Origin: a virus
Virus record (IMG/VR): IMGVR_UViG_3300044736_000016
Coordinates: 1-64,000 of that record
DNA length: 64,000 nt
Strand: one strand, 5' to 3'
Shown here: one piece after another, positions 1-64,000 of the stretch
How the letters are laid out: the number at the start of each line of letters is the position of its first letter
How positions within the stretch are numbered: the first letter of the stretch is position 1
The notes under the pieces: generated by a model
Database searches by the model: none
Told to the model about the DNA's origin: nothing
What the model saw: the letters and a program-made list of their open reading frames with translations, nothing else
Program-made: the position numbers and the translations under genes

Positions 1-102
1 CCGCTCGGGCGGGGCTTCTCGACCGCGACGGGCGCGGGGATGGGCGTGGGGCGCTGGACGGAACGCATGCGGGCCTCCTACGGGGCCACGATCAGGCTGT
101 GA
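1..102 (+). CDS. C-terminal end of unidentified protein (partial)
   Basis: Only the last 33 codons lie in the window; the frame is open from base 1 to TGA at 100-102. The tail is Gly/Arg-rich and shows no recognisable motif. The stop overlaps the GTG of the next frame in a GTGA junction, the style used by almost every gene pair here, which is the main reason to accept it. Confidence 0.5.
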   Translation, partial: PLGRGFSTATGAGMGVGRWTERMRASYGATIRL

Positions 103-428
103 GCGCCGTTGAGAATACGGAGGCTGCCAGCAGTGTCAACCGCCGCTTTCGGGTTTTCGTGCGGCTGTCGGCCCCGGACCGGACCCGCCTCGCGCTGAGA
201 TCGGCCCATCTCACCCGAAGCGGGGTTGGGAGCAGTCTTGGCTCGGGTGCAGGCGAGGTCTGTCAGCCGCCGCGGGTGAGGCGGTGTCTGCATAGGTCGT
301 TGTGGCTGCGGGGATTTCTCTCTGCCGGTTGCTGTGGTCACTTTCTCTGCGGTTCTCGTGTGCCTGTCGGGCGGCTGTCGTGGCCGCCTATGGTGCGCCG
401 CCTTCGGCTGAGCGTCAAGCCCTCATGA
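99..428 (+). CDS. Small basic hypothetical protein
   Basis: A 109-residue Arg/Ser/Cys-rich frame that fills the gap between the partial gene and the methyltransferase. Its GTG start overlaps the previous stop (GTGA) and its TGA overlaps the next ATG (ATGA). Coupling at both ends argues that it is translated, although the composition is low-complexity and no domain is visible. If it is not a gene, the stretch is simply untranslated. Confidence 0.45.
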   Translation: MSAVENTEAASSVNRRFRVFVRLSAPDRTRLALRSAHLTRSGVGSSLGSGAGEVCQPPRVRRCLHRSLWLRGFLSAGCCGHFLCGSRVPVGRLSWPPMVRRLRLSVKPS

Positions 429-1045
429 GCAAGCCGCGCATGGTGGACCTGTGCTGCGGCCCCGGCGGTGCTGGCATGGGATACCACCTTGCAGGCTTCG
501 AGATGGTCGGTGTGGATATCGAGCCGCAGCCGTCGTACCCCTTTGAGTTCCATCAAGGCGACGCGCTCACGTATCCGCTGGACGGGTTCGACGCTGTCCA
601 CGTCTCGCCGCCGTGCCAGCACTATGCCAACGTGACAGCGTGGGGCCACAGTCACATGCGTCCACGAGATGACTACCCGGACCTGATCGGTCCCATCCGC
701 GAACGACTGATGGAGACCGGGCTTCCGTACGTGATCGAGAACGTGCGAACCACCGCGCTACGGCAGCCAACCATGCTCTGCGGCTCTGCGTTCGGGCTGA
801 GGGTGATTCGGCACCGCTACTTCGAGACCGGGGGGGGGCTGGCCCTACCGGTCCTGACGCCGGTCTGTCGACACATAGGGATCATCCCCTTCGACCACGG
901 CGGGAAGTACTCGGAGAGCGAGTTCCGTACCGCCATGGGCTGTGACTGGATGGGAGCCCACGAGGCACGGCAGGCGATTCCGCCGGCTTTCACAGACTGG
1001 ATCGGCCGACACCTCATGGCTGCGCTAGGGAAGGCTGCCGCATGA
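425..1045 (+). CDS. C5-cytosine DNA methyltransferase
   Basis: Predicted SAM-dependent C5-cytosine methyltransferase of 206 residues. Motif I is MVDLCCGPGGAGMGYHLAGF near the N-terminus; the catalytic motif IV is SPPCQ at about residue 60; motif VI is ENV at about 107; an RHRYFE block fits motif VIII. It is shorter than typical Dcm enzymes (300 or more residues), so the target-recognition region is minimal, as in some phage enzymes. No companion restriction gene is next to it, suggesting self-protection or epigenetic marking of phage DNA. The gene contains a run of nine G at 830-838. ATG 425 is chosen because motif I follows directly and it overlaps the upstream stop. Confidence 0.88.
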   Translation: MSKPRMVDLCCGPGGAGMGYHLAGFEMVGVDIEPQPSYPFEFHQGDALTYPLDGFDAVHVSPPCQHYANVTAWGHSHMRPRDDYPDLIGPIRERLMETGLPYVIENVRTTALRQPTMLCGSAFGLRVIRHRYFETGGGLALPVLTPVCRHIGIIPFDHGGKYSESEFRTAMGCDWMGAHEARQAIPPAFTDWIGRHLMAALGKAAA

Positions 1046-1338
1046 CCGACAGGAAAAGCCCCACAGGAGGAACGCCGAACGTGCTCACCGCCGACCCGGT
1101 GGCGAAGCCGCTCACCGCCTACCCATGCCCCGAGTGTGACGGCCCCACCCGCGTACTCACCACTCGCATGAGGGAGCGGCACGGGAACCCGTACGCCTTC
1201 CGCCAGCGGGTGTGTGAGACGTGTGGCGAGAAGTTCAGCACACACGAACTGACGACCACCCGCGTCCATGCACTCCACGCCGCAGCCGAGGCGTTCGTCG
1301 TGCAGATGGCGCCGACCGACGAGACCACCGCGGCATGA
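1042..1338 (+). CDS. NrdR-like zinc-ribbon protein
   Basis: 98 residues with a zinc ribbon: CPEC at about 29-32, then CETCGEKFSTHE at about 58-69. Order and spacing match the N-terminal zinc ribbon of the NrdR repressor (CPxC, basic stretch, CxxCxxRFxTxE), but the ATP-cone that follows in NrdR is missing. It could bind nucleic acid as a small regulator. Overlaps the methyltransferase by ATGA. Confidence 0.6.
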   Translation: MTDRKSPTGGTPNVLTADPVAKPLTAYPCPECDGPTRVLTTRMRERHGNPYAFRQRVCETCGEKFSTHELTTTRVHALHAAAEAFVVQMAPTDETTAA

Positions 1339-1361
1339 CAACCGCACAGGAGGACCACATC

Positions 1362-2123
1362 ATGACCGACTTGGCGATCGTGGAAGATCGCGACACCGAG
1401 ACTACGACGCTCGGCGAGACCGAGGCCAGGGCGCTGACGGAGCGCATCCGGGTGCACTGGAACATCATCAAGGCGCCCCTGCAGGCGTTCGCCGCGCTGA
1501 TGGCCGAGGCAGAGGAGGGGCGGCCGTGGGAGGCGCTGGGCCACGGCACCGGGGAGACGGGCCGGCTGAAGTGGCTCCGCGAGGAGTTCAACATCGGCAG
1601 GGCGCAGTACTTCCGCATGCGCAAGGCAGCGACCGACGAGGCGCGGCTGAGCGAGGCCGCGGGGACGACGCTGCAGATCCGCGAGTCCCACGTCCGAGGG
1701 ATCCGCCCCGACCAGATCGGTGAGATCGCCGCGGCGGTGACCGAGAAGATCGGCGAGTCCAAGCTGACCCACGACGAGCGCATGGAGATCGTGCAGGCCG
1801 GGCTGGCCGAGGCGCGGGCGAGTTCTCCGGTCGGCAAGCCCCGCCGCTGCGCCGAGACGGTAGACGCCGTGGTGACGGAGATCGCCGACCCTCACGTCCC
1901 GGACGACGAGCCTGCCGTGCGGGCGGTGCCGAAGCGTGGTCGGGTGAGTGACGAGAGCGTGGCCCATCTCGGCGACGCCCTGGACCGCCTCGCTGGCGTC
2001 GGCATGCACCCCGAGGACATGGCGCGCGGGATGACCGTCAAGCAGCGGGATGCGGCGCTGGCCAACCTCAAGGATGCCGGCGACTGGCTCGACCAGTTCC
2101 GCGCCGCCCTGATCGGAGCGTGA
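1362..2123 (+). CDS. Hypothetical helical protein, possible DNA-binding
   Basis: 253 residues, charged and mostly helical. A segment KLTHDERMEIVQAGLAEARA and a C-terminal VKQRDAALANLKDAGDWLDQF suggest helix-rich DNA- or protein-binding surfaces, but no family is recognised. ATG 1362 is preferred over the overlapping ATG 1335 because AGGAGG sits 8 bases upstream. It is the last gene before the replication leader and may belong to the replication or partition module. Confidence 0.65.
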   Translation: MTDLAIVEDRDTETTTLGETEARALTERIRVHWNIIKAPLQAFAALMAEAEEGRPWEALGHGTGETGRLKWLREEFNIGRAQYFRMRKAATDEARLSEAAGTTLQIRESHVRGIRPDQIGEIAAAVTEKIGESKLTHDERMEIVQAGLAEARASSPVGKPRRCAETVDAVVTEIADPHVPDDEPAVRAVPKRGRVSDESVAHLGDALDRLAGVGMHPEDMARGMTVKQRDAALANLKDAGDWLDQFRAALIGA

Positions 2124-2144
2124 TCACCCCGTAGAAACGAGAAC

Positions 2145-2181
2145 GGGGCTCCGCGGCGAGAGCGACTTCGCCGGGAGCCCC
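2145..2181. terminator. Strong stem-loop between gene blocks
   Basis: GGGGCTCC pairs with GGAGCCCC, extended by CGGCGA/TCGCCG with one bulged G, giving about 14 base pairs. There is no U-tract, so it could be a weak terminator or a structure that protects or controls the leader of the replication operon, which starts just downstream. Confidence 0.5.
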
Positions 2182-2234
2182 TGTCCAGCCCCATCCCTGC
2201 CAAGGAGGAGCCAACCCCATGAAGGAGGTCAGTG

Positions 2235-2315
2235 GTGACGACGATACCACATACCACTCCCCGTAGCGCAAGCACGACTCTTGCCCAGCCGCATGACGGG
2301 TCGGTAGCGTCATGA
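2235..2315 (+). CDS. 26-codon leader gene coupled to the replication initiator
   Basis: Reads GTG ACG ACG ... to TGA at 2313-2315, encoding a Thr/Ser-rich 26-residue peptide. AAGGAGG at 2222-2228 lies 6 bases before the GTG, and the stop overlaps the initiator ATG (ATGA). A second, overlapping 15-codon frame (2219-2266) also has AAGGAGG upstream (2202-2208), so two ribosome sites compete here. I infer translational coupling that sets initiator level; whether the peptide acts is unknown. Confidence 0.45.
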   Translation: MTTIPHTTPRSASTTLAQPHDGSVAS

Positions 2316-3121
2316 GTGGCGACACGGTTCGCTCTGGTCGCTGGCCTCTAGCGATAGTGCCGGAGTGGCTGTTCGATGAGCCGTCGCTACCCGGCGAGGC
2401 GTTACGTCTCTACTGCGTGCTCGAGCGGCTAGCCCAGCGGGACGGCTACGCCCACCCACTCCGGGCGACGCTCGCCAAGCGGCTCGGGTGGTCTGTCGCC
2501 AAGGTCTCGAGGATGCTCACGGAGTTGGTGGCCGTCCATGCCTTGAAAGTCGAGCACCAACACGGCGACGACAACGCTCAGGTTGGCAGCCGGTACTACC
2601 TGGCAGGGCCAGAGCCATTCCCCGCCGAGGCGACCCCCCCCCTCTCAGATCTGCGACCCCCCCCCTCTCAGATCTGCGACCCCCCCCCTCTCAGATCTGC
2701 GACCCCCATAGGAGAAGGAACTACAAGTAAGAAGATAGACAAGGACTCTCCTAACGGAGAGTCCGGCGCGGTGCCGAAATCGGCTCCTCTGGTTGGCGAG
2801 ATCGTTCCAGCCCTGAACCCCGGAGCGGTCTACGTTGAGGCTTGTCGGCTGGCTGGGTACGATCCTCTCCCCTCGGACGTAGGCCGTATTGGAAAGGCCG
2901 CGAAGGAGGCGCGGGCGCAGGGCAAGTCCGACGACCTCGTCCGAGGGACATGCGAACGACTGGCGCAGCGCAACCTCGGTGCGCCGATGTTCGGCCGCGT
3001 CCTTGCCGAGTTGGAGCGCGGGAGCAACGGGCATGGCCCGCTATCCGGTCAGCGCCGGCCGACGCACCAGGACACCTTCGACATCCTCGACGCCTTCGTC
3101 GCAGAGGGGCGGGCCTCGTGA
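2312..3121 (+). CDS. Winged-helix replication initiator (lambda O-like organisation)
   Basis: 269 residues. Residues about 10-95 form a winged-helix domain of phage replication proteins (LRATLAKRLGWSVAKVSRML is the recognition-helix region). A Pro-rich linker encoded by DNA repeats (2634-2706) follows, then a helical C-terminal domain that probably contacts helicase or loader. Gene order initiator-loader-helicase-primase supports the call. The linker is unusual: three copies of one DNA unit are read in three different frames, so selection probably acts on the DNA, as in an origin inside the gene. Confidence 0.8.
   Translation: MSGDTVRSGRWPLAIVPEWLFDEPSLPGEALRLYCVLERLAQRDGYAHPLRATLAKRLGWSVAKVSRMLTELVAVHALKVEHQHGDDNAQVGSRYYLAGPEPFPAEATPPLSDLRPPPSQICDPPPLRSATPIGEGTTSKKIDKDSPNGESGAVPKSAPLVGEIVPALNPGAVYVEACRLAGYDPLPSDVGRIGKAAKEARAQGKSDDLVRGTCERLAQRNLGAPMFGRVLAELERGSNGHGPLSGQRRPTHQDTFDILDAFVAEGRAS
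2630..2763. other. Putative replication origin inside the initiator gene
   Basis: Three iterons (2643-2656, 2665-2678, 2688-2701) lie about two helical turns apart, followed by an A-rich stretch (2707-2741) that stands out from the GC-rich surroundings, and a perfect inverted repeat GGACTCTC/GAGAGTCC (2742-2749/2756-2763). Iterons, easily melted DNA and inverted repeat inside the initiator gene is the layout of lambdoid origins. Origin function is inferred. Confidence 0.6.
2634..2706. repeat. Iteron array with variable C-tracts
   Basis: The 14-mer TCTCAGATCTGCGA occurs exactly three times, separated by C-runs of 9, 8, 9 and 5 bases. Unit spacing is 22 then 23 bases. The 8-base palindrome CAGATCTG is at the centre of each copy. 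Confidence 0.95.
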
Positions 3122-3666
3122 CACGCGACGAGTTCCGAGGCGTCACGAGGCTGCTCATGGCCTCATGGCCAGCCGCATCTCCGCTCGCGCAGGACGCCTT
3201 GGCGGCGGCGTGGGACGTGCTGGGTGGACTGGAGGCGGACGTCGTCCTGACGGCGGTCCGCACCTTCGTCCGCGACGGCGAGCGCTTCCAGCCCACCGCT
3301 GGTCAGGTGTACCGGCGGGTAGTTGACATCGCCGACGACAGCCCACCGTGGGAGTGGGCGTGGATGGAACTCAGCCGGCTGGCTCGGACTCATGGTCAGT
3401 GCGCGCGCCCCTCGGAGATCCCGTGGTCGCATCCGCTGATCGCCGAGACAGCCACGACGATCGACTGGGCGCAGATGTTCGAGTCGGGTCGCGAGATGGC
3501 AGGACAGGGCTTCGTGCGTCGGATCTACGAGGCGTTGCGTGAGGATCGGCAGCGGCGTGTGAGGTACGCAGGGCTTGCGGTGCCGTCCCGGACTCTGCGG
3601 CTTACCGCCGCCGCGCAGCCTGCCAACGGTCCTGTCTTCACAGACCCTGCGGATTACGGGCTGTGA
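3118..3666 (+). CDS. Helicase loader, G39P-like
   Basis: 182 residues starting GTG in a GTGA overlap with the initiator. The N-terminal region (TRDEFRGVTRLLMASWP, then WDVLGGLEADVVLTAVRTFV and QPTAGQVYRRVVD) has the pattern of the SPP1 G39P-type loader domain, which brings the replicative helicase to the initiator at the origin. It lies directly before the helicase gene. Call rests on pattern and context rather than an alignment. Confidence 0.65.
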   Translation: MTRDEFRGVTRLLMASWPAASPLAQDALAAAWDVLGGLEADVVLTAVRTFVRDGERFQPTAGQVYRRVVDIADDSPPWEWAWMELSRLARTHGQCARPSEIPWSHPLIAETATTIDWAQMFESGREMAGQGFVRRIYEALREDRQRRVRYAGLAVPSRTLRLTAAAQPANGPVFTDPADYGL

Positions 3667-3678
3667 TGGAGGCCAAGG

Positions 3679-4704
3679 GTGCCTGATCCCGAGCAGCAGG
3701 AGCGCATGTTGTCCATCCTCCGCTTGGCGACGGGGATGGTGGAGGGCGCCAACGGCAATCTCGCCGAGGTGCGCCAGTCGATCATCGCCGGCCTCTCTGC
3801 GATGGAGAAACCTCAGTCGGCCGAAGGTGACGACCCGCGTCCGCTGTGGGAGATCATCAACGACCACCTCGCAACGATCGAGAGGCGGCAGAACGGGGAG
3901 CGGTGGGCGATCTCCTCCGGGTTGCCGTGGATCGACCGGATGACTGGTGGCTGGCACCGTGGAGAGTTCATCGTCGTCGGCGGTGCGAGCTCGGCCGGCA
4001 AGTCGGTGCTCGGCCTGCAGTTCGCCCGCACCGCCGCGATGCGGGGCTACCGTGTGCTGTACGTGCTGCTCGAGATGACCACCGAGCAGATGATCGACCG
4101 CGTGCTGTCCAGCGTCGCAGGGGTGAACTTCCGCCGGCTGGCGGATGGCAAGCTGGACAGCCGGGAGTGGAAATCCATCTTCGACGCAGCCATGCAGATC
4201 CACGAGCAGAAGGTGCACATCGTCATCGACGATCGCTGCCCCGCCACGCTGGCGGCTATTGAGGAGCGCGCCCGACGTGCTGCCACCAACGGGCTAGACA
4301 TGGTCGTCGTTGACTACGTCGGCGAGATTGCGGAGGAACCCGGTCGGCAGACTCGCGTCGAGCACGTGGGCAGAATCGCGACGGGGCTGCGAACTCTTGC
4401 GAAGCAACTGAAGATCCCGGTGATTGCGCTGGCGCAGTTGAATCGCGAGGCCGGTACCGGCAAGCCGTCGTTCCAGAGCCACCTCGGGGAGAGCAAGAGG
4501 CTGGGGGACACCGCCGACGTGGCGTTGCTGATCTGGCGGCCCAACCGGTTGGTCGATGGCACGCAGCCAGCGGAGGAGGTGATCGAGATCGGCGTGGACA
4601 AGCAGCGCAACGGTCCGGTGGGGTGGGCCGAGTTCACGCTGGTCGGCGCGCAGATGACCGTCAGAGAGCGGGCCAGTACCGCTCAGTGGACAGGGGTGGC
4701 ATAG
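3679..4704 (+). CDS. dnaB: DnaB-type replicative helicase
   Basis: 341 residues, a RecA-fold DnaB C-terminal domain. Walker A is GASSAGKS at about residues 103-110; Walker B is MVVVDYV at about 210-216; PVIALAQLNREAG at about 252-264 is the DnaB H3 motif. The N-terminal part is a short helical region rather than a full DnaB N-domain, as in many phage helicases. GTG 3679 has GGAGG (3668-3672) upstream. Expected to form the hexameric fork helicase with the loader and the Prim-Pol primase beside it. Confidence 0.9.
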   Translation: MPDPEQQERMLSILRLATGMVEGANGNLAEVRQSIIAGLSAMEKPQSAEGDDPRPLWEIINDHLATIERRQNGERWAISSGLPWIDRMTGGWHRGEFIVVGGASSAGKSVLGLQFARTAAMRGYRVLYVLLEMTTEQMIDRVLSSVAGVNFRRLADGKLDSREWKSIFDAAMQIHEQKVHIVIDDRCPATLAAIEERARRAATNGLDMVVVDYVGEIAEEPGRQTRVEHVGRIATGLRTLAKQLKIPVIALAQLNREAGTGKPSFQSHLGESKRLGDTADVALLIWRPNRLVDGTQPAEEVIEIGVDKQRNGPVGWAEFTLVGAQMTVRERASTAQWTGVA

Positions 4705-4707
4705 GCG

Positions 4708-5577
4708 ATGGACGAGTTCATGCAGGCCGCGATGGACTACGCGGCAGGCGGCTGGGCAGTCTTTCCACTACAGCCAATGGACAAGCGCCCGTATCCCGGC
4801 ACGCACGGATTCTGGGACGCCGTAGGGACGCCCGAGGGGGCGAGGCAGGCGTGGCTGCAGCGCCCCGGTAGCAACGTGGGTGTGGCGACGGGCGCATCGA
4901 AACTGCTCGTGCTTGACGTGGACGGCGACAAGGGCGCGGCCAGCTTGGACGTGCTGGTCTTCGCGAACGGAGCGTTGCCGACGACGCGGCGTCAGGTGAC
5001 CGGCAAGGGTTGGCAGTGGTTTTTCCTGCGGCCGGATGGGTCGCGGATCGGCAACTCGGCGGGCGGCCACGGGCTCATCGGCAAGCGGATGGGTGAAGGC
5101 TTGGACGTACGCGGTCAGGGAGGTTACGTCGTCGTCCCGCCGTCGATTCACCCGTCAGGGAGGCGGTATCGGTGGGAGGACACCTCGGACGTCGCCTCGG
5201 CCCCTGCGTGGCTGCTGGCGCTGCTCGAGCCGCCTCCTGCGCCACCCCGGCAGCACGTCGTGGCCAAGCTCTACGCGGGCGAGATGGGCGCCTATGCGCG
5301 GAGAGCGGTCGAGTCTGAACTGGCGGCTTTGAGCGCGGCGCCGGAGGGGCAGCGTAACGTAACGCTGAACTCTGCCGCCTTCGCGCTCGGACAACTCGTC
5401 GGTGGTGGTGAGGTGAGCGTCACGTACGTGGCCGGATCGCTCCGCATCGTCGGGCTTGGCATCGGTCTCTCGGAGGCAGAGACGGACGCCACCATTAGGA
5501 GCGGACTGTCGGCTGGCATGAGGCAGCCGAGGGTTACTCCTAACGGACGCAACGGTCACCCGATGGAGGCAGCGTGA
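4708..5577 (+). CDS. Prim-Pol primase (bifunctional primase/polymerase domain)
   Basis: 289 residues. The AEP-type Prim-Pol N-domain spans about 5-175: MDYAAGGWAVFPLQP opens the domain, LVLDVDGDKG (about 69-78) holds the catalytic DxD, and GLDVRGQGGYVVVPPSIHPS matches the conserved RGxGGYVVxPPS core. The C-terminal 100 residues are helical and may be the primase C-domain. It makes primers, possibly short extensions, for the adjacent helicase. The same domain is found in replication proteins of actinobacterial integrative and conjugative elements. Confidence 0.9.
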   Translation: MDEFMQAAMDYAAGGWAVFPLQPMDKRPYPGTHGFWDAVGTPEGARQAWLQRPGSNVGVATGASKLLVLDVDGDKGAASLDVLVFANGALPTTRRQVTGKGWQWFFLRPDGSRIGNSAGGHGLIGKRMGEGLDVRGQGGYVVVPPSIHPSGRRYRWEDTSDVASAPAWLLALLEPPPAPPRQHVVAKLYAGEMGAYARRAVESELAALSAAPEGQRNVTLNSAAFALGQLVGGGEVSVTYVAGSLRIVGLGIGLSEAETDATIRSGLSAGMRQPRVTPNGRNGHPMEAA

Positions 5578-5765
5578 TGGAGCCGTGCCAGTGTGGCGGC
5601 GAGATGTGGGAGCGGCCGGCGAGCAACGGCGGTGGATGGGCATGCGCGAACTGTCACCCGGACCCGCGCACCCTGATCGCTGAGTGGGTGGCATCCGGCC
5701 GTCCCCGCTACAACGCGTGGCTAGCTTCGGGTCGGCCCAGTATCGCTCTGCGGCGTGCAGCATGA
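5574..5765 (+). CDS. Small zinc-ribbon protein
   Basis: 63 residues with CQCGGEMWERP and CANCHPD, a CxC...CxxC zinc ribbon. ATGA overlap with Prim-Pol places it in the replication operon. Role unknown; possible nucleic-acid or protein adaptor. Confidence 0.65.
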   Translation: MMEPCQCGGEMWERPASNGGGWACANCHPDPRTLIAEWVASGRPRYNAWLASGRPSIALRRAA

Positions 5766-5983
5766 GGACCGCCGTGGATGACCGTGTAGCAACGTTGGGT
5801 CGCCAGTTGGAGACGATGCAGGCGCTCAACGTGGACCAGGGCAGACACATCGCCGAGTTGCTGCGGGAGCGTGCCGAGACCGCCGCGCTTGTGTCCAGCC
5901 TGTACGCTAAGATCGCGGAGCGGGACGCCGTGGTCATCGCAGTGCTGCAGCGCGAACTGGATACGTTGGAGGGTGCCGCGTGA
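5762..5983 (+). CDS. Small coiled-coil protein
   Basis: 73 residues; residues about 10-65 form a heptad-rich coiled coil (VATLGRQLETMQALNVDQGR and on). ATGA overlap upstream and GTGA downstream. No family recognised. Confidence 0.6.
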   Translation: MRTAVDDRVATLGRQLETMQALNVDQGRHIAELLRERAETAALVSSLYAKIAERDAVVIAVLQRELDTLEGAA

Positions 5984-6273
5984 GTGACTACGTCGCATAC
6001 GGTAGTTCAACCCTGCATCAGCGCATGATGAGGCCAGTCTCGACGCGGTGTCGTCGTAGATGCGGGAACCAGCACTCGGACCCGCAGTGGGAAGGGGTAC
6101 AAGTGACGCATGCGTGCGGGGCACGGATGACCCATTCTGGTACGGCGAACGGCGTGACTTTCATGGGCGGTTGCGAGTGGCACGTGCGTCAGTGGGTACG
6201 GGAGCAGGATCACCGGCTGAGGGTACGCCTGCTGACCCAAGGAGTGGAATCGATGTTCCCCGGGTTGGTGTGA
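5980..6273 (+). CDS. Hypothetical Cys/His-rich protein
   Basis: 97 residues with several Cys and His (CRRRCGNQH, HACGARMTH, GGCEWH) that could bind zinc. GTGA overlap with the previous gene. Unrecognised. Confidence 0.6.
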   Translation: MSDYVAYGSSTLHQRMMRPVSTRCRRRCGNQHSDPQWEGVQVTHACGARMTHSGTANGVTFMGGCEWHVRQWVREQDHRLRVRLLTQGVESMFPGLV

Positions 6274-6473
6274 GCAGCAACCCCGGCGGCTGCACGCCGC
6301 TCCGCATCCTCACTCAGCCGACGCAGTGGCCCACGCACGAGGGCGGACACCTCACCGTGGCCTGCGCCGCAGCGGCGCGGTACTCGTCAACCAACGGCCA
6401 CACAGGGGCCGGTATGGACCGCTCCTGCCCGGAGTGCCTGCGGTTGCTACTCGCACGGGAGGCATCGGTGTGA
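6270..6473 (+). CDS. Hypothetical small protein with CPEC motif
   Basis: 67 residues starting GTG in a GTGA overlap. Contains VACAAAARY, TNGHTGAG and a C-terminal SCPECLRLL, which may coordinate a metal. Unrecognised. Confidence 0.55.
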   Translation: MSSNPGGCTPLRILTQPTQWPTHEGGHLTVACAAAARYSSTNGHTGAGMDRSCPECLRLLLAREASV

Positions 6474-6688
6474 TCGATCAGGAAGATGCTACAAGGCGTA
6501 GCACATCGGTGGCGTTCAGCAGGGATCGCCTTCCGGATCTACAGCAGTACATCGACGGAGACCGCGGAGACTACGTCAGCAAGGGAGTGCGCGTGGTGCC
6601 CGTGGACCTGCTGCTCTGGCTCGAGACGGAGATCAGGTACCAGCGCGCCATGGCAAAGCGGTTCCGCGAGTTGGACGAGGCGTCGTGA
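6470..6688 (+). CDS. Hypothetical small protein
   Basis: 72 residues starting GTG in a GTGA overlap; last gene of the replication operon. LLLWLETEIRYQRAMAKRFREL is an amphipathic helix. Unrecognised. Confidence 0.6.
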   Translation: MIDQEDATRRSTSVAFSRDRLPDLQQYIDGDRGDYVSKGVRVVPVDLLLWLETEIRYQRAMAKRFRELDEAS

Positions 6689-6771
6689 TGCTGTTTCGTC
6701 AGCCCTGATCTGGGATTCCTGAACCTCGCCGCCTTCGCCGCTCCATAACCAGTAGGCAACACCGCCATCGC

Positions 6772-6805
6772 TTGACGACACCCCACCAGCCCGGTATGTT
6801 GTCAA
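6772..6805 (+). promoter_or_regulatory. Promoter 1 of the HTH regulator, with inverted repeat
   Basis: TTGACG (6772-6777), 17-base spacer, TATGTT (6795-6800). Arms TTGACGACA and TGTTGTCAA (one mismatch) overlap both boxes, so a dimeric repressor bound here would block polymerase. Confidence 0.6.
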
Positions 6806-6863
6806 CCCACCGTCTCCCCACCCGCTACACCTGACCTCTACGCCGTAGCATCTCCTGTCGTAC

Positions 6864-6893
6864 TTGACGCGCGCTCCGGGGAAGGCGTACCTT
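6864..6893 (+). promoter_or_regulatory. Promoter 2 of the HTH regulator
   Basis: TTGACG (6864-6869), 18-base spacer, TACCTT (6888-6893). A transcript starting near 6900 would carry a four-codon frame (ATG 6919 to TAG 6933) behind GGGGGAGG, two bases before the regulator ATG at 6936. Confidence 0.5.
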
Positions 6894-6935
6894 GCGGTCA
6901 GTAACGACGGGGGAGGCCATGGCGGGGGCCTAGAG

Positions 6936-7508
6936 ATGCAGGCAGGGGCACAGGTGTCCCAGGGTGACGGTGACTCAGGTCACAGCACGATGGATGATGA
7001 CGCCACGACCGAGGAACCGCTCCTCACGACGATCCCGCCCGGTTGGGTGGGAGTTCGCGGTGCTGCCGTACGGTTCGGCGTCAGTGCGGGCACTATCCGG
7101 CGCCACTACGGTGAGTACAAGTCGATACCGTTCCGCAGGCTAACCGATGGTCGTATCATTGTCAATGCTGCGGCGATCCCCGAGGGTCATTTCAAAAAGA
7201 CCCACCGCCACCGCAAGATGATGGAAGAGGTGCGGCAGGAGATCGTGCAGCGTGCGGATGCGGAGCCAACCGACGATGAACTCTCCGCTGTGCAGGTGAT
7301 CCGTCGTCACGTACGCTGGCTTGAGCAGACGATCGAGGAGTTGCAAAACCGCCACGCCGAGTACGAGCGCGAACGCAGGCGTATGGAGCAGGCGCACCGG
7401 GCCGAGTGCCAGCAGTTGCTGGCGATCATCTCTAGCCTGACCAACGCCACGCAGACACCCGCCTCCAGCCCCCGCCGTGCGCGTCGCAAGGCCACAGAGA
7501 CGGGCTAG
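6936..7508 (+). CDS. HTH regulator with long coiled coil
   Basis: 190 residues. Residues about 33-75 form a helix-turn-helix of MerR/excisionase type (AAVRFGVSAGTIRRHYGEY, then RRLTDGRIIVNAAAIP as the wing). Residues about 115-165 form a coiled coil ending in a basic tail, so it probably dimerises. Two promoters, one with an operator-like repeat, precede it, which fits an autoregulated switch protein. ATG 6936 is two bases after a four-codon upstream frame; MDDDATTEE at 6990 is an alternative start. Confidence 0.65.
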   Translation: MQAGAQVSQGDGDSGHSTMDDDATTEEPLLTTIPPGWVGVRGAAVRFGVSAGTIRRHYGEYKSIPFRRLTDGRIIVNAAAIPEGHFKKTHRHRKMMEEVRQEIVQRADAEPTDDELSAVQVIRRHVRWLEQTIEELQNRHAEYERERRRMEQAHRAECQQLLAIISSLTNATQTPASSPRRARRKATETG

Positions 7509-7921
7509 GGGGCAGGCTTCACCGTCACGCGGACCGAGACGCCGCCGCGGGAATCGCGGCCCTCTGTGGGCATCGGGTAGTCCAACCACCGCGGGGCGTC
7601 ATCAACGATCCAACCAGAATCACGGAGCCCATCGAGACAAGGTTTCAGCGCGGCGCAAACCTGATCGAAATCGCGCATGCGCGACCGTGGTCCGCGCAGT
7701 AGCACGAGTTCGAGGCGACGGCGCTCGTCGGCAGGCGGTAGCCCGAGGCGGTTCCGGTGGCTGCGCGCCACCAGAGCAACGCAGTTGCGGATGGCCTTGG
7801 TCTTCCGGGCGCGCACCTGCCAGCACAGCCTGCTGTTGGCGGTAGGCGGGTCCTCTGGCAGCCGCACGTCGAAGGTGACACCCTCGGGTGTGAGAGACGG
7901 CAGAGGAGCCCGCATCGCCAT
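7505..7921 (-). CDS. rusA: RusA-like Holliday-junction resolvase
   Basis: 138 residues. The family core is clear: beta strand RRRLELVLLRG, then MRDFDQVCAALKPCLDGL, then WIVDDAPRW, giving the acidic D...D...DD set of RusA/YbcO-type endonucleases, here with Gln where N/K are usual in the first motif. It would cut branched DNA before packaging. Its stop overlaps the stop of the regulator on the other strand (CTAG). A GTG at 7930 is an alternative start. Confidence 0.75.
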   Translation of the reverse strand: MAMRAPLPSLTPEGVTFDVRLPEDPPTANSRLCWQVRARKTKAIRNCVALVARSHRNRLGLPPADERRRLELVLLRGPRSRMRDFDQVCAALKPCLDGLRDSGWIVDDAPRWLDYPMPTEGRDSRGGVSVRVTVKPAP

Positions 7922-7940
7922 GGTGGTCACCCGTTCGCAG

Positions 7941-8261
7941 TCACGATTCGGCCTCCCACGCCCGCACCTTAGCTCCCTGCGCCTCAATCCACGGGCGCAG
8001 GTGGGTTCGCCAGCAAGTAGGGCATATATCGAACGCCTCGTGATTCTGACAGCCGCCTTCGGGGTACTGGTAGCCGAAAGCGAACTCAAGGGTTACGCGA
8101 GCACCCTCGTAGCAACTGGACTCTCCTTCCAGCGTGGGCCACGGACGGCCAAATCCGGCGTCCTCCGGGCGTGGCGCAGGGGTGCCACAGAGATCGCACC
8201 TCAACTCAACAACGATAGTGCTCTCGTGCTCGAACTTCTTGGTCTCAGTGCGTTGGCTCAT
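7941..8261 (-). CDS. Hypothetical zinc-binding protein
   Basis: 106 residues with ELRCDLCGTPAP at about 20-31 and FDICPTCWRTHL at about 78-89, a CxxC...CxxC pair expected to bind one zinc. ATG overlaps the preceding stop by ATGA. Unrecognised. Confidence 0.65.
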   Translation of the reverse strand: MSQRTETKKFEHESTIVVELRCDLCGTPAPRPEDAGFGRPWPTLEGESSCYEGARVTLEFAFGYQYPEGGCQNHEAFDICPTCWRTHLRPWIEAQGAKVRAWEAES

Positions 8262-8383
8262 GCTCCCTCCGTACCGGCGACGGCCGTACCGTCGTCTCTA
8301 TGATCGCGTTTGTCTCTCAGCGTGGAGATAGGCACGATCGTCCCGCCCACGGCCGCAGCGGGCAAGTGCGAGACGTCGGCCAT
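8258..8383 (-). CDS. 41-residue hypothetical protein
   Basis: Starts in a TGATG junction with the VirD4/TraG-like ATPase and ends in an ATGA junction with the next gene. The N-terminal half is hydrophobic (VSHLPAAAVGGTIVPIST), the rest charged. Coupling on both sides supports it. Confidence 0.5.
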   Translation of the reverse strand: MADVSHLPAAAVGGTIVPISTLRDKRDHRDDGTAVAGTEGA

Positions 8384-10152
8384 CAGGCGCCCTCCTGCTT
8401 GGCAACGTCTGCGGTTTCCGCGAACATGTCCGAGAACACCCCTGGTACGCCCGCATCTGTTTCGGTCGAACCCTGCTCGTGGATCTGGTCGAGCCCGTAC
8501 GGCACCGTGAGCTTTCCCCACATCTCGAACGGACGAGTGTCGCCATGGTAGACCGTCTTGGCAAGCGTGATCCGCTCGCTCATGCTGATAAGTACCTTGC
8601 CATCCGCGATGTTGGTGATCTCATGCTGCGGCCAACGCCATTCATCATGCGGCGTCACAGTGCGGGTGACCGTACGGGTGCGCCGCTGCTCCTTGTGCTG
8701 CGCATGGCGCTCGTGGCTGGCGTGGTCGTCGTCGACCGTCGGCTGCTGGCGCCACCACGGGGCACGGGTGCGGGCCACCGCCTTGGTCGTCCGGTGGATG
8801 GTGTGCTTGCCGCCGGTCCGCTCAAGGCTGGCGAGCAGCTTGGGATCCTTGCACCCGCGCAGCACAGCGGTGACCGCCATGCCCTCGCGGACCACCCTCT
8901 CGGTCTCCGCGTTCCACCGCAGGCTGAACTGTCCCATTGCCTGCACGGAGGCCATGAGCACGACCCCGCGTCCTCCCCCGTCGCCGATGATCCGCGTGAG
9001 AGACGGCAGGGGACTGAGCGTCGCCATCTCGTCCAGCGCAAGCAGGAACGGCCGCTCCAATGGCTGCCCACCCCGGCTGTCGGAGATGGTGTATGCCGCC
9101 TCCGTGATCTCCTCGATTAGCCCGGTGGTCAGCGGCGCCAGGTCGCAGTTCGGGTCCGAGGGGGCGACGACGAACAGCGCATGATCGCGGCCCAACTGCG
9201 GTCGGACGCTCGGGTCATGCTCGTCGTATCCGAGGAACTCGTACGGGTCGAAGCCGCACTCGCCAGCAAGGTTCGCATCCGCCAGGACCCGCGGGTTGTC
9301 GAACGCCGAGATGGCCGCGTCGAGGCAGGACCATACAGACCCCACCTCATCGCTCTCGCGCACCTTGGGGTCGCGCAGGGTCAGGCTGGCTAGGTTCTCG
9401 AGCGCCTGCCGGTCCGGGCAGAGATGTGGGTTCCCTTCCCACCGCGCGATCCTGGTCTTGAGGATGTCCGCTGGCTCGTCCACGTTGTGCTGCTTCACCC
9501 ATGAGCGGACGTGCCCCATGCCCTTGCCGTCCAGCGCAGCGGCGTACAGGAGCGGCGCAAGGTACTGCGTGGCCCGCGTCTGCCAGTGGCTCGGATCCTT
9601 GGCCCCTTTGCCGGCGTTGATGCCCATGGCTCGGGCGCGCTTGGTGGCAACGTAGAAGTCCTCGCAGCCTCGCAGCGGAGACCAGTGCAGGCGACGCACC
9701 CACGGCGGCACGTCGTCGGCTCCGAGGATCTGCATGGGGTCGAACACCCACACCTTGCCGCGGTAGGTGCGGACCGCCTTGCAGTGCTCAAGGATGTCCG
9801 GCTTGGTACTCGTGGCGACGACCGGTCCCAGCCACGCCTGCACGTTGGGGATGATCAGCGTGGCGGTCTTGCCTCGCTGCGAGATGGCGACGATCAGGAC
9901 GTGCTCACGCGGAGGAGCCTGCACGAACCGGCCCTTGTCCCAGCCTAGAATGGGGCGTCCGGGGATGATCCCGTGCCAGATCGGGTCAACGGGATCAAGG
10001 CAGTGTAGCCGGGGCGGACGGAGGCGCTGGCCATCGCGGAACACTGGGGAGGCGTGGTACTGAGCGAGGAGGCGCGGACCGTAGCGCATCTTGCCGTGCC
10101 AGCCAAGGCCACTCATCCCGGCGAGAGCGGCGACGATCTCGGGGAGGATCAC
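8383..10152 (-). CDS. VirD4/TraG-like coupling ATPase
   Basis: 589 residues related to type IV secretion coupling proteins, which pump DNA to a conjugation channel. HVLIVAISQRGKTATLIIPN (about 84-103) is the Walker A region, with the first Gly of the P-loop replaced by Ala; ATSTKPDILEHC follows as in TraG/VirD4; RPFLLALDEMATLSPLPSL is Walker B; ASVQAMGQF is the sensor region. Unlike VirD4 and TraG, no clear N-terminal membrane anchor is visible. No relaxase or VirB4 homologue is present in the window. It may move the phage genome during conjugal-type transfer, or work with the nearby membrane proteins as another translocase. It overlaps the gene upstream by ATGA. Confidence 0.8.
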   Translation of the reverse strand: MILPEIVAALAGMSGLGWHGKMRYGPRLLAQYHASPVFRDGQRLRPPRLHCLDPVDPIWHGIIPGRPILGWDKGRFVQAPPREHVLIVAISQRGKTATLIIPNVQAWLGPVVATSTKPDILEHCKAVRTYRGKVWVFDPMQILGADDVPPWVRRLHWSPLRGCEDFYVATKRARAMGINAGKGAKDPSHWQTRATQYLAPLLYAAALDGKGMGHVRSWVKQHNVDEPADILKTRIARWEGNPHLCPDRQALENLASLTLRDPKVRESDEVGSVWSCLDAAISAFDNPRVLADANLAGECGFDPYEFLGYDEHDPSVRPQLGRDHALFVVAPSDPNCDLAPLTTGLIEEITEAAYTISDSRGGQPLERPFLLALDEMATLSPLPSLTRIIGDGGGRGVVLMASVQAMGQFSLRWNAETERVVREGMAVTAVLRGCKDPKLLASLERTGGKHTIHRTTKAVARTRAPWWRQQPTVDDDHASHERHAQHKEQRRTRTVTRTVTPHDEWRWPQHEITNIADGKVLISMSERITLAKTVYHGDTRPFEMWGKLTVPYGLDQIHEQGSTETDAGVPGVFSDMFAETADVAKQEGA

Positions 10153-10922
10153 AGCGACCGCCCTCCGTAGGCGGGCTCGTTGACGGGCGTGTAGGCGGTC
10201 AGGTCGCGGGTCGTGGCGTCAGCTTGTGCGGCAGGCGTGGCTGTGCGTGACGCCTCGGCAGTGCTCAGGCTGTACACGTCGAGCGGCTTGGCTCCACCAC
10301 GCTCCAGCGTTTGCTTCAGGTTGGCAGGCACGCTCGGGCAGTAGGTATCGGTGCTGGCTTCCAGCTTCTCGCCGATAAGCCAGCCGTTCGCCGCAGCGTT
10401 GAGACCGAAGATGTCGCATGCATCCGGCATGTACTGCGGGTAGTCTGGTGGCGTGCCATCGGCCTTCGAGACCGCCTTCGACCACGCGATGCCTTCCCGC
10501 TCTGCGTCTTTGAAGTGCTCCGTCTTCCGGATGGCGTCCGCTGCGGGTGAGTGCGGATCGACCGTCCAGTTCGGTCCGCCGAAAAAGTGCAGTAGGCTGG
10601 GAGCGTCGCGGTGCAGGCCATCGGGCAGTGTGGCGGTGGCAGATGTCGACCTTTTTGCCTCGCTGCCGCCATAGTTCTGACGCAACTCTGCGATGCGTGC
10701 AGCCAGCCCGGCCTTGCAATGTGTCCTTGCCTCCTCGGGGCTCATCTCGCCGTGGTCGATCAGCGCTTTCTCATGTTGCTTCCACTGAGCCGTGACAATG
10801 GCCTTGGCATACACCCAGTCTGGGTCGGCCTCCTCAGTTGCGCTACCCGTGCTTCCGCCTCTAGGCGCGATGCTGGATCCGCCCGGGATAGGCTCTCCTG
10901 CGCCGATGTATGCGCTGGTCAT
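10149..10922 (-). CDS. Hypothetical protein of the coupling-ATPase operon
   Basis: 257 residues, unrecognised. Disordered N-terminus, helical DPDWVYAKAIVTAQWKQHEK, then a mixed region with GGPNWTVDPHSPAADAI. ATGA overlap with the ATPase gene suggests a partner or substrate adaptor for it. Confidence 0.65.
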   Translation of the reverse strand: MTSAYIGAGEPIPGGSSIAPRGGSTGSATEEADPDWVYAKAIVTAQWKQHEKALIDHGEMSPEEARTHCKAGLAARIAELRQNYGGSEAKRSTSATATLPDGLHRDAPSLLHFFGGPNWTVDPHSPAADAIRKTEHFKDAEREGIAWSKAVSKADGTPPDYPQYMPDACDIFGLNAAANGWLIGEKLEASTDTYCPSVPANLKQTLERGGAKPLDVYSLSTAEASRTATPAAQADATTRDLTAYTPVNEPAYGGRSL

Positions 10923-11152
10923 GTCACTCGCACCGTATAGATGCGCTGGCGGTCTTGGAATCCCCTCGCGATTTTGCGGTCCCGCTCCAACAGAACCAGT
11001 GCTCGGTACGTGCGCGCAGCAGGGATGCCGGTGGTGTAGGCGAGGATGTCGATGACGTAGATGTTGCCGCTGCGGATGGCTTGCAGTACGAGTTCGCAGT
11101 CACCCGTGGTCCGGCGTCGGCGGAACAGTCGGGAAAGAATCCCCATGTGCAT
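10919..11152 (-). CDS. Small winged-helix protein
   Basis: 77 residues. IYVIDILAYTTGIPAARTYRALVLLERDRKI reads as a winged helix (helix-turn-helix about 31-56, wing after it), as in PadR- or DprA-type domains. A basic N-terminus (RLFRRRR) could also bind DNA. Possible operon regulator. Confidence 0.6.
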   Translation of the reverse strand: MHMGILSRLFRRRRTTGDCELVLQAIRSGNIYVIDILAYTTGIPAARTYRALVLLERDRKIARGFQDRQRIYTVRVT

Positions 11153-11155
11153 CTC

Positions 11156-12127
11156 CTACAGTGACCGGCCGGGCTGGTGGGATGCGTCGACCTCGGCCTC
11201 GTCGCGAATTGGCTCGGCTGGCGCAGAGGGTCCGCCGATTGCCTCTCGCATGACCGAGGCCGGCACCCCGTTCGATTCCGCGCTGTTGGAACAGGTCGCG
11301 GTGGCCACCACCTTGCCCTGGTCAGGGTCTCCGGGGTTGGTTAGGACCATCGGCGAGCCTGACCAACCGGGCACGACGGGCTGATCGACCACGGTGGAGT
11401 GATAGGCATGGTCGGAGCCCTCAGGATGGACCATCTCCGTCCCCGTCACGTTCGCCGTGATGACGCCACGATCCGAGACGATCGCCACCTGATCGCCGGG
11501 TTGCGCATCGCGCGATGCCAGTTCGAGCGCGCCGTCTCCGTCGCTCTGCCGCCCGCTGACCACCGCAAAGTCGCTGTCCGGAGTAGACGCGATCGTCTGG
11601 TGCATCCAGTCGTCGCGGACGACGTGTCCCGCTGTCGCTCTGCCGGTGGTGCCGTCGGGCATGCGCAAGTCCCACGCCGTCCCTTCGCCCGGCATGCGTA
11701 CGCCGGCCGCGTAGATCCTGCCCGTGTGCGCCTCCGCGTTTCCGATCGGGGCGGTCGCTGCCACGCTGTCGTATCCGTGCCCAGCCGCGAAGGCGTCGTG
11801 CTCCGCTGCCTGCGGGGCCATACTCGCGGTGGTGGACTTCATGGTGGGCTGGCCCATGTCGCGCTCGAGCGAACGGGACGCGGACGCCGCAGACACATCG
11901 GCCTGAGCTGGTGCCGCACCTCGACGCGCTGCGGGTGCCGATGGTGGGTCGAGGTGATGGATAGGCACCCTGCCCTCGCGGAGCACGGAGACCGCTCGGA
12001 ACGCCCCGCTGTCGACGTGACGCTTCACCGTGCTGTCGAGGTGACGTGGGGCCACGCAGTGCCGGGACTGGCGACCGCTCTGGTCCTCCAGCACGACCAT
12101 GGCAGGTTGCTGCTGACGGCTGAACAT
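11156..12127 (-). CDS. Trypsin-fold serine protease
   Basis: 323 residues. The C-terminal half has a complete chymotrypsin-like triad: TAGHVV (His168), DSDFAVV (Asp186) and PGWSGSPM (Ser256, with Trp in place of the usual Asp before Ser). Residues 1-130 are Ser/Ala/Arg-rich and probably disordered. No signal peptide is evident. It lies 5 bases after the polyprotein gene, which ends in a second protease, so the pair may process the polyprotein or act at the envelope. Confidence 0.75.
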   Translation of the reverse strand: MFSRQQQPAMVVLEDQSGRQSRHCVAPRHLDSTVKRHVDSGAFRAVSVLREGRVPIHHLDPPSAPAARRGAAPAQADVSAASASRSLERDMGQPTMKSTTASMAPQAAEHDAFAAGHGYDSVAATAPIGNAEAHTGRIYAAGVRMPGEGTAWDLRMPDGTTGRATAGHVVRDDWMHQTIASTPDSDFAVVSGRQSDGDGALELASRDAQPGDQVAIVSDRGVITANVTGTEMVHPEGSDHAYHSTVVDQPVVPGWSGSPMVLTNPGDPDQGKVVATATCSNSAESNGVPASVMREAIGGPSAPAEPIRDEAEVDASHQPGRSL

Positions 12128-12132
12128 CGCTC

Positions 12133-15100
12133 CTATCCCATCCCGTGCGAGTTGCCGCCGATTTCGTGCGGCGGCGTGGTGTCTGTCTCTGCCGCGGAGT
12201 GATCCGGGGCGAGGTCTCTCGTCTCGGCCGTATCGCGCTCCGGCGTGCGGTCGGCCCTCGGCTCATCGTCACGCTTCGGCTCTGCGGGCTCCGGCGTGTG
12301 ATCTGCCTCCTGCTCATCGCGTCCCGGCTCGTTCTTGGCGGTGCGATCGGCCATCTCGGGCGCAGGCTCCGATTCTGGCGTGTCATCGGGCTCCGGGCGG
12401 GCTTCATTTGGCTGCTCGCGGTCCTGCTCCTCGGCAGCGTCAGGGCGCGACGGTCCATCAGTAGGCCGATCAGTAGCGCGCTCCTCCACGGCGTCATCCG
12501 CGGGATTGACGATCAGTTTGCGGTCTTGCGCCAAGTCTGCGAGTAGAGGCTGATCCGGGATTGCGTCTTCGGCAGTTGTCCGTGGATCCCCGACAGCGTG
12601 GAGAGCGTCATTGATGGGGACGGCGTTGGTGTCTGGAGCGTCCGGCGGATCGGTACCTGCGTCCACGACGCCTATAACTTGCCCGCGGTTATTCAGAAGC
12701 TGCCCGCCTGAATCCCCTGGATCAGATCGTGCGTCCACTTCGATGGTGTCAGCGACGTGGACAGGCTTCCCGGTGACATCATCTGGACTTGTGATTTCGT
12801 CCGCATGCGGGCTGGTCACGCGGCCGGTGTGGCTGTCGGTGCTGTGGCCGTAGTCGCCGACGATGCTCACAGGATCGCCAACCGCCACGTTTTTGGAGTC
12901 GCCGAGCACGGCCGGGTTCATTGGTGGTGCTCCCTCCACTTCCAACAGGTCAACATCGTGAGCCGTGTCGTCTCTAAGTACGAGTGTCTGATATTGATGG
13001 CTATCGACTTCCACGATCGTCGGCTGGTGCAGAGCAGCGGCATCCTCAACAACGTGGTGAGCGGTGAGTAACCGGTTGCCTGGCAGTACAATGCCTGTGC
13101 CCACGCCGTGGCCGGATGGATCGACGATGCGCGCGATGCCAGCATGGGTGGCGGTTGGCGCTGGTGAGATTGGTACTGGGGTATCGTGCAGAGTAGGTCC
13201 ACCGCTAGCCATCAGCGCTGCCGCGACAATGCCGACGCTGGGATGCGTCACCTGCCTATGCGCTGGCATTTCTTCTGCGCTGACGTGAGGTGTGTCGATC
13301 ATCTGCGGCACGGACCTTTCTGGTACTTCTACACTGATCGGCTTTGGCGACAAGCCAACCAGATCCGCGAGCCCATGTCGCTCCAGCACGTCGGGGTCAT
13401 GGGGTGGGCGCTCTGCTGGCTGCGCGTCGTCGACCGTGGGAGGTGGCGGTAGCTCGGCGTCTTCCGGTCGCCCAAGCCCACGTCTGCGCTCGGGTGGCAC
13501 GGCGTCCTCGGTCTCGTTCCCTGCGTCGATCGGAGCCCGTTCGGGCAGCCCACGCTCCCCCGCTCGAGTAAGCCCACGTCGGAGTTCGGGCGCTACGCCA
13601 TCCTGCTCTGCCGTGCGGCTCTGTCCGTACACAGGCTCAGGCAGATCGCCAGTGCCAGCCTGCCGCAGACCACGCTCGCGCTCTGGCGGTGTGGTGCGTG
13701 GACCCTGCCCGCCCAACCTCGTCCACGCCTCGTCCAAGTTGCGCTCGAAGGTCTCGCGGTCGACGGGCAGGCCACGCTCGCGTGCCTTGGCAGCCACTTG
13801 TGCCTGTGTGGCGTAGGCGTCGCTCCAACCCGGCGGTGTGGTCGTGCTGGCGGGCTCGGCATCACTTACCGCGCCGTCTCGCAGCCACGACGTGTCCGTC
13901 AGCGGGCTGGGGACGTTCTGCCGTGGGGCACTCGGGCTAGCCTGCTGCTCCCACATTGGCGCTGCGTCGCGGAGGCGTCCAGACTGCTCACGCTCGACCG
14001 GAGCGGCCTGCATCTCACGCAGTGCGGATGCGTCGGTGATCTGCTGGAGTAGGTCGGGCTCCTGCGACCCAGCGTGAAGCCGATGACGTTCTGCGGTCGG
14101 CAGGCCAGCGTGGCCGTTCCCTACCGCACCCGCCATGTCCACGATCTCTGCGGTGACGGGCCGGCCGTCCACACGCGTCACCACGGGCTGCGCTGCGTGC
14201 TCTGGTGTGGCTGTGATCCCACGGCGCTCGGCAGCGAATACGTCGTATCCATCCCGTCCCACAGCGTCGCGCACCGTTGATGTGGGCGGCGCATCGGTGA
14301 TGGCGGGACGTTCGGCGGACACGGTGCGGTCACGGTCCTGCGCATGTTCCTGCTCGGCTGCGGCCATCCGTGCCTCACGTTCCTGCCGCTCTGCCGGGGT
14401 ACGGAGTTCGTCGCGCGGATCCGGCACGACCTCACGGTGCGCTCGGTGCATGTCTGCCGCGGTGGTGCCGGGTGGAAGGCCGTTCAGGTCGTCAACCATC
14501 CACGCGTCGTTGATCGGGTCCGATCTACGCTGCTCGTCCATCCTCTGCGCGAACCGCTCTAGCCGATCGTTGCGTCCAACGTCCGGATCCACTACCGCTA
14601 TTTGCTCGGCGCTGTGGAGTTCTTTGCGCAGATCCATGTTGACACCGTTCCCCAGCGCAAGGTCGACATCGGAGTGGGACAGATGCGTGCCGAAGTCACT
14701 CTCGCGGTCGATGTCTGAGTAGTCACGTCGCCGTGCCGCTCCACTGTGCTGGATCACGGTCAGCCCTTCCGCCTCAGCCGCTTCACGGATGCGCTGTGCG
14801 GTCTCTGGAGTGGCGAACCCTTCCACCGCCGCGTTCTGGTGAAAGATGTCCCCGCCGTATCCGACGCTGTTGGCCATGCCCGGTTGAGAGCCGATGGTCG
14901 CGAACCCGGCGTGGTTCATGCGGACGAGCGGGTCTTTGATGAGCGCCGTCTCGGAGTCGGGATCGGGATGGCCGTTCGGATGTGCAAGATGACCGGGCAG
15001 GAATTGCTCTGCGGTGATCTTGCCGAGGTGGTTGATCGTCGTAGCGTCGCTCCAGTCGCGGATGACGCGCTGCTCGCGAGCGGGCCTTTCCGCAGCCAAC

Positions 15101-16629
15101 ACGTCCGGTACCGACTCCTTCACCAGCCCATGCTGCTTGGCGAGGACGGACGCGGCCGTGCCCTCTTCGTGGCCGTTGATCCTGTCGACTTGCCGTAGTT
15201 CCTCAAGCGAAGGCACTCCAATGACCTTGCCGTCCTTGTCGAGTGCGAGCGTGGAGGTGTTCGTCTCAACCCCACCGCGGAGGAATAGCGCGTTTTCTGC
15301 CACCCTGGCCGCGCGCTGAGCACGCGGAGAGGCGACGGACTGCGGCACGGCGGCTGCGTTGGCCACGGCCTCCTCGCGCTGTATGCCGTCGAGGGACCGT
15401 ATTCCTCGCTGGACCCGTTGCTCCTGGGCAGGCGTCAGGGGAACCACGCCAGCCGTGTCACGCTGCGGGGTCCGTGGCTTCCGTCCGCCGAGCACCGGCA
15501 CGCTGGAGCCGAGGGCGTCCGCGATGCTCGCCACGGACGGCATACGGCGTGGCTTGCTGGCGTGGCGCTGGCGGCCGTTGCTACCGCCGCCTCCACCGCC
15601 GTTTCGCGCTGCGCTGGCCGGTGGCTTGGCTGCGGCCCTGCTGCGTGCGTCCGGCGTGGCCGGTGGCTTCTCGCCGCATGCGCTGACCACCTTGCCGCCG
15701 ATTCCGGCGACGAACGACCCATGAGCGCCGACTTCGAGATCCCACAACTGCCGCTGCCGTACCGCCTTGCGCGCCTGCTGGTTGCCGAGCCACGAGTGGT
15801 GACCGCTGTGGCCGTGGCCTGCGTCCATGCGACGTGCCTGATACGTTGGACGGAACGGTGCGAACACGTGCTCGATATCGGTGCGCTCGCCGAGGGTCTC
15901 CGCAACGATGCCCATCATGGTCACCAGAAACGCAGAGGTGGTCGGAAGGGGTTTCCAGTCTGGGCCGTAGTAGCCCTTCAGCAGTGCACGGCGGTAACGT
16001 TCGTCCATCCCGAGACCCCATGGCGGGACCGTCTTGGTGTGAGGCTTGTCGCCGAAGTGCTCTGCCAGAAACCGTGCCTGCTCGCGGTCGCGCCCCTCGA
16101 AAGTGACGCCGCCGCCGCTCTTATCCTCGCGTCCCGTCCAACCTGAGAGATACTGGCGGATGTGCTGCGCCTCACGCTTATCCGAAGCCTTGATCGTGAT
16201 GCGATCGCCGTTGACTTCACCACTGCGTAGGTAGGAGCCGACGAGATGCCATTCCTCTGGCGTCTCCGGTGCACCAGCCGGGATCGGCAGCGGATCGATG
16301 TGAGTTGGTGTGGCCCACGCGTGGCGCCGCTTGTCGAACAGGCCCGCGCTCATCCATCCGGGTGTCCCGCCGTTCGATGTGGCCCGCACCAGCACGGGGT
16401 GGCCGTCCGACGCCTCAATCCCAGCATGCCCATGCCCAGACACCCGCACCGTCGAACCCTTGCGCCGATGGACGTTCGTGACAGGCTGCCAACTGCCGTT
16501 GCGATCGAGCACGCGGTGGCTCTGGCTGACGTCCTGCATGTGCATGATCCGCTCGTCTGTGATGACGGGCGTCTTGCCGGGAAACCCCTCGGGCGGACGG
16601 CGCGGCGGCTTGGAAATCTGCGTGGGCAT
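12133..16629 (-). CDS. Giant polyprotein: degenerate intein, DUF6919-like region, trypsin-like protease
   Basis: 1,498 residues. 1: residues about 15-320 resemble an intein: an N3-like HRVLDRNGSWQPVTNV, block B EASDGHPVLV, LAGLIDADG-like LVGSYLRSG and ALLKGYYGP, and block F LWDLEVGAHGSFVAG. The nucleophile Cys1 and the C-terminal His-Asn are lost (VVSAC at the end), and the endonuclease acidic residues are gone, so it should neither splice nor cut. 2: about 560-640 holds MNHAGFATIGSQPGMAN, resembling actinobacterial DUF6919. 3: long charged, repeat-rich linkers. 4: about 1165-1330 is an HtrA/trypsin-like protease: LLTAHHVV (His about 1189), DVDLLEVEG (Asp about 1226), DPGDSGGQLL (Ser about 1305). 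5: a Glu/Asp/Arg-rich tail. ATG 16629 is chosen because upstream codons are non-coding in character and a small membrane gene ends at 16635. Possible roles: virion protein injected with DNA, or conjugation surface protein. Confidence 0.75.
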   Translation of the reverse strand: MPTQISKPPRRPPEGFPGKTPVITDERIMHMQDVSQSHRVLDRNGSWQPVTNVHRRKGSTVRVSGHGHAGIEASDGHPVLVRATSNGGTPGWMSAGLFDKRRHAWATPTHIDPLPIPAGAPETPEEWHLVGSYLRSGEVNGDRITIKASDKREAQHIRQYLSGWTGREDKSGGGVTFEGRDREQARFLAEHFGDKPHTKTVPPWGLGMDERYRRALLKGYYGPDWKPLPTTSAFLVTMMGIVAETLGERTDIEHVFAPFRPTYQARRMDAGHGHSGHHSWLGNQQARKAVRQRQLWDLEVGAHGSFVAGIGGKVVSACGEKPPATPDARSRAAAKPPASAARNGGGGGGSNGRQRHASKPRRMPSVASIADALGSSVPVLGGRKPRTPQRDTAGVVPLTPAQEQRVQRGIRSLDGIQREEAVANAAAVPQSVASPRAQRAARVAENALFLRGGVETNTSTLALDKDGKVIGVPSLEELRQVDRINGHEEGTAASVLAKQHGLVKESVPDVLAAERPAREQRVIRDWSDATTINHLGKITAEQFLPGHLAHPNGHPDPDSETALIKDPLVRMNHAGFATIGSQPGMANSVGYGGDIFHQNAAVEGFATPETAQRIREAAEAEGLTVIQHSGAARRRDYSDIDRESDFGTHLSHSDVDLALGNGVNMDLRKELHSAEQIAVVDPDVGRNDRLERFAQRMDEQRRSDPINDAWMVDDLNGLPPGTTAADMHRAHREVVPDPRDELRTPAERQEREARMAAAEQEHAQDRDRTVSAERPAITDAPPTSTVRDAVGRDGYDVFAAERRGITATPEHAAQPVVTRVDGRPVTAEIVDMAGAVGNGHAGLPTAERHRLHAGSQEPDLLQQITDASALREMQAAPVEREQSGRLRDAAPMWEQQASPSAPRQNVPSPLTDTSWLRDGAVSDAEPASTTTPPGWSDAYATQAQVAAKARERGLPVDRETFERNLDEAWTRLGGQGPRTTPPERERGLRQAGTGDLPEPVYGQSRTAEQDGVAPELRRGLTRAGERGLPERAPIDAGNETEDAVPPERRRGLGRPEDAELPPPPTVDDAQPAERPPHDPDVLERHGLADLVGLSPKPISVEVPERSVPQMIDTPHVSAEEMPAHRQVTHPSVGIVAAALMASGGPTLHDTPVPISPAPTATHAGIARIVDPSGHGVGTGIVLPGNRLLTAHHVVEDAAALHQPTIVEVDSHQYQTLVLRDDTAHDVDLLEVEGAPPMNPAVLGDSKNVAVGDPVSIVGDYGHSTDSHTGRVTSPHADEITSPDDVTGKPVHVADTIEVDARSDPGDSGGQLLNNRGQVIGVVDAGTDPPDAPDTNAVPINDALHAVGDPRTTAEDAIPDQPLLADLAQDRKLIVNPADDAVEERATDRPTDGPSRPDAAEEQDREQPNEARPEPDDTPESEPAPEMADRTAKNEPGRDEQEADHTPEPAEPKRDDEPRADRTPERDTAETRDLAPDHSAAETDTTPPHEIGGNSHGMG

Positions 16630-16634
16630 TTTGG

Positions 16635-16814
16635 TTATCCCAGACGTGCGTGGCTGCCGGGCATGTAGGCGTAGATGCACATGACGCCGATGAGTGCGCC
16701 GATGATGCCGCCTACCACCCTGACCACGACTTTCTGTCTGAACCCCGTGATGGCGAGCCTGATGCCCATGAACACCGCGACTCCACCGACGAGACAGATG
16801 GCTATGCCCAGCAT
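16635..16814 (-). CDS. Small membrane protein, two TM segments
   Basis: 59 residues: MLGIAICLVGGVAVFMGIRL forms TM1 and VVGGIIGALIGVMCIYAYM forms TM2, with a short basic loop between. It sits 2 bases after a similar small membrane gene. Size and topology resemble VirB2/TrbC pilin-like or VirB3-like subunits, but sequence alone does not prove this. Confidence 0.65.
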   Translation of the reverse strand: MLGIAICLVGGVAVFMGIRLAITGFRQKVVVRVVGGIIGALIGVMCIYAYMPGSHARLG

Positions 16815-16816
16815 CC

Positions 16817-23993: not shown

Positions 23994-24433
23994 GCCGACT
24001 GCGCCGCGGGTCGGAGTTCGACGGTTGCGCCCTCGGCCCGCATGGCGTTGACGATGGCGGTCGCGTCTCCCGCGTAGATGTCCTCGCGCACCACGGCGGG
24101 GAGCGAGTTCGCCAACTGGGCGGCAGCGGCAAGGGTGAGGAGCGGGTTTGACCAGCGGATCTCCTTGATGACGTTGAGTTTCTTCGGCCCGACCTCGACC
24201 AGCACCACGTCGACACGCCGCTTGGCCGTTGGCTCCACGGTCACCGCAGGCTCGCCCTCCACGTACATGAGCGGATCGTTACAGTAGTTCTCTGCGTCGA
24301 TCGCAGCCATCGCCTCCGGGTCGGTTTTGCCTCCGTAGTCGGACGGGTTCGCTGTGTACGTCCAGCGGAAAGTGACGGTGGCGACGAGTTCGACCGCTCC
24401 GTCCTCTGGCGTGGAGTTGGGCTGCTCGGTCAT
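23990..24433 (-). CDS. Hypothetical protein
   Basis: 147 residues. Beta-rich start (VELVATVTFRWTY), Asp/Glu-rich middle, helical end (LLTLAAAAQLANSLPAVVRE). Begins in a TGATG junction, ends in an ATGA junction. Unrecognised. Confidence 0.65.
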   Translation of the reverse strand: MTEQPNSTPEDGAVELVATVTFRWTYTANPSDYGGKTDPEAMAAIDAENYCNDPLMYVEGEPAVTVEPTAKRRVDVVLVEVGPKKLNVIKEIRWSNPLLTLAAAAQLANSLPAVVREDIYAGDATAIVNAMRAEGATVELRPAAQSA

Positions 24434-24711
24434 CACTCGCTCTCCTCGGGCATGTAAAGACGGTCCACGTACTGGGGCGGGCTCTCTCCCAACGCGCCGC
24501 TCACTCGGGCCAGCCACACATGCTTGGTGCCGTACATTCGGAGCCGAGCACCATCGGAGTGGTCGTGCTCTGACGCCCACACGATCTCACGGCCCTGCTC
24601 CAGCAGTCGACGGTACGCCTGCACCTCATCGATCAACGCCGCGGCAGCCTCCGGGGAGATGCGGCCGTCCTCGTTGAGTGCAAGTTTGTCGATGTCGATG
24701 CGGGTCGTCAT
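24433..24711 (-). CDS. Hypothetical protein
   Basis: 92 residues. IDIDKLALNEDGRISPEAAA then a helix LIDEVQAYRRLLEQGREIVW, a pattern common in small phage proteins without known role. ATGA overlap. Confidence 0.6.
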   Translation of the reverse strand: MTTRIDIDKLALNEDGRISPEAAAALIDEVQAYRRLLEQGREIVWASEHDHSDGARLRMYGTKHVWLARVSGALGESPPQYVDRLYMPEESE

Positions 24712-24887
24712 GACCGCGCCCTCCACGCGATGTAGTCCTGTATCGCCATGCTCTCGGCCATGTCCGCGCTGACCTGCGCGACCATACAGGCGGGATGCCA
24801 CGGCCGCCCGTCGCCATCGTGGGCCGCCGCAGCGTCGTCAAGGCTCACGGAGCACTGCACACACCAGACGCGGATGCGGTCCGTCAT
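24708..24887 (-). CDS. Small zinc-finger-like protein
   Basis: 59 residues with VWCVQCSVSLDDAAAAH and WHPACMV, a CxxC...HxxxC arrangement close to ClpX- or LIM-type zinc binding. ATGA overlaps at both ends. Confidence 0.6.
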   Translation of the reverse strand: MTDRIRVWCVQCSVSLDDAAAAHDGDGRPWHPACMVAQVSADMAESMAIQDYIAWRARS

Positions 24888-25102
24888 GGCTCGAACACGC
24901 AGCGCAGGCTGAGCTCGCAGCCGTGACAGACGAGCCAGAACACCTCTGGATCTCGGCGTCGGCGCCCTAGATAGTGCCTGCGGCGGCACTCCTCGCAGGT
25001 GATCGTGATGAGTTTCAGCGCTCGGTCTACTGGGGCGTGCGGACTGGTGGGGCCGACGCCGAACACCCCCCAGCGCGAGTCGTAGTCGGTCTGAGCTTTC
25101 AC
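24884..25102 (-). CDS. Small zinc-ribbon protein
   Basis: 72 residues with ITCEECRRRHYLGRRRRD and WLVCHGCELSLRC. Basic loop between the CxxC pairs suggests nucleic-acid contact. GTG start in a GTGA overlap. Confidence 0.6.
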   Translation of the reverse strand: MKAQTDYDSRWGVFGVGPTSPHAPVDRALKLITITCEECRRRHYLGRRRRDPEVFWLVCHGCELSLRCVFEP

Positions 25103-25335
25103 GCTGCGGGTACCTCGCTGACGAGACGGTACCCACTGCGCAACCGGTCAAGGCGGATGCGTGTGATCCTGCCGCGTGGGTCAGCGATGTTCACGCACTC
25201 AGCGTATGGGCGATCCTGCGTGTCACAAGTGCGTCCGCCTCGTCTGATACCAACCACACGCAGTTTGCGTCCGACAGATCGGCGGTCCTTGTCGGCCCAC
25301 ACCTGATCTGTCCTGACCTCCAGTGCAGCCGTCAT
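25099..25335 (-). CDS. Hypothetical small beta-rich protein
   Basis: 78 residues with an SH3-like look: TDQVWADKDRRSVGRKLRVV, then RITRIRLDRLRSGYRLV. Similar small phage proteins are called 'DUF6354-like'; I cannot verify this. Coupled at both ends. Confidence 0.55.
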   Translation of the reverse strand: MTAALEVRTDQVWADKDRRSVGRKLRVVGIRRGGRTCDTQDRPYAECVNIADPRGRITRIRLDRLRSGYRLVSEVPAA

Positions 25336-25604
25336 CCCTGAGCCTCCGTGGCAGATCTGATGTGTCCGATGGCGGCGTCGAGATACTCGCCAAACCCGCC
25401 GGCATCCCGGAGAGTTCCGCTCTGTGCGTCGACGATACTGAACCGAGCGAAGTCGTAGAGCGTCACCCGTCCGTCCCCCACATCGGTTTCGAGCATGAGA
25501 GAGCCGAGGATTTCGCGGGCTTCCGCAAGCGCCGAGACGGTGTCTGCGTAGTGCCGGCGTGCTTCGGTGATCTTCACGATCGCCAGGTCTGCTGTGGCGC
25601 TCAT
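25332..25604 (-). CDS. Hypothetical protein
   Basis: 90 residues: an N-terminal helix (VKITEARRHYADTVSALAEA) and a beta-rich middle (DGRVTLYDFARFSIVDAQSG). ATGA overlaps. Unrecognised. Confidence 0.6.
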   Translation of the reverse strand: MSATADLAIVKITEARRHYADTVSALAEAREILGSLMLETDVGDGRVTLYDFARFSIVDAQSGTLRDAGGFGEYLDAAIGHIRSATEAQG

Positions 25605-25981
25605 GCCGTGTCCTCCGGTAGCAGACGGACGAGGGCGTCGAGTGCCTTGTCCCGCGGAGGAACCGCCTTCACGTACGCCTGACCGTTGTATGGACCATTG
25701 GTGCCATCCACACGACGCACAGCGCGGTGTGTCTCAGCGATCTCGCGGACGATTTCCAGGGGCGCGTCCCAATCGTTGCGGTACCGACCTCCGTCCGGGA
25801 TCCCCAGCGCCTTGGCGAAGTGGGCCTCGCGCTCGCGCTGGAACTCGCGCCGGAAGGCGATCGTCTCACGCTGCCTCTCGCACTCTCGGATCAGCGCATC
25901 GGCGAACTTTGGCTCCAGCGGCGCGGTATGGCCAGCGGAGAGGCGGTGCGCCTTGACCTCGGCGAGAATGTCGCGTGCCAT
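25601..25981 (-). CDS. Hypothetical helical protein
   Basis: 126 residues; a long charged helix (CERQRETIAFRREFQREREA) and an Arg/Asp-rich C-terminus. Starts one base after the upstream stop. Unrecognised. Confidence 0.6.
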   Translation of the reverse strand: MARDILAEVKAHRLSAGHTAPLEPKFADALIRECERQRETIAFRREFQREREAHFAKALGIPDGGRYRNDWDAPLEIVREIAETHRAVRRVDGTNGPYNGQAYVKAVPPRDKALDALVRLLPEDTA

Positions 25982-25982
25982 C

Positions 25983-26657
25983 TCAGTGCACCTCCACGCA
26001 ACCGGAACTCTGACGCAGCCTGCCGGCGACCTCCTCCAGCCACTCCAGCGTGACCTCCGCGACGTCAACCCCTACGGGGTAGTGCGACGGCAGGAGTTGG
26101 CTGCGCTGCTTATCTGTCAGCGATAGCACGTCCGCGATGGCTGCGATGCGTGCGGAGCGGGTCTGTTCCTCGCGTCGCTGTGCCTCACGCTCTGCGTTCT
26201 GTCGCTCCCGCTCTGCTCGCCGTGCGGCCTCGTGCTCGTCCAGAGGCGCCAGCGCGTCGCGGGGCTCGAGGATGGTCGGCTTCCACTCCCAGCGGAGAGG
26301 GTCCGGGATCTCCTCTTGTAGAAGCGGGTTCTTGTCACGCGCCCGCAGGTACCTCGCATAGTCACCGTTGGACCATGAGCGGAGTTCTGCGCGGATCCGC
26401 TCCGCTTCCTCCTCACCCACGTACTCCGGGTTCGGCATCATCAGCGGGACGCGCTCAGCGGCGGGCAGCCCGATCTCGATGCTGCGGTAGCCACCGAAGC
26501 GGTCCCTGTACGGCTTCTCGCCCTTCTCTGCAAGCCGCCACACATCCTCGTGTCCGCGCTGCTTAACAAGCGCCCACAACTCCTCCTTGACCACCATGAC
26601 GGGATCGCCATGCTTCACCGCGTAGAGCACGCCTGCCTTGACGTCTGCTCGCTTCAC
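25983..26657 (-). CDS. Hypothetical protein with charged helix
   Basis: 224 residues. A small beta domain at the start (GVLYAVKHGDPVMVVKEELW), then a very charged helix near 140-175 (EAARRAERERQNAEREAQRR) and a short helical end. ATGA overlap with the gene upstream. Unrecognised. Confidence 0.65.
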   Translation of the reverse strand: MKRADVKAGVLYAVKHGDPVMVVKEELWALVKQRGHEDVWRLAEKGEKPYRDRFGGYRSIEIGLPAAERVPLMMPNPEYVGEEEAERIRAELRSWSNGDYARYLRARDKNPLLQEEIPDPLRWEWKPTILEPRDALAPLDEHEAARRAERERQNAEREAQRREEQTRSARIAAIADVLSLTDKQRSQLLPSHYPVGVDVAEVTLEWLEEVAGRLRQSSGCVEVH

Positions 26658-27514
26658 TGGGGGCTGCCATCATTGCTGCTCTGGCTGAGGAAGTTCTCTT
26701 CGACCGTGCGCATGAACTCCATCTTGCCGAACTCCTGGCGGGCGATCTCGAGCGCGGTCGTACGGTCACCGTCCTCGACGGCCCAGTAGAAGCGGCGCTC
26801 TGGCGGTGCCGTTGGACCTCGCCACGGATCCTCTCCACGCTGTACCGCTGCGGCGAGCTCCTGCACCGCGGGAATCTCCATCAGCGAATCTTCGAGGTCG
26901 TGCATCGCGACGGCGAACTCGTTCCCGCTCAGCGCGAAGCCTGCCTGCACCTGCTCCCAACGTTCCTGGTCGGTGAGTGGTGTCGCTGGCGAGGCGGTGG
27001 GCCACGGCGAAACCAACGCCGCTCGCTCGGCCTCGGAATGTCCGGACTGATCCTCAGCTGCGCGGAAGCACTCGTCAACGAGAGCGTCGGGGTCTCGCGG
27101 CAACGGCGAAGTGTGGAGCGGACCGCCGATCTGGGCGACAATCTCCCAGCCTCGCGCCGTGAGCGTACCGATCAACTCGGCCTCGTGCGTCTCGGCGAAC
27201 TCGGGATGTGCCTCAACCCTCTTGCGGGGGAGGGGGCGTACGGTGCGGAGTCGGTATGGGTTGCAGTCGAGGGTCATCAGTCCGCGGCCACTCAGCGACC
27301 CGAGCGTGTCCCTTCCCACCTTCCGGCCGGACCCGTCGCGTCGGTCTGCGAGTTCACCGATCCGTCCGTCGACGTACTGCGCAGCCAGCCGTAGCGCGTT
27401 CTTGCCGAGTGCGCTCAGCCCCCTCGTCTGCCAACGGCGGTAGAACTGAGGCGAGCACCATCCGGGATCATCAGGGTCGGTGAGGACAATCGTATCGTTC
27501 GTCACGTCCATCAT
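26654..27514 (-). CDS. Hypothetical protein
   Basis: 286 residues. Helical region GLSALGKNALRLAAQYVDGR followed by GSGRKVGRDTLGSLSGRGLM, reminiscent of a winged-helix repeat, also seen around LIGTLTARGWEIVAQIGG. C-terminal helices are acidic. It could be a two-domain DNA-binding protein; not proven. A second ATG three bases downstream is equally possible. Confidence 0.65.
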   Translation of the reverse strand: MMDVTNDTIVLTDPDDPGWCSPQFYRRWQTRGLSALGKNALRLAAQYVDGRIGELADRRDGSGRKVGRDTLGSLSGRGLMTLDCNPYRLRTVRPLPRKRVEAHPEFAETHEAELIGTLTARGWEIVAQIGGPLHTSPLPRDPDALVDECFRAAEDQSGHSEAERAALVSPWPTASPATPLTDQERWEQVQAGFALSGNEFAVAMHDLEDSLMEIPAVQELAAAVQRGEDPWRGPTAPPERRFYWAVEDGDRTTALEIARQEFGKMEFMRTVEENFLSQSSNDGSPQ

Positions 27515-27515
27515 C

Positions 27516-27713
27516 TCAGTTCCCGCTCACGAATGCGATGGCGACGAGGATGACGATGCCCACGAACAGCCAACGTGGCATGCCGAGGATCATCGCGCTG
27601 GTCCTCCGGGTCGGCTTGCGCCGAGGCGCGTGGCTGGCGGTGTGCGTCTTGGGTAGCCCGCTCACGACGACGAGCGGACCTACCCTGCGGGCGCGGATCG
27701 TGGAGGTGGCCAT
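27516..27713 (-). CDS. Tail-anchored membrane protein
   Basis: 65 residues: basic N-terminal two-thirds and a C-terminal TM helix WLFVGIVILVAIAFVSGN that ends the protein. ATG lies one base after the upstream stop. Confidence 0.6.
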   Translation of the reverse strand: MATSTIRARRVGPLVVVSGLPKTHTASHAPRRKPTRRTSAMILGMPRWLFVGIVILVAIAFVSGN

Positions 27714-27714
27714 G

Positions 27715-28284
27715 TCAGCGCACCACCGTCTTGGACACGGCCTCGGCGCCCTTGGCGTACTCCTCAGCCTGCACTTCAGCCAGCCTGCGGAACGCATCAA
27801 CGATCGCAGGTGCCATCTCGCAGAACCGCAGCCGCTCCTCTCCGGTGGCCAGATGCAGGGCATAGGTGGAGTCGGATGACAAGGCGACACCGAGGATACC
27901 GATCCGATGTCCAGCGACGTACGGAGCGATGGTCTTGATGCCGCAACGTGGGTCACCGAGGACAGCCTTACCGATCACGAGTGCGTTGGCGCCGTGTGGG
28001 TGCGGGTAGCCGCCGTGGGCTCCGGCGTTCGGCGATGCCGAGATTGGCCACGTCACCCGCTCCACGCTGACCGGGACGATGACGATGATCGCTGCGTCGG
28101 GAGAGGGAACGTCCGCCGTCCAGCCATCGGCAGTCCGGTAGATGGTCACGCTGTCCCCGGAGCGGAACGGTCCGACGATCGCCTGCGCGATGCGCTCCGT
28201 CGCCGCGTCCAACTTGCGCCACTCGATCTGCCGTCCCTTCGCCCCAGCGGTCATGTCCACGATGGCCTGTGCAAGGTCGGTCAT
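27715..28284 (-). CDS. Hypothetical protein
   Basis: 189 residues, mixed alpha/beta: GDSVTIYRTADGWTADVPSP, AAIIVIVPVSVERVTW, HGANALVIGKAVLGDPRCG and a helical end. No family recognised; no coupling to the gene upstream (2-base gap). Confidence 0.65.
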   Translation of the reverse strand: MTDLAQAIVDMTAGAKGRQIEWRKLDAATERIAQAIVGPFRSGDSVTIYRTADGWTADVPSPDAAIIVIVPVSVERVTWPISASPNAGAHGGYPHPHGANALVIGKAVLGDPRCGIKTIAPYVAGHRIGILGVALSSDSTYALHLATGEERLRFCEMAPAIVDAFRRLAEVQAEEYAKGAEAVSKTVVR

Positions 28285-28286
28285 GA

Positions 28287-28586
28287 CTAGTTGTCCTTCG
28301 GCAGATCGTCGCTGGTGGCTGCGAACCGCGGGAAGTAGACCACGGTCCCGCGGCCCATGCTGTCCGAGCGGGCGTTGCGAAGCGCCTTGGCAACCATCTC
28401 GCCGTTCTCATCCGCCTCGCCGCAGATCGCCATGGCCTCGATCACATCGGCTGCGAAGTTCAGAACCTCGCAGTGGAGGTCCACGCCGACGCACTCCTTG
28501 CCGTACATACCGCGCCCGCTGTAGGCGTAGGGCTCGTGGCCTGCGCTTTGCAGGATGTCCACGAGTTGCCGTGTGCTCTCGTCCAT
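28287..28586 (-). CDS. Hypothetical protein
   Basis: 99 residues. ATG 28586 has an excellent AGGAGG site 9 bases upstream, unlike most genes in this array, so it may be made in larger amounts. Acidic, with SAGHEPYAYSGRGMYGKECV and FAADVIEAMAICGEADENGE. Unrecognised. Confidence 0.65.
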   Translation of the reverse strand: MDESTRQLVDILQSAGHEPYAYSGRGMYGKECVGVDLHCEVLNFAADVIEAMAICGEADENGEMVAKALRNARSDSMGRGTVVYFPRFAATSDDLPKDN

Positions 28587-28599
28587 GTCGATGCCTCCT

Positions 28600-28619
28600 C
28601 CCCGGACGTACTGCCGGGG
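28600..28619. other. Hairpin before a strong ribosome site
   Basis: CCCCGG/CCGGGG, 6 bp with an 8-base loop, lies between the stop at 28638 and the AGGAGG of the 28586 gene (minus strand). It could pause transcription or shape the ribosome site. Confidence 0.4.
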
Positions 28620-28637
28620 CCATGTCGGACCGGTGTG

Positions 28638-28841
28638 CTACCGGTTCCGTGTGATCGTATCCTCGCGGATGTTCCTGTAGGTCGGCGCGAAGGTCGGGTG
28701 TTCGTGGTGGATGCGGGCCACGTTGACCCGGACCTTGCTCACGTCCCGAGCGTCCCACTCGCACCCATCCTGACGGCACGTCGACCGGTAACCCATGGCC
28801 GGGATGGTCGCCGCGCCTTCGATGAGCCTTGCCGTTGCCAT
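28638..28841 (-). CDS. Zinc-finger-like protein, leaderless mRNA
   Basis: 67 residues: TCRQDGCEWDARD, then VARIHHEHP, a CxxxxC...HxxxH arrangement close to C2H2 fingers. ATG 28841 is 7 bases from TATCGT of an operator-controlled promoter, so it begins the long leftward transcript of small genes. Confidence 0.65.
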   Translation of the reverse strand: MATARLIEGAATIPAMGYRSTCRQDGCEWDARDVSKVRVNVARIHHEHPTFAPTYRNIREDTITRNR

Positions 28842-28848
28842 GCCGACC

Positions 28849-28877
28849 ACGATACCACGGCATTCCAATGCCGTCAA
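28849..28877 (-). promoter_or_regulatory. Operator-controlled leaderless promoter (best copy)
   Basis: Minus strand: TTGACG (28877-28872), 17-base spacer with GGCATTGGAATGCC and TGG, TATCGT (28854-28849), then GGTCGGC and ATG. Box quality and spacing are close to consensus. Confidence 0.75.
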
Positions 28878-29159
28878 CGGCCACGGCAATCCCGTCTCCG
28901 GAGCCTCCGCATCCTGCGCCCGATCCGGGTGTGGGGCCGCTCCGGTGGTCGCCGCAGGACGTTAGAGGAGTAGCGGAGCACGTAGAGGAGGCCGAGGACC
29001 AGCAGCCCGAGGACGGCGTGTTACCGATCGTCAGGCGGTCATCCCCTCAGCATGGCGAGGCAGGGTGTCGCGCCCATGTAACGGATGGCACAGGTGGTTG
29101 CGGTGTACCTAGTAGCTAGGTATACTCTAGTCATCAGCCAGCCCGCAGGAGACACCGAG
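28878..29159. other. Intergenic region between divergent transcripts
   Basis: No gene is convincing here. It separates the leftward promoter at 28849-28877 from the rightward promoter at 29098-29126 and includes the 5' leader of the gene at 29160 with GGAG about 9 bases before its ATG. Confidence 0.6.
29098..29126 (+). promoter_or_regulatory. Promoter with operator in the spacer
   Basis: TTGCGG (29098-29103), 17-base spacer, TATACT (29121-29126). The spacer ends in the near-palindrome CCTAGTAGCTAGG (29108-29120). Same layout as the GGCAT-type sites but with a different operator, so probably a different repressor. Confidence 0.65.
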
Positions 29160-29426
29160 ATGAGCACCACCACTCTCGACGCAGGACACAACTTCGTCGG
29201 CCTCGCTGGCCGCTACGTCTCCCCCGGCGAGCGGTGCCACGTCGTTGACGAGTTCGGCTACTGGCGCGAGGAGCCGACCGTCACCTTCGTCGGAACGTCG
29301 CAGGGCGGCTACTACATCCACTACCGCGAGGACAGCGGACAGGAGCGTGTGGTCACCTACCACGTCATCCGCTACGTGCTCCCCTGCGGATCGGCGACCG
29401 CCGAGTGCGAGTGCGCCGCTCGCTGA
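29160..29426 (+). CDS. Hypothetical protein, first gene of rightward operon
   Basis: 88 residues, beta-rich, with GRYVSPGERCHVVDEFGYW, TVTFVGTSQGGYYIHY and a terminal PCGSATAECECAAR that may bind metal. Own promoter and ribosome site. Unrecognised. Confidence 0.65.
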   Translation: MSTTTLDAGHNFVGLAGRYVSPGERCHVVDEFGYWREEPTVTFVGTSQGGYYIHYREDSGQERVVTYHVIRYVLPCGSATAECECAAR

Positions 29427-29503
29427 CCCACCCCACGCCCGTCGCGGGAAGCCTCCCGCCTGAACGAGAGCCGGACAGCTACTGGCCGAAACGGGAACAC
29501 GAA

Positions 29504-29839
29504 ATGAACCACACTGACGAGACGATCATGAGCACATGGGCACAGGTCGGCCCGGATGGTTGGGCGATCAGCCCACTGTGGGAGTTCGCACGACTGAGCG
29601 CGAAGAAAGTGCAGGTCGGCTGGAAGCTATGGCAACGGCAAGGCCACTACGAGGTCATCGGGCAGGAGTCACGTCCGCACATCCGAGACAAGGAGCAAAC
29701 GCGGGCTGCGCTCGGTACGCTCATGGCCCTTGCTGTAGACATCGCTGGCATCTCGGCTGACGGCTGGGTGCGCAACGGGCTCGGCGACTACGTGCCGCGC
29801 GAGGTCAACAAGGTACGCCCGATACGCAAGGCCGACTAG
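29504..29839 (+). CDS. Hypothetical protein, paralogue of the gene at 17672
   Basis: 111 residues. TWAQVGPDGWAISPL, VGWKLWQRQG and SADGWVRNGLGDYVPREVNK match the copy at 17672-18082 in order and spacing, with a shorter middle. MSTWAQ further in is an alternative start. Function unknown. Confidence 0.7.
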   Translation: MNHTDETIMSTWAQVGPDGWAISPLWEFARLSAKKVQVGWKLWQRQGHYEVIGQESRPHIRDKEQTRAALGTLMALAVDIAGISADGWVRNGLGDYVPREVNKVRPIRKAD

Positions 29840-29923
29840 ATCCGCAGAGGGACGGCGCTGGCGGCGCCGGTAATGCGCATCCCGAGTCCCAAGTCTCGGG
29901 GAAGCCACAAGGAGTAACGACCG

Positions 29924-30208
29924 ATGAGCAAGGCAACAGACAAGGCTCGAGCGGCGCTGGATGCTGACATGGACCGCTGGCGTGCTGATGCGAGGGAGCG
30001 GGCAGGGGTGCGGCTGGGGATCATTCGTAGCGCACTGTCCATGCTGCAGCAGGTTGCGCCAAGGCTGGTCAAGGACCGCCATCTTGATGGGGATGCTGGC
30101 GACATGGCCATGGCGACCATGCTGGAATCGTCCGGCGTCATGATCGACACGGACGAACTGCTGGAGATCATCGCGTTGGCCGCCAGGCAGTTCGAGTTGC
30201 CGAGATGA
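29924..30208 (+). CDS. Hypothetical helical protein
   Basis: 94 residues, fully helical (KATDKARAALDADMDRWRAD and on). AAGGAG about 8 bases before ATG. Overlaps the DUF262 gene by ATGA, so the two may work together. Confidence 0.65.
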   Translation: MSKATDKARAALDADMDRWRADARERAGVRLGIIRSALSMLQQVAPRLVKDRHLDGDAGDMAMATMLESSGVMIDTDELLEIIALAARQFELPR

Positions 30209-30756
30209 CCACCACGACCCGCGGGCTGCCGAAGGTCCACCCGCAGATGTACTCCTACCCAGTCGACCACTACCGGATGCTGGCGTCCCAGCCCGGCCGC
30301 CTCGACCTCAACCCTCCATACCAGCGTGGCTCGGTGTGGGGCACGGAGCGCAAGCGCAACCTCATCAAGTCGCTGCTCATGGGCCTGCCGATCGGCGCGG
30401 TGTTCCTCAACTCGCGGGACATCATGCAGCCGGATCGGGTGGTGGACGGCAAGCAGCGCATCGAGGCCATCCTCGACTTCCTTGGCGATCGGCTCGCGGT
30501 GCCCGCCGTATGGTTCTCCGAGGACGATCTGACTGAGGCGACAGCAGGGCAGTGGGGCAGCGGGAACCTTACCACGGACATGGTGTCGTACTCCGATCTG
30601 ACCCTTCCCGTGCAGCGTCGGTTCAACGATTCCACCGTCGCCACATACCAGACCAAGCTCCGCACCGAGGCCGAGGAGCGCGAACTGTTCCTGCTCATCA
30701 ACTACGGCGGGGTGGCGCAGGGCGATATGGACGCCGATGCGGGGGACGGGCGATGA
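30205..30756 (+). CDS. DUF262 (ParB/GmrSD-fold) protein
   Basis: 183 residues. LDLNPPYQRGSVWGTERKRN, IKSLLMGLPIGAVFLN and VVDGKQRIEAILDFL are the DUF262 signature (P.YQR..VW...LI.S...G.PI, DGQQR). The family has a ParB-like NTPase/nuclease fold and includes the GmrS-like part of type IV restriction enzymes. Here it stands alone without the DUF1524 HNH half, so cleavage is uncertain; roles in anti-defence, defence or partition are possible. Confidence 0.8.
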   Translation: MTTTTRGLPKVHPQMYSYPVDHYRMLASQPGRLDLNPPYQRGSVWGTERKRNLIKSLLMGLPIGAVFLNSRDIMQPDRVVDGKQRIEAILDFLGDRLAVPAVWFSEDDLTEATAGQWGSGNLTTDMVSYSDLTLPVQRRFNDSTVATYQTKLRTEAEERELFLLINYGGVAQGDMDADAGDGR

Positions 30757-31016
30757 GCACCGACTTCGACGTTGACGCCGAAATGGACCGCTCACGTGAT
30801 GAGAGCAGATGCCTGGACCCGCGCCTTGACGAAGCGTTGGAGCGTATCGGCACACTGGAGAGGCTTGTCAGACGCATGGCGCGTTCTCTAGCGGGCGACG
30901 ATGGTGCGGACATCGAGGAGGACGTCCGCATGTCGACAGCCTGCTCGTGCGATCTCGCTGAGTGGGGCAGCCACATCCACGACTGCCGGTTCGCCCCAGA
31001 GGATCGACGCCGATGA
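30753..31016 (+). CDS. Hypothetical protein with coiled coil and Cys/His tail
   Basis: 87 residues; LDEALERIGTLERLVRRMAR is a coiled coil, followed by STACSCDLAEWGSHIHDCRF, a Cys/His cluster. ATGA overlap with DUF262. Confidence 0.6.
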   Translation: MSTDFDVDAEMDRSRDESRCLDPRLDEALERIGTLERLVRRMARSLAGDDGADIEEDVRMSTACSCDLAEWGSHIHDCRFAPEDRRR

Positions 31017-31285
31017 CCATCCGCCGCGAGTTCCCGCTCGGCATGAAGGAGATCGCAGCCCTCCTCGGCGTGAAGCAGTCCGCAGTCTGGCAGTGGGAGA
31101 AGAACCGCAAACTACCTCCCGAGGACGGCTGGATTAGCGGACGTAAGGGCTGGTGGCGGGCGACCATCTTGGCGTGGGACGCAGCAGGGAGGCCACGAAG
31201 GTCGGCGCCGCTCGCGGAGGCAGGCGTGACTGAGGTTTGCCCAGAGTGCAGCAGTTATCACGATGGTGGACCGTGCGAGTGGTAA
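31013..31285 (+). CDS. HTH DNA-binding protein
   Basis: 90 residues. MKEIAALLGVKQSAVWQWEK (about 11-30) is a clear helix-turn-helix of the excisionase/AlpA or DNA-invertase type; RKGWWRATILAWDAAGR forms the following wing/helix. A C-terminal CPECSSYHDGGPC could bind zinc. Possible excisionase or regulator of the operon. Confidence 0.7.
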   Translation: MTIRREFPLGMKEIAALLGVKQSAVWQWEKNRKLPPEDGWISGRKGWWRATILAWDAAGRPRRSAPLAEAGVTEVCPECSSYHDGGPCEW

Positions 31286-31289
31286 GGGA

Positions 31290-31317
31290 TTGACGGACGT
31301 GGGCTTATCACTACAAT
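31290..31317 (+). promoter_or_regulatory. Orphan promoter of candidate small RNA
   Basis: TTGACG (31290-31295), 16-base spacer, TACAAT (31312-31317). No rightward gene follows; only the structured stretch 31321-31394 does. Confidence 0.6.
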
Positions 31318-31323
31318 AGAAGC

Positions 31324-31394
31324 CACACGGCTATCACGCTCACCGCTGGGAAGTGCAGCGGACCAGAGGCCACTCCTAGCGCTGGAGTGGCCTC
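31324..31394 (+). ncRNA. Candidate small RNA with terminator
   Basis: Downstream of a good orphan promoter, about 70 bases hold CCGCTG/CAGCGG (31343-31361) and a 10-bp terminator-like stem (31366-31394), plus a weak AGCC/GGCT stem at the 5' edge (31321-31332). No ORF. Candidate antisense or protein-binding RNA; the same hairpin could instead only terminate converging transcripts. Confidence 0.45.
31366..31394. terminator. Bidirectional terminator hairpin
   Basis: GAGGCCACTC and GAGTGGCCTC form a perfect 10-bp stem with a 9-base loop, placed between converging genes (stops at 31285 and 31399). No long U-tract on either side. Confidence 0.65.
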
Positions 31395-31398
31395 TCTG

Positions 31399-33519
31399 CT
31401 ATCCAGCCCTCCGCTGACCCTTCCAGTGCCTGATCAGGCGGCCCATCTCGGACTCGCTCACGTAGGCACCCTGCATCCGGCGCGTCTCGCCGTCGTCGTT
31501 CAGCCTGCAGAGCATGTCCCCACGGCCCGCCAGTTTCTCCGCTCCCATCTCATCGAGAATGACCCGCGAGTTCACCCCGCTCGAGACCCGGAAGGCGATG
31601 CGGCTGGGGAAGTTCGCCGTGATGTCTGCTGGGATGAGTTCCGCCGAGGGTCGCTGGGTTGCCGCGACAAGGTGGATCCCGGCCGCCCTGGCAAGCTGAG
31701 CCAGCCGCTGCAGGGCCTCCTCCACGTCATCCTTCGCCCGGAGCACAAGGTCGGCAAGCTCGTCGATCACCACCACGATGCGGGGCAGGGGCTCGGCCCT
31801 AGTGTTGTGCTGGGCGATGTTCTTTGACCCACTGCCGGCGAGGATTCGGTACCGCTTGTCCATCTCGTCGACCACCTCGCGGAGCGCCTCAACCGCCTCG
31901 TCAGCGTCGTTGACGATGGGCCGTAGCAGATGGGGGATGCCAGCGTACCCCTCCAACTCGACCACCTTGGGGTCGATGAGCACGATCCGTAGTTGATCCG
32001 GGGTGGACTGCAACAGGAGCGAGGCGAGCAGGACGTTGATGTACACGGACTTGCCGGAGTTCGTCGCCCCGCCGATCAGCAGATGCGGGGTGGTCGTCAG
32101 GTCGCCGACCGCGGACTGCCCGGAGAGGTCTGCGCCGAGGGCGATGGCCAGCCCGGTGCGGGCCACGATGCGGAAGGCCGGGGCCTGCACGAGGGACCGC
32201 AGGGTGACCAGCTGGGCGGACTTGTTCGGCACCTCGATGCCCACGGCGGCCTTGCCGGGGATCGGCGCCTGGATCCGGATGGTGGCCGCAAGGGCGAGGG
32301 ACAGGTCGGTCTGCCGCGTGGTGATGCGCCTGACCGACACGCCGGGGGCAGGCTGTAGGACGTACTGCGTGACCCGCGGGCTGGGGTTGACCTCGATCAC
32401 CCGACCCATGACGCCGAAGGATTCCAGCGTGGATTCGATCAGCGAGCGGGTGTTGGCGATCTCCGCTTCCTGCCGAACGCGGTCAGTCTTGCCCTCGTCT
32501 AGAAGGTCGATGGGCGGCAGGAGCCACTCTGAGTGCCCCGTCTCCAAATCTGGCAAGACCATGAGCGCGGTCTGTCCGGAGTCGCCAGCTGGATACTGCC
32601 CGTCATCCGTGGCGGGTTTTGGAGACTCCGATGGGCGCGGAGGGTTCGCCATGGCCTCTCGCATCGGGCCGGCCAGCCACGGCACGCCCTGCCAGTTGCG
32701 TCCAGCCTGAGCGGGAGCGTGCGTCTCGTCCTCCGCAGGCTCCTCCGTGTCGCCGCTCTCCTCGCCACGGATCCATCCCCACAGTCGCTCAGACCGTAGC
32801 CCACGCCGCATCCCGTCGCGCATCGCACCGGCCACCACCGGCACATCAAGGTCCACGGCTAGCACCAGGCCGAGGCACGTCAGGCCGACGAACAGCACCA
32901 CCGACCACCACGGCCCGACCCAGCCAGCTGCCGAATCCGCCAGCGAACCTCCGACCGACCCTGCCCCGCCCCGCGTCCACGGCACCAACGCGGTCAGCCC
33001 GAGCAGCCCCGGGATAGCGATGCCCACCCCCGCAGCCGAGGCGTGACCGTGCCCCAGCAGCAACCGAACTCCGACCAGCAGCAGACCGGCCACGAGCAGA
33101 GCATCCCCGACCACCCCCAGCCAGTCCGTGAGCATCGAGCCCTGCGGGATGAGCAGGAGCGGGATGGAGAGCAGCGCCGCGATGAGCGCCCCGACGCCGT
33201 GCAGGTTGCGCCGCTGGTCGTGGGTGACCTTGGGCGCCTTGGCGGTACGCCTTGCCGGTCGTCTGGTCCGGGTCGCCATCACGCCTCCTGCGGGAAGGTC
33301 GGGGAACTTGCGGCCGTGCTCTTTCTCATGGCACGGACGGCAGAGCACCATGAGGTTCGCACGCCTGCAGTCGTTCGGTCTGCGGTTCTTGTGGTGAGCC
33401 TGTAGCGCCCGATCCGTCTTGCACCGCTTGCATCTCTGGCCTCGGCGGAACTCGCGGCTGAGGTCGGGCCAGCACTCCGGGTAGTCGGTGCCGGGGTAGA
33501 CGCGGAACGTGGTAGCCAC
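31399..33519 (-). CDS. ftsK: HNH domain fused to FtsK/SpoIIIE DNA translocase
   Basis: 706 residues. Residues about 30-68 are an HNH/zinc domain (CKRCKTDRALQAHHKNRR, MVLCRPCHEKEH). Residues about 100-215 hold four TM helices. Residues about 350-700 are an FtsK motor: Walker A GGATNSGKSVY (about 480-490), Walker B VVVIDELADL (about 585), then LAATQRPS and FPSRIAFRV. No gamma DNA-binding domain is visible. ATG 33279, behind AGGAGG, starts an FtsK product without the HNH. Related one-protein pumps (TraB) drive conjugation of Streptomyces elements, so this is a strong candidate for DNA transfer or segregation. Confidence 0.88.
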   Translation of the reverse strand: MATTFRVYPGTDYPECWPDLSREFRRGQRCKRCKTDRALQAHHKNRRPNDCRRANLMVLCRPCHEKEHGRKFPDLPAGGVMATRTRRPARRTAKAPKVTHDQRRNLHGVGALIAALLSIPLLLIPQGSMLTDWLGVVGDALLVAGLLLVGVRLLLGHGHASAAGVGIAIPGLLGLTALVPWTRGGAGSVGGSLADSAAGWVGPWWSVVLFVGLTCLGLVLAVDLDVPVVAGAMRDGMRRGLRSERLWGWIRGEESGDTEEPAEDETHAPAQAGRNWQGVPWLAGPMREAMANPPRPSESPKPATDDGQYPAGDSGQTALMVLPDLETGHSEWLLPPIDLLDEGKTDRVRQEAEIANTRSLIESTLESFGVMGRVIEVNPSPRVTQYVLQPAPGVSVRRITTRQTDLSLALAATIRIQAPIPGKAAVGIEVPNKSAQLVTLRSLVQAPAFRIVARTGLAIALGADLSGQSAVGDLTTTPHLLIGGATNSGKSVYINVLLASLLLQSTPDQLRIVLIDPKVVELEGYAGIPHLLRPIVNDADEAVEALREVVDEMDKRYRILAGSGSKNIAQHNTRAEPLPRIVVVIDELADLVLRAKDDVEEALQRLAQLARAAGIHLVAATQRPSAELIPADITANFPSRIAFRVSSGVNSRVILDEMGAEKLAGRGDMLCRLNDDGETRRMQGAYVSESEMGRLIRHWKGQRRAG

Positions 33520-33520
33520 A

Positions 33521-33766
33521 TCACGACGCCTTGGTGTTCCTGAGCACGCGCAGCGCCTGCTTGAGCGGTTCCGCTAATGGGTGCATATCAGAGAAGGTGG
33601 TGGTGGTGGCGACTGCCTCGGCTAGGTCCAGCAGTGCCCGCCGCAGGTCGTCCACCTCGCTCTGCTTAGTGAGGTGGACGCGACACCACTGGCAGACCGG
33701 CTTCTCATGGACAAGCCGCGCTGGCTGCCTGCCGCAGAATACGCACGGACTGCCCGTGGCCATCAC
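33521..33766 (-). CDS. Small zinc-finger protein
   Basis: 81 residues with SPCVFCGRQPARLVHEKPVC and CQWCRVH: a treble-clef-like CxxC...CxxC pair resembling the HNH knuckles of the next gene, then a helical C-terminus. TGATG-type junction with the HNH-FtsK gene. Confidence 0.6.
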   Translation of the reverse strand: MMATGSPCVFCGRQPARLVHEKPVCQWCRVHLTKQSEVDDLRRALLDLAEAVATTTTFSDMHPLAEPLKQALRVLRNTKAS

Positions 33767-34062
33767 TCGCCCTCGGCAGCCTTGCGGGCTACGTCGTACG
33801 CCGCCAGCGCGTCTCGCAGCACAGGGTCATGGTCGGCGTGGGCGCGAGCCGCGGTGACGACGGGTTGCAGGATGCTCACCAGAGGGCGCAAGCGGTCAGC
33901 AACCGCCATCCCCGTCGCCTCAGCCGAGGTCACCATGATCGCGGTGAACTCCTCTGCCGTCGCGATACTGGCCTGTGGATCGACCGAGTAGACCCAAGCG
34001 GTCACCATGCCGCGGATCTTCGCGATCTCTGCGTCTGGGATCTTGATCTGGTCCACGGTCAC
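33763..34062 (-). CDS. Hypothetical helical protein
   Basis: 99 residues, helical, Ala-rich (TAARAHADHDPVLRDALAAY). ATGA overlaps both sides. Unrecognised. Confidence 0.55.
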   Translation of the reverse strand: MTVDQIKIPDAEIAKIRGMVTAWVYSVDPQASIATAEEFTAIMVTSAEATGMAVADRLRPLVSILQPVVTAARAHADHDPVLRDALAAYDVARKAAEGE

Positions 34063-34460
34063 CTATCCTCAGGTGCCAGCGCGGATCCGGTCGGCCGCTC
34101 GTACTCGTCGGCCAGCAGCGTGGTCAGAGCGTCGATGGCAGGGACTAGACCACTCGGCGGCGGGAGGTATCCGAGTGCCAGCCGCTTCTCACGTTCCTTC
34201 CGTGCCGCTCGCATCTCGGGATTGGACCACACGCGATTCACGGCCTCAGCGGCGTCGAGAAGGCCATCACGCTGACGCCGCAACTCGCCCACAGTCCGCG
34301 CCGCTGCGTCCGCCTCTGCCTCCATCGCCGTGAGCCTAGCCTCCAACTCCGCGACCAGTTCCATCAGCCGTGCGTTTTCTGCCATCCCCGCCACGGTCCG
34401 ATCATGGACGATGTTGGACTGCTCGGCCATGTCGGCGGCGATCTCGTTGAGGTCACGCAT
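34059..34460 (-). CDS. Coiled-coil protein
   Basis: 133 residues. A coiled coil spans about 25-80 (LMELVAELEARLTAMEAEAD). ATG 34460 gives an 8-base overlap with the previous gene, as at the next two junctions. Confidence 0.6.
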   Translation of the reverse strand: MRDLNEIAADMAEQSNIVHDRTVAGMAENARLMELVAELEARLTAMEAEADAAARTVGELRRQRDGLLDAAEAVNRVWSNPEMRAARKEREKRLALGYLPPPSGLVPAIDALTTLLADEYERPTGSALAPEDR

Positions 34461-34788
34461 CGCCCATTTCCGCAAGGGTAGTGTCGACGTCGTCCACGAG
34501 TTTGGTGATCGACTTCGCCCAGTCGTCGGTCGGCGGGGCCACTTCGGTGTACCCACTGAGCACCAGCGCGGCCTCGCGTAATAGCGCTCGCCATCCCGCC
34601 TCCCGCTGCAGGATGTACCGAGCCAGTACCCGGTCGTACTCCTTCGTGTGCTCCTGGAGGGCTGCGTAGTCGTCAGGGTGACGGACCGCGTCGTCCCCTA
34701 CGCCAGCCTGCCGCCTCGCCTCGTCCTGATAGATGGCGTGAATCTTGGCGCTCAGCCTCTCCACGGCCTCGGGGTCGAAGTCAGCCAT
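34453..34788 (-). CDS. Hypothetical helical protein
   Basis: 111 residues, helical and acidic (PEAVERLSAKIHAIYQDEAR; WAKSITKLVDDVDTTLAEMG). Eight-base overlaps at both ends. Unrecognised. Confidence 0.55.
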   Translation of the reverse strand: MADFDPEAVERLSAKIHAIYQDEARRQAGVGDDAVRHPDDYAALQEHTKEYDRVLARYILQREAGWRALLREAALVLSGYTEVAPPTDDWAKSITKLVDDVDTTLAEMGDA

Positions 34789-35077
34789 CGCCGAATGCCT
34801 CCGCTGTCTTCTCTGTGGTGGTTGGTGGCGGCGTCCAGCCTTGGGCGACCAACTCGTGCACCAGATCGTCGTGGATGTCGTGTTTTCCAATAGCCCGGAT
34901 GCGTCCGTTGGCCTCTCCGGTGTAACTGGTGATCGCCACCCAGCGACGGGAAAAGGGCTGAAGGCGGATGAGGATGGGGTGCTGGCGATGACAGCCTGCC
35001 TCGTTGCAGCAGCGGTTCCGAGGCTGCGGCGCTCTCATCGGGTGAGCCTCGTGGAGCCGTTCGGTCTCCTCAGCCAT
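34781..35077 (-). CDS. Hypothetical Cys/His-containing protein
   Basis: 98 residues with NRCCNEAGCHRQHP, a compact Cys/His cluster, followed by a small beta domain (RRWVAITSYTGEANGRIRAI). Unrecognised. Confidence 0.55.
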   Translation of the reverse strand: MAEETERLHEAHPMRAPQPRNRCCNEAGCHRQHPILIRLQPFSRRWVAITSYTGEANGRIRAIGKHDIHDDLVHELVAQGWTPPPTTTEKTAEAFGDG

Positions 35078-35456
35078 GGTCTAACGCCTCCACGAGCCGA
35101 TCTAGTGCAGCCTTGCAATCGCGCAGGTTCTGGCCCTGTTTCATGGTGATGTAGCAGAGCCCGAAGTCCTCGGCGCGTCCACTCCACAGCCGTGCTACCT
35201 CTCGCGCCGCGGTGATGGCTGCTACCTCCTGCTGTGCCTTGGGCCTCCAGTCCTCGCGAAGCTGGGCTATCACCGCACGGAGACGCGTGATCTCGGCCTC
35301 CAACTCCGCGATCTGGGCCAGCCTCTCTCGTTCGATCGCCATGCACCATTGGTCGGAGTGCTCACGTACACCATGGCAAGTGTCATCGCCAGTACCGGTT
35401 GGCAGTAGTGGGCGGCATCCGTCGCAGTGAATGCTCCTAGTCGGCTCGTCGGTCAT
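35070..35456 (-). CDS. Coiled-coil protein with zinc-binding N-terminus
   Basis: 128 residues: IHCDGCRPLL, DDTCHGVREHSDQWC, then a coiled coil (LAQIAELEAEITRLRAVIAQ). ATG 35456 has GAGGAGGAGG just upstream, so it is the first gene of the operon that leads into the HNH-FtsK gene. Confidence 0.65.
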   Translation of the reverse strand: MTDEPTRSIHCDGCRPLLPTGTGDDTCHGVREHSDQWCMAIERERLAQIAELEAEITRLRAVIAQLREDWRPKAQQEVAAITAAREVARLWSGRAEDFGLCYITMKQGQNLRDCKAALDRLVEALDHG

Positions 35457-35498
35457 CGGTCCTCCTCCTCTGGTCGGCAACGAAGATGTGACGTGGTG

Positions 35499-35527
35499 TT
35501 GCATGTAAGGCAGGTTACGCGTATACT
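35499..35527 (+). promoter_or_regulatory. Leaderless promoter with operator
   Basis: TTGCAT (35499-35504), 17-base spacer, TATACT (35522-35527), then 6 bases to ATG 35534. GTAAGGCAGGTTAC (35505-35518) is a small inverted repeat inside the spacer. Confidence 0.65.
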
Positions 35528-35533
35528 ACTGGC

Positions 35534-35731
35534 ATGGACACCACGCCACGGAGCACCGAGATGATCCTCTTCGAGTACACCTGCGCCGACTGCACTCGCG
35601 GCGGTAGGGGCTGGGTCACGGTGGATGCCCTTGTCGATCACTTCCAGAACGATCATGCGGATCTCTGGACCCCCGAGACCATCGCAGCCGAGGTCGCCGA
35701 GCAGACCGCCATGAAGGAGGCCGTCGCATGA
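35534..35731 (+). CDS. C2H2-type zinc-finger protein, leaderless mRNA
   Basis: 65 residues: EYTCADCTRGGRGWVTVDAL then VDHFQNDHADLW, a CxxC...HxxxxH finger. Acidic helical tail. Paralogous in layout to the next gene. ATGA overlap downstream. Confidence 0.65.
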   Translation: MDTTPRSTEMILFEYTCADCTRGGRGWVTVDALVDHFQNDHADLWTPETIAAEVAEQTAMKEAVA

Positions 35732-36015
35732 GCGTCAACCGCCCCGATCCGCCCGCCAACCCCAACCCGCACTATCTGTGCGTCTACTGCGAGAGTCTGT
35801 TCGATATCCCCGTCGACCTCTGGGTGCACAGCCTTGCTGAGCATGCAGCAGAGTGGACCGACCTTGCCGAACTCGCCGAGGAGATCGCTGACCAAGGGCG
35901 AGAGTACACATGGGCCGAGGAGATAGATCGTCGCGGTGCCATCCTGCACGCAATCCGCCTGCACTACGGTCACATCCCCGACGCGAGCGTCGTGCTCGCC
36001 GATTGGCCTCGCTGA
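35728..36015 (+). CDS. C2H2-type zinc-finger protein
   Basis: 95 residues: YLCVYCESLFDIPVDLWVHS then LAEHAAEW, the same CxxC...HxxxxH finger as its neighbour, followed by an acidic helix (LAELAEEIADQGREYTWAEE). The pair may have arisen by duplication. Confidence 0.65.
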   Translation: MSVNRPDPPANPNPHYLCVYCESLFDIPVDLWVHSLAEHAAEWTDLAELAEEIADQGREYTWAEEIDRRGAILHAIRLHYGHIPDASVVLADWPR

Positions 36016-36219
36016 ATGCCCCGCCCGCGCACCCGCCAAACCGTCATCGCGCTCTACGGCCCCGGCCTCAAACTGTGCCCTGTGTGCGGGCTCTACTTCG
36101 CCCCACCGCCTGCCGAGCCCGGTCATCGTCGCCGTTGGGCTGACCGTACGTACTGCTCCGCTGGCTGCCGGACGTCCGCTGCCCGGACTCGCAAGAACGC
36201 TGAGGCTGAGGCTGGCTGA
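36016..36219 (+). CDS. Treble-clef-like zinc protein
   Basis: 67 residues: LCPVCGLYFAPPPAEPGHRR then TYCSAGCRTSAARTRKN. The CxxC...CSxxCR pattern also occurs in the genes at 58697 and 61469. Starts directly after the previous stop. Confidence 0.6.
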   Translation: MPRPRTRQTVIALYGPGLKLCPVCGLYFAPPPAEPGHRRRWADRTYCSAGCRTSAARTRKNAEAEAG

Positions 36220-36246
36220 CCGCGTCACTCCGTCTCCTCCTCGGCG

Positions 36247-36267
36247 CAGTATCCAGTCTGGAGACTG
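36247..36267. repeat. Palindrome at convergent gene ends (CAGTATCC family)
   Basis: CAGTATCCAG and CTGGAGACTG face each other around one T, with a single mismatch, between the plus stop at 36219 and the minus stop at 36272. Possible two-way terminator. Confidence 0.6.
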
Positions 36268-36271
36268 ACGC

Positions 36272-36805
36272 TCACGACGCCTCATCCACGTCGCGATCAG
36301 CCTCGCAGTCTCCGACAGGTGCTGGCGGCACAACCGAAGGCGACGGCAGGGTTGCCTGTCTGATGATCGCCATCACCGTCTCGGTGGCCTCCGCGTACTT
36401 GGAGCCGCGGCTGCGGTTCACCCCGTACACCTGCTCCACGATGAACGGCACGGTGGCTCCGCTGTGGACTAGTTCGATGACCTGCCGATTGACGCTCTCC
36501 GCGATCTCAGGGGCGATCACGGTATTGGTGTCGTGCAGCATCCGAACCTCCGGCCTGCGTAGTGGCTCATTCATGGCCGATGGAGTGATGTCCGTGCCCC
36601 AGTCGAACCCGAAGCTAGCCATCGGCGGAGCCGCCAGATACGCGATGAGTCTGCGCATCGTATCCGGCTCGTCGCGAACGAAGCCAAGGGCACAGTTGCA
36701 GGCATTGCAGATCAGTCCACGTATCTTCCCAGTTTCGTGGTCGTGGTCTACGACCAGTTTCCGGTACTGGGTGCATCCGATGCAGGTGCCGAAGACATTG
36801 CTCAT
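36272..36805 (-). CDS. Recombination endonuclease VII with extra C-terminal module
   Basis: 177 residues. TCIGCTQYRKLVVDHDHETG followed by GLICNACNCALGFVRDEP is the zinc-binding, catalytic core of the T4 endonuclease VII family, which resolves branched DNA before packaging. A second domain (about 105-155: SGATVPFIVEQVYGVNRSRG, then AEATETVMAIIRQA) matches the C-terminus of the ATPase encoded by the next gene upstream, with which it overlaps by ATGA. Confidence 0.85.
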   Translation of the reverse strand: MSNVFGTCIGCTQYRKLVVDHDHETGKIRGLICNACNCALGFVRDEPDTMRRLIAYLAAPPMASFGFDWGTDITPSAMNEPLRRPEVRMLHDTNTVIAPEIAESVNRQVIELVHSGATVPFIVEQVYGVNRSRGSKYAEATETVMAIIRQATLPSPSVVPPAPVGDCEADRDVDEAS

Positions 36806-38469
36806 AGGTCATCCTCTCTCGGTTCGTCTTCCATCGGCAGAATGGTCAGCGCAGGCACCGCCTCAGCGCTCGGCGGACGAGGGATCGCACTACGGATCAC
36901 CTCGCTCACCTCGGCGCACGCCGTCACGTATGGTCGCCCGCCCCCCGGCTTGATCCCGTAGATGTCGAGCACGATCTCGGGGACGAGAGACCCTCCGAGG
37001 AACAGTTCCATCACCCGACCCTCCAACACGCGCGCGCGCGAGGGCTCCTCTGTTCCGTATTCGGATGGGGTCGGTCCGGAACAGATCGCGAGCGGCTGGG
37101 AACGGCTCGGGAACAGGGCGGGAACAGTCTGCGGAACAGGCCCGACCGTCAGCCGTGGGCCGTTCGAGGCCAGCATCCGACCCGCCAGAGCGATGGCCTC
37201 GTCGTCCACGCGAGGCACCCAGAGCCGATGCGTTTCGCCCGTCGTCGGTATCACGTAGCACTCGCCTTGGGCCAGCCGCAGGGTGTCGTTCGGCACGCCG
37301 GGAACGAGCATCCGCGCCTCGTCTGGACGCATGCGGTGGATGAAGGCGGCGGCGAGTTGGTTGCGGAACGGGCCGGATTCCCGCTTGCTCCACGTCTGCG
37401 AGATGAACAGCCCGTTGACCATCACCTTGCGTCCCTCGCGGGTGATCGTTCCGGCGTGCTCCGCGATCTCTCCGGTGGTGTCCTCGCCGATGACGCGCCT
37501 CCACTCGTCCACGATTGTGAGCTCGGGCTGACCGTCTTCGATGCCGAGCTTGATGCGCCGCTCGATCTCCTCCACGGTCTCGCGCATGGCGAGCAGGATG
37601 TCCTCGTGGTCGAGGGCGATCGGTCGGATGAACGCGGCCTCGAGCGGGCGAAGGCGACCCGTCAGGCTTTTGGCGCTGATCCGTCCGTGGCCGTCGCAGA
37701 GGCGCAGGCCGGTGCCGATCAGGGCGGCTTGGATGCACAGCCATTCCGCGTCGCGAGACTTGCCAGAGCCCTGATGCCCACCCATCCCGGCCGAGTAGAG
37801 ACCAGCGAACATGTCGCCATCCTCGGTCGGCTCGGAGCGGACTAGGGAACTCGTCGCGGGATCCCAGCCGAGGGCGAGGAGTTGGCCGGGGCCGACCTCG
37901 CGGCGCCGGATGAGTTCGGTCAGCGTCGGCACCTTGACGTCGGCGGGGTTGGTGATGACCACCTCGGGCTCAGCGACGGGGCTGGCGATTCGGCGAGAAT
38001 CGTGGACCGCGTAGTGCTGTAGGCCAGCAGGCAGGGCTGGATTCGTCGCTAGCAGGTTGCGGGTCTGCATGGCGCCAGAGTTGATGGCGATTCGCAGTTC
38101 TGGCGTCAGCCCCTGATACGCCACCGCCCCGGTGAGCCTGTCCGGCATGTCACGCTTGCGCCAGAAGTGCCACCCGAGCGCAGCCGGAGATCCGACCGCT
38201 CCCACGAACACCGCAAACAGCACGCCGTCCTCTACCAACCGCAGCCACGTCGTCGGCCGGTCGAAGTGCCACTCGCTGTCTAGCTTGGCGTTTACGGCGT
38301 CGATCTTGGCCTGCCGTTGCTCTTGGCTGAGCCGAAGGTCGGTCTCGATGCGAACCTGCTCTTGTGTCGGGCCGGGGGTGGTGATCGCAGACCAGCAGAA
38401 GCCAATGCCGCATGCGCAGAACCCGGCAGCTGCGAGAGAACCGGCCCAGCGGACGTGCGAGTGGCTCAC
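36802..38469 (-). CDS. FtsK/HerA-like membrane ATPase
   Basis: 555 residues. Two TM helices (about 7-30 and 78-100) precede a P-loop motor: GMGGHQGSGKSRDAEW (about 225-240) is Walker A, LTIVDEWRR (about 320) Walker B, GLFISQTWSKRE the sensor region. The last 90 residues hold the module shared with the endonuclease gene (LVPEIVLDIYGIKPGGGRPY). GTG 38469 is chosen because it overlaps the previous stop (GTGA) and directly precedes TM1. Such proteins are typical of actinobacterial plasmids and integrative elements; DNA transfer is the likely role. Confidence 0.8.
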   Translation of the reverse strand: MSHSHVRWAGSLAAAGFCACGIGFCWSAITTPGPTQEQVRIETDLRLSQEQRQAKIDAVNAKLDSEWHFDRPTTWLRLVEDGVLFAVFVGAVGSPAALGWHFWRKRDMPDRLTGAVAYQGLTPELRIAINSGAMQTRNLLATNPALPAGLQHYAVHDSRRIASPVAEPEVVITNPADVKVPTLTELIRRREVGPGQLLALGWDPATSSLVRSEPTEDGDMFAGLYSAGMGGHQGSGKSRDAEWLCIQAALIGTGLRLCDGHGRISAKSLTGRLRPLEAAFIRPIALDHEDILLAMRETVEEIERRIKLGIEDGQPELTIVDEWRRVIGEDTTGEIAEHAGTITREGRKVMVNGLFISQTWSKRESGPFRNQLAAAFIHRMRPDEARMLVPGVPNDTLRLAQGECYVIPTTGETHRLWVPRVDDEAIALAGRMLASNGPRLTVGPVPQTVPALFPSRSQPLAICSGPTPSEYGTEEPSRARVLEGRVMELFLGGSLVPEIVLDIYGIKPGGGRPYVTACAEVSEVIRSAIPRPPSAEAVPALTILPMEDEPREDDL

Positions 38470-38762
38470 GAAGCAGCCTCGTCCCGACCGCCTCGGAGAG
38501 CGTGCATCCGGGACGCCGGGAGGCTCAGCGACGTCTCCTGCCGGGGGATGCGGTAGACGTCTGGACGGTGGACGATCACGCCGCGGACTGGCTGAGGCGC
38601 AGGGCTGGAGGCCGCGGACTGGATACGGACGAGCGCCCGCACGAACCAGAGCAGGAACAGCGGCACGGCGACGACGGCCACGAGCGTCTGGTACAGCGGC
38701 ACGTGCATGCCCAGATCGAAGGCCACAGCAGCGACGACGAGCAGGGCGGCAGCGGGGATCAT
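38466..38762 (-). CDS. Two-TM membrane protein
   Basis: 98 residues: IPAAALLVVAAVAFDLGMHV and QTLVAVVAVPLFLLWFVRAL are TM helices; the cytoplasmic tail is basic and Pro-rich. Small membrane genes next to an FtsK-like ATPase recall the Spd spread proteins of Streptomyces plasmids; this is analogy, not homology shown. Confidence 0.65.
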   Translation of the reverse strand: MIPAAALLVVAAVAFDLGMHVPLYQTLVAVVAVPLFLLWFVRALVRIQSAASSPAPQPVRGVIVHRPDVYRIPRQETSLSLPASRMHALRGGRDEAAS

Positions 38763-38992
38763 TCGTCTCCCTCCTCGGCGTTCGCTGCATCTGCACGGAT
38801 CTCCTCCAGCACCTCGTCCGGGTGGCGCATACCCACCCGGACGCAGGCGCGGATCACCCGCGAGAGCGAGTAGAGCTTTGAGGGCACTGCAACGACGGTC
38901 TGGTACAAGGCGTGGGCTCGGTCCCCCATCTCGCGGAGCCAGTCCCGCTCAGCGTGGGTAAAGTAGCCATGCAGCCCGATGTGCTTGCGCAC
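38759..38992 (-). CDS. Hypothetical helical protein
   Basis: 77 residues from GTG 38992 (GAGG 8 bases upstream). HAERDWLREMGDRAHALYQT and VIRACVRVGMRHPDEVLEEI are helices; acidic end. ATGA overlap with the membrane protein gene. Confidence 0.55.
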   Translation of the reverse strand: MRKHIGLHGYFTHAERDWLREMGDRAHALYQTVVAVPSKLYSLSRVIRACVRVGMRHPDEVLEEIRADAANAEEGDE

Positions 38993-39006
38993 CCGCTGTG
39001 CCTCGC

Positions 39007-39237
39007 TCAGTAGCTCGCGGTGAGGCGGTAGCGGGCCGGGGTGCCGTTGCCGTCGCCCGGGACGTGGTCGATGCGGACGAGCGTTGCCGCACCTCCCTTG
39101 CTGGTGCGGGCGCGCAGCCGTCCGATCCGCTCGTGCAGGTCGACCAGCGGCATCTCCCCGCCGATGGTGATGGCGACGTCTCGGTGCTCCTCCTCCGTGA
39201 ACTCTGCGTCGAGGGTGGCCTTGGGGGTCTTCGCCAT
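39007..39237 (-). CDS. Hypothetical protein
   Basis: 76 residues, probably beta-rich (DVAITIGGEMPLVDLHERIG; AATLVRIDHVPGDGNGTPAR). First gene of the leftward ATPase operon; TATAGT about 45 bases upstream of the ATG may be its -10 box. Unrecognised. Confidence 0.65.
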   Translation of the reverse strand: MAKTPKATLDAEFTEEEHRDVAITIGGEMPLVDLHERIGRLRARTSKGGAATLVRIDHVPGDGNGTPARYRLTASY

Positions 39238-39318
39238 GGTTGGGTCTCCGTGGTGGTGGTTGATGCTGCGGACTATACAGGGTCATGAGGCCGTGAGGCT
39301 ACGGGGTCGGACCATCAT

Positions 39319-39332
39319 GGCATTCCGATGCC
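39319..39332. promoter_or_regulatory. Isolated GGCAT operator
   Basis: GGCATTCCGATGCC matches the operator family of 18238, 21084 and 28859, about 80 bases upstream of the gene at 39237, but no TATCGT follows it in either direction. Confidence 0.5.
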
Positions 39333-39440
39333 TCGGGCGCGCCTGTACGGGCGTGGTGCGGGCTACGTGCGTGCGTGCGAGGATCGCGGGTCAGATGCGA
39401 GGAGCAGAGCAACACCAGAGACCACGGGTTTGCTCACGAC

Positions 39441-39471
39441 TTGCACATCACCACTGCGCATGGTGTATCTT
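39441..39471 (+). promoter_or_regulatory. Leaderless promoter with operator
   Basis: TTGCAC (39441-39446) and TATCTT (39466-39471) flank CACCACTGCGCATGGTG (39449-39465), an imperfect palindrome. GTG 39479 starts 7 bases after the -10 box. The 19-base spacer is longer than usual. Confidence 0.5.
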
Positions 39472-39478
39472 TCGCAGC

Positions 39479-39769
39479 GTGACGGCTTGCACGGATTGGG
39501 AAGGTTGCCCGCCACAGAGAGGCGGTGGATCAGCGACCCACCCACTCCGCACCTCTCCACACTCATCCGCAGATGAGGAGCAAGCCGCCGGGAGACCGCG
39601 AACGACAGGCGCATCCCGCACCACCATGCTGACTGACGATGTTATGGCACTTGCAGCGGAACTCTTTGACGATCTGCGCTCCCAACAACTTCCATGGACT
39701 TGCCCAGCGTGTCAGGCAGTGATGCTGGCGAAGTGCTCCGAGGGTATCGAGGCGCGAGCGCAGCCGTGA
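39479..39769 (+). CDS. Hypothetical protein, leaderless mRNA
   Basis: 96 residues from GTG 39479: a Cys-containing start (ACTDWEGCPPQ), a Ser/Arg-rich disordered middle, then LAAELFDDLRSQQLPWTCPA and a CPAC motif. If the leaderless start is wrong, ATG 39626 gives 47 residues. Overlaps the ParB-like gene by GTGA. Confidence 0.5.
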   Translation: MTACTDWEGCPPQRGGGSATHPLRTSPHSSADEEQAAGRPRTTGASRTTMLTDDVMALAAELFDDLRSQQLPWTCPACQAVMLAKCSEGIEARAQP

Positions 39770-40551
39770 GCACAGAGCCGAAGCCGTTGTGGCAGATAAT
39801 GCCCGAGATGAGCGAGGCAGAGTTCCAGCGGTTCGTGAACCGGATCGCTGCGCATGGATACCTGTCCAGCCAAGAGGTGCTTGTCGACCGCGATGGCCAG
39901 ATCATCGACGGCCACCACCGGGCTCGGGCCTGTGCGGCACTGGGTATCGAGTATCCGCGCCGCGTTCTTGACCAGGAGATGACCGACGACGAGAAGTGGG
40001 AGATCGTCTGGCTCATCAACGTCTCACGCCGTCACCTGACCCTCGATCAGCAGCGTGACCTCGTCCGCCAGTGGTTGAAGCGGCACCCTGAGACCTCCAA
40101 CCGCAGCGTGGCAGCCGACGTAGGTGTGGATGACAAGACTGTCGGCAAGATCAGGGGCGAACTGGAGGCGTCTGCGGAAATTCCGCAGACGGTGCGTCCC
40201 CACCAGCGTCAGGACCAGAGGCGCAACGGTGTGCCTACCGACGATCCGGAGCCTGACACCGTCGAGGCTGACGAGCGCGAGTTGATGACCGACGTAGCCG
40301 ATCACCGCAACGGAGTGTGGTTCGAGGTCACCATCGGGTATCCGGCTCCGAGCCAAGTCGCACGCCAGCGTGGCGACCTCCCCTACTCGCGTGAATCCGA
40401 GCGCCGTGAGTGGCACTCCACGCGGCTGTACCTGACCGCTCCAGCCCCACAGTCCCTGATGGATGGCGCCTCGGTGGTGAAAGAACTCGCCGAATCCCTC
40501 TGGCGTCAGATGCAGGCCGACCCCTTGCTCACGATGCTGATCCATGCCTGA
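39766..40551 (+). CDS. ParB-like DNA-binding protein
   Basis: 261 residues. The ParB/Srx N-domain is seen in YLSSQEVLVDRDGQIIDGHH and RARACAALGIEYP, where IIDGHHRA is the family's GxxR-type core. A helix-turn-helix follows (TSNRSVAADVGVDDKTVGKI, about 130-155). The C-terminal third is a separate beta-rich domain. It may centre plasmid partition or regulate the head operon it begins; no ParA is visible in the window. Confidence 0.8.
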   Translation: MSTEPKPLWQIMPEMSEAEFQRFVNRIAAHGYLSSQEVLVDRDGQIIDGHHRARACAALGIEYPRRVLDQEMTDDEKWEIVWLINVSRRHLTLDQQRDLVRQWLKRHPETSNRSVAADVGVDDKTVGKIRGELEASAEIPQTVRPHQRQDQRRNGVPTDDPEPDTVEADERELMTDVADHRNGVWFEVTIGYPAPSQVARQRGDLPYSRESERREWHSTRLYLTAPAPQSLMDGASVVKELAESLWRQMQADPLLTMLIHA

Positions 40552-40744
40552 GACGCGCCCGACCTTCGCCGATGAGGTGGACGCCATGCTGATGGCAGAG
40601 CGTGAGCCACCCGCCTACAACATGGCCGCCTCCTGCGTGACGTGCGGCGTGGAGATGCAGCCCGAGTCGGTGATCGCTGAGGTTGGCGCGGTGAACTGGC
40701 AGTGCCCGACGTGCCATGTGGTGGTGAAGGTGCGCGTCCGGTGA
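40544..40744 (+). CDS. Zinc-ribbon protein
   Basis: 66 residues: ASCVTCGVEMQPE and NWQCPTCHVVVKV, a CxxC...CxxC ribbon. Eight-base overlap with ParB-like gene, GTGA downstream. Confidence 0.6.
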   Translation: MPETRPTFADEVDAMLMAEREPPAYNMAASCVTCGVEMQPESVIAEVGAVNWQCPTCHVVVKVRVR

Positions 40745-40950
40745 GCGACCCAGTCATCACCGTTGGTCTTCGCGGACATTCGTGGATGCCTCAGTGGAAG
40801 TGTCCTCATTGCGATTACACCGTGAAAATCGCCGCATGCAGAGATATCATCGCTGGTCTGAGAGGAGCCATTGCGCTTCACAATGCAGTGGAGCACGGTG
40901 GCCCCGGTAAGGTGTGGAGCAGCCCCGAAGTGTGGCCCAAGACTTCATGA
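40741..40950 (+). CDS. C2H2-type zinc-finger protein
   Basis: 69 residues: WKCPHCDYTVKI then AIALHNAVEHGG, a CxxC...HxxxxH finger like those at 35534 and 35728. GTG start in a GTGA overlap. Confidence 0.6.
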   Translation: MSDPVITVGLRGHSWMPQWKCPHCDYTVKIAACRDIIAGLRGAIALHNAVEHGGPGKVWSSPEVWPKTS

Positions 40951-41204
40951 CGATCGCGGAAATGTCAACCGAGCGCCGACGAGCCCGCACCTGGACACAC
41001 AGCGGCTGGACCGTCGCGACGCATGGCGGCATACCGGTGGCCTTCGCCCGGTATCCGTGGCTGCGCGACCCGTTCCACTACCGCGACGGTGGCCCCGCAG
41101 AACCCGGTGATCTCACAGAGCACGAACTCTCCGAGCACACATGCGGACTACGCGGCCCTGATGGTCGGCTGCTCTGCTCGCTGATCATTGCAAGGACAGG
41201 ATGA
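40947..41204 (+). CDS. Hypothetical protein
   Basis: 85 residues; GWTVATHGGIPVAFARYPWL then THELSEHTCGLRGPDGRLLC-type tail with one Cys pair. ATGA overlaps at both ends. Unrecognised. Confidence 0.6.
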   Translation: MTIAEMSTERRRARTWTHSGWTVATHGGIPVAFARYPWLRDPFHYRDGGPAEPGDLTEHELSEHTCGLRGPDGRLLCSLIIARTG

Positions 41205-41509
41205 CCGTGACCGATACGCCCGCAGCGCAGAACGCCTACCCCCAGCTCGTTGCCCGCTACCGCGACGCTCGTCGTCAGTACCGTCAGCCCGGTGTGTCCA
41301 ACTCTGCGGCTGCACTGGGCATGGACGAGCAGGAATACTGCCGCAGGTTCGTCGCGGAGTTGGGGCCGATCGTCACGCAGACCAGCACGGTAAGCATGGC
41401 GAACATCGCGTGGCTCGAGGGTGCGGCATACGACGAGGCAGGGCTGCAAGATGCACGTGCGTCGGCGCTGAGCGAGACGGTCGGACGCGCTGGTCAAGTC
41501 AAGCCGTGA
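41201..41509 (+). CDS. Hypothetical protein, paralogue of the gene at 47460
   Basis: 102 residues. VARYRDARRQYRQPGVSNSA, then GMDEQEYCRRFVAELG, match YAKARRAYREPRIS and GLSEREYCERYVAQMG in the gene at 47460. Helix-turn-helix-like, so possibly DNA-binding. Both copies lie in the head operon. Confidence 0.65.
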   Translation: MTVTDTPAAQNAYPQLVARYRDARRQYRQPGVSNSAAALGMDEQEYCRRFVAELGPIVTQTSTVSMANIAWLEGAAYDEAGLQDARASALSETVGRAGQVKP

Positions 41510-41607
41510 AACGCGACCGTGATGAGCAGGAGGACCGACGCGACCAGCCCACACCCATCGTCCTGCCTCTGCCCTTGCCCCAACCTGCGGAGCCTGTGCC
41601 GGTATGA
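41506..41607 (+). CDS. 33-residue hypothetical protein
   Basis: GTGA overlap upstream and ATGA downstream. Charged N-half (KRDRDEQEDRRDQ) and a Pro-rich tail (LPLPLPQPAEPVPV). Coupling at both ends is the main evidence. Confidence 0.45.
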   Translation: MKRDRDEQEDRRDQPTPIVLPLPLPQPAEPVPV

Positions 41608-42215
41608 GCCCGCCGATCATCGGATACCGCGCATGGCGGGTCGTTGGTGACTACCGGCTGCAGAGCGTCTTCACGCTCGCTCGATGGCCGGTGAGGGATC
41701 GGCTGGAGGCAGAGTGCCGCCTACCGAATACGGCGATCAGCCTAGCACCCACTACTAGCCACACCGCGCCTTCCCTCGAATGCTCCTGCGGCATCTACGC
41801 GCGGACGACGCTCGCCGGTATCTTCGATGAACTCTGGCGTGGTGGTATGGCGGGAGAACACTCGGTCATCGTCGGAACCGTGGCCATGTTCGGCAGCACG
41901 TACCATGGCAAGGCGCATCCACACACCATCAGGGCACAGTACGCTCAGCCGATCTGCCTGCTTGCGCCCGACGCGTGGTATCCGTTCCGCACTCCGGTAG
42001 AGACACTGAGCGAACCGCCGACCGACATCGACATGACGGGGTGGCGCAGTACTCTAGACCGTGTCTCGGAGCAGTATGGCCTGCCCATCGTGGCGCGCTC
42101 TGGCATCGAGAAGTACGCTGCGGAGTTCGGCGAGCCGCTGAGATCGGCCGGGGATGAGCGGGTCACACGTGCAGCGGAGGAGCCACGCTGGCGCTCGTGG
42201 TGGCCGTGGGGATGA
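41604..42215 (+). CDS. Conserved phage-type protein of unknown function
   Basis: 203 residues. The pattern GYRAWRV at the start and SLECSCGIYA in the middle, followed by VGTVAMFG, is one I associate with a family widespread in actinobacterial phages; no function is known to me. ATGA overlaps both sides. Confidence 0.65.
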   Translation: MSPPIIGYRAWRVVGDYRLQSVFTLARWPVRDRLEAECRLPNTAISLAPTTSHTAPSLECSCGIYARTTLAGIFDELWRGGMAGEHSVIVGTVAMFGSTYHGKAHPHTIRAQYAQPICLLAPDAWYPFRTPVETLSEPPTDIDMTGWRSTLDRVSEQYGLPIVARSGIEKYAAEFGEPLRSAGDERVTRAAEEPRWRSWWPWG

Positions 42216-42331
42216 GGGTTCCGAACACCTACCCGCCGAGCATCCTGCGCTCGTGGTGGCTCTGGGTGTGGCGGCCGTGGACACGACCGATGACGTGGGA
42301 ACGTACCGTCAGGAGCATAGAGCCACGCTGA
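42212..42331 (+). CDS. 39-residue Trp/Arg-rich protein
   Basis: ATGA overlap upstream, TGATG junction downstream. Contains ILRSWWLWVWRPWTRPMTW: amphipathic, membrane-active look. Role unknown. Confidence 0.5.
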   Translation: MRVPNTYPPSILRSWWLWVWRPWTRPMTWERTVRSIEPR

Positions 42332-42825
42332 TGCCTGGCCGGTCCTGCACGTTGTGCCAACACCCATCCCGCGGAGAGATCGACAAGGCATTGGTACGCG
42401 GCGAGACGCTCAGGGGGATCGCGGCACAATTCGGCACAAGTACCGGCACACTGCAACGTCACAAGGTTGACCACCTTCCCGTGATCCTCGCCGAGGAGGC
42501 GCGACAGGCAGCCGAAGTAGCAGATACGGAGATCGTGGACTATGCCGCCGATGTGCTTCGCGACCTCATCGACACTCGCGCCGACGCTAGGCAAGGTGCC
42601 AAGAACGCTCTGTCGGAGGGACGCTTCGCAGGCGCCGGAGCACTCCTCGCTGTCCGTCTCAAGGCCAACGAACTCCTCGCCGAGCTTGAGGGGAGACTGA
42701 ACCGCACCCCGCAGGTCAACGTGCTGGTGCAAATCCGTGATGCCTTGGCCGATCTTCCACCCGAGATGCGCGCCGTGATCGCTGACAGGCTGGACCGTAT
42801 CGAGGCCCACGGGCCGGCAGCGTGA
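42331..42825 (+). CDS. terS: Probable terminase small subunit
   Basis: 164 residues. N-terminal zinc/HTH unit: RSCTLCQHPSRGEIDKAL, then GIAAQFGTSTGTLQRHKVDH as recognition helix; a helical oligomerisation region follows. Placement 6 bases before the terminase ATPase gene, plus DNA-binding N-domain and helical C-domain, fits a small subunit that recognises the packaging site. No direct family match can be checked. Confidence 0.65.
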   Translation: MPGRSCTLCQHPSRGEIDKALVRGETLRGIAAQFGTSTGTLQRHKVDHLPVILAEEARQAAEVADTEIVDYAADVLRDLIDTRADARQGAKNALSEGRFAGAGALLAVRLKANELLAELEGRLNRTPQVNVLVQIRDALADLPPEMRAVIADRLDRIEAHGPAA

Positions 42826-42831
42826 TGCACA

Positions 42832-43659
42832 GTGGCTGCACTGTTCTCACACGCCCGCAGACTGGCTGCCGCGCTCGACCCTGTCATCCGGATGCGACAG
42901 GCTGGTATCACCGCTGACCAGTGGCAGGAGATTCTTCTACGTAGCACTGCGCAGCGGATCATCATCCTCGCATCCCGCCAAGGGGGGAAGTCGACCGTCG
43001 TTGCTACGGACGCCTTGCATGTCGCTGAGCAGGACCCGCCCGGCGACGTCATCATTGGCGCGGTCAAGCAAGATCAGTCAGCGGAAATGCTTCGGAAGTC
43101 CAAGACGATCTACGGCATCACGGGCAGCATCTTCGAGGACGAACTGGACGGCGATCTCAAGGGGAACTCGATTCTCCGGGTGGAGATGCCGAACGGGTCG
43201 CGAATCCTAGCGGTGCCAGGGAAGGCTGGCACTGTGCGATCGTTCACGGCCAAACTGCTGATCATCGACGAGGCGGCCTACGTCCCTGACGACTTCTACA
43301 AGGCCGTCTTCCCCATGCTCGCCGTATCCCACGGCCGCATCATTCTGCTCTCCACCGCGCATGCCAAGTTCGGAGCGTTCTATGACATCTGGACCGAGGC
43401 GCCTGAGTGGGACTTTCGGCTGCCAGCTGAGGCGCAGGAGGAGGCGTGGCTCAAGATCAAGGTGCCGTGGTGGGAGTGTCCGCGTATACGGCCGGCTTTC
43501 ATCGAGGCTGAGCGAGCGAGGTTCGGCAACGCTTACGTGCAGAGGGAGTACGAGTTGGAGTTCGCCGACGCCATCACCGCTGCCTTCCGCACCGAGGACA
43601 TCGACGCCATGGCGCGCGACGACGTGGAGCCGTGGGCGTGCGCAGGGTGGGCGCGGTGA
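42832..43659 (+). CDS. terL: Terminase large subunit, ATPase half
   Basis: 275 residues, covering only the packaging ATPase. ASRQGGKST (about 47-55) is the Walker A variant of large terminases; KLLIIDEAAYV Walker B; LLSTAHAKFGAFYDIW the coupling motif; DFRLPAEAQEEAW and FEDELD lie around it. The reading frame ends after VEPWACAGWAR, just where the linker to the nuclease normally begins. The nuclease half is a separate gene at 44246. Start GTG 42832. Confidence 0.85.
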   Translation: MAALFSHARRLAAALDPVIRMRQAGITADQWQEILLRSTAQRIIILASRQGGKSTVVATDALHVAEQDPPGDVIIGAVKQDQSAEMLRKSKTIYGITGSIFEDELDGDLKGNSILRVEMPNGSRILAVPGKAGTVRSFTAKLLIIDEAAYVPDDFYKAVFPMLAVSHGRIILLSTAHAKFGAFYDIWTEAPEWDFRLPAEAQEEAWLKIKVPWWECPRIRPAFIEAERARFGNAYVQREYELEFADAITAAFRTEDIDAMARDDVEPWACAGWAR

Positions 43660-43961
43660 GGACCATCATCGAACTGTGGACTGACGAACGTCGGGTATCT
43701 GGTGGCAGCCCTCAGACGATCCCGGCTCCTGGTCATGGCTGCTGGAGTGAGGGCGATGCCGTTTGGCGGCCACACACCGGAACCGATGACCCTCGCCGCA
43801 TCTGGTGGGATCATGTTCCAGAGGGTCACTGCCCGCTGTGCAAGGAACGGCTCTGCATCGCGGGAAAGCCTTCGGACTATCGTCTGTTCGAGAGCGATGG
43901 CTGGATGCACTGCTGGACCTGCCGATGGTCGGTGAGAATGCGAACGGTGGACACGCCTTGA
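43656..43961 (+). CDS. Zinc-binding protein inside the split terminase
   Basis: 101 residues from GTG 43656 (GTGA overlap with the ATPase). HCPLCKERLCIAGKPSDYRL and WMHCWTCRW form a zinc ribbon. It does not resemble an intron-encoded nuclease. Confidence 0.6.
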   Translation: MRTIIELWTDERRVSGGSPQTIPAPGHGCWSEGDAVWRPHTGTDDPRRIWWDHVPEGHCPLCKERLCIAGKPSDYRLFESDGWMHCWTCRWSVRMRTVDTP

Positions 43962-43966
43962 CGTTG

Positions 43967-43995
43967 TTGTGGCATCCCACGCTCGCTCCTACCCT
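43967..43995 (+). promoter_or_regulatory. Possible leaderless promoter
   Basis: TTGTGG (43967-43972), 17 bases, TACCCT (43990-43995), then 6 bases to ATG 44002. GTGGCATCCCAC (43969-43980) is a small inverted repeat. Box match is moderate. Confidence 0.4.
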
Positions 43996-44001
43996 GCCCG
44001 T

Positions 44002-44217
44002 ATGCTCGACATCGATGCAGCCAACGGTCTCTGGTACTGCGCTGTTCGCGATGGTCTCGTGGAGACGTACGCCGAGGACGCGTCCACATGGGCGCTGACC
44101 GACCGCGGACTGGAGGTTGCCTACCGGCGAGCGTTCACGCAAGGCGCGGATCCAGAGTGCCTGTCAGCGAGCCAACTCATTTCCCTCGCGGTGTACGGCA
44201 TCACGGACATGGGGTGA
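44002..44217 (+). CDS. Hypothetical protein inside the split terminase
   Basis: 71 residues, winged-helix-like (TWALTDRGLEVAYRRAFTQG). Starts at ATG 44002; GTG 43969 is an alternative. A ten-codon frame (44214-44246) links its stop (GTGA) to the nuclease ATG (TGATG). Confidence 0.55.
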   Translation: MLDIDAANGLWYCAVRDGLVETYAEDASTWALTDRGLEVAYRRAFTQGADPECLSASQLISLAVYGITDMG

Positions 44218-44245
44218 GGGCGTCGCCAGCTGGAGACCGGTCCTG

Positions 44246-45094
44246 ATGCGGCTTCGGTTGGGCGTTGATCTTGGAAAACTGAACGACTATAGCGCCGTGA
44301 CCGTGTGCGAGGTGACCGACGCACCCGCAGCGCTGGGGCATGTTACCGCAGCGGACGTGGACGCGATGAGCATCGGTATCGACCCTCTCAGCCCGCTCGG
44401 TATCCTTGGCGTGAGGCATGCGCAGCCCGCGTACGTCGATCCGCTCGACCACCTGCCGGGACCGCGTGTGCCGTCGCTCGAACCGCTCTACACCGCACGC
44501 CACATCGAACGCGCCCCGCTCAATACCCCCTATACCGACGTGGCGATCGGCGTGAGGGTCATCGTCCAGTGGCTCCGGCAGCAGTTTCCTCGCATCGTGC
44601 CGGAACTCTACGTCGATGCCACCGGGGTCGGTATCCCGGTGGTGGACATCCTGCGACGCGAACTGTCAGGCATCCTGCATCGCCTGGTGCCGGTCACGAT
44701 CGTCAGCGGCGATGGGTATCACGACGTGGTCACGGCGGACGGGGCGGACCGCAAGGGCAGGGTGGTGCCGCGGAGTGCGCGTGGGCTGAAGGTCGGCAAG
44801 GGCTTCCTCGTGTCGCGGTTGCAGGCGTTGTTGCAGACGCAGCGCCTTGTCGGTCCGAGGACGATGGTCGCCGAGTTGCAGGACGAGTTGCGGGTGTTCG
44901 AGACGCGGGCGAAGGAGGGGCGGGACCAGTACGGCGCGAAGGTCGGTGCGCACGACGACCTTGTCATTTCGGCAGCGCTCGCCGTGCTGGACAGACCTCG
45001 GCAGGACGCTCGGCGCGTGGTGGAGACGCTGGAGACGATCAGCGGTCCTAGTATCGTCGGCGGCGGGCCGGCGGGGGCATGGGACATCCGGTGA
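44246..45094 (+). CDS. terL: Terminase large subunit, nuclease half
   Basis: 282 residues, RNase H-fold nuclease of large terminases. LRLGVDLGKLNDYSAVTV (first Asp about 8), ELYVDATGVGIPVVD (second Asp) and VGAHDDLVISAALAVLD (third acidic cluster) are the metal-binding triad. Together with the ATPase gene at 42832 this makes a complete large terminase in two polypeptides, 586 bases apart. It cuts concatemeric DNA at packaging. Confidence 0.85.
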   Translation: MRLRLGVDLGKLNDYSAVTVCEVTDAPAALGHVTAADVDAMSIGIDPLSPLGILGVRHAQPAYVDPLDHLPGPRVPSLEPLYTARHIERAPLNTPYTDVAIGVRVIVQWLRQQFPRIVPELYVDATGVGIPVVDILRRELSGILHRLVPVTIVSGDGYHDVVTADGADRKGRVVPRSARGLKVGKGFLVSRLQALLQTQRLVGPRTMVAELQDELRVFETRAKEGRDQYGAKVGAHDDLVISAALAVLDRPRQDARRVVETLETISGPSIVGGGPAGAWDIR

Positions 45095-45348
45095 CCGTAC
45101 TAGTAGACCACGCCAAGGACGCTGGGCTGATCGCTTGCGCGGGTGACAGGTGGATCGGTGGTCACGGGATCACATGCCGCCGTCTCGCCGGCCCGGGGCG
45201 TTGGATCTACTGCAAGTACTGCTACAAGAGCGTCACGCCGTGGACGCTGGAGGAGACCGTACCAGAGACGGGAGTGTGGCGGATGGTCTGCTGCGCAGAG
45301 TGCGGCGCGGGCTTAACGCGGCCTGAGCGCTTCACCGCGCCAGCGTAG
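45091..45348 (+). CDS. Zinc-ribbon protein
   Basis: 85 residues from GTG 45091 (GTGA overlap): GITCRRL, IYCKYCYKSVTPW and MVCCAECGAGL supply Cys pairs for one or two zinc sites. Unrecognised. Confidence 0.6.
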   Translation: MTVLVDHAKDAGLIACAGDRWIGGHGITCRRLAGPGRWIYCKYCYKSVTPWTLEETVPETGVWRMVCCAECGAGLTRPERFTAPA

Positions 45349-45372
45349 GGGCAACCCGTCCCGCGTCCCACG

Positions 45373-45564
45373 ATGCGTCCCACGATGGTACAGGGACAGC
45401 CGACACCGAAGGCCACGCTGAGATCGCGGGTTCGTCGTACCCTGCATCTGCGTGTCCCATCCTTGCGGCCGGTGAACGCCGACACCAAGGCGACCGACAC
45501 CGCTGCGGCCAAGTACCTCCCACCAGCGCAGACCACCGACCACTACCTGAGCCAGTACCTGTAG
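45373..45564 (+). CDS. Small basic protein before the portal gene
   Basis: 63 residues, Arg/Thr-rich (KATLRSRVRRTLHLRVPSLR), ending directly before the portal GTG. Acceptable mainly by position and lack of gaps in this operon. Confidence 0.5.
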   Translation: MRPTMVQGQPTPKATLRSRVRRTLHLRVPSLRPVNADTKATDTAAAKYLPPAQTTDHYLSQYL

Positions 45565-47460
45565 GTGGCGATCCTCGGTCCTGACGGTCGGGCGTTCCCA
45601 CAGACCACACGCGCAGAGTTCGCGGCTGCTCAGTCCGTACTATCGCGGCTACCTGCCGAACTGCGTCGTGCCGTGAACCTTGACGAGATCGGTGTCAGCG
45701 CTACCCAGATCATCGGGGGACTGATCTACGAGGAACGGGCGCCCGAACTCGCCGGGTCCAAGGGCATGGAGGTGTGGCGGGAGATGGGGCATGACGCCAC
45801 CTTGGCGATGTGCCTCCACGCCACCATCAACCCGCTGCGCAGCGCCGACTGGTTCATGGAGCCCGCGAGCGAAGACCCTGTCCACGTCGAGCAAGCTGAC
45901 CTCGCACACTGGTGCCTGTGGGAGTTCGGCACCATGTCATACGACGACCTGTTGCGCCAGCAGATGCGTGCCATGAAGCAGTACGGGATTGGATGCTCAG
46001 AGCTCTGCTATCGACCGATTCCCTCCGGTGAGTTCGCAGGCAAGTGGGGATGGGAGAAGTTGGCGTGGCGTTCACCGCTGTCCCTCTACCGCTTCAACGT
46101 CGAGTCGGTGCAGACGGAATACGGTGGCACGCGTCGCGAACTCGTCGAGGTGGTGCAGCGTGATCCTGCCAGCGGTGGGCTGTTCTACCTTCCCAAGGAC
46201 AAGGTACTGCTGTTCATCAACGACCTCGAAGGTGAAAACTTCCTCGGCAATTCAAGCTTTCGCCAGTGCTACGAGGCATGGCGGTACAAGCGTGCCATCG
46301 CGCGCCTGGAGGCCATCGCCCTAGAACGCTGCGGGATGGGACGCATGAAGGCCACGCTTCCGCAGGACTACTCCGACGAGGAGCGCAAGATGGCGCGGCA
46401 GATCGTTGAGAACGACCGCATCCACGAGAACGCCGGCATCGTCACCACCGAGGCGGTGCCGGTCGAGGTCATCCACAACTCAATCGAGGGGGCGGCATTC
46501 CGGGCGGCGTGGGAGGCGTACGACGCGGCGCTGTGCTTCCCGTTCCTCACGCAGTACCTGCTGCTCGGGCAGCGGGGCAACAGCGGGGCGTACTCGCTCA
46601 GCCAAGATCACTCGCAGATTCAGCTCACGCAGCTCAACGGTGATGCGAACCAGTTCGAGCAGGTGCTGAATCTCAGTCCGGGCATCCCGCTGCTCATCGC
46701 CATCAACTACGCGAACGCCGACCCGAGCAAGATGCCGAAGTTGCAGCACGGAGACATCGGCCGCAAGGACATGGAGCTGATGGGCAAGACCCTTCTCGCG
46801 CTGTCGCAGGGTGGGTGGGTCATGCCGACAGCGCAGGACGAGGACACGCTGCGCAAGTTCGTCGACCTCCCGGAGCGCGATCCGCTGCTCGGCCCCGAGG
46901 CGTTGGTGCCGCTCATCCAGCAGGTGCTGCCGCCGACGTGGTGGGGCACGCCGCACCAGGCTGGACAGGCGGTCAACCCTGCGGCCAAGGCTCTGGTCGG
47001 CTCTGGGACGCCCGTGTCGAGTGTTCAGCAGGCGACCGATGCGAAGGGGCAGTTTTCCGAGCGTGAGTGGGCCGTCATGGCTGAGCGATCGGTGAGGGCA
47101 CGGATGCCGTGGCGCCGCCCTGCGGTCAAGGGTGGACGCGTCACCGCCGAGGACGCTGTGAGGGTGCGGATGGGGGAGTATCTGTTGGACTACTTCGAGC
47201 AGGCCGACCGACCACGTATGCAGAAGCCCGACTCGCCATCGGTGCGCATTGCCAAGCGGCGCAGGCCGTACCAAGTAGCGCGTATGGCACAGGATGCGGC
47301 CAAAGTGGTGGAGATCAACGCACGAGCCAAGGCGGGCGGCGGGAGTGCGAACGGCAAGCGCAAGGTGGTCGTGAGCCCAGCGGACATCGTAGCGAGGCAG
47401 GGGCGTAGGTCGGTGCAGGACGTGCTTGCGGGCCTCGGCGCGAACGGGAGCGGGAAGTGA
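45565..47460 (+). CDS. Portal protein (DUF935, Mu gp29-like)
   Basis: 631 residues. Family features of DUF935 portals are clear: ATQIIGGLIYEERAPELAGS near the start, the LHATINPLRSADWFMEPAS block, WRSPLSLYRF, GLFYLPKDKVLLF, and the helical stem with GQRGNSGAYSLSQDHSQIQL. Ends in a Lys/Arg-rich tail. It forms the dodecameric gate through which DNA enters and leaves the head. GTG start follows the previous stop directly. Confidence 0.9.
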   Translation: MAILGPDGRAFPQTTRAEFAAAQSVLSRLPAELRRAVNLDEIGVSATQIIGGLIYEERAPELAGSKGMEVWREMGHDATLAMCLHATINPLRSADWFMEPASEDPVHVEQADLAHWCLWEFGTMSYDDLLRQQMRAMKQYGIGCSELCYRPIPSGEFAGKWGWEKLAWRSPLSLYRFNVESVQTEYGGTRRELVEVVQRDPASGGLFYLPKDKVLLFINDLEGENFLGNSSFRQCYEAWRYKRAIARLEAIALERCGMGRMKATLPQDYSDEERKMARQIVENDRIHENAGIVTTEAVPVEVIHNSIEGAAFRAAWEAYDAALCFPFLTQYLLLGQRGNSGAYSLSQDHSQIQLTQLNGDANQFEQVLNLSPGIPLLIAINYANADPSKMPKLQHGDIGRKDMELMGKTLLALSQGGWVMPTAQDEDTLRKFVDLPERDPLLGPEALVPLIQQVLPPTWWGTPHQAGQAVNPAAKALVGSGTPVSSVQQATDAKGQFSEREWAVMAERSVRARMPWRRPAVKGGRVTAEDAVRVRMGEYLLDYFEQADRPRMQKPDSPSVRIAKRRRPYQVARMAQDAAKVVEINARAKAGGGSANGKRKVVVSPADIVARQGRRSVQDVLAGLGANGSGK

Positions 47461-47759
47461 TGGATGTGTCGATGTCGTGTAGCGGAGTGGGTGCCATGCA
47501 AGTGGCGGATATCCACGCCGAGATGGTCGTTCGCTATGCGAAGGCGCGACGTGCTTACCGCGAGCCGCGAATCTCCGAGGCATGCGCCACGGTGGGCTTG
47601 TCAGAGCGCGAGTACTGCGAGCGGTACGTGGCACAGATGGGTGCTATCTACATGACGTGCAGCACCACCAACCCTGCGGTCGTACGCGACGCCTTCATCG
47701 ATGCTGGGCTGGTGCTCGCGCAGGAGGGACAGTGGGTAGATGAAGTGCGAGGAACGTGA
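47460..47759 (+). CDS. Hypothetical protein, paralogue of the gene at 41201
   Basis: 99 residues. VVRYAKARRAYREPRISEAC and GLSEREYCERYVAQMGAIYM align with the gene at 41201 over about 60 residues. Starts in a TGATG junction with the portal; GTG 47457 is an alternative. Confidence 0.65.
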   Translation: MDVSMSCSGVGAMQVADIHAEMVVRYAKARRAYREPRISEACATVGLSEREYCERYVAQMGAIYMTCSTTNPAVVRDAFIDAGLVLAQEGQWVDEVRGT

Positions 47760-47959
47760 GCGTAATGCGGTGGGCTTGGGTCTGCCGGCTAGTCGGCCAC
47801 GGCTGGCGTGCTGATGCACATGTGCGAGTACCCGGTGACCTCCACGCCGATGCGAGTGGGTTACGCATAGCGAGTTACCGATGCGTACGTTGCTGGAAGC
47901 GCTGGCCTGTCCCGTACTATGGCGATTACCGACCGCCGAGCCGGTATGCACATGGCTGA
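47756..47959 (+). CDS. Small zinc protein (DUF1660-like pattern)
   Basis: 67 residues. VCRLVGHGWR near the start and YRCVRCWKRWP near the end give the C...GH.W...CxRC pattern of small phage zinc proteins. GTGA overlap upstream. Confidence 0.6.
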   Translation: MSVMRWAWVCRLVGHGWRADAHVRVPGDLHADASGLRIASYRCVRCWKRWPVPYYGDYRPPSRYAHG

Positions 47960-48182
47960 GTATCCCGCGTTTCGCAGGTTCATGTTGCGTCGGCATGAGG
48001 ATGTCACTGGGCTGAGCGGTACCGGGGACGTCGCATGGGGATGTGTTTTCCCGGACGGCAAGGCTGTGGTGCGCTGGCGGTCTGAGCACGGCTCTACGGT
48101 CGTGTGGGATCGCGAAGAGAGTATCGAGGCTATCCACGGTCATGTCGGGAAGACCGAGACCGTATGGCTGGATGAGGAGTAG
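47952..48182 (+). CDS. Hypothetical protein
   Basis: 76 residues from ATG 47952 (8-base overlap); ATG 47919 is possible but would overlap by 41 bases. Beta-rich (DVAWGCVFPDGKAVVRWRSE). Unrecognised. Confidence 0.6.
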   Translation: MAEYPAFRRFMLRRHEDVTGLSGTGDVAWGCVFPDGKAVVRWRSEHGSTVVWDREESIEAIHGHVGKTETVWLDEE

Positions 48183-48185
48183 GGG

Positions 48186-48329
48186 ATGCGCAAGCACAGT
48201 CCGTTCAACTGCACGCGGATCGGGGCGCACGCCGAGTGTACCAAGCAAGCGAAGACGCAGAAGGCGACAAGGATCACACGCTTGCGAATCGAGAGCGCAT
48301 CCCGTCGTCGGAACCGAAGGCGGCGCTAG
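48186..48329 (+). CDS. 47-residue highly basic protein
   Basis: Starts ATG after GAGGAG; C-terminal half is almost only Arg/Lys (RLRIESASRRRNRRRR). Possible DNA-condensing or nucleic-acid-binding peptide. Ends in a TAGTG junction with the DUF1003 gene. Confidence 0.5.
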   Translation: MRKHSPFNCTRIGAHAECTKQAKTQKATRITRLRIESASRRRNRRRR

Positions 48330-48682
48330 TGTCCGGCGACCATCTTGCAGACCGTCTTGTTGCGCTGATCGGCTCGTGGCCGTTCCTGCTCGCACAGGCT
48401 GTGGTGCTCATCCTATGGGTAGCTGTCAACGCGAGCGGGTATGCCCACAGTTGGGACAATCCGCCGTTCGTGCTGCTGAACCTGTGTCTCAGTGTGGAGG
48501 CCGCCTTCGCTGCTCCGCTCATCCTCGTCGCTGAGAGACGGTCTACGCAGGCGTTGCAACTCAAGCTGGACGAGATCATCAGGGCCATCCCGAGCGCGCG
48601 GGATGAGATCATCGCTGCGGAGAAGTTACCAGCCAAGGAGATCGACCGGTTGCGTGAGGAGGCTTGCGACGTCGATGGCTGA
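48329..48682 (+). CDS. DUF1003 membrane protein
   Basis: 117 residues. ADRLVALIGSWPFLLAQAVV, LILWVAVNASG, WDNPPFVLLNLCLSVEAAFA and APLILVAERRS are the DUF1003 signature: two TM helices and a C-terminal coiled region. Family role is not established; in a phage it could act at the host membrane. Confidence 0.8.
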   Translation: MSGDHLADRLVALIGSWPFLLAQAVVLILWVAVNASGYAHSWDNPPFVLLNLCLSVEAAFAAPLILVAERRSTQALQLKLDEIIRAIPSARDEIIAAEKLPAKEIDRLREEACDVDG

Positions 48683-48875
48683 CGTGATCTGTCCACGCTG
48701 CGGTTGGCCTACGGCAGAAGAATGGATGTGGCACGATGTCTGTATCGCTTGCGCTAGCGATACTGGAGTAATCGGACCGGATCTCCGTGAGCACGGCAAC
48801 GTTGAGATCGCCAAGGCGCTCAAGGTTGGTGACTTGGACCGCGTAGCCCGAATCCGTCGATCGCAGGCATGCTGA
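48675..48875 (+). CDS. Zinc-ribbon protein
   Basis: 66 residues: VICPRCGWPTAEEWMWHDVC and IACASD, a CxxC...CxxC ribbon, then a helix (VEIAKALKVGDLDRVARIRR). Eight-base overlap with DUF1003. Confidence 0.6.
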   Translation: MADVICPRCGWPTAEEWMWHDVCIACASDTGVIGPDLREHGNVEIAKALKVGDLDRVARIRRSQAC

Positions 48876-50113
48876 TGGACCGTCTCGAACTCGCACACCC
48901 CAGCGACACCCGGCAGGCCGCGCTCGACGCTCTGCCCGTCCATGGCTCGCTGCGCAAGACGGCGGCGGCGCTGGCTGGGCCTGACGGCAAGGGTCCGAGT
49001 AAAAGCAGCGTGCACCGATGGAAGCAACGTGCATCGGCAACCACAGACACTCCTGCACCGCCTGACACGTCCGACCTACCCGAACCTGACACCACGCAGA
49101 GTGCCGCGGACGATCCCGTCGTGCAGGCTGAGGCCGAGTACATCGACCCGGCTGGCGCCGCACCGGAGCCCGGCCCAACCTTCGCTGACCGTCTGACCGA
49201 CCCGACCTTCCTCCGCGCCTTACACCGTTACCTCGATCTCTGCGCCACAGGTACACGCCCGGACATCGCATGGGAAGGCGCGAAGGTGATCGACCCGTTC
49301 TTCTCGCTCTCCGACAGCGAGGATGCGGACCTACGGGCAGCAGTAGAGCGGTTCACAGGAGCGGAGACAGAGCGTGCCATCTTCGCGCTGTCCGAGCCGC
49401 TGTTCGTCAGCCAGACCGCCAGCGCGTTTCACTTCGACCCTGCGTCCACCAACGACCTCCTTGACGCACTGACCGCGGTGCGCACGGACGGGTATATGGC
49501 AGGCATCAACGCTGGCCTCACCGCGCATGGTCGTGATCCGCTCACGGATGTCACGGATGCTCGAACGCTGAGGTCGATCCAACTTGACGCGGCGGACGTC
49601 GTAAACAGCGTCACGAAGCAGTGGAACTCCGATGCCAGCGCCGCTGCGTGGAAGCAGTGGTCGGCGATCAAGGATGACCCGTCGCTCACCACCGAAGCAG
49701 ACCGGAAGGCAGCGCTAGAGGCTGGCATGTCGGACTGGCGAGACGGGCGGTCGCAGTGGAAGGCTGACCAGTGGACGGGAGACAACGCGGCGGCAGGGTT
49801 GTTCGACGGGGCGAAGGACTTTCAAGACCAGAACCAGACAGGTACGGTCGGGTGGATCGAGCCACGCGAAGGTGTCTGCTCTGCATGCCAAGACGCGATC
49901 GACCTTGGCGACGAACAGAGCCCTGTGGATGCCGACACACTCTACGCACTCGACTGGCCACTCCATCAGTCGTGCGAGCACGGACCCGTCACGGTGCAGA
50001 TCGATGTCCCACCTGATCAGGCGCTGTGGGGCGAAAACCTCGGCCCGACCGATGGCGGTGGAGACGCAGCACCAGCCGACGCATCGTCCAGTGGCGACGA
50101 GGCGGCGGCATGA
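48869..50113 (+). CDS. Probable minor head protein (SPP1 gp7/Mu F-like)
   Basis: 414 residues. N-terminal HTH-like segment (LDALPVHGSLRKTAAALAGP, KSSVHRWKQRA), a long helical body, then GWIEPREGVCSACQDAIDLG and HQSCEHGP: the Cys/His signature seen in the C-domain of SPP1 gp7-type head-morphogenesis proteins. Position after the portal supports the call. ATG 48875 (TGATG junction) is an alternative start. Confidence 0.6.
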   Translation: MLMDRLELAHPSDTRQAALDALPVHGSLRKTAAALAGPDGKGPSKSSVHRWKQRASATTDTPAPPDTSDLPEPDTTQSAADDPVVQAEAEYIDPAGAAPEPGPTFADRLTDPTFLRALHRYLDLCATGTRPDIAWEGAKVIDPFFSLSDSEDADLRAAVERFTGAETERAIFALSEPLFVSQTASAFHFDPASTNDLLDALTAVRTDGYMAGINAGLTAHGRDPLTDVTDARTLRSIQLDAADVVNSVTKQWNSDASAAAWKQWSAIKDDPSLTTEADRKAALEAGMSDWRDGRSQWKADQWTGDNAAAGLFDGAKDFQDQNQTGTVGWIEPREGVCSACQDAIDLGDEQSPVDADTLYALDWPLHQSCEHGPVTVQIDVPPDQALWGENLGPTDGGGDAAPADASSSGDEAAA

Positions 50114-50120
50114 GCGCGAC

Positions 50121-51209
50121 GTGAGGGTTCGCTACTACCCCGCCTCCCGCTATGACGGCTGCGCCATGTACCGTCTCGTCTTCCCTGCGACCGTCCTTGC
50201 AGCGCAGGGGCTGGACGTGGCCGAGGGGCGGCGCGAGGACATACAGGCCGTGTGGCGCCGCACTCAGGATGGGCCGCGGGTGGCGTGGGCCGAACCGCTC
50301 GACTGCGACGTGGCTGTCTTCCAGCGGGTGTGCAGGCGTGACATCGTGGACTGCATCCCGTCTTGGCAGCGGCAGGGCACGGCGGTGGTGATGGACGTGG
50401 ACGATCTGCTCTCGGCGGTCGACCCCGGCAACCCGGCGTTTGCGGCCTACCACCCGTCCAACCCAGCAGAGAACTGGCACCACCTTGAGCGGGCGTGCAG
50501 GATGGCGGACATGGTCACGGTGAGCACGCCAGCTTTGGCTGAGCGGTACGGGAGGCATGGGCGGGTCAGGGTGCTGCGAAACTGCGTGCCAGAGTGGTAT
50601 CTTCGTGTGGCGGGGGCATGTCCGATGGACGGAGGGTCGCAACCTCAAGTCGTCGCGACCGCTGCTCCCGTACTTGGCTGGGCTGGACGGGTCGATGTCC
50701 ACGCTGCCGACCTTGCCGTGGTTGGGACGGCCGTCGCTCAGGCACTACGGCAGACCAGCGCAACCTTCCGCGCTGTGGGGGATGAGGCCACCCTGACGGC
50801 GCTCGGGGTGCAGGGCGAGGTGGTGCCCTTCATGCCGTTCGAGGAGTACCCTGCGGAGGTGGCACGGTTGGACGTCGGGATCGCACCGCTGGCGTATACG
50901 GCGTTCAACCGCGGGAAGTCTGCCCTCAAGCCGCTCGAGATGGCCGCGCTGGGGGTGTCGTTCGTCGCCTCACCGCTGCCCGAGTACGCACGCCTGGCCG
51001 AGCTCGGTGCTGGCGACCTAGCATCCAGACCACGGCAGTGGCTCGCTGCTCTGCGCCGCCTGTTGACTGACGATGAGTACCGCGCTGAGCGTGTCGGTAG
51101 GGGGCGTGAGGTGGCCGCAGGGCTGACGTATGATGCGCACGCGGGTGGTTGGGCGGCAGTGTGGGGCGAGGCGCTGAGGGTGCGTCGGGGGGCGGCGTTG
51201 TGCCGGTGA
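50121..51209 (+). CDS. Glycosyltransferase, GT4-like
   Basis: 362 residues, two Rossmann-like halves. RVRYYPASRYDGCAMYRLVF, AVVMDVDDLLSAVDPGNPAF, MADMVTVSTPALAERYGRHG, RVRVLRNCVPEWYL, then a C-domain with VLGWAGRVDVHAADL, DVGIAPLAYTAFNRGKSALK and PLEMAALGVSFVASPLPEY, the conserved donor-binding helix of GT-B enzymes. Likely transfers sugar from a nucleotide donor. Start GTG 50121. Confidence 0.85.
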   Translation: MRVRYYPASRYDGCAMYRLVFPATVLAAQGLDVAEGRREDIQAVWRRTQDGPRVAWAEPLDCDVAVFQRVCRRDIVDCIPSWQRQGTAVVMDVDDLLSAVDPGNPAFAAYHPSNPAENWHHLERACRMADMVTVSTPALAERYGRHGRVRVLRNCVPEWYLRVAGACPMDGGSQPQVVATAAPVLGWAGRVDVHAADLAVVGTAVAQALRQTSATFRAVGDEATLTALGVQGEVVPFMPFEEYPAEVARLDVGIAPLAYTAFNRGKSALKPLEMAALGVSFVASPLPEYARLAELGAGDLASRPRQWLAALRRLLTDDEYRAERVGRGREVAAGLTYDAHAGGWAAVWGEALRVRRGAALCR

Positions 51210-51925
51210 CAAGGCTTGCGCACTACTATCACGCCTATCTCGCTCAAGGCTGGCGCTCCATCGTCACTGAGCATCTCGACGCCCTCACCCGCAGCGGCCT
51301 CGCCGAGCGCCTCGGCATCCTCCATCTCGGTCTCGTTGGAACCCCATCAGCGCGAGCAGCGTGTGCCCGGCTCTGTCAGGAGCGGATGCCCGTTGAGGTG
51401 ACTGCCGAAGAAGACGAGGGATGGGAGCAGACGACCCTCACCGCCCTGCACCGTGCCGCAACGCAGTGGGACGCCGTCCTCTACGCCCACACCAAGGGCG
51501 TGTCCAACCCGAGGGACGAGTGGGCTGCGACGTGGCGGCGGTCGATGACGTTGGCACTCGTTGCTGGCTGGCAGGAGTGCGTGCGTTGCCTCTACACATG
51601 TGAGGCGGTGGGGTGTCACTGGCTGACACCGGGCTGGTACGACATCGTCCTCCCTCGCTACCGAGGACGCATCGAGGTTCACGCCCCATTCTTTGGTGGC
51701 AACTTCTGGTGGGCACAGGCGTCGCTCATCCAGCGTCTCAACCCTCCCCTGAGCAACACTCGCCATGATGCTGAGATGTGGATTGGATCTGCCCTGCCCA
51801 TGCCGGTCCACGACTGCACGCCCGGGTGGCCGAACTGGTCGACGTGGCGCCTCCCTGGTGGAGTTGGTAACGAACCGGTGAGGGTTCACCTCGGCAGCGA
51901 ACCTAGCCCCGTCCCGCCGCCATGA
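51206..51925 (+). CDS. Glycosyltransferase-like protein
   Basis: 239 residues. RLAHYYHAYLAQGWRSIVTE, GWEQTTLTALHRAA and AVLYAHTKGVSNPRDEWAAT; the HTKG motif occurs in rhamnan-synthesis and capsule proteins. PFFGGNFWWAQASL and an acidic end follow. Coupled to both glycosyltransferase neighbours (GTGA, ATGA). Probably the second sugar enzyme of the set. Confidence 0.6.
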   Translation: MTRLAHYYHAYLAQGWRSIVTEHLDALTRSGLAERLGILHLGLVGTPSARAACARLCQERMPVEVTAEEDEGWEQTTLTALHRAATQWDAVLYAHTKGVSNPRDEWAATWRRSMTLALVAGWQECVRCLYTCEAVGCHWLTPGWYDIVLPRYRGRIEVHAPFFGGNFWWAQASLIQRLNPPLSNTRHDAEMWIGSALPMPVHDCTPGWPNWSTWRLPGGVGNEPVRVHLGSEPSPVPPP

Positions 51926-52611
51926 TCGTCTGCGCGACCACCCTTACGCATTTCGCCATGGGTCACCCAGATATCTGGGGAGCGTGGCTGTACAACGCCG
52001 AGGCGATGCAGGCCAGTCACCCTGACGTGCGGTTCTTCTGCGCCATCGAAACGGACGCTCGCGGGCTGGCGCCGTTCGCCCCGCTGATGTCGCGCCTAGA
52101 TGATGTCGGTGGGGAGTGGTGGACGTACCACCTTGACGACGGACGCAGCAAGGTGACCACGGAGAACCGCGGTCGCCATCTGGTATGCGGCCAGAACCTC
52201 GCCACCGACTACGCAACGTCCATCGGAGCGACGCACGTCGTGTTCCTCGCTGCAGACTGTGAGCCGCCACCTGACACCATCCCCAAGCTGCTGGAGGTGA
52301 ACTGGCCCATCGTCGGTGGTCACGTGCCGGGGTACTGCCTCGACGGCCCCGACGTGGTCGGCTATGACTTCCCGGTGAAGCGCCACATGGCGACCGCGGC
52401 GTTTGTCATGCTGCAACGGTCTATCTTCCGCTCGATCCGCTGGCGCTGGGATATCGACCTTGGCCTCACGGATGACCCATGCCTCTACTGGGATGCCAAA
52501 CGACTGTACGGAGTGGACACCTACGTCCGTCATGATGTCGTGGGGCGACACTACCCCGAGGCGCTATGTGGCATCGAGGAGCGCGGGTACGACCTGAGCG
52601 TGGCGCAGTGA
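51922..52611 (+). CDS. Glycosyltransferase, GT-A type
   Basis: 229 residues. IGATHVVFLAADCEPPPDTI holds a DxE/DxD-like metal site of GT-A enzymes; PIVGGHVPGYC, AFVMLQRSIFRSIRW and LTDDPCLYWDAKRLYG are the acceptor side. Common in phage-borne sugar clusters. ATGA overlap upstream, GTGA downstream. Confidence 0.75.
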   Translation: MIVCATTLTHFAMGHPDIWGAWLYNAEAMQASHPDVRFFCAIETDARGLAPFAPLMSRLDDVGGEWWTYHLDDGRSKVTTENRGRHLVCGQNLATDYATSIGATHVVFLAADCEPPPDTIPKLLEVNWPIVGGHVPGYCLDGPDVVGYDFPVKRHMATAAFVMLQRSIFRSIRWRWDIDLGLTDDPCLYWDAKRLYGVDTYVRHDVVGRHYPEALCGIEERGYDLSVAQ

Positions 52612-52706
52612 GACGCATCGACGCGCTGTTTCGAGCGTGGTTCTGGACACTGACCGTCATCACCGCTGCTGGCGTCGCGCTGGTGGTCTGTGCACTGCTC
52701 CAGTAA
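52608..52706 (+). CDS. 32-residue membrane peptide
   Basis: GTG start in a GTGA overlap. Basic start (RRIDALFR) then one TM helix (TVITAAGVALVVCALL). No family. Confidence 0.5.
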   Translation: MRRIDALFRAWFWTLTVITAAGVALVVCALLQ

Positions 52707-52725
52707 TACTGTTCACTGCTGCGTT

Positions 52726-53238
52726 GTGAGACTCAACGTTGGGTGCGGGGAGTGGCGAGCCGAGGGCTGGCTGAACATCGACGTGGTGCAGAACGAGCAT
52801 GTAGCCTCCGACCTCGTGGCGTCGGTCACCGATCTGCCGACGCACGTCACGTGTCTCACCGCGGTGTATTGCGGCCATGTCCTCGAACACATCCCGCATG
52901 ACGCCGTCGTCCCTGCCCTGCGTGTGCTGAGGGAGCGGATGGTGCCGGGGGCGCCCATCATGTGCGTCGGGCCGGACGTACACCGCGCTGAGGCCATGTT
53001 CCGCGCTGGAGAGATCGATGAGCCGACGTGCCGATCCTGCCATGCGGAGACCCGACCGCCGCGGTGGGCTGGCGACGCCCATCACTGGGACTGCCACGAA
53101 GCCGAACTCGTCACGCTGCTCACGGAGGCGGGGTTTGTCGATGTGCATGCCGTGGACGTGGGCAGTCGCTACCTGCTGACCGAGTGGCCGCTGGTATCCG
53201 GCGTCGGCTGGCAGTGTGCCGTGGAGGGGCGACGGTGA
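52726..53238 (+). CDS. SAM-dependent methyltransferase
   Basis: 170 residues. LNVGCGEWRAEGWLNIDVVQ is the SAM-binding motif; AVYCGHVLEHIPHDAVVPAL is the class I (Methyltransf_11) core; a CRSCHAETR insertion with several Cys/His is unusual. It probably methylates a sugar or lipid made by the surrounding glycosyltransferases. Start GTG 52726. Confidence 0.8.
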   Translation: MRLNVGCGEWRAEGWLNIDVVQNEHVASDLVASVTDLPTHVTCLTAVYCGHVLEHIPHDAVVPALRVLRERMVPGAPIMCVGPDVHRAEAMFRAGEIDEPTCRSCHAETRPPRWAGDAHHWDCHEAELVTLLTEAGFVDVHAVDVGSRYLLTEWPLVSGVGWQCAVEGRR

Positions 53239-53300
53239 GACGTCGCGCGGCTGACCGCAACTCAGACTACCACCCCTACCAGCTCTGGTGCTGTCGGTGA
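53235..53300 (+). CDS. Possible 21-residue peptide
   Basis: GTGA overlaps at both ends link the methyltransferase to the next membrane peptide. Sequence is Arg-rich then DYHPYQLWCCR. Likely only a coupling device. Confidence 0.3.
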   Translation: MRRRAADRNSDYHPYQLWCCR

Positions 53301-53416
53301 GCAACGGCTTCCTGCCCATCGGAGGAGACATGCCGCCGCGGCTGTTCTGGGCGGTCCTTGCCGTCATCGCCGTCGGCGTGGGGACCATGATCGTCTTGGC
53401 GATGCTTCACCTGTGA
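53297..53416 (+). CDS. 39-residue membrane peptide
   Basis: LFWAVLAVIAVGVGTMIVLA is one TM helix. GTG 53297 overlaps upstream; ATG 53330 behind GGAGGA is an alternative start. Ends GTGA with the epimerase. Confidence 0.5.
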   Translation: MSNGFLPIGGDMPPRLFWAVLAVIAVGVGTMIVLAMLHL

Positions 53417-54294
53417 GGGCGCTGGTCACCGGGTCGGAGGGGTTCGTGGGTTCTCACTTCGTCATGCGCCTCCGAGCAGACGGGTGGGAGGTTTACGAGA
53501 TCGACGTCGCCTCCCGGACTAGGCCGATCGACGTTCGCGTCCTCAACCAGTGGCAGGAGGGCGGCACGCATTTCGAACTCGCGATCCACTGCGCCGCCGT
53601 GGTCGGTGGTCGCGCGACGATCGACGGCAGCCCGCTGGACGTGGCTGTCAACTTCGAACTCGACGCTGCATTCGCGCGCTGGTGCCTGCGGGTCCGTCCC
53701 GAACACGTCGTGTACTTCTCCAGCAGCGCCGCGTATCCGGTCTGGATGCAGGGCGACATCCGCCACGGACCTCTGCGGGAGGACGACATCAGCCTCGACC
53801 ACCTACAGCAGCCCGATGCCATCTACGGCCTAGCGAAGCTGGTCGGCGAGACGCTGATGCGCCACCTCGAGCGAGCGGGAGTGCGGACGCATGTGTTCCG
53901 GCCGTTCAGCGGCTGGGGCGCAGACCAGAGCATCGCGTATCCGATGCCAAGCCTCCTCGACCGCGCTCGACGCCGCGAGGATCCGTTCGTGGTCTGGGGG
54001 GACGGGCAGCAGGTGCGCGACTGGGTGCATGTGGATGACGTAGTCGGGGCAGTGATGGCTGCGGTCGACCAGGACGTCCGAGGCCCGCTCAACATCGGGT
54101 CAGGCGTACCGGTCAGCTTCGACGAACTCGCCGCCATGGTCTGCGCCGCCGCCGGCTACAGCCCGACCATCCAGCACCTCACCGATGCCCCCACAGGCGT
54201 CCGCTACCGGGTGTGTGATCCGACGCGGATGCTGGAGGTCTACCAGCCGAGGACAACGCTGGAGGAGGGCATCAGGCGGGCGCTGGCGGGGTAG
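53413..54294 (+). CDS. NAD-dependent epimerase/dehydratase
   Basis: 293 residues, extended SDR fold. TGSEGFVGSH is the nucleotide-binding motif, VYFSSSAAYP and YGLAKLVGE hold the catalytic Ser and YxxxK, GDGQQVRDWVHVDDVV is the conserved downstream block. Closest in pattern to GDP-fucose synthase/UDP-glucose epimerase types. It would supply the nucleotide sugar for the glycosyltransferases encoded beside it. Confidence 0.9.
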   Translation: MRALVTGSEGFVGSHFVMRLRADGWEVYEIDVASRTRPIDVRVLNQWQEGGTHFELAIHCAAVVGGRATIDGSPLDVAVNFELDAAFARWCLRVRPEHVVYFSSSAAYPVWMQGDIRHGPLREDDISLDHLQQPDAIYGLAKLVGETLMRHLERAGVRTHVFRPFSGWGADQSIAYPMPSLLDRARRREDPFVVWGDGQQVRDWVHVDDVVGAVMAAVDQDVRGPLNIGSGVPVSFDELAAMVCAAAGYSPTIQHLTDAPTGVRYRVCDPTRMLEVYQPRTTLEEGIRRALAG

Positions 54295-54303
54295 AATCGG
54301 GCT

Positions 54304-54696
54304 GTGAGGCTACTCATCGCCGGTTCGCGGTATTGGGACGACCCCGTGCCCATCCGGCAGGCGTTGGAGCGTGCGCGGCCCACGGTCCTCATCCACGGGG
54401 CTGCGAGGGGAGCCGACAGCATCGCAGCACGGCTGGCGTACGCTATGGGCATCGAGGTGCTGGCCTTCCCCGCGGACTGGGACCGCCACGGCCGTGGCGC
54501 AGGGCCACTTCGCAACCAGCGCATGCTCGATGATGGACGACCAGAGTGGGCGATCCTGTTCGCTGACTACATCGCCACCTCATACGGTACGCGGGACATG
54601 CTCAGGCGGGCAGAGCGGTGCCCGGACGTGAAGCGGATCCACACATGCTCGCATGTCATCGGCTGGCGAACGGTGCGGGAGGCGGTAGCGGCGTGA
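54304..54696 (+). CDS. SLOG-domain protein (YspA/DUF2493)
   Basis: 130 residues. RLLIAGSRYWDDP, VLIHGAARGADSIAARLA and GAGPLRNQRMLDDGRPEWAI form the DUF2493 signature (GSR, GxxxGAD, GPxRNxxM), a Rossmann fold of the SLOG superfamily that binds nucleotides or ADP-ribose-like ligands. In phages its role is unknown; counter-defence by binding a signal nucleotide is possible. Confidence 0.88.
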   Translation: MRLLIAGSRYWDDPVPIRQALERARPTVLIHGAARGADSIAARLAYAMGIEVLAFPADWDRHGRGAGPLRNQRMLDDGRPEWAILFADYIATSYGTRDMLRRAERCPDVKRIHTCSHVIGWRTVREAVAA

Positions 54697-55037
54697 ATCA
54701 GTACGCGCGTCTGGTCGGGTTGAGTGTTGGCGGCCATCAATGGGAGGTAACGTACGGCGCCAACACTGTGATGCTAGTGGTCGATGGTGTGACCGAGGCA
54801 GCCATGCTGGATCCCGAATCGCTGGACCGTGACGCTGGCTTGACCGCTCTGCGTGTCGAAAACGCCGAACTTCGTGCTGCGCTGGACACGCTCGTTCCTA
54901 ATCGCTGCGAGTGGGATAGCTACCCTTCAGGGCAGGCCCGAGTCTGCGCCCTCTCGTCCACAAAGGAGGTCACTTGCTGGGATGGCGAGGCCGAGTACCG
55001 ACTGTGCGACGGACATGCGGAGGTCGCCGGCAAGTAA
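54693..55037 (+). CDS. Hypothetical protein
   Basis: 114 residues from GTG 54693 (GTGA overlap): beta-rich start (HQWEVTYGANTVMLVVDGVT), a short coiled coil, then Cys residues in RCEWDSYPSG, ARVCALSS, VTCWDGE and YRLCDGH. Probably metal-binding. Unrecognised. Confidence 0.6.
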   Translation: MNQYARLVGLSVGGHQWEVTYGANTVMLVVDGVTEAAMLDPESLDRDAGLTALRVENAELRAALDTLVPNRCEWDSYPSGQARVCALSSTKEVTCWDGEAEYRLCDGHAEVAGK

Positions 55038-55108
55038 AGGCAGACGCTTGGTCACAGCACCCGAACGGTATCGAACTCATACCGCGACCTGAGCCATCGG
55101 CAGCCGAC

Positions 55109-55327
55109 ATGGACGGCGACTACCTCATGACGTGGCGCAACGAGCACATGCATGCTCGGATCTATGAGGCGAGAGTGGCTGGCCGTGTGGGGCAGGTAGT
55201 CATCCGCGATGTTGAGATCACGACCGCGCAATATCCAAACGACGTCTATCTCGAACGCACAAACAGGCTGGTCGCGTCGCTAGCCGCCGCAGCGCGAGTC
55301 GCCAGTCTGGATACTGGCAGCGGCTAG
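55109..55327 (+). CDS. Hypothetical protein
   Basis: 72 residues from ATG 55109; no ribosome site is obvious and the frame is open 5' to it (TTG 54974 would overlap the previous gene). Beta-alpha-rich (GRVGQVVIRDVEITTAQYPN). Its stop overlaps the anti-sigma gene's stop on the other strand. Confidence 0.5.
   Translation: MDGDYLMTWRNEHMHARIYEARVAGRVGQVVIRDVEITTAQYPNDVYLERTNRLVASLAAAARVASLDTGSG
55301..55318. repeat. Palindrome at convergent gene ends (CAGTATCC family)
   Basis: GCCAGT-CTGGAT-ACTGGC, inside the last codons of the plus gene and facing the minus gene that ends at 55324. Same family as 18895, 36247 and 61112. Confidence 0.6.
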
Positions 55328-55551
55328 CGTTGCTGCTCCTCTCTGATGGCACGCATGACCCTGTCGACCAAGTCCGGTGGCGGCGGTGGTGCCGCGATGC
55401 CGGCAAGGAGGCGATCCACCTCTGCTAGCGTGTCCGCGAACTCTACGCAGGCGGCGCAGGTAGCGAGGTGAGCGCGGACGGCAGTGTGATCAGCCCAGCC
55501 CTCCGCTAGGGCCTGTTGGCACTCGTCGTGGGACAGGGTTCCGACCGTCAT
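55324..55551 (-). CDS. Zinc-binding anti-sigma factor
   Basis: 75 residues. HDECQQALAEGWADHTAVRA, then AHLATCAACVEFADTLAEVD: the HxxxCxxC signature with an upstream Cys is the ZAS domain of anti-sigma factors such as RsrA. A Pro-rich linker and DLVDRVMRAIREEQ follow. No partner sigma gene was seen in the window, so it may bind a host sigma factor and redirect transcription. First of a series but transcribed last in its array. Confidence 0.75.
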   Translation of the reverse strand: MTVGTLSHDECQQALAEGWADHTAVRAHLATCAACVEFADTLAEVDRLLAGIAAPPPPPDLVDRVMRAIREEQQR

Positions 55552-55636
55552 GGCTAGTTACTCCGGGGGCGTGGGTCCGTCACCCATATAGACGCATCGG
55601 CGAGGCGAAATGACGGGATGTGCGGCTCAGAGGTGA

Positions 55637-55981
55637 CTATGCGTCGGTTGACGAGGGCGTGGCCTGATCTGTGAGTAGTGCGCGGCCCTTCTCGTTGATC
55701 TCGAAGTCACCGCGACACCCGCAAGCGCAGCCTTCGCTAAGCAGACCATGTGCGATTACTCGCTTAGCCTTGGCCAGGATGACCTTCTCGGGGAACGTTG
55801 GAAGCGCGGTGGCAAGGTCGCTCACGAGGCACCAGTGGCCACCCCTCACGAATGCCCCGCCGAGCATGGTGTGGCGATCATTGGTCAGTGTGCAGGTTCC
55901 ATCGTTGCAGGCCGCGACCACTGCCAAGAAAGCTGCGTCGGTGATGTCCGAGGCCTTCGGCACGGTCCGGGGTTCACTCAT
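55637..55981 (-). CDS. Hypothetical protein, possible winged helix
   Basis: 114 residues. DITDAAFLAVVAACNDGTCT and VILAKAKRVIAHGLLSEGCA, GRGAL-type end; helices spaced like a winged helix with a CACGCRGDFE insertion that may bind metal. Unrecognised. Confidence 0.6.
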   Translation of the reverse strand: MSEPRTVPKASDITDAAFLAVVAACNDGTCTLTNDRHTMLGGAFVRGGHWCLVSDLATALPTFPEKVILAKAKRVIAHGLLSEGCACGCRGDFEINEKGRALLTDQATPSSTDA

Positions 55982-56150
55982 GCTGGCATTCTACGGGCAT
56001 CTCCGGCATCTGCGCGGTCCGGTACTGCTCCACGGCCGTGTCTCCACCGTCCCAGCATGCGAAGCACCACATCTGCGGCGGTGTCGTCCAGACGATAGTG
56101 GCTGCGGCGGACCGCTGTATGGGCGCCCCACAGGCTGCGCACTGGCTCAT
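55974..56150 (-). CDS. Small zinc-ribbon protein
   Basis: 58 residues: CAACGAPIQRS and WCFACWDGGD, a CxxC...CxxC ribbon; ends CQHE. ATG 56150 overlaps the previous stop by ATGA; its own stop overlaps the next ATG by 8 bases. Confidence 0.6.
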   Translation of the reverse strand: MSQCAACGAPIQRSAAATIVWTTPPQMWCFACWDGGDTAVEQYRTAQMPEMPVECQHE

Positions 56151-56383
56151 CTCTTTGCGGACCTAGCGTAGGCTCGGCGGTCGATCCAGAACAGCACCAG
56201 CGGCTCACACCCGACACACGTAGCCACTGCGGCGAACACTGCGAAGGTAGAGCGGATCGCGCCTGTGGTCAGGATTGCCGATACTGCGTAGATCACCGTC
56301 AAGGCGAATCCCGCCGCGATCAGGCGTTGAGCCTGTGCTCGCCACTTCCACTCAGCCCACGTAAGCTTGGTGCCCTCAGACAC
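56147..56383 (-). CDS. Two-TM membrane protein
   Basis: 78 residues: LIAAGFALTVIYAVSAILTT and TFAVFAAVATCVGCEPLVLF are TM helices; basic ends. Unrecognised. Confidence 0.6.
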   Translation of the reverse strand: MSEGTKLTWAEWKWRAQAQRLIAAGFALTVIYAVSAILTTGAIRSTFAVFAAVATCVGCEPLVLFWIDRRAYARSAKR

Positions 56384-56392
56384 GCTCAGTGC

Positions 56393-56689
56393 TCACGGCA
56401 GCCACCCGGTCAGCCAGAGCCACTGACGGCGACGGCGGGATGGACGCGGACGTAGCAGCATGATGAGCCCCATCGCCTCCCACGTCCTGCCCATCTCTGC
56501 GACCACCTCGGAGGCGTGGCCGGTCTGCTCCACGGGGATACGCAAACTCGCCCTGTCCGCATCCAGCATGAGTAGCGACGGGAACCCGCGCGTAGCCTCT
56601 GCGACGGCCCGCATGCGCTCGACTGCATCGCCAGACGTGATGACCCATGCGTCCGGATGTGGCAGGCGGAATCGGTCGTCCGTGGTCAT
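56393..56689 (-). CDS. Hypothetical protein
   Basis: 98 residues with PDAWVITSGDAVERMRAVAE, PSLLMLDADRASLRIPVEQT and a basic C-terminus (RPRPSRRRRQW). ATGA overlap with the previous gene. Unrecognised. Confidence 0.6.
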   Translation of the reverse strand: MTTDDRFRLPHPDAWVITSGDAVERMRAVAEATRGFPSLLMLDADRASLRIPVEQTGHASEVVAEMGRTWEAMGLIMLLRPRPSRRRRQWLWLTGWLP

Positions 56690-57015
56690 CTTTGGGACTC
56701 CGTCTTGGTGCGCTTACGGCGCGGCTTGCGGGGTGGTGGCAGATAATCTAACGCGACGTCCAGCGCCACCTTCGCTGCGATGAGGTCATCCCGCGCGAGT
56801 GCTGTCCGTGCGTCGATGGCGGCTCGTGCAGTATCAACCAGCCAATCGCATGCTTCCTTGTCCACCTCATACTCGGAGGAACCGGCCACGAACTCCTCTG
56901 CCACTGCCAGCCGCTCCTCTGCCGTGGTGGCAGAGTCAAAGGTACGCGGGGTGTATTCGACGTCAAGCGCTCCGGCCTCGTCACCCATATCCGAACTCGG
57001 TGCGGGATCGATCAT
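56686..57015 (-). CDS. Hypothetical helical protein
   Basis: 109 residues: acidic, helical (TTAEERLAVAEEFVAGSSEY; DTARAAIDARTALARDDLIA) with a basic tail (PPRKPRRKRTKTE). ATGA overlaps. Confidence 0.6.
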   Translation of the reverse strand: MIDPAPSSDMGDEAGALDVEYTPRTFDSATTAEERLAVAEEFVAGSSEYEVDKEACDWLVDTARAAIDARTALARDDLIAAKVALDVALDYLPPPRKPRRKRTKTESQR

Positions 57016-57221
57016 CTGTATCCCCCTATCCTCAGCCAGCGGGCGAGGGTGAGTAGCCACGGACAGCGGCGGGCGGGGTTCGCGCACAAGACGAGTTCCT
57101 CGAAGGGCTCGTCTGGCCCGAGTTCGCGTCGCCGGGATGGGTCCCACGGTTTGCCGTCGTCTGTGCGCACCTCGCCAAGCATGTTGCCTTCAAGGTCATA
57201 CAAGTACTCGGGCTCATCCAT
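57012..57221 (-). CDS. Hypothetical protein
   Basis: 69 residues; YLYDLEGNMLGEVRTDDGKP is a beta hairpin, FEELVLCANPARRCPWLLTL follows. Eight-base overlap with the gene upstream. Unrecognised. Confidence 0.6.
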   Translation of the reverse strand: MDEPEYLYDLEGNMLGEVRTDDGKPWDPSRRRELGPDEPFEELVLCANPARRCPWLLTLARWLRIGGYR

Positions 57222-57489
57222 GGCAGTGCGACCTCAGCGGAGAGGTATCGCCACAGATCAGCCACGTTGCTGCGCCAGCGTAGATGATGAATCCACCGAT
57301 CACCTGCAAGAGCGGTGAGGAGGAGACCGTCCAGACAACGAGCGTCGACAGGATCGGTGCCAGCACTACCAACAGGAAGCGGAGCCTCTCGGTGTGGTGT
57401 TCTTGCGAGTCGATGAGTAGATCCACGGCTGCGATCCTCTCCTCGATGGTGAAGTCGCGTATTGGTTCGGGATGCTCTGTCTCGCTCAC
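57214..57489 (-). CDS. Two-TM membrane protein
   Basis: 91 residues from GTG 57489 (GTGA overlap): acidic helix (TIEERIAAVDLLIDSQ), then RLRFLLVVLAPILSTLVVWT and LLQVIGGFIIYAGAATWLIC. Confidence 0.6.
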   Translation of the reverse strand: MSETEHPEPIRDFTIEERIAAVDLLIDSQEHHTERLRFLLVVLAPILSTLVVWTVSSSPLLQVIGGFIIYAGAATWLICGDTSPLRSHCHG

Positions 57490-57887
57490 GGCGTGAACCT
57501 CCGTACGCTCTCGCTGGCAGCCTTGCGTCGAGCGTGTGCCCATGCTATCGGAGTACCGTCAGGCAGGTGGCAGGGACGTCCCATCTCGGACCCACAGTGC
57601 GGGCAGGCTACGTCTCTCGGCGGCCCGCGGTAGAGCGGGTTGCGGCACACGTCGTCGGTGGTACTGACCAGCCAGCCGCATCCCTGCCGCCCACAACGCA
57701 CGTAGCAGCCGCAGGAGCCCATACCCTGTGCGCCGCAGGGCTCAGGACGTGCCGGCAGCAGGATGGTCAGCGATCCTGTCGTCGTGGTATCTTGGTCTGG
57801 GCTGCGGTGAGGGTGATGCCCCGGGCGGGACTGACGAGTTGCGCGAAGGGTGGGCGTTCCGATCCGCAGCCCATCAGTCGTGCTCAC
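57486..57887 (-). CDS. Zinc protein with two ribbons
   Basis: 133 residues from GTG 57887, which overlaps the previous stop (GTGA); ATG 57722 would give only the 78-residue zinc part. The latter has GSCGCYVRCGRQGCGW and VACPHCGSEMGRPCHLPDGT, a mercury-like CPxCG..PCH.P motif used in many actinobacterial zinc proteins. Confidence 0.6.
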   Translation of the reverse strand: MSTTDGLRIGTPTLRATRQSRPGHHPHRSPDQDTTTTGSLTILLPARPEPCGAQGMGSCGCYVRCGRQGCGWLVSTTDDVCRNPLYRGPPRDVACPHCGSEMGRPCHLPDGTPIAWAHARRKAASESVRRFTP

Positions 57888-58090
57888 TCTGGGCCGAGCT
57901 CCGTCAGCGCATCCCACATCTCCCGGCCGGCTGAGCACCATGCCTTGGGCTCCACGTTCCCGCTGTAGAGTAGTGTGGCTTCGGCGGCGGCACACTTCGG
58001 ACACTCAGCGCAGTGTGCCGAGATAGCCTCATAGACGAGTTCGCGAACCATGGTGGTAGGGACGATCTCGCCCTTATTTATCTTGCTCAT
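57884..58090 (-). CDS. Hypothetical protein with CAECPKC
   Basis: 68 residues: LVYEAISAHCAECPKCAAAE, a helix with a Cys cluster, and AWCSAGREMWDALTEL. Possible zinc or anti-sigma-like fold (HxxxCxxC is present: HCAECPKC). ATGA overlap. Confidence 0.6.
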   Translation of the reverse strand: MSKINKGEIVPTTMVRELVYEAISAHCAECPKCAAAEATLLYSGNVEPKAWCSAGREMWDALTELGPE

Positions 58091-58317
58091 GGCAGCAACG
58101 CCTTGGCTTCTCTTAGGAGACGCTGTGCCTGAGAGATGATGCGACGTACCTCGGCACGTTCCTTCCTGCCGTGGGTCGACATAGCGCAGGCGTCGATGAG
58201 GAGATCCTTCGCCTCCCACACCTTGTCGTATGCCATGCGCTCTACGGTGACAATCGGCGCGACGGCCACGTCGCAGGGCCTGTATTCGCCCATGTCGGGG
58301 TCTCCGTGTCCTCTCAT
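58087..58317 (-). CDS. Hypothetical helical protein
   Basis: 76 residues; VTVERMAYDKVWEAKDLLID and RAEVRRIISQAQRLLREAKA are helices. ATGA overlaps. Unrecognised. Confidence 0.55.
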   Translation of the reverse strand: MRGHGDPDMGEYRPCDVAVAPIVTVERMAYDKVWEAKDLLIDACAMSTHGRKERAEVRRIISQAQRLLREAKALLP

Positions 58318-58700
58318 ATCGCATCTCCGTGTGTCGGTGCTGGGTGGTTCTCATGCCGAGGATCGCTGGGAGGGAGTACGCACCATCCGGGCATGCAGTC
58401 GGCGTGAGGGCGCTCTGCTCCGAATGCGCACAGCGGTGCGGGCGCGGCGTACCTGATCTCGGCAAGCCGAACGTTGGCGCGATCCATGGTGGCAAGGCGG
58501 GCAGGCGTCTCGTCCTCGCGGTAGCAGTTCACGTCCCAGCGGCTAGCCCAGAACTTTCCGCCAAAGCCTAGCGAGCCGCAGAAGCGGAACTCATCGCCAG
58601 ACGCCCCCGTGTCGAACCACTGCGCGAAGTAGTCACGACTCGCTTCTCGGGCCGCGCACTCCTCAACGAGAACATCATAGATGCGGTTGGCGGCGCTCAT
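58314..58700 (-). CDS. Hypothetical protein
   Basis: 128 residues. EFRFCGSLGFGGKFWASRWD and VNCYREDE form a compact beta region; C-terminal half has CAFGAERPHADCMPGWC. I believe similar proteins occur in other phages, without a function. ATGA overlaps. Confidence 0.6.
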   Translation of the reverse strand: MSAANRIYDVLVEECAAREASRDYFAQWFDTGASGDEFRFCGSLGFGGKFWASRWDVNCYREDETPARLATMDRANVRLAEIRYAAPAPLCAFGAERPHADCMPGWCVLPPSDPRHENHPAPTHGDAI

Positions 58701-58909
58701 GCTGGGTCTCCTTGGTGGTTGCGCCGATGTGCTGCCTTCCGGCACGTCGCCGAGCAGAAACGCTTTGTGCTCCGCTCCCCTGCCATCGGCTGACGGCACT
58801 GCTCGCAGACTTGGACGAGGTTGAGCGCGTCGAGGTCGATCGCCAACTCCGCGACGAGGTGGGAGCCGTCTATCCGCAGGCTGGTGACCTTCACGGAAAG
58901 CTCGGTCAC
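58697..58909 (-). CDS. Treble-clef-like zinc protein
   Basis: 70 residues from GTG 58909 (GTGA overlap). C-terminal VCEQCRQPMAGE and RFCSATCRKAAHRRNH, the CxxC...CSxxCR module shared with 36016 and 61469. Confidence 0.6.
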   Translation of the reverse strand: MTELSVKVTSLRIDGSHLVAELAIDLDALNLVQVCEQCRQPMAGERSTKRFCSATCRKAAHRRNHQGDPA

Positions 58910-59226
58910 GACTGCGGATGCGAGCAGGGACGGATTGCGCCGACACTCCATCCCTGACCATCTTCACACTCGATGACAAGCCAGCAGCACCGACAACTCC
59001 GACAGATGTAGCCAGCAGCACTGAGCAACGAGAAGCGGGATGACCCCGAGACTTCGCCGACCCAAGCCTGTCCGGGTGTGTGGCCAGCGCGTCGCATCCT
59101 GCCCATGAGTGCTGCACGGGCTGCATCAATGGACGAGGCGTGGGTCACGGTCTCAGGCTGAGCCGCGTAGGGTCGGCTGCCCTCAGTCCGCAGGGAGGTG
59201 ATCCGCGCTCCGGTGAGGTCAGTCAT
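58906..59226 (-). CDS. Hypothetical zinc protein, paralogue of the gene at 59462
   Basis: 106 residues. QPETVTHASSIDAARAALMG, RMRRAGHTPGQAW and YICRSCRCCWLVIECEDGQG align with the gene at 59462 over its whole length. Helix plus CxxC ribbon. ATGA overlap. Confidence 0.65.
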   Translation of the reverse strand: MTDLTGARITSLRTEGSRPYAAQPETVTHASSIDAARAALMGRMRRAGHTPGQAWVGEVSGSSRFSLLSAAGYICRSCRCCWLVIECEDGQGWSVGAIRPCSHPQS

Positions 59227-59465
59227 TCGGTTCCTCCGTTGTCATCTGCGCCGCACTGAAAGCAACGACGCCCGCGAGATGCTGACGGTGAAAGCCGCAC
59301 GATGCGGGCACTGCTGCGCCAACCGGATGCCTCCCACTCTGCCCAAAGTTCATAAAGCTTCTGCTGGCACGGGCCGCAGTGGATGATGCCAACAGGCTTG
59401 GAGCGGCCTGACGTGTACTCCCATTGCTGGTACCAACGGGATGGGTCTGCTGTGAGGTCGGTCAT
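59223..59465 (-). CDS. Zinc-ribbon protein
   Basis: 80 residues: IIHCGPCQQKLYELWAEWEA and GRRCFQCGADDN, a CxxC...CxxC pair around a helix. Sits between the two paralogues. ATGA overlaps both sides. Confidence 0.6.
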   Translation of the reverse strand: MTDLTADPSRWYQQWEYTSGRSKPVGIIHCGPCQQKLYELWAEWEASGWRSSARIVRLSPSASRGRRCFQCGADDNGGTE

Positions 59466-59740
59466 CGCGCGTCGCCTGTGCAAATCGTGATGGCATCGAC
59501 GAGCCATCCATGGCCCATATCGCCGTACTCGATAACCATCGAACTACTACGGCAGCGTGCGCAAACATACCTTGCACCTCGCCATGGAAGAGAGGTGGGT
59601 GACACGCCCGCCCATTCTAGTTGCGGTACGTGGCCAGCGCGGCGCATCCGCCGCATGATGGTCGCGCGTGCAGCATCCATCGACGAAGCTAGGGTTATCG
59701 TCTCGGGCTGAACTGCTGGGGACTGCGCCGACTGTTCCAT
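59462..59740 (-). CDS. Hypothetical zinc protein, paralogue of the gene at 58906; leaderless mRNA
   Basis: 92 residues: QPETITLASSMDAARATIMR, RMRRAGHVPQLEW, YVCARCRSSSMVIEYGDMGH. ATG 59740 is 6 bases after TATGCT, so it starts the leftward transcript with its initiator codon. Confidence 0.65.
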   Translation of the reverse strand: MEQSAQSPAVQPETITLASSMDAARATIMRRMRRAGHVPQLEWAGVSPTSLPWRGARYVCARCRSSSMVIEYGDMGHGWLVDAITICTGDAR

Positions 59741-59746
59741 GCCAAG

Positions 59747-59778
59747 AGCATACCACGCTATTCGCCGTAGCGTGGCAA
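59747..59778 (-). promoter_or_regulatory. Leaderless promoter with palindromic operator
   Basis: Minus strand: CCACGCTA and TAGCGTGG (59753-59775) form a perfect 8-bp inverted repeat directly before TATGCT (59752-59747), then CTTGGC and ATG 59740. TTGCCA (59778-59773) is upstream at a 20-base spacing, so the -35 is weak. Confidence 0.6.
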
Positions 59779-60123
59779 CCCATCACGGCAATCTGCGTCA
59801 GGCGTCGCCAGACTGGATACTGCCCAGGGCGTAGGCGACGGGCTCTGGCTGGGCGGCGCTGAGGGACGTGGCTGCCGCTGTGCGTGGGGTTGGGCGGGGT
59901 GCTGGCCTCCGGGGCGGTACGGGGCGCTCGTAGCACGCTGGCGTGACCGTCCGCCGTTCGGTGCGGGTCGGCTGCTCGAGGATGGCGAACCTGTCCCGCC
60001 TCCGTGTCCTGCCGGCGACTCCGAGCAGGGCGGGGTGCAGGCTCGGGCCAGCTGCGTCGCCGTGGTGGGGATCAGGACGGCAGCGACGGTAGCGAGAGCC
60101 ACCAAGCCGCGACGTGCGTGCAT
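59758..60123 (-). CDS. Secreted Pro-rich protein
   Basis: 121 residues with a signal peptide: MHARRGLVALATVAAVLIPT then TATQLARA, cleavage likely after ARA. The mature part is Ser/Pro/Gln-rich and disordered, with an early CTPPCSESP. GGAGG lies 8 bases before ATG 60123. Its last codons overlap the promoter of the next operon. Possible surface or exclusion protein. Confidence 0.6.
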   Translation of the reverse strand: MHARRGLVALATVAAVLIPTTATQLARACTPPCSESPAGHGGGTGSPSSSSRPAPNGGRSRQRATSAPYRPGGQHPAQPHAQRQPRPSAPPSQSPSPTPWAVSSLATPDADCRDGLPRYGE

Positions 60124-60875
60124 GTCGGTCGCCTCCGTGCGTGGGTGTGACGCACGTATGACGATCCACGGCGCGCGAATCCTGCCCGCGAACTCACGCG
60201 GCGCGGCGAAATTGGCACACGTAGGCTTTACGGTGTCCCCTCTACCTCGCGCGTGGTCTTGCTTCGGTTCTCTGGGGTTGGCCCGTGGTCCACAGCCCGT
60301 GCCGTGGTTGTTGCTACGCCCGTCCCCCACCCTGCCATCACCGGATCCAGCAGCGGAGTATCTGTCGCCCCCCCTATATCCCCCACACGGAAGATACAGA
60401 GAGGACGACATGCAGCATCACCGTCACCGTTGCGTGATCACTGCTACCGGGTTCCCTTGACCTTGCGGCCACCGCCTCATTTCACTCAGCGGCTTACCCG
60501 GATCGACGCGCCGCCTGCAACGGCCGTCGGCATGGGCTCGTTCAAGCCAACGTGTTTATGTGGCCCGCGCCTTCCTTACCCTGCATCCCGCATCCCCCGA
60601 GTAGCCGGTGGGCGGACCCTGGCCGGGAACTAGATGGGGCGGCGCTGCTGGGTGTGCGCGTCGTCGTGGCCGTAGCCACGGACCGAGGCTGGGCCTACCG
60701 GGTACCCATGGGGTCTCCGACGCGGTACGATGAGCCCGCGAGGCAGCGGCTTGGACGGTCTCATCTCCGTCCCCTCAGTGCTAGCTGAGGCGCTGGGAGT
60801 ATTGTTACTCACGCAGGCCGCGCCTCGCAACCACCCGCCCCACGATGCCGTGGTATCTGAATGCCGCTGACCGTT
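60124..60875. other. Gene-poor stretch
   Basis: No convincing gene. It holds a 16-codon frame (ATG 60410 to TGA 60460) behind GAGAGGA, a pyrimidine-rich run before it (60367-60385), and a GGCAT/ATGCC-like site near 60848-60867 that contains GTGGTATC but is not followed by a start codon at leaderless distance. Several antisense frames (60630-60830) have poor codon use. Confidence 0.4.
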
Positions 60876-61073
60876 CTACTCCGCGCTAGGTAGCAGAACC
60901 GCAGCCGTCTTGGCCAGCACCGCGGCCCGTCCACGGCTCATCGCAGGCCGAGCACGGCGGATGTGGCGCAGTACCGCTCCCGCATCCCCGACGAACACGC
61001 GGCAGCCCTCCAGCGTCACCACGTACCCACGTGCCCTTATCCCCGCCAGCGTCCTAGCCTGACTGCGGCTCAT
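60876..61073 (-). CDS. Small hypothetical protein
   Basis: 65 residues: ARTLAGIRARGYVVTLEGCR, VFVGDAGAVLRHIRRARPAM, AVLAKTAAVLLP. A YVV...GDAG pattern suggests a small alpha/beta fold. Weak ribosome site and no coupling, so confidence is modest. Confidence 0.5.
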   Translation of the reverse strand: MSRSQARTLAGIRARGYVVTLEGCRVFVGDAGAVLRHIRRARPAMSRGRAAVLAKTAAVLLPSAE

Positions 61074-61111
61074 CGCAGCCGTGGGCGGCCCGCTTCTCTC
61101 CTTGGTCCCCA

Positions 61112-61126
61112 GTATCCAAGGGATAC
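61112..61126. repeat. Palindrome (CAGTATCC family)
   Basis: GTATCCAAGGGATAC with outer arms CCAG/CTGG, just after the minus-strand stop at 61140. Fourth member of the family. Confidence 0.6.
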
Positions 61127-61139
61127 GGCTGGAGCCAAC

Positions 61140-61472
61140 CTACGGGGCTGCGGCGTCCACGGCTGCGACGGCCTTCGCCAGCAGCTCACGAGTGTGCGTC
61201 CCGGCAGGCGTGCCGTAGGTGAGATCGGCGCGGGCGGCGAGCAGGACCGCCTCTAGGAGTGCCATCCGTTCTGCATCTGGCCATGGTCGGACGTACTCAG
61301 CGAGTCGGTCGTCGTCTAGCCATGCCCACTCAGCAACGAGGTTGATGTCGATCTCATGGTCGTGCATCCACGGCTCATCGATGCCCTTCTCCTCGGGCAG
61401 ACTATGGTCGATCGCCTTGCCGCTGTACGCCGCGCGCACCGCCACCGCATCCCCATCCTTGTACTCGCTCAT
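61140..61472 (-). CDS. Hypothetical acidic protein
   Basis: 110 residues: DEPWMHDHEIDINLVAEWAW, LAEYVRPWPDAERMALLEAV and a helical C-terminus. ATGA overlap with the gene upstream. Unrecognised. Confidence 0.6.
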   Translation of the reverse strand: MSEYKDGDAVAVRAAYSGKAIDHSLPEEKGIDEPWMHDHEIDINLVAEWAWLDDDRLAEYVRPWPDAERMALLEAVLLAARADLTYGTPAGTHTRELLAKAVAAVDAAAP

Positions 61473-61669
61473 GGCTGGGGATGGTAGCGCGGATCGATCT
61501 CAGCCTTGCGTCGCCGTAGGTCCATGATTCCGCATGCCTTGGAGCAGAACAGAGCGTCAGAGCGCTTCGGCAGGAACCACACTCCGCAGCGAGGGTTGTG
61601 GCACTGCGTGAGGCCGTCTGGTAGGGCTCGGACGGTGACGCGAGGCCCAGTCTTGCGTGCCGCGGTCAC
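61469..61669 (-). CDS. Treble-clef-like zinc protein
   Basis: 66 residues: TQCHNPRCGVWFLPKRSDAL then FCSKACGIMDLRRRKAE, like the genes at 36016 and 58697. CGI-type CSxxC with basic end. ATGA overlaps. Confidence 0.6.
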   Translation of the reverse strand: MTAARKTGPRVTVRALPDGLTQCHNPRCGVWFLPKRSDALFCSKACGIMDLRRRKAEIDPRYHPQP

Positions 61670-62589
61670 CGGGTGGGCGCAGTGTGCAGGCGGTAGTCGT
61701 GCTCTACACGGCCGATCTGTGCGTCGCCACGGGCATGCTGCGGTACCCAGAACTTGCCCTCGTGCCGCCCGAACAGGAGGCCACGCCCGTACTTGGGACC
61801 GTAGTGGTGGAAGGAGCCTCGGACGCTGGTGAGTGGTACGCCCCCGCCTTGGCCACCTACACCTCCGCGAGTTGATCGGCCAACGGGGAACACGTTGAGC
61901 GTCTTCACGGTCACACCCATAGCGGCCAGTCGTCGCCGCTCAGGGCGAGGACGCTGGGGCTCTACAAGTTCTACATTGCGGCACGCGAGGAAGTTGAACG
62001 TTCCGAGCAGAACGAGAAGCGCCTCGTCCCATGCGTAGTCGTGGTCGTGGATGATGTCGATAGAGCGGATGTCCGCTGGGCTGCCGTCCTCATAAATATC
62101 GATCTGCCATGAGTGCAGCGGTCCTACAGTCGTGGCCAAGCCGCCCTGGCCCCTACCCCCGACCCACATGAAGGCTAAGACGCGCCAAAACACATCGTCT
62201 TCCCTGACGACGTGGACCGGCTGGTTGTGGGGGATCGGCTTTCCAATATCATCCCAGGAATTCCCCAGCAGTTCGTCACGTTGAGTAGAGACGAGGTGGA
62301 GGACGAATACCGTGCCATATTCGTTGACAAAGCACACGGCTGCCTCGCGCCAGGGTTGAGCGATGCACGGGTGGTCCTCGTAGACAGCCACTGGGCGAGC
62401 AGATGTTTTGAGCGATTCGTAGATCGCCGTAGCGTCGACCACGACTGGATCTTCAACTAGCTCAAGCGCTCGCTCCGTCACTTTGGCTCCTGCGGCCTGC
62501 TGCGGCGTGCTCGCTGTGGCCGGGCAGGGGTTGCCTGCGCGGTGCCTGCGGAGATCGCTTATGACCTTAGCGATGGGCTCTGCGGTCAT
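61666..62589 (-). CDS. Hypothetical protein, first gene of its operon
   Basis: 307 residues. N-half: EPIAKVISDLRRHRAG and an acidic alpha/beta region (VVVDATAIYESLKTSARPVA, GTVFVLHLVSTQRDELLGNS). C-half: Gly/Arg-rich VKTLNVFPVGRSTRGGVGGQ and PKYGRGLLFGRHEGKFWVPQ. Unrecognised. ATG 62589 overlaps a five-codon frame that begins 6 bases after a TATCAT box; ATG 62652 is upstream of that promoter. Confidence 0.55.
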   Translation of the reverse strand: MTAEPIAKVISDLRRHRAGNPCPATASTPQQAAGAKVTERALELVEDPVVVDATAIYESLKTSARPVAVYEDHPCIAQPWREAAVCFVNEYGTVFVLHLVSTQRDELLGNSWDDIGKPIPHNQPVHVVREDDVFWRVLAFMWVGGRGQGGLATTVGPLHSWQIDIYEDGSPADIRSIDIIHDHDYAWDEALLVLLGTFNFLACRNVELVEPQRPRPERRRLAAMGVTVKTLNVFPVGRSTRGGVGGQGGGVPLTSVRGSFHHYGPKYGRGLLFGRHEGKFWVPQHARGDAQIGRVEHDYRLHTAPTR

Positions 62590-62595
62590 CGGACA

Positions 62596-62639
62596 GTACT
62601 CATGCGAGCATGATACCGAAACCGAGTTGAGATCGGCAA
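62596..62639 (-). promoter_or_regulatory. Promoter with inverted repeat at the start point
   Basis: Minus strand: TTGCCG (62639-62634), 18-base spacer, TATCAT (62615-62610), then 6 bases to ATG 62603 of a five-codon frame that overlaps the next ATG (62589). GTATCATGC/GCATGAGTAC (62616-62596) is a near-perfect inverted repeat over the -10 box and start point. Confidence 0.55.
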
Positions 62640-62723
62640 CATGGCTCGGCATGGTAGCGCCAGCCTCGGCCTGACGCAGCGGGTAGGCGCGGGCAAACCC
62701 ACAGGCACGGCGATCCTGCGCCC

Positions 62724-64000
62724 GTGGCGACCGATACCAAGACCACCGAGTCCGACGCCCAAGCTGTCGAACATTCGCATCCCAAGGCGGGCGGCGGGAA
62801 GTACACACACTCCCACGCCATCACGGGCACGAAGGCCCACGGGCACGCCGTAGACGCGAAGGACAACGGCTCCACGACCGAACTCCTGCCCACGGTCGCT
62901 GCGATGAGCGAGACCTCGCCCGGGGTGATGGCACTGCGGTTCCCCCAGCAGGCAAGGCTCTCTGAGGGGGCGCCGATCGACTACCTGTGCACTGGGGAGT
63001 GGACGTTCCCCGAGTTGAACCGCGGCAATCCGATCTGTGTGACCCGCGACGATCTCACCGATGTCAAGCGGCTGTGGGACGAGAACGCCTACGGGCAGAA
63101 CCTGCCGATCATCGATGAGAACCACGATCCGAACCGCGCAGTGGGGTGGATCAAGCGCCTCGACTGGCATCCCTCTGACCCCGACAGGCTGGTGGCGGTC
63201 CCTGACTGGAACGAGGGATGCGACAAACTCGTCGCTTCTGGCGCGTACGGGTACACATCACCGCTTCTGCTCCTGAACTGGCGCGACCCAGTGTCCGGCA
63301 CGGTGTATCCCGTCGTCCCCGGCGGCCTCGGCCTGGATCCCAACGACCCCGAGGGCGATACGTCCGGGCTGGCCTTGGCGAACCACCCGAAAATCAAGAA
63401 GCTCAGTGCCAAGTTTGCGGCATCCGAGAGCGGTGATACGCAGGCTGCGCTGATTGCGTTCGGCGAGGCAGGCACGGTGTTCAGCGGCGTTGCGGCAGAC
63501 ACTGCCCGCGCACTGCTGGCTGAGGGTGACGGCGCACCGATCGACTTCGCTGCGGCCGACACCTCTGCGGACATGACCGATCTGCCGCCGTGCAGTTGGG
63601 CGCCGCCCTATGCGGAGTACAACCGCTGTCCGGGCTATACGCGGGTGCTCGCAGATGGTGACGGCGATGCTCCAGGCGATCTGCCCGGATGCTGCCGTCT
63701 GGCGGCGCAGTGCAATGGCTACTCCCCGGTCCCAAACGGGACTGTTCCACCGTATCAGCGCTCCTACTACAGCGAGGGACACAGCATGGCCGACAACCCG
63801 GCCCAGCCGGCCGGAGTGCCGGCCGCCAATCCGTCTCCGGTACCCAACGCGCCGCAGACCGCCCCGCCCGCGGCCCCGCAGCCACCGCCAGCACCACCGC
63901 CCCCTGCTCCCACCCCTGCCGCGCAGCACTCCGCGGACATGGGAGAGATGCAGCGCATGCTCGCTGCGGAGACCCACCAGCGCGAGACGATGCAGACCGA
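62724..64000 (+). CDS. Mu I-like prohead protease/scaffold (partial)
   Basis: 425 residues in the window, open at the right edge. After a His-rich start, NLPIIDENHDPNRAVGWIKR, RLVAVPDWNEGCDKLVASGA and YGYTSPLLLL follow the Mu I-type protease pattern (DxxH, AxGWI, GYxSP). A Cys-rich insert (CSWAPPYAEYNRCPGY, GCCRLAAQCNG) and a Pro/Ala-rich linker come next, then a helical region starting MGEMQRMLAAE that is probably the scaffold part. Start GTG 62724 is the only start after the in-frame stop at 62655-62657; no ribosome site is seen. It is about 12.6 kb beyond the minor head gene, unusually far. Confidence 0.75.
   Translation, partial: MATDTKTTESDAQAVEHSHPKAGGGKYTHSHAITGTKAHGHAVDAKDNGSTTELLPTVAAMSETSPGVMALRFPQQARLSEGAPIDYLCTGEWTFPELNRGNPICVTRDDLTDVKRLWDENAYGQNLPIIDENHDPNRAVGWIKRLDWHPSDPDRLVAVPDWNEGCDKLVASGAYGYTSPLLLLNWRDPVSGTVYPVVPGGLGLDPNDPEGDTSGLALANHPKIKKLSAKFAASESGDTQAALIAFGEAGTVFSGVAADTARALLAEGDGAPIDFAAADTSADMTDLPPCSWAPPYAEYNRCPGYTRVLADGDGDAPGDLPGCCRLAAQCNGYSPVPNGTVPPYQRSYYSEGHSMADNPAQPAGVPAANPSPVPNAPQTAPPAAPQPPPAPPPPAPTPAAQHSADMGEMQRMLAAETHQRETMQT

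Follow-up and report, generated by a model that had tools for sequence, protein, structure and literature searches.

Does the gene for a phage's replication initiator also contain the site at which that initiator acts? The question was raised by a group of elements near the start of the window analysed here, a 64,000-bp stretch comprising bases 1-64,000 of the IMG/VR virus record IMGVR_UViG_3300044736_000016 (109,768 bp, classed as linear), in which a first-pass annotation had seen a lambda-like origin. Judged from the sequence, the origin of this temperate tailed phage appears to lie inside the gene of its own initiator. Phages lambda and SPP1 provide known examples of the arrangement, and it is common to the relatives of this phage.

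The phage record and its replication genes

The window contains genes for a terminase large subunit (42832-43659) and a Mu-type portal protein (45565-47460), and a major head protein, a tape measure protein and tail proteins are encoded past the window end in the same record. Because portal, terminase, head, tape measure and tail genes are present, the record is that of a tailed phage. A tyrosine integrase encoded on the minus strand at record positions 108714-109205 (match 1.3e-23) suggests that the phage is temperate; neither a ParA match nor a serine resolvase was found in the record. An actinobacterium is the likely host, since the GC content of the record is ~66% and the nearest phage initiators are those of Arthrobacter phages. 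With the integrase gene close to its far end and the replication genes at its start, the record may represent a prophage, or a circular genome that was opened at this point.

Further genes of the window encode, on the minus strand, a 589-aa VirD4/TraG-type conjugative coupling protein (8383-10152; T4SS-DNA_transf 1.7e-13, TraG-D_C 1.8e-11), near it a 1,598-aa protein with DUF6919 (1.7e-20) and trypsin-like peptidase (8.8e-17) domains (12133-16929), and a phage-encoded 706-aa DNA translocase of the FtsK/SpoIIIE family (31399-33519; 6.4e-51). The coupling protein had matches in 307 plasmid records, mostly actinobacterial, versus none in 50,697 phage records, and a chimeric assembly is possible. 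Glycosyltransferase and NAD-dependent epimerase genes are present 3′ of the portal gene (49872-54294).

The replication initiator gene (2312-3121, plus strand) encodes 269 amino acids comprising an N-terminal winged helix, a linker and a C-terminal helical part. The winged-helix DNA-binding segment, residues 26-73 (2387-2530, plus strand), matched Pfam HTH_36 at 1.1e-7, above the Pfam cut-off, and the protein matched phrog_270, "replication initiation protein," at 9.9e-10, with values of 1e-15 to 1e-34 for its relatives. No significant PDB hit was obtained in a profile search with the winged helix, the best (0.04) being to unrelated ubiquitin hydrolases. Single-sequence structure models reached mean pLDDT values of 40 and 49; at this low confidence, helices were predicted at residues 29-83 and 161-238 and none between them. 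The repeats, the A-rich segment and the inverted repeat described below correspond to about residues 107-151, between the two helical parts of the low-confidence model. The initial claim that these elements lie in a winged-helix initiator gene is supported.

The first-pass annotation had also placed loader and helicase genes downstream, and it was right with respect to the helicase. A DnaB-type replicative helicase consisting of the RecA-like C-terminal domain only is encoded at 3679-4704 (plus strand; DnaB_C 4.3e-53, phrog_19 8.4e-68), followed by a protein with a Prim-Pol primase/polymerase domain at 4708-5577 (plus strand; PF09250 3.1e-40, phrog_1156). The loader found no family support: the 182-aa protein encoded in the loader position between the initiator and helicase genes (3118-3666, plus strand) gave a weak match to phrog_9804, a profile without assigned function, and no Pfam, PDB, phage or G39P match above threshold. 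BLASTP comparisons with the downstream proteins of Kovu, Bolt007 and Daredevil were negative, as was a tblastn search. From the position of its gene, the 182-aa protein is a probable helicase loader.

Iterons, unstable segment and inverted repeat

Three direct repeats of the 23-bp unit GCGACCCCCCCCCTCTCAGATCT are located on the plus strand at 2630-2652, 2653-2675 and 2676-2698, followed by a 9-bp partial fourth copy, GCGACCCCC, at 2699-2707 (plus strand). The three complete copies are 100% identical in DNA, as had been noticed at first reading, and they start in codon frames 0, 2 and 1, which likewise agrees with the original description. Each copy is read in another frame and encodes a different peptide; since the frames differ, it is the DNA and not the protein that recurs. 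With a TRF score of 156, the array outscores every other tandem repeat in the 109,768-bp record (runner-up, 57), and the best score among 2,000 order-2 Markov copies of the initiator gene was 70. Each unit contains a C9 run, and three of the four runs of at least 8 C or G in the whole record are found in the iterons. A 14-bp imperfect palindrome, TCTCAGATCTGCGA, with the centre CAGATCTG, is present at 2643-2656 and recurs at 2666-2679 and 2689-2702; these palindromes are likely to be half-sites for an initiator dimer.

The array is followed by a putative DNA unwinding element (DUE) at 2708-2748 that is A- and purine-rich on the plus strand. In a scan of duplex stability with nearest-neighbour energies, which was not tuned to the array, no 40-bp segment of the 109,768-bp record was less stable than this one, which starts one base after the array end. 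The A-rich stretch pointed out earlier is real and is the stability minimum of the record. An inverted repeat, GGACTCTCC-TAAC-GGAGAGTCC, with perfect 9-bp arms and a 4-nt loop, was confirmed at 2743-2764, ending one base beyond the previously given end at 2763. Perfect 9-bp arms separated by 3-8 nt occur at just four places in the record, including this one, and in 38 of 20,000 random 60-mers; when the local sequence was shuffled 400 times, the score of the inverted repeat was equalled twice.

Recurrence in related phages

A tblastn search with the initiator led to the Arthrobacter phages Altadena and Kovu and, through them, to further initiators. Between the window and the initiators of these closest relatives, the winged helix shows 27-34% identity. 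When IMG/VR was scanned with the initiator alone, no relative was found; a scan with a winged-helix alignment gave six further loci, which extended the array pattern, and a scan with the helicase gave distant loci only, which were left out of the comparison. A search of genome contigs yielded one weak match, to a gene without an array. The 17 loci that were compared, including the window, were picked by protein similarity and not by repeats. Brynnie, Krakatau, ReT1v-2, Gsput1 and Daredevil, some of which have arrays, were left out of the counts as having different initiators that match in the C-terminal domain only.

Arrays with units of 18-25 bp were present just 3′ of the winged helix in nearly all of the relatives' initiator genes. 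By a fixed rule (TRF, period 16-26, score of at least 60), 13 of the 17 loci had a scored array inside the initiator gene, and two arrays were counted outside it in 149,292 bp of flanks. The 13 arrays do not represent 13 independent events, because some of the loci are closely related (Klevey, Lilmac and Bolt007; Waltz and Shrooms). No scored array was obtained for Altadena, L074, L076 and Lesiram: Altadena has two 24-bp copies by repeat search, though below the scoring rule, any repeats of L074 and L076 are under the threshold, and Lesiram has no array. The first-pass annotation had named relatives that keep the protein and lose the repeats as an argument against an origin; this was not the pattern observed, because the relatives retain both the initiator and the repeats.

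The layout next to the array recurs as well. The 40-bp stability minimum of the gene begins at most ~15 bp from the array end in Altadena, Kovu, LiSara, Edmundo, Lilmac, Klevey, Bolt007, Bumble and lambda, but lies away from the array in Waltz and Shrooms. An inverted repeat is found 31-44 bp past the array in lambda (28 bp with one mismatch), in Altadena, Lilmac, Klevey and Bolt007 and, in a weaker form, in Bumble, and is absent at this place from the Kovu-LiSara-Edmundo group. Between Klevey/Lilmac and Bolt007 both arms of the inverted repeat have changed, from G-C to C-G, in one event. The Bumble iteron is CCCCCCCCCTCAAAACCGCG, and a long C run, the C8-9 iteron core, is common to the window, Bumble, Altadena, Klevey, Lilmac and Bolt007, with C9 tracts in Bumble and Altadena. 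Alignment of the whole origin of the window with that of Bumble and with that of Altadena was better than all 300 shuffles, a test that is generous because of the long C runs. The DUE and inverted repeat alone gave no significant alignment to most relatives, the best being Lilmac (10 of 1,000 shuffles, uncorrected, 10 comparisons).

In three relatives, L008 (6375-6418), L059 (~2937-2979) and L075 (3371-3408), the unstable segment 3′ of the iterons contains a second short AT-rich repeat of ~15 bp resembling GAACTTAGAACCA, which is possibly a strand-opening motif. The unstable segment of the window has only GAACTACAA in its place.

Origin model and comparison with known systems

On the basis of the sequence features described above, we consider it highly probable that 2630-2764 is a theta-type replication origin within the inter-domain linker of the initiator, where the iterons would be bound, the A-rich DUE opened, and helicase and primase recruited. 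The winged helix would be the part of the initiator dimers that binds the 23-bp iterons. As suggested by its position, its minimal stability and the analogy to lambda, the A-rich segment 2708-2748 would be strained and opened by the resulting nucleoprotein complex, and the inverted repeat at 2743-2764 would delimit the unwinding element on its far side. The C-terminal domain and the 3118-3666 product would then recruit the DnaB-type helicase and the Prim-Pol primase, a step suggested by the gene order, as in SPP1 38-39-40. Improbable in our judgment is an additional role of the G tracts complementary to the C9 runs (three G9 and the G5 of the partial fourth copy), which might form a quadruplex or other G-rich structure by the DUE that helps to keep the origin open and would define, together with Bumble, Altadena and Klevey-type phages, a distinct class of G-tract iterons.

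The GC skew of phages often tracks gene direction and is therefore weak evidence either way. A turn near 2.7 kb, which the first-pass annotation had proposed to look for, was not seen in the full record, where the cumulative skew had its minimum at 37 kb and its maximum at 85 kb.

Iteron arrays of plasmids often also titrate or autoregulate their initiators. The repeats might accordingly be an operator or incompatibility array through which the initiator represses its own operon or limits copy number, replication starting elsewhere, and a protein bound to the array, which does lie 3′ of the start of its gene, could block transcription; for lambda, interference between O binding and transcription is discussed in PMC3985674. 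However, an operator would need neither the record's least stable segment nor the inverted repeat that follow the array, and no further iteron copies were found elsewhere in the record, including upstream of the initiator gene, so that we regard this explanation as very unlikely.

Even less probable is a slippage or phase-variation tract, in which the frame would shift and the initiator be turned off whenever a 23-bp unit or a C of a C9 run is gained or lost. The unit length is not divisible by 3, and most of the long C or G runs of the record are the C9 runs of the iterons, which would suit such a tract, but the initiator frame is open in the record, and the arrays that relatives have at the same place differ in period (22-25) and lack C9 runs. 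Slippage would also leave the adjacent unstable segment and the inverted repeat unexplained. Equally little probability is assigned to a low-complexity, proline-rich protein linker whose coding repeats expanded neutrally, the DNA itself having no role. Linkers tolerate repeats, and the low-confidence model predicts no structure for the encoded segment; yet the DNA of the three copies is 100% identical while they are read in three frames as different peptides, and arrays are kept at the same place in relatives with different peptides.

If the elements form an origin, the combination of an array and a stability minimum in the initiator linker provides a sequence rule that would predict origins to within ~100 bp in this group of actinobacterial phages, covering phages whose initiator is labelled "RepA-like initiator" or "hypothetical," and plasmid replicons for actinobacteria could be derived from such origins. 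The initiators Altadena gp41, Kovu gp88, Bumble gp39 and Klevey gp44, annotated as "RepA-like replication initiator," share PHROG 270 and the winged helix with the window protein. The Arthrobacter phage genes with PHROG 270 initiators have the array, the unstable segment and sometimes the inverted repeat at positions as in the window, with array periods of 22-25 bp compared to 23 bp. The small proteins encoded downstream of these initiators (phrog_15900) do not match the 182-aa protein of the window. A search of the open-access literature on Arthrobacter phages yielded no description of origins of this family and no proven origin for these closest relatives. In the mycobacteriophages Miko, Rachaly and Jeeves, which form RepA-dependent extrachromosomal prophages, repA together with the DNA upstream of it is sufficient for replication, and their RepA-like initiator has an N-terminal HTH, as in the window phage (PMC7157519). 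With reference to lambda, the authors of that study placed the origin within repA or upstream of it, and identified no repeats there; the origin of these comparable phages could not be located. All three carry parABS (PMC7157519), whereas the window record has a tyrosine integrase and no ParA match.

In lambda, iterons with an adjacent AT-rich tract inside gene O constitute the proven origin (PMC7466680). Dimers of O bind the iterons, wrap the DNA into the O-some and open the neighbouring AT-rich tract (PMC3985674, PMC7466680). As in the window, the lambda iterons are ~20-24 bp apart and located inside the initiator gene, 3′ of the DNA-binding domain (PMC7466680, PMC6022878). In lambda, the least stable segment starts 3 bp after the array and is followed by a palindrome, the same order and orientation as in the window; the palindrome comprises 28 bp at 44-71 bp after the array in lambda and 22 bp at 36-57 bp after the array in the window. 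According to work cited in PMC7466680, three iterons suffice for lambda growth, and the minimal unwinding unit consists of two iterons and the AT-rich region; three iterons could thus also be enough in the window. The iteron sequences of the two phages are unlike each other, and so are the initiator families, HTH_36/PHROG 270 in the window and Phage_rep_O (PF04492) in lambda. Lambda O matched PF04492 at 5.7e-36, whereas the window initiator gave no match at E 0.1; phrog_391 and phrog_678 matched lambda O strongly and the window initiator weakly (1e-3). The designation "lambda-like" holds for how the origin would work, as seen in the order and spacing of the layout, and, judged by Pfam, fails for the protein family.

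With respect to gene content, the closer counterpart is SPP1. Its oriL in gene 38 combines direct repeats and an AT-rich unwinding element inside the initiator gene, and genes 38-39-40 encode, by published description, an initiator, a small protein and a DnaB-family helicase in the same order as in the window (PMC6316719). The small proteins differ, as the G39P family (PF11417) had no match anywhere in the record at E 10. SPP1 has a second origin, oriR, whereas one strong array only, and no such second origin, was seen in the window record. Lambda uses its P protein as a loader of host DnaB, whereas the window phage encodes its own DnaB-type helicase and primase, which makes its gene set more similar to SPP1 38-39-40 than to lambda O-P (PMC6316719).

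Follow-up and report, generated by a model that had tools for sequence, protein, structure and literature searches.

The three ATPase genes in the window, which is the whole 64,000-nucleotide stretch that we analysed (positions 1 to 64,000 of the viral record IMGVR_UViG_3300044736_000016), would serve as three separate tools of a complete temperate tailed phage and not as one conjugation apparatus, a reading that we put at a probability of roughly 0.45. A homolog of type IV coupling proteins (T4CP) would be a soluble translocase docked on two-helix proteins, an FtsK would act on phage DNA, and a HerA-like ATPase would be paired with an endonuclease VII. The observations behind this reading are homology, domain loss, missing T4SS parts, operon linkage and selection.

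The record carries 127-bp identical ends, and joining them gave a circular and complete phage genome of about 109.6 kb. The sister phage G001 spans the end-to-end junction and has all three ATPase genes and the capsid gene in the same order as in the window, so the contig is not chimeric. Chimerism, named in the preliminary description as something that could undo its proposal, was thus ruled out by the closure, the spanned junction and the conserved gene order. Terminase, portal, major capsid, tail and integrase genes were all found, as in Caudoviricetes, indicating that the element is a genuine tailed temperate phage; its host group is probably the actinobacteria.

The terminase, portal and Prim-Pol reported alongside the ATPases are all present by PHROG or Pfam matches, and the tail genes that were to be sought in the rest of the genome were located. 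The ATPase domain of the terminase large subunit is encoded by a separate gene (42832–43659, + strand; Terminase_6N, 3.3e-13; PHROG terminase, 1.3e-44), as it is in the genomes L005 and L006. The probable nuclease half (44246–45094, + strand) was assigned from its position and from RNase H-like motifs seen by eye; its PHROG match is of unknown function. The portal gene (45565–47460; Portal_Mu, 6e-32; PHROG portal, 8.2e-52), the Prim-Pol primase/polymerase gene (4708–5577; PF09250, 3.1e-40) and the DnaB-type replicative helicase gene (3679–4704; PF03796, 4.3e-53) also lie on the + strand. A search of 397 genomes for the major capsid protein gave two distant matches. The three ATPase genes, located as described at 8383, 31399 and 36802, belong to leftward operons on the strand opposite to the head and tail genes and away from them. 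The dN/dS values between relatives were 0.18 for the VirD4-like gene, 0.09 for FtsK and 0.23 for the third ATPase. All three genes are real, conserved and under purifying selection.

As judged by sequence and modelled fold, the gene at 8383–10152 (− strand; 589 aa) encodes a true VirD4/TraG coupling-protein homolog, a relative of those on actinobacterial conjugative plasmids. Pfam identified T4SS-DNA_transf (1.7e-13) and TraG-D_C (1.8e-11), the Walker A and Walker B motifs of the nucleotide-binding domain are intact, and the catalytic residues G94, K95, D374, E375 and Q404 are invariant across 33 homologs. TrwB was matched by phmmer at 0.008 and by the family profile at 3.8e-13. An AlphaFold model of moderate quality (mean pLDDT 67) displayed the T4CP fold with an all-alpha domain (helices at residues 166–300), and Foldseek aligned it with Cagbeta (1.3e-15) and TrwB (7e-13). 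Purifying selection and the invariant catalytic residues suggest that the protein is an active enzyme.

The protein has, by its sequence, lost the N-terminal membrane domain: Walker A lies at residue 91, whereas its median position among 89 homologs is 181, and no hydrophobic segment was found before it in the phage protein. The T4CPs of actinobacterial plasmids and ICEs share the ATPase core and all-alpha domain and belong to the same family, but they have two N-terminal membrane helices, and the phage protein lacks these as well as T4SS or relaxase neighbours. The membrane domain is essential in tested VirD4-type proteins, and coupling proteins without it that pair with small membrane proteins form a known class (PMC7434980). 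To this class belongs pIP501 TraJ with TraI, which resembles the phage protein in having the core without a membrane domain and small membrane proteins encoded nearby; TraJ is paired with its membrane protein, whereas the phage has candidate partners and encodes no T4SS (PMC7434980).

Plasmid homologs were found in 309 records, and a MobF relaxase often adjoined them in the sampled plasmids; T4SS ATPases flank most of the bacterial homologs. Identity to host coupling proteins was about 25–31%. When about 85,000 genomes of bacteria and archaea were searched with the phage protein as sole query, no close relative was found; a wider search of such genomes with the coupling-protein family gave 490 distant relatives, the best 80 of which were taken further. 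There was no close relative in named phages.

The operon of the coupling-protein homolog, all on the − strand, contains several further genes. The end of a gene called at 10149–10922 (257 aa) overlaps the start of the T4CP gene; its product has a diverged relative in the sister phage (39% over the C-terminal half). Beside it are genes for a 75-aa protein (10919–11146), possibly DNA-binding as judged by eye and 96% conserved in the sister phage, and for a trypsin-fold protein (11156–12127) with a weak PHROG protease match. The latter aligns with the 1498-aa product of 12133–16629, which contains an N terminus that looks Hint/intein-like by eye, DUF6919 (1.5e-20) and an HtrA/trypsin domain (Trypsin_2, 7.8e-17) missing in the sister phage. 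About 6.5 kb upstream of the T4CP gene, two tiny genes of the same operon encode proteins of 59 aa (16635–16814) and 61 aa (16817–17002), each with two predicted membrane helices, which are candidate membrane partners of the T4CP homolog. At the matching positions the sister phage has two-helix ORFs of 59 and 68 aa, the former showing no sequence similarity to the 16635–16814 product; the tiny genes thus keep their place despite unrelated sequence, and the operon order around the coupling-protein gene is conserved in the two phages.

No homolog of relaxase, VirB4, SCO6880, VirB6 or DUF6112 was found in the complete genome, where the Pfam scan for conjugation parts took in most called genes. 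Searches with TrwC and Relaxase returned nothing while the positive controls were detected; a relaxase of an undescribed family might nevertheless be encoded. The search for VirB4 and a mating channel gave a sub-threshold AAA_10 match on FtsK only, profiles built from actinobacterial T4SS loci matched the T4CP alone, and no FtsK translocase of the TraB type, as in AICEs and Streptomyces-type plasmids, was found in the phage genome. The preliminary description had proposed spread both as virions and from cell to cell, and a search of the remaining genome for relaxase and VirB4. On this sequence evidence, spread by virions plus mating is not supported, because no relaxase, VirB4, VirB6 or SCO6880 homolog was detected, whereas most bacterial homologs have T4SS ATPases beside them; the T4CP homolog itself has no membrane domain. 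Since every other mating part is absent, the three pumps most likely do separate jobs within the infected cell and do not provide a second route of spread.

The second ATPase (31399–33519, − strand; 706 aa) is an HNH-FtsK fusion with the HNH at residues 1–78, and its sequence identifies it as a cell-division-type FtsK, not the conjugative TraB type. The motor and alpha domains of FtsK/SpoIIIE were matched by Pfam (FtsK_SpoIIIE, 6.4e-51; FtsK_alpha, 2.2e-28), and four hydrophobic segments correspond to the N-terminal membrane domain of FtsK. Structure matches favoured FtsK (2e-90) over the conjugative TcpA (6.6e-24), and NCBIfam favoured FtsK (2.6e-86) over plasmid TraB (1.9e-13, far under the TraB cut-off). 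FtsK_gamma, the C-terminal DNA-reading domain, was not matched in the product, which ends just past the motor. The HNH part is itself conserved (dN/dS 0.16 against L007), and many close relatives of the FtsK occur in named phages. The cluster J mycobacteriophages (Omega gp203, LittleE) likewise combine an FtsK motor with an actinophage genome of about 110 kb; however, their FtsK has no membrane domain, whereas that of the window phage keeps it, has an HNH fused in front and has no matched gamma domain.

The third gene (36802–38469, − strand; 555 aa) appears from its sequence to encode a membrane-anchored ATPase of the HerA/FtsK superfamily, with a P-loop, an hhhDE motif and two N-terminal membrane helices. 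Single-sequence searches of Pfam and PHROG gave no match, and the profile of its five-member family matched the HerA-type DNA helicase 9x1l (3.5e-4) over residues 293–410; the structure model had a pLDDT of 35. P-loop, motor motifs and a nuclease in the same operon appear to be shared with HerA/FtsK superfamily ATPases, but the membrane helices, the endonuclease VII partner and the strong divergence set the protein apart from HerA. The recombination endonuclease VII gene (36272–36805, − strand; PF02945, 1.7e-17) overlaps the ATPase gene by 4 bases, and its C-terminal 54 aa are 63% identical to the C terminus of the L005 ATPase variant, so that the third ATPase and the adjacent nuclease have a C-terminal domain in common. 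This nuclease stands beside the ATPase in the window and L005 only, not in G001 or L007. A gene for a two-helix membrane protein (38466–38762, − strand; 51–100% identical in four other phages) also overlaps the ATPase gene, and the operon includes a small conserved protein (38759–38992, − strand; 67–97% identical in four other phages). The ATPase locus displays strong allele swapping between sister phages; the protein had one weak match among 297 Actinomycetota genomes and no close relative in named phages.

The description of all three as conjugation-type pumps is therefore supported for the coupling-protein homolog but not for the FtsK or the HerA-like ATPase. Small membrane-protein genes, said to lie beside each, do overlap the third ATPase gene and share the operon of the first at a distance, and FtsK has its own helices and no such neighbour.

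From these data we infer how the three ATPases may be docked, on what they may act and what they may do. The T4CP homolog most likely works as a soluble ATPase that, as its relatives do, probably assembles into a hexamer. By analogy with coupling proteins that lack a membrane domain, the two-helix proteins encoded at 16635–17002 would dock it at the membrane; its task there would be to transport or place a substrate encoded in its own operon, either a phage protein or DNA. The HNH-FtsK may handle phage DNA at the membrane, the role presumed for cluster J FtsK. The HerA-like ATPase and endonuclease VII could form a membrane-anchored DNA-processing pair, and the allele swapping would fit a part in keeping out other DNA or competing with it.

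Alternatively, the T4CP homolog could be a weapon against conjugation: by tying up the T4SS or relaxosome of a resident plasmid or ICE in non-functional complexes, it would block transfer and so protect the lysogen from competing elements. Homologous T4SS loci are common in actinobacterial genomes and plasmids, and the membrane domain that the phage protein has lost is precisely the part on which members of this family usually depend. Fertility inhibition is known to act on coupling proteins (PMC5696584), and a chimeric one was dominant-negative (PMC7431656). However, a passive decoy needs neither strict catalytic residues nor a low dN/dS, and would not explain why the gene shares its operon with several others, two-helix and protease-like genes among them; because identity to host coupling proteins is so low, mixed hexamers are improbable. 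We consider this role unlikely.

It is less likely still that the T4CP homolog delivers phage DNA to a T4SS encoded by a plasmid or ICE in the same cell, which would let the prophage spread by mating as well as in virions. The coupling-protein homology is true, T4SSs are frequent in such hosts, and a circular form and an integrase are present, but the complete genome has no detected relaxase, which often adjoins the sampled plasmid homologs, and the protein lacks the domain that tested VirD4-type proteins require (PMC7434980).

We give a similarly low chance to at least one of the ATPases replacing or assisting the terminase, or sitting in the virion. Certain other groups of viruses use FtsK/HerA ATPases for DNA packaging, the terminase here is split in two genes, and FtsK weakly matched a PHROG called terminase; yet the ATPase genes lie apart from the head and tail genes, and the terminase retains an intact ATPase domain, so no extra packaging motor is needed and packaging as the main role was rejected. 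The preliminary description had allowed for packaging or defence proteins; regarding defence, PADLOC gave no match for the T4CP homolog or the third ATPase and matched FtsK to SspH, Mad8 and HerA through the shared motor only. Decaying cargo from a conjugative element picked up by the phage, to which the missing T4SS partners and membrane domain would point, is very improbable and largely refuted by purifying selection (dN/dS 0.18), with invariant catalytic residues, a full-length open frame and an operon order kept in two phages.

T4SS-type ATPases also occur in other phages. Portal and terminase genes are present in the 73-kb phage G007 (IMGVR_UViG_3300036801_000174), which is unrelated to the window phage and encodes a T4CP homolog with a second membrane ATPase two genes further along. 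The G007 T4CP clusters with those of Streptomyces plasmids and was therefore probably captured independently. Bacillus phage G encodes adjacent T4SS-type ATPases, gp155 being VirB4-like and gp156 T4CP-like by modelled fold; its genome is unrelated to the window phage, and no sequence similarity to the window proteins was found. These two pairs indicate that phages acquired T4SS-type ATPases on more than one occasion. The viral contigs L028 and L029, which carry coupling proteins, look like ICE sequence, because these proteins branch from within host coupling proteins and sit at contig ends. A literature search, with subscription journals mostly outside its coverage, turned up no publication on coupling proteins encoded by phages. 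It is conceivable, though we hold it only tentatively, that phages repeatedly domesticated a T4SS ATPase core (a T4CP homolog, a second VirB4/HerA-like ATPase and small two-helix proteins) as a phage-owned translocation machine without relaxase or mating channel, with versions in three unrelated phages: the window phage, G007 and Bacillus phage G.

Coupling proteins are regarded as the working end of conjugation. A TraG/VirD4 match in a viral contig should not be taken as evidence that the element conjugates; a coupling protein maintained by selection in a complete phage without mating machinery, together with an unrelated phage's own copy, would mean a second life of this ATPase family in viruses.

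The full virus record comprises 109,768 bases, of which the window covers 1-64000; the remainder was also read, and 177 genes were called. The ends of the record are identical over 127 bases, and the junction between them is spanned by a sister record that links the integrase to the window's left end. These results indicated that the genome is circular and complete, at about 109.6 kb. As judged by its genes, the record is a phage, since it encodes a terminase ATPase domain, portal, major capsid, tail proteins and a tyrosine integrase. The major capsid (phrog_1005, 8e-73) has relatives in Microbacterium and Arthrobacter phages, among others; a head protease gave a weak match, and replication genes include DnaB and Prim-Pol. 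The terminase is split into two genes, as in the related phage contigs L005 and L006; a 308-bp stretch between them (43660-43967) is missing from these otherwise very similar contigs. A glycosyltransferase and a nucleotide-sugar epimerase lie amid structural genes (50166-54294), possibly for glycan modification.

The preliminary description had reported three ATPases together with terminase and portal in one phage, and all of these were detected; tail genes were recovered as well. In the sister phage G001 (IMGVR_UViG_3300044734_000006; 79 kb), the coupling-protein gene (93%), FtsK (98-99%), a variant of the third ATPase (38%) and the capsid gene (100%) stand in the window's order. A chimeric contig was ruled out by this identical order.

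The first ATPase (8383-10152, minus strand) matched Pfam T4SS-DNA_transf and TraG-D_C, and its AlphaFold model (mean pLDDT 67) resembles Cagbeta and TrwB. Homologs were found in 309 plasmid records, mostly from actinobacterial genera; several of those inspected lie close to a MobF relaxase, and one adjoins a full type IV secretion system (T4SS) cluster. The catalytic residues are unchanged in 33 homologs, and dN/dS is 0.18. By a simple sliding-window count of hydrophobic helices, two precede the ATPase in 76 of 89 relatives, with Walker A after a median of 181 residues; neither phage protein has such helices, and their Walker A is at residue 91.

The genes upstream on the same strand encode proteins of 257 and 75 aa, a trypsin-fold protein, a 1498-aa product that combines DUF6919 with an HtrA-like domain, and a pair of tiny proteins with two helices each. 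The gene order is identical in G001, where the two tiny proteins are swapped for a pair comparable in size and topology but dissimilar in sequence, and the 1498-aa protein lacks the HtrA-like domain. As there is an established class of coupling proteins that lack a transmembrane domain and partner small membrane proteins (PMC7434980), the first ATPase may be docked to the membrane via the tiny two-helix proteins. By eye, the N terminus of the 1498-aa protein (12133-16629) resembles a degenerate intein/Hint domain, with Cys1 replaced and a C-terminal motif ending in SAC, fused to DUF6919 and the HtrA-like protease with its GDSGG motif. Downstream of the coupling-protein gene, a 141-aa protein (7505-7930, minus strand) resembles a RusA Holliday-junction resolvase on inspection by eye; it had no match in the libraries searched.

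Profiles built from an Iamia plasmid T4SS and actinobacterial loci were run against both phages, and the sole match was the coupling protein (5.7e-111). Profiles for SCO6880, the VirB4-like ATPase, DUF6112 and MobF matched nothing in either phage, and a single-sequence VirB6 profile gave one chance-level match only; among about 90 bacterial loci, 55 had SCO6880 and 66 the VirB4-like ATPase. Pfam scans covering most remaining genes detected no relaxase or VirB4, and direct TrwC and Relaxase searches found nothing, although controls matched. The proposal that the phage also spreads by conjugation thus does not stand, since the parts it requires went undetected in the complete genome.

The second ATPase (31399-33519, minus strand) has an HNH domain in front, four membrane segments, and the alpha and motor domains of FtsK; no match to the gamma domain was found. 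Its long reading frame is probably real, since the HNH part shows conservation of its own (dN/dS 0.16 against the related contig L007). Of the three pumps described as conjugation-type, the first does belong to coupling-protein Pfam families, but the second resembles the FtsK of cell division far more than it does TraB or TcpA. FtsK is already known from phages, among them cluster J mycobacteriophages, in which it has an unclear role. Nearby on the plus strand are a Twister-P5 self-cleaving ribozyme (29843-29898; Rfam RF02684, 49.6 bits), with surroundings also conserved in L007, and a 183-aa protein (30205-30756; 96% identity in G001) resembling the defence proteins NsnA (1.7e-21) and PD-T4-2_A (PADLOC).

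The third ATPase (36802-38469, minus strand) was left unnamed by the Pfam, PHROG, PADLOC and NCBIfam libraries; a profile from five family members matched a HerA-type helicase (3.5e-4). It also occurs on three contigs besides the window and G001, and in all five phages it is co-encoded with a two-helix protein and with a second protein that is small and conserved. Endonuclease VII is co-encoded in the window and L005; its C-terminal domain also occurs in the ATPase, with 54 residues 63% identical to the L005 version. In comparison with G001, the motor part of the window's ATPase is only 36% identical and the N-terminal part 62%, against 98-99% for the adjoining FtsK; this amounts to allele replacement inside a conserved operon. 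A joint scan of 52 small genes (425-42825) gave one match each to GmrSD_N, YdaS toxin and the ribosomal L7/L12 C-terminal domain.

A viral scan yielded one further clear case, the unrelated phage IMGVR_UViG_3300036801_000174 (73 kb), which encodes a portal, a terminase and a coupling-protein homolog, the last followed two genes on by a second membrane ATPase. In a tree, its coupling protein grouped with Streptomyces plasmid proteins, apart from the first ATPase, a placement to be read cautiously given the long branches. An IS605 OrfB/TnpB-type gene (Cas12f1-like TNB domain) lies near its coupling-protein gene (L114:8808-10055). Predicted viral structures, when searched, gave matches to a conjugal transfer protein from Siphoviridae sp. 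ctHip2, to gp156 of Bacillus phage G and to a TraG/VirD4 fragment from an uncultured phage; in phage G, gp155 adjoins gp156 and is VirB4-like (5e-13). Thus, phage-encoded coupling-protein relatives are rare but not new. The interest lies in a coupling-protein homolog without a transmembrane domain, under selection inside a phage-owned operon, and in the recurrence of such ATPases, often as pairs, in unrelated phages.

Follow-up and report, generated by a model that had tools for sequence, protein, structure and literature searches.

Trypsin-like serine proteases are uncommon in phages but already known there. Among tailed phages they are represented by the PHROG families phrog_9683, annotated as 'protease', and phrog_11383, by Rhizobium phage AF3 and by cluster N of the alphaproteobacterial phages, a cluster to which such a protease is common (PMC10783043), and BFVD likewise includes phage trypsin-like proteins. 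Two narrow patterns recovered trypsin-like proteases from 33 viral contigs, the short ones of which may include host DNA, and no tandem protease pair was seen in the examined stretches of these contigs. The original prediction that proteases of this fold are rare in phages is thus true only loosely. Trypsin-like peptidases encoded with ATPases and effectors are also a known defence theme, found in CARD-NLR/gasdermin systems and nuclease-protease pairs (Hachiman, AVAST, Lamassu, DRT) (PMC12799240, PMC13236601), and the locus described here resembles them in having a trypsin-like protease fused or adjacent to a larger protein and an ATPase in the operon. What distinguishes it from the known phage proteases is that an optional protease domain and a divergent stand-alone enzyme stand in tandem.

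The window that we analysed is the left 64 kb (64,000 nucleotides) of the 109,768-base virus record IMGVR_UViG_3300044736_000016. The record is that of a tailed, temperate phage, in which we found a terminase (42832-43659), a Mu-type portal (45565-47460), a Mu-like I protease/scaffold gene (Mu-like_Pro, 63114-63341) adjoining the portal and capsid genes, capsid E and a tyrosine integrase. Far from this head module, a leftward, tightly packed operon encodes both proteases (all operon coordinates are on the minus strand). It includes a large multidomain protein (12133..16629), with a 61-aa protein (16817..17002) and a 59-aa protein (16635..16814), each with hydrophobic segment(s), encoded upstream of it; the stand-alone protease, here called protease 2 (11156..12127); a 75-aa protein (10919..11146) that is weakly winged-helix-like (DprA_WH, E 0.07) and 96% identical to its counterpart in a sister phage; a 257-aa protein of no assigned function (10149..10922); and, adjoining the latter, a VirD4/TraG-type coupling-protein-like ATPase (8383..10152). 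The product of a further minus-strand gene, at 7505-7930, looks on reading like a Holliday junction resolvase of the RusA type, and it has no Pfam match at E 0.01. Elsewhere, two very long, low-complexity Gly/Ser/Ala/Val-rich repeat proteins of 985 and 920 aa (locus L002, 5082-8039 and 13548-16310), encoded near a GDSL-hydrolase gene, may form tail fibres or otherwise lie on the surface of the virion.

The large protein has 1498 aa from the preferred ATG (1598 aa if translation starts at the GTG at 16929) and comprises a HINT/intein-like region (residues 16-320), a DUF6919 domain (~524-690), a Trypsin_2 domain (~1165-1345), here called protease 1, and an acidic, low-complexity tail of ~150 aa (~1346-1498), with proline/alanine/arginine-rich, low-complexity linkers between the domains. 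Protease 1, which carries a GDSGG motif (12667..13101), matches Pfam Trypsin_2 at E 8.8e-17 (62.6 bits against a cut-off of 27.6) and Pfam Trypsin at E 1.9e-9, the Pfam matches spanning residues ~1276-1433 in the 1598-aa GTG-start ORF, and reaches E 1.9e-19 with PF13365 in a profile search of its own record; its best matches of known structure are HtrA-type proteases (E 4e-10). The triad, H1192 (13056-13054), D1225 (12957-12955) and S1307 (12711-12709) in ATG numbering, is invariant in a 20-row alignment with 19 viral-contig relatives, and a single-sequence query with the domain found no close relatives among the viral contigs. The original prediction had described an HtrA-like protease with a full triad at the end of a polyprotein. 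The full triad is borne out, and 'HtrA-like' is apt for the protease domain but not for the whole protein, which has no PDZ domain, signal peptide or membrane segment; nor does the protein strictly end in the protease, since the acidic tail follows it. It is one multidomain protein whose status as a polyprotein is unproven. Its HINT region is degenerate and HINT-LAGLIDADG-like; it is similar to probable intein segments in long DNA methylases of phages and reads as missing its splicing residues, with GFP.. in place of CFP.. and SAC in place of HNC; the sister large protein matches Hint_2 at E 0.004, under the cut-off. A comparison that might have traced this region to the phage's own methylase gave no similarity.

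Protease 2 is a 323-aa protein that combines a conserved N-terminal segment (residues 1-60), a divergent trypsin-fold core (105-305) and a conserved C-terminal tail. As predicted, it begins 5 bases downstream of the large-protein gene: its ATG at 12127 follows the TAG of the large protein, which ends at 12133, a Shine-Dalgarno-like GGAG overlaps that stop, and the arrangement suggests that the two are probably translationally coupled. Direct sequence searches leave the protein isolated. It has no match above cut-off in Pfam, none in the PDB by phmmer, no direct homolog among INPHARED phages and PLSDB plasmids (tblastn) or GTDB contigs, and no homolog in 296 Actinomycetota genomes, where a single 16.6-bit match lay outside the core; the viral contigs yielded one sister phage and no further homolog. 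PHROG 9683 matches it weakly (E 0.006), and the sister protein matches Trypsin_2 (PF13365) below threshold (E 0.05). Profile-profile comparison is far clearer: hhalign places the core on a set of phage Trypsin_2 proteins with a probability of 92-94% and E of 2e-7 to 7e-7, scoring 50.7 against a maximum of 20.4 in 40 column-shuffled controls, and aligns H168, D186 and S256 (positions 11626, 11572 and 11362) in register on catalytic residues that are invariant in 17/17 sequences. An AlphaFold2 model of the core (11213..11815, as delimited for hhalign and AlphaFold2) built on this 17-row alignment is a strand-rich domain (pLDDT 80.2, pTM 0.78). Its PDB matches include Streptomyces griseus proteases as well as HtrA and MarP proteases, the latter two at Z of ~20, with Z 20.4 to MarP Rv3671c. 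A two-row alignment gave pLDDT 37. Trypsins of known type make up 15 of the 17 rows, so the fold is partly imposed and the model does not constitute independent proof. These alignments confirm protease 2 as a divergent homolog of trypsin-fold proteases with a predicted complete triad, in agreement with the original prediction.

The active-site motif GWSGSP, which had been called unusual, is present and conserved in the sister phage and is a modest variation. The sequence G-x-S-G-S-P occurs too in V8-type and flavivirus NS3 proteases. Both phage proteases share a complete H-D-S triad with the Trypsin_2 domains of the HtrA-DegP-MarP proteases but have no membrane anchor, and protease 2 differs further in being too divergent for direct sequence matches and in having GWSGSP rather than GNSGGP. 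Pfam scans found no PDZ domain in either protein, and the cut-offs of the full-length NCBIfam DegP/HtrA models were far from reached. We infer that both serine proteases, with their complete triads, are catalytically active. The two gave no match to each other in a direct BLAST comparison, and a recent tandem duplication as the origin of the pair was therefore rejected.

Comparison with the only close relative found, a viral contig of 79 kb (IMGVR_UViG_3300044734_000006), separates what is constant in the operon from what is exchangeable. The sister phage has the same operon with gene order kept (large protein, protease 2, an extra gene, 75-aa protein, small protein, ATPase), and identities are 93% for the ATPase, 76% for protease 2 and about 80% over the shared parts of the large protein. 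The extra sister gene (L005 7564-8250), which separates protease 2 from the gene for the 75-aa protein, is weakly RNA ligase Rnl2-like (E 0.006). A segment containing protease 1 (12544..13371, large-protein residues ~1087-1362) is precisely absent from the sister, between short similar stretches (GLADL ... LLADLAQD here, GLRDLAQD in the sister), and a Trypsin_2 profile search over the whole sister record gave no match. As the sister nevertheless keeps the large protein and protease 2, protease 1 cannot be required for processing of the large protein, and the absence of a Trypsin_2 match fits an arrangement in which protease 2 acts in trans and protease 1 is optional. Sister protease 2 keeps the triad and GWSGSP, and its first 64 aligned residues are identical; the cores are only ~64% identical, yet all catalytic residues and the G-x-S-G are kept. 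Between the two cores pS is 0.49, pN 0.25 and dN/dS 0.38, whereas the flanks show pS of 0.13-0.30, below that of the core, so that in this comparison of two sequences the core looks like an exchanged segment of divergent origin that is under constraint. The 257-aa protein and its sister counterpart (L005 8504-9004) have bodies that can barely be aligned and a nearly identical C-terminal tail of ~36 aa (...AYGGRSL); GRSL is also the C-terminal end of protease 2. This coincidence was noted post hoc, and the number of pairs with GRSL-type ends expected by chance is 0.7 among all genes and 0.001 within the operon; a search for the shared tail motif in other genes of both records found nothing significant.

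The ATPase points to the probable source of the module. It matches PF02534 (E 1.7e-13), PF12696 (E 1.8e-11) and, under that model's cut-off, the VirD4-like CD1115 model (E 1e-12). The relatives found, in 307 records, are actinobacterial plasmid coupling proteins, to which it is 25-32% identical and with which it shares Walker A (QRGKT) and the TraG-D C-terminal region; no relatives were found in INPHARED phages. The phage protein differs from these plasmid relatives in its shorter N-terminus, which hydropathy shows to be without membrane segments, and the two phage records contain no MobF-type relaxase (TrwC); no type IV channel gene was noticed in the record, and the coupling-protein neighbourhoods of three plasmids that we inspected held no annotated protease pair. 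As DUF6919 is likewise matched mostly in Streptomyces plasmid proteins, the module has plasmid affinity, the ancestry of the operon is apparently that of a plasmid, and the plasmid and Streptomyces relatives of its proteins suggest a host in the Actinomycetota. Of two other minus-strand genes of the window, the one at 31399-33519 encodes an FtsK/SpoIIIE-type translocase whose N-terminal region is HNH-like, and the one at 36802-38469 encodes a protein in which hydrophobic segments and a P-loop were recognised by eye; the phage possibly has three translocase-like ATPases in all, including the VirD4-like one.

Several functions could be proposed for such a pair. A protease is needed for head maturation in many phages, and the tandem proteases might be thought to process heads or virions; we consider this extremely unlikely, since each of the two phages has its own, distinct Mu-like I protease/scaffold gene, the tandem pair lies ~50 kb from it on the opposite strand and in a separate operon, and the sister phage manages without protease 1. 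Secretion or surface display, with modification of the lysogen's envelope, would suit HtrA-like proteases, which usually act there, and the two membrane-type proteins encoded upstream, and the original prediction had proposed that host envelope proteins might be cut. An export signal was looked for, and no segment that resembles a signal peptide or would span a membrane was seen in either protein (no 19-residue segment exceeds a hydropathy of 1.6), which renders an envelope role highly improbable and makes cytosolic action the simplest reading. It is also quite improbable that either domain, or the two together, serve only for binding and lack catalytic activity: pseudo-proteases do exist in the trypsin fold, and protease 2 escapes BLAST and phmmer and stays under Pfam cut-offs, but the retention of its catalytic residues through the divergence of the two sister cores, together with the complete triad of protease 1, argues against such silence.

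The main rival, because trypsin-like proteases function in known systems of this kind, is a prophage-borne defence or superinfection exclusion function, in which a competing phage would switch the proteases on and cleavage would activate or destroy a target. In its favour, the protease 1 domain resembles the protease part of the PADLOC RT-Protease models (E 6e-14), and the operon is mosaic and lies outside the head and tail modules. That match is limited to the trypsin part, however, with no reverse transcriptase; Pfam and PADLOC scans found none of the defining partners, namely a STAND/NLR ATPase, gasdermin, CARD or MBL nuclease, in the operon, where divergent partners may escape the libraries; and the operon ATPase is instead VirD4-like, so we regard a defence role, which the original prediction had also raised, as unlikely. 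That same ATPase invites a different proposal, in which the proteases would be cargo, with exchangeable bodies and conserved end signals that the ATPase reads; once transferred into the virion or a second cell, they would cut a target there. Recognition of C-terminal effector signals by coupling proteins of some type IV systems is a theme of two reports (PMC6759196, PMC8262851), and two proteins of this operon carry conserved tails ending in GRSL on replaced or diverged bodies. Against cargo delivery stand the lack of a MobF-type relaxase (TrwC), of a noticed channel gene and of membrane segments in the ATPase, the brevity of a four-residue signal for which about 0.7 chance pairs are expected among all genes, and the different tail of the large protein; we judge it distinctly unlikely. 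In a bolder version, which seems very unlikely, the phage, itself lacking a full conjugation apparatus, would have captured a plasmid-type coupling module and would use it for sorting or delivering exchangeable, terminally marked cargo, both proteases included.

We therefore favour, tentatively and at somewhat less than an even chance, a limited cleavage of the operon's own large protein in the cytosol, in which protease 2 would be the resident enzyme and protease 1 an optional one. Both proteases would be made in the host cytosol from the one leftward, closely packed operon; the conserved N-terminal segment of protease 2 would probably dock it on a partner, and its core would cut operon products, the presumed substrates, at limited, specific sites, most plausibly in the disordered linkers of the large protein encoded directly upstream. 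Protease 1, a domain that the large protein may have or lack, would contribute further cleavage in cis, and a functional link of the module to the VirD4-like ATPase may be suspected. The likely coupling of the two genes, the low-complexity linkers and the fact that protease 2 is kept by a phage without protease 1 make limited processing by protease 2 our leading idea, in keeping with the original suggestion that the proteases could process the polyprotein. Neighbouring genes need not encode an enzyme and its substrate, however; both proteases could instead have host proteins as targets, and the large protein could persist uncut.

The proteases have the look of genuine enzymes that play an accessory part in a cytosolic gene module, and not of capsid-building machinery. 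In this phage operon, an optional protease accompanies a divergent trypsin-fold enzyme that ordinary sequence searches do not detect. If the enzymes are active, they would offer a simple test case for the roles of non-capsid phage proteases, with one obvious candidate substrate.

Follow-up and report, generated by a model that had tools for sequence, protein, structure and literature searches.

Does a phage gene in which an HNH nuclease is joined to an FtsK pump give rise to one product or to two, and on which DNA would such a pump act? This question was raised by a stretch of 64,000 nucleotides (the window) from the phage record G000, for which the original prediction, made from the sequence, had proposed that cutting is coupled to transfer. 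The gene and its parts are located in the window as follows:

31399..33519, minus strand: HNH-FtsK fusion gene, taken from the ORF list and accompanied by homologous fusions in the loci L002 (contig G001) and L088 (contig G002)
33304..33519, minus strand: HNH nuclease-type domain, aa 1-72, with PHROG, PADLOC and Pfam matches and a complete CxxC..HH..N..CxxCH..H motif
33277..33289, minus strand: candidate second start, formed by AGGAGG (33289-33284) and ATG 33279 (M81); Shine-Dalgarno match, and native FtsK N-terminus by alignment
32848..33204, minus strand: membrane region with four hydrophobic helices, aa 106-224, according to hydropathy and to AF2 helices between 100 and 222
32224..32520, minus strand: FtsK alpha domain, aa 334-432 (PF17854, E = 2.2e-28)
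31645..32160, minus strand: FtsK/SpoIIIE motor core, aa 454-625 (PF01580, E = 6.4e-51), with Walker A G489-K490-S491 and Walker B D586-E587

The fusion ORF starts with GTG at position 33519 and comprises 706 codons for amino acids without an internal stop. Both domains were matched within this single open frame, which bears out the prediction that the HNH unit is continuous with the FtsK membrane region. A search for the fusion elsewhere, as had been suggested, led to the two other phage contigs, G001 (79 kb) and G002 (31.6 kb), whose fusion proteins show 98 and 57% amino acid identity, respectively, to that of the window. The fusion is known from these three contigs only, all of which belong to one phage lineage, and the same open frame crosses the HNH/FtsK join in each of them. 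Between G000 and G002, codons 70-81 differ by three synonymous and no non-synonymous changes, and G002 carries two whole-codon deletions near the join that leave the frame intact. Since the join differs by synonymous changes and whole-codon deletions, the frame across it has been kept. A frameshift in the assembly, which had been named as a possible cause of an apparent fusion, is ruled out by the common frame in three contigs and by the restriction of indels at the join to whole codons. In the open-access literature, we found no paper on an HNH-FtsK fusion and no match to an FtsK-like phage-plasmid translocase or to DotN together with HNH and a coupling protein.

The N-terminal part of the protein was matched best by the ZorE HNH model of PADLOC (E = 1.9e-10), followed by HNH families of PHROG (E about 4e-6) and by Pfam HNH with E = 0.0021 and 18.6 bits, which is under the cut-off of 21.4 for this family. 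The motif residues C30xxC33..HH42-43..N55..C60xxCH64..H68 are invariant in the four aligned sequences, i.e., the three fusions (window, L002, and L088) and L094, a separate HNH protein of viral origin. The concern that the HNH might lack all catalytic residues is thereby removed, and a degenerate HNH is ruled out by the invariant motif. In an AF2 model of the HNH part alone (mean pLDDT 67), two strands are followed by a helix in the H-beta-beta-alpha order, and a Foldseek search with this model gave top rows that were mostly HNH nucleases, all of them weak matches with a best E of 0.14. In the full-length AF2 model, the HNH part had a pLDDT of 40-63, and the membrane helices and the motor were well predicted.

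In the comparison of G000 and G002, the HNH part shows 89% amino acid identity (dS about 0.38), as opposed to 48% for the motor, and its dN/dS of 0.18 (0.12 in the core) indicates that it is under purifying selection. Between G000 and G001, dN/dS of the HNH part was 0.33, and most of the 9.5 non-synonymous changes fell within its first 25 codons. A search for a host prophage, made with the HNH part in 301 genomes of the Dormibacterota, the phylum of the cellular FtsK locus L005, gave distant HNH matches only (28-47% identity, in 15 genomes), none of them query-like.

The sequence ahead of the membrane helices is strongly basic, with 27 lysine and arginine residues in aa 1-105, and by the positive-inside rule the HNH domain is predicted to be cytosolic, on the motor's side of the membrane. 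The Walker residues G489, K490, S491, D586, and E587 are invariant in the alignment, and the closest solved structures are the FtsK motors 2iuu and 2iut (phmmer, E about 1e-90). The gamma domain, by contrast with cellular FtsK, is lost. This domain directs FtsK and activates Xer recombination. PF09397, the gamma domain that reads KOPS, had no match in the window, L002, or L088 and thus in none of the three fused phages; Pfam matched it in the cellular loci L004 and L005 and in the viral locus L102. Past the motor, the fused ORFs extend for 1-4 residues and the cellular ORFs for at least 60 residues in 80 of 80 cases. These counts derive from a profile scan in which the motor was recognized in 161 of 161 FtsK loci, with duplicate loci of the same contigs left out; the viral loci consisted largely of the 80 best out of 283, and the cellular ones were the best out of 104. 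An HNH pattern before the motor was present in 3 of the 81 viral ORFs, which are the fused ones, and in none of the 80 cellular ORFs. This pattern would overlook an HNH that lacks the second CxxC, and in 36 of the 81 viral ORFs no more than 60 residues precede the motor.

A quick motor tree of 73 of the 161 loci, chosen by score, united the three fused motors (SH-aLRT 96) and placed them within a larger group (99) that consists mostly of chromosomal FtsK from Dormibacterota, L102 being its one other viral row. The terminal branch of the L088 motor is long (1.08), which makes the exact position of this motor less certain. With the fused motors forming one clade, a G002 motor swapped in from another FtsK clade is not supported, the long L088 branch being kept in mind. 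In the G002 motor gene (L088, 6001-8073), the otherwise conserved ATQRP reads ATQSP, and its function is possibly changed. The chromosomal FtsK proteins of Dormibacterota (L004, L005) correspond to the phage protein in their basic N-terminus at the M81 position, their membrane helices, alpha domain, and motor, with about 44-49% identity over the full alignment and about 60% for the best motor; unlike it, the cellular proteins tested have a gamma domain and no HNH. Judged by these comparisons, one phage lineage possesses an FtsK to which a nuclease-type domain was added and from which the sequence-reading domain was lost.

The join reads GCA GGA GGC GTG ATG GCG, with ATG 33279 in frame and AGGAGG four bases before it, so the prediction that both lie exactly at the join was correct. 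Translation from this ATG would give an HNH-free FtsK of 626 amino acids. Among the gene calls of the phage, AGGAGG stands 3-11 nt upstream of 3 of 389 internal in-frame ATGs, and a match of at least 5 nt was found for 12 of them. For called gene starts, the corresponding figures were 8 and 46 of 173, which are inflated because the caller rewards such sites. The internal Shine-Dalgarno sequence at ATG 33279 is therefore unusual, not unique. A spacing of 4 nt occurs at 5 of 56 starts with a strong Shine-Dalgarno sequence, and GGAGG, the 4-nt spacing, and the ATG are also kept in G002. The GTG start of the HNH part is preceded by AAGG only, and nothing clear is found at this start in G001 and G002.

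Since chromosomal FtsK proteins of Dormibacterota begin at the M81 position, with a similar basic segment in the alignment, ATG 33279 is most readily taken for the former start of FtsK. That it serves as a second start in a two-product gene is plausible from the sequence. With respect to the proposal that one gene makes a nuclease-tethered and a plain pump, the part concerning the internal start gained weight by this agreement with the native start, and the two products themselves are to be regarded as plausible. As a separate observation, the +1 frame of the HNH part (33279-33519) is closed by a TGA that shares bases with ATG 33279 (TGATG), and a +1 slip would free an HNH without FtsK that stops right where FtsK begins.

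In the comparison with the sister phage G001, two long identical tracts were found around the motor:

32516..33442, minus strand: 927-bp tract identical in G001, second in length among the 75 exact runs of at least 60 bp, ending at aa 335
30437..31488, no strand assigned: 1052-bp tract without differences to G001, located beyond the motor; the longest exact run

The third longest exact run between the two phages measures 344 bp. The 1027 bp between both tracts, which correspond to about aa 335-678 and comprise alpha domain and motor, differ from G001 at 67 positions, and the differences in the motor are mostly synonymous (dN/dS 0.04). For the motors of G000 and G002, dN/dS was 0.61 and dS 0.80. 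The tracts break at the boundary of linker and alpha domain (aa 335) and near the end of the motor (aa 678), and the 927-bp tract starts inside the HNH part, at aa 26. Because the divergent motor segment sits between the two longest identical tracts, the sequences indicate that the motor, or else its flanks, has been exchanged as a module. We do not favour an origin of the tracts by homing-type co-conversion, as the 927-bp tract begins within the HNH and the other one lies beyond the motor.

Phages commonly carry HNH nucleases as mobile genes, and the HNH part may thus be a passenger. A free-standing homing-type HNH gene would have landed upstream of the phage ftsK gene and lost its stop codon; FtsK would then be made mainly from ATG 33279, and the fusion would be a minor product without function. 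The strong Shine-Dalgarno sequence at ATG 33279 versus the AAGG at GTG 33519 and the unclear HNH starts of G001 and G002, the identity of ATG 33279 with the native FtsK start, the TGATG that looks as if two genes had once overlapped, and the resemblance of the HNH part to the small separate protein L094 are all in line with such an origin. It accords poorly with an HNH part that is more conserved than the motor (89 versus 48% identity) at a dN/dS of 0.18, with the presence of the HNH in all three members of the clade, where no empty site was seen, and with an identical tract that starts within the HNH and does not surround it. We regard this as a serious explanation, though on balance a rather unlikely one.

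Three genes near the fusion gene are relevant for the further argument:

30205..30756, plus strand: short GmrSD_N (DUF262/ParB-like) protein, convergent neighbour of the fusion gene (PF03235, 5.6e-16)
36802..38469, minus strand: second membrane ATPase, Walker A GGHQGSGKS, upstream of the fusion gene and in the same direction
36272..36805, minus strand: endonuclease VII overlapping the end of the second ATPase gene (PF02945, 1.7e-17)

The GmrSD_N protein lies beside the HNH-FtsK gene in all three phages, with 96% (G001) and 80% (G002) identity to that of the window, and relatives sought through it were just the two known contigs. A homologue of the second ATPase is likewise present in all three phages, with 43 and 34% identity to that of the window; it matched no Pfam, PHROG, or PADLOC family, and relatives sought through it included two further fragments, L201 and L202. 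Endonuclease VII and the second ATPase of G000 have a common C-terminal tail (E = 8e-7; 0.003 in L201), which was absent from all other called proteins of G000 and, the ATPases excepted, from the ORFs of G001 and G002. An endonuclease VII is located at the end of the second ATPase in G000 and in L201, where it was named by eye from the sequence, and an RNase_T-type exonuclease follows the ATPase in G002; beside the ATPase of G001 no nuclease partner was found. Together with the fusion, this makes two cases in the region of a nuclease linked to a membrane ATPase.

Record G000 comprises 109,768 bases and has a 127-bp direct terminal repeat (positions 1-127 and 109642-109768, the first copy being 1-127 of the window). 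In G001 these ends are continuous with each other, and the record probably represents an entire genome that is circular or circularly permuted. It encodes a terminase (phrog_7579, 1.3e-44), a portal protein (phrog_113, 8e-52), a major capsid protein (phrog_1005, 8e-73), and a tyrosine-type integrase (phrog_1, 2e-35), and additionally a repressor-type regulator, a weak tape-measure match, and a ParB-like protein at 39799. The element is a temperate tailed phage, and its host, judged by the FtsK, probably belongs to the Dormibacterota or their kin. In another part of the window, positions 12133-16629 code for 1498 amino acids that include a trypsin-like peptidase domain and DUF6919; the start of this protein may be Hint-like.

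The relaxase family PF03432 and VirB4-type AAA_10 over its cut-off were each found in 0 of 3 records (G000, G001, and G002, the latter two being partial). The claim that the fusion couples cutting to transfer and replaces the missing relaxase could not be upheld for this tailed temperate phage, since such a phage needs no relaxase. One gene of the window nevertheless leaves a transfer-related role conceivable:

8383-10152: VirD4/TraG-like coupling protein (T4SS-DNA_transf, PF02534, 1.7e-13; TraG-D_C, PF12696, 1.8e-11)

This protein is related to proteins of actinobacterial plasmids and 93% identical in G001, and no other secretion-system genes were recognised beside it. TraB-type pumps are membrane-associated members of the FtsK family that move double-stranded DNA. 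In a conjugation-like transfer, a pump of the TraB/FtsK type would move the element between cells and the HNH would nick the DNA, for which the VirD4-like protein, the second membrane ATPase, and a weak match of the motor to a TraB model (NF041214, 1.9e-13, far below the cut-off) might be cited. Unlike the TraB-type pumps of actinobacterial ICEs, the motor of the window groups with chromosomal FtsK and stands in a phage context. Moreover, actinobacterial TraB-type transfer of double-stranded DNA requires no relaxase, and there would then be nothing to replace. A conjugative element without relaxase was rejected as the main reading on account of the structural phage genes and the missing PF03432 and AAA_10, with the VirD4-like gene remaining, and we consider conjugation-like transfer very improbable.

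The fusion protein might also handle the phage's own genome, acting in the resolution or segregation of the circular prophage or on replication products, with the HNH nicking or cutting junctions as the pump moves the DNA. The circular or circularly permuted genome with its terminal repeat, the tyrosine-type integrase, and the ParB-like protein would suit such a role. The loss of the gamma domain, with its functions in directing FtsK and in activating Xer recombination, speaks against it; in addition, packaging needs no membrane anchor, and a terminase is present. Phage FtsK-like translocases, such as those of mycobacteriophage cluster J and Omega gp203, resemble the motor of the window as phage-encoded motors nearest to cellular FtsK. 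In the accessible part of the study describing them, FtsK-like proteins of other phages are presumed to act on phage DNA, which favours genome handling, but those of cluster J have no membrane part and have kept a gamma-like region, and this part of the text mentions no HNH fusion (PMC3706429). All in all, genome handling seems decidedly unlikely to us.

The preferred reading is that of a nuclease-armed, membrane-tethered DNA pump that arose from a captured ftsK gene and is used against DNA, with some HNH-free form made in addition; we put it forward tentatively. In Zorya II, the ZorE nuclease works with a membrane machine, and it is the ZorE-type HNH models that score best on the N-terminal part of the fusion, but ZorE is a separate and longer protein. 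In the HerA/FtsK capture systems (DndH, SspH; BREX-related), nuclease and FtsK-type ATPase are found in one protein or operon, and the SspH model of PADLOC matched the motor of the window with 6e-61. Unlike DndH, which has an REase domain and further DNA-binding modules, the fusion of the window has an HNH and four membrane helices. No PADLOC model covered the whole fusion, SspH matching the motor and ZorE the HNH separately, and none of the partners of the capture systems (DndF/G, Orc/Cdc6, D5 helicase, PglZ) was seen among the selected neighbours scanned. As far as the accessible parts of two studies go, nuclease and FtsK-type ATPase of these systems are proposed to cooperate in defence, and some of the systems took their FtsK alpha domain from cellular FtsK (PMC10853773, PMC12839542). 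By analogy, the fusion can be seen as resembling the HerA/FtsK capture systems. On the strength of this analogy, we take a pump-and-cut mechanism directed against foreign or host DNA to be the most likely one; the adjacent second membrane ATPase, which is also paired with a nuclease (endonuclease VII in G000 and L201, the RNase_T-type enzyme in G002), was counted as further support.

According to this pump-and-cut model, a temperate tailed phage would have captured a chromosomal ftsK gene, closest to that of Dormibacterota. From this gene, the C-terminal gamma domain, by which cellular FtsK reads KOPS, would have disappeared, and ahead of the native FtsK start an HNH nuclease-type domain would have been fused. 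The product would be a DNA pump, hexameric by analogy and held in the membrane by the four helices, whose HNH domains are presumably cytosolic and tethered through a short basic linker. The pump might reel in double-stranded DNA, which the tethered HNH would nick or cut, the most likely targets being the DNA of invading phages or plasmids, or that of the host while the phage takes over. The internal AGGAGG-ATG probably also yields some HNH-free FtsK, and armed and unarmed subunits could then occur in one hexamer. An extended version of the model, which we judge unlikely in its entirety, supposes that the host-derived motor without sequence-reading domain and with an HNH forms mixed hexamers of armed and unarmed subunits that cut entering or leaving DNA, that the motor is swapped as a module (aa 335, 678) with HNH, anchor, and neighbours kept constant, and that the second ATPase works with interchangeable nucleases.

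Few DNA motors are understood as well as the FtsK pumps, and pairs of nuclease and FtsK are an emerging theme in the defence against invading DNA. Seen by analogy, the HNH-armed FtsK resembles a variant of the already known pairing of nucleases with HerA/FtsK. If our reading is true, it would be a very compact version of such a pair, with 706 amino acids small enough for direct biochemistry, and would show a phage route from a cell-division motor to a DNA-cutting machine. Should the internal start be in use, it would offer a simple means to set the number of nucleases per hexameric pump.
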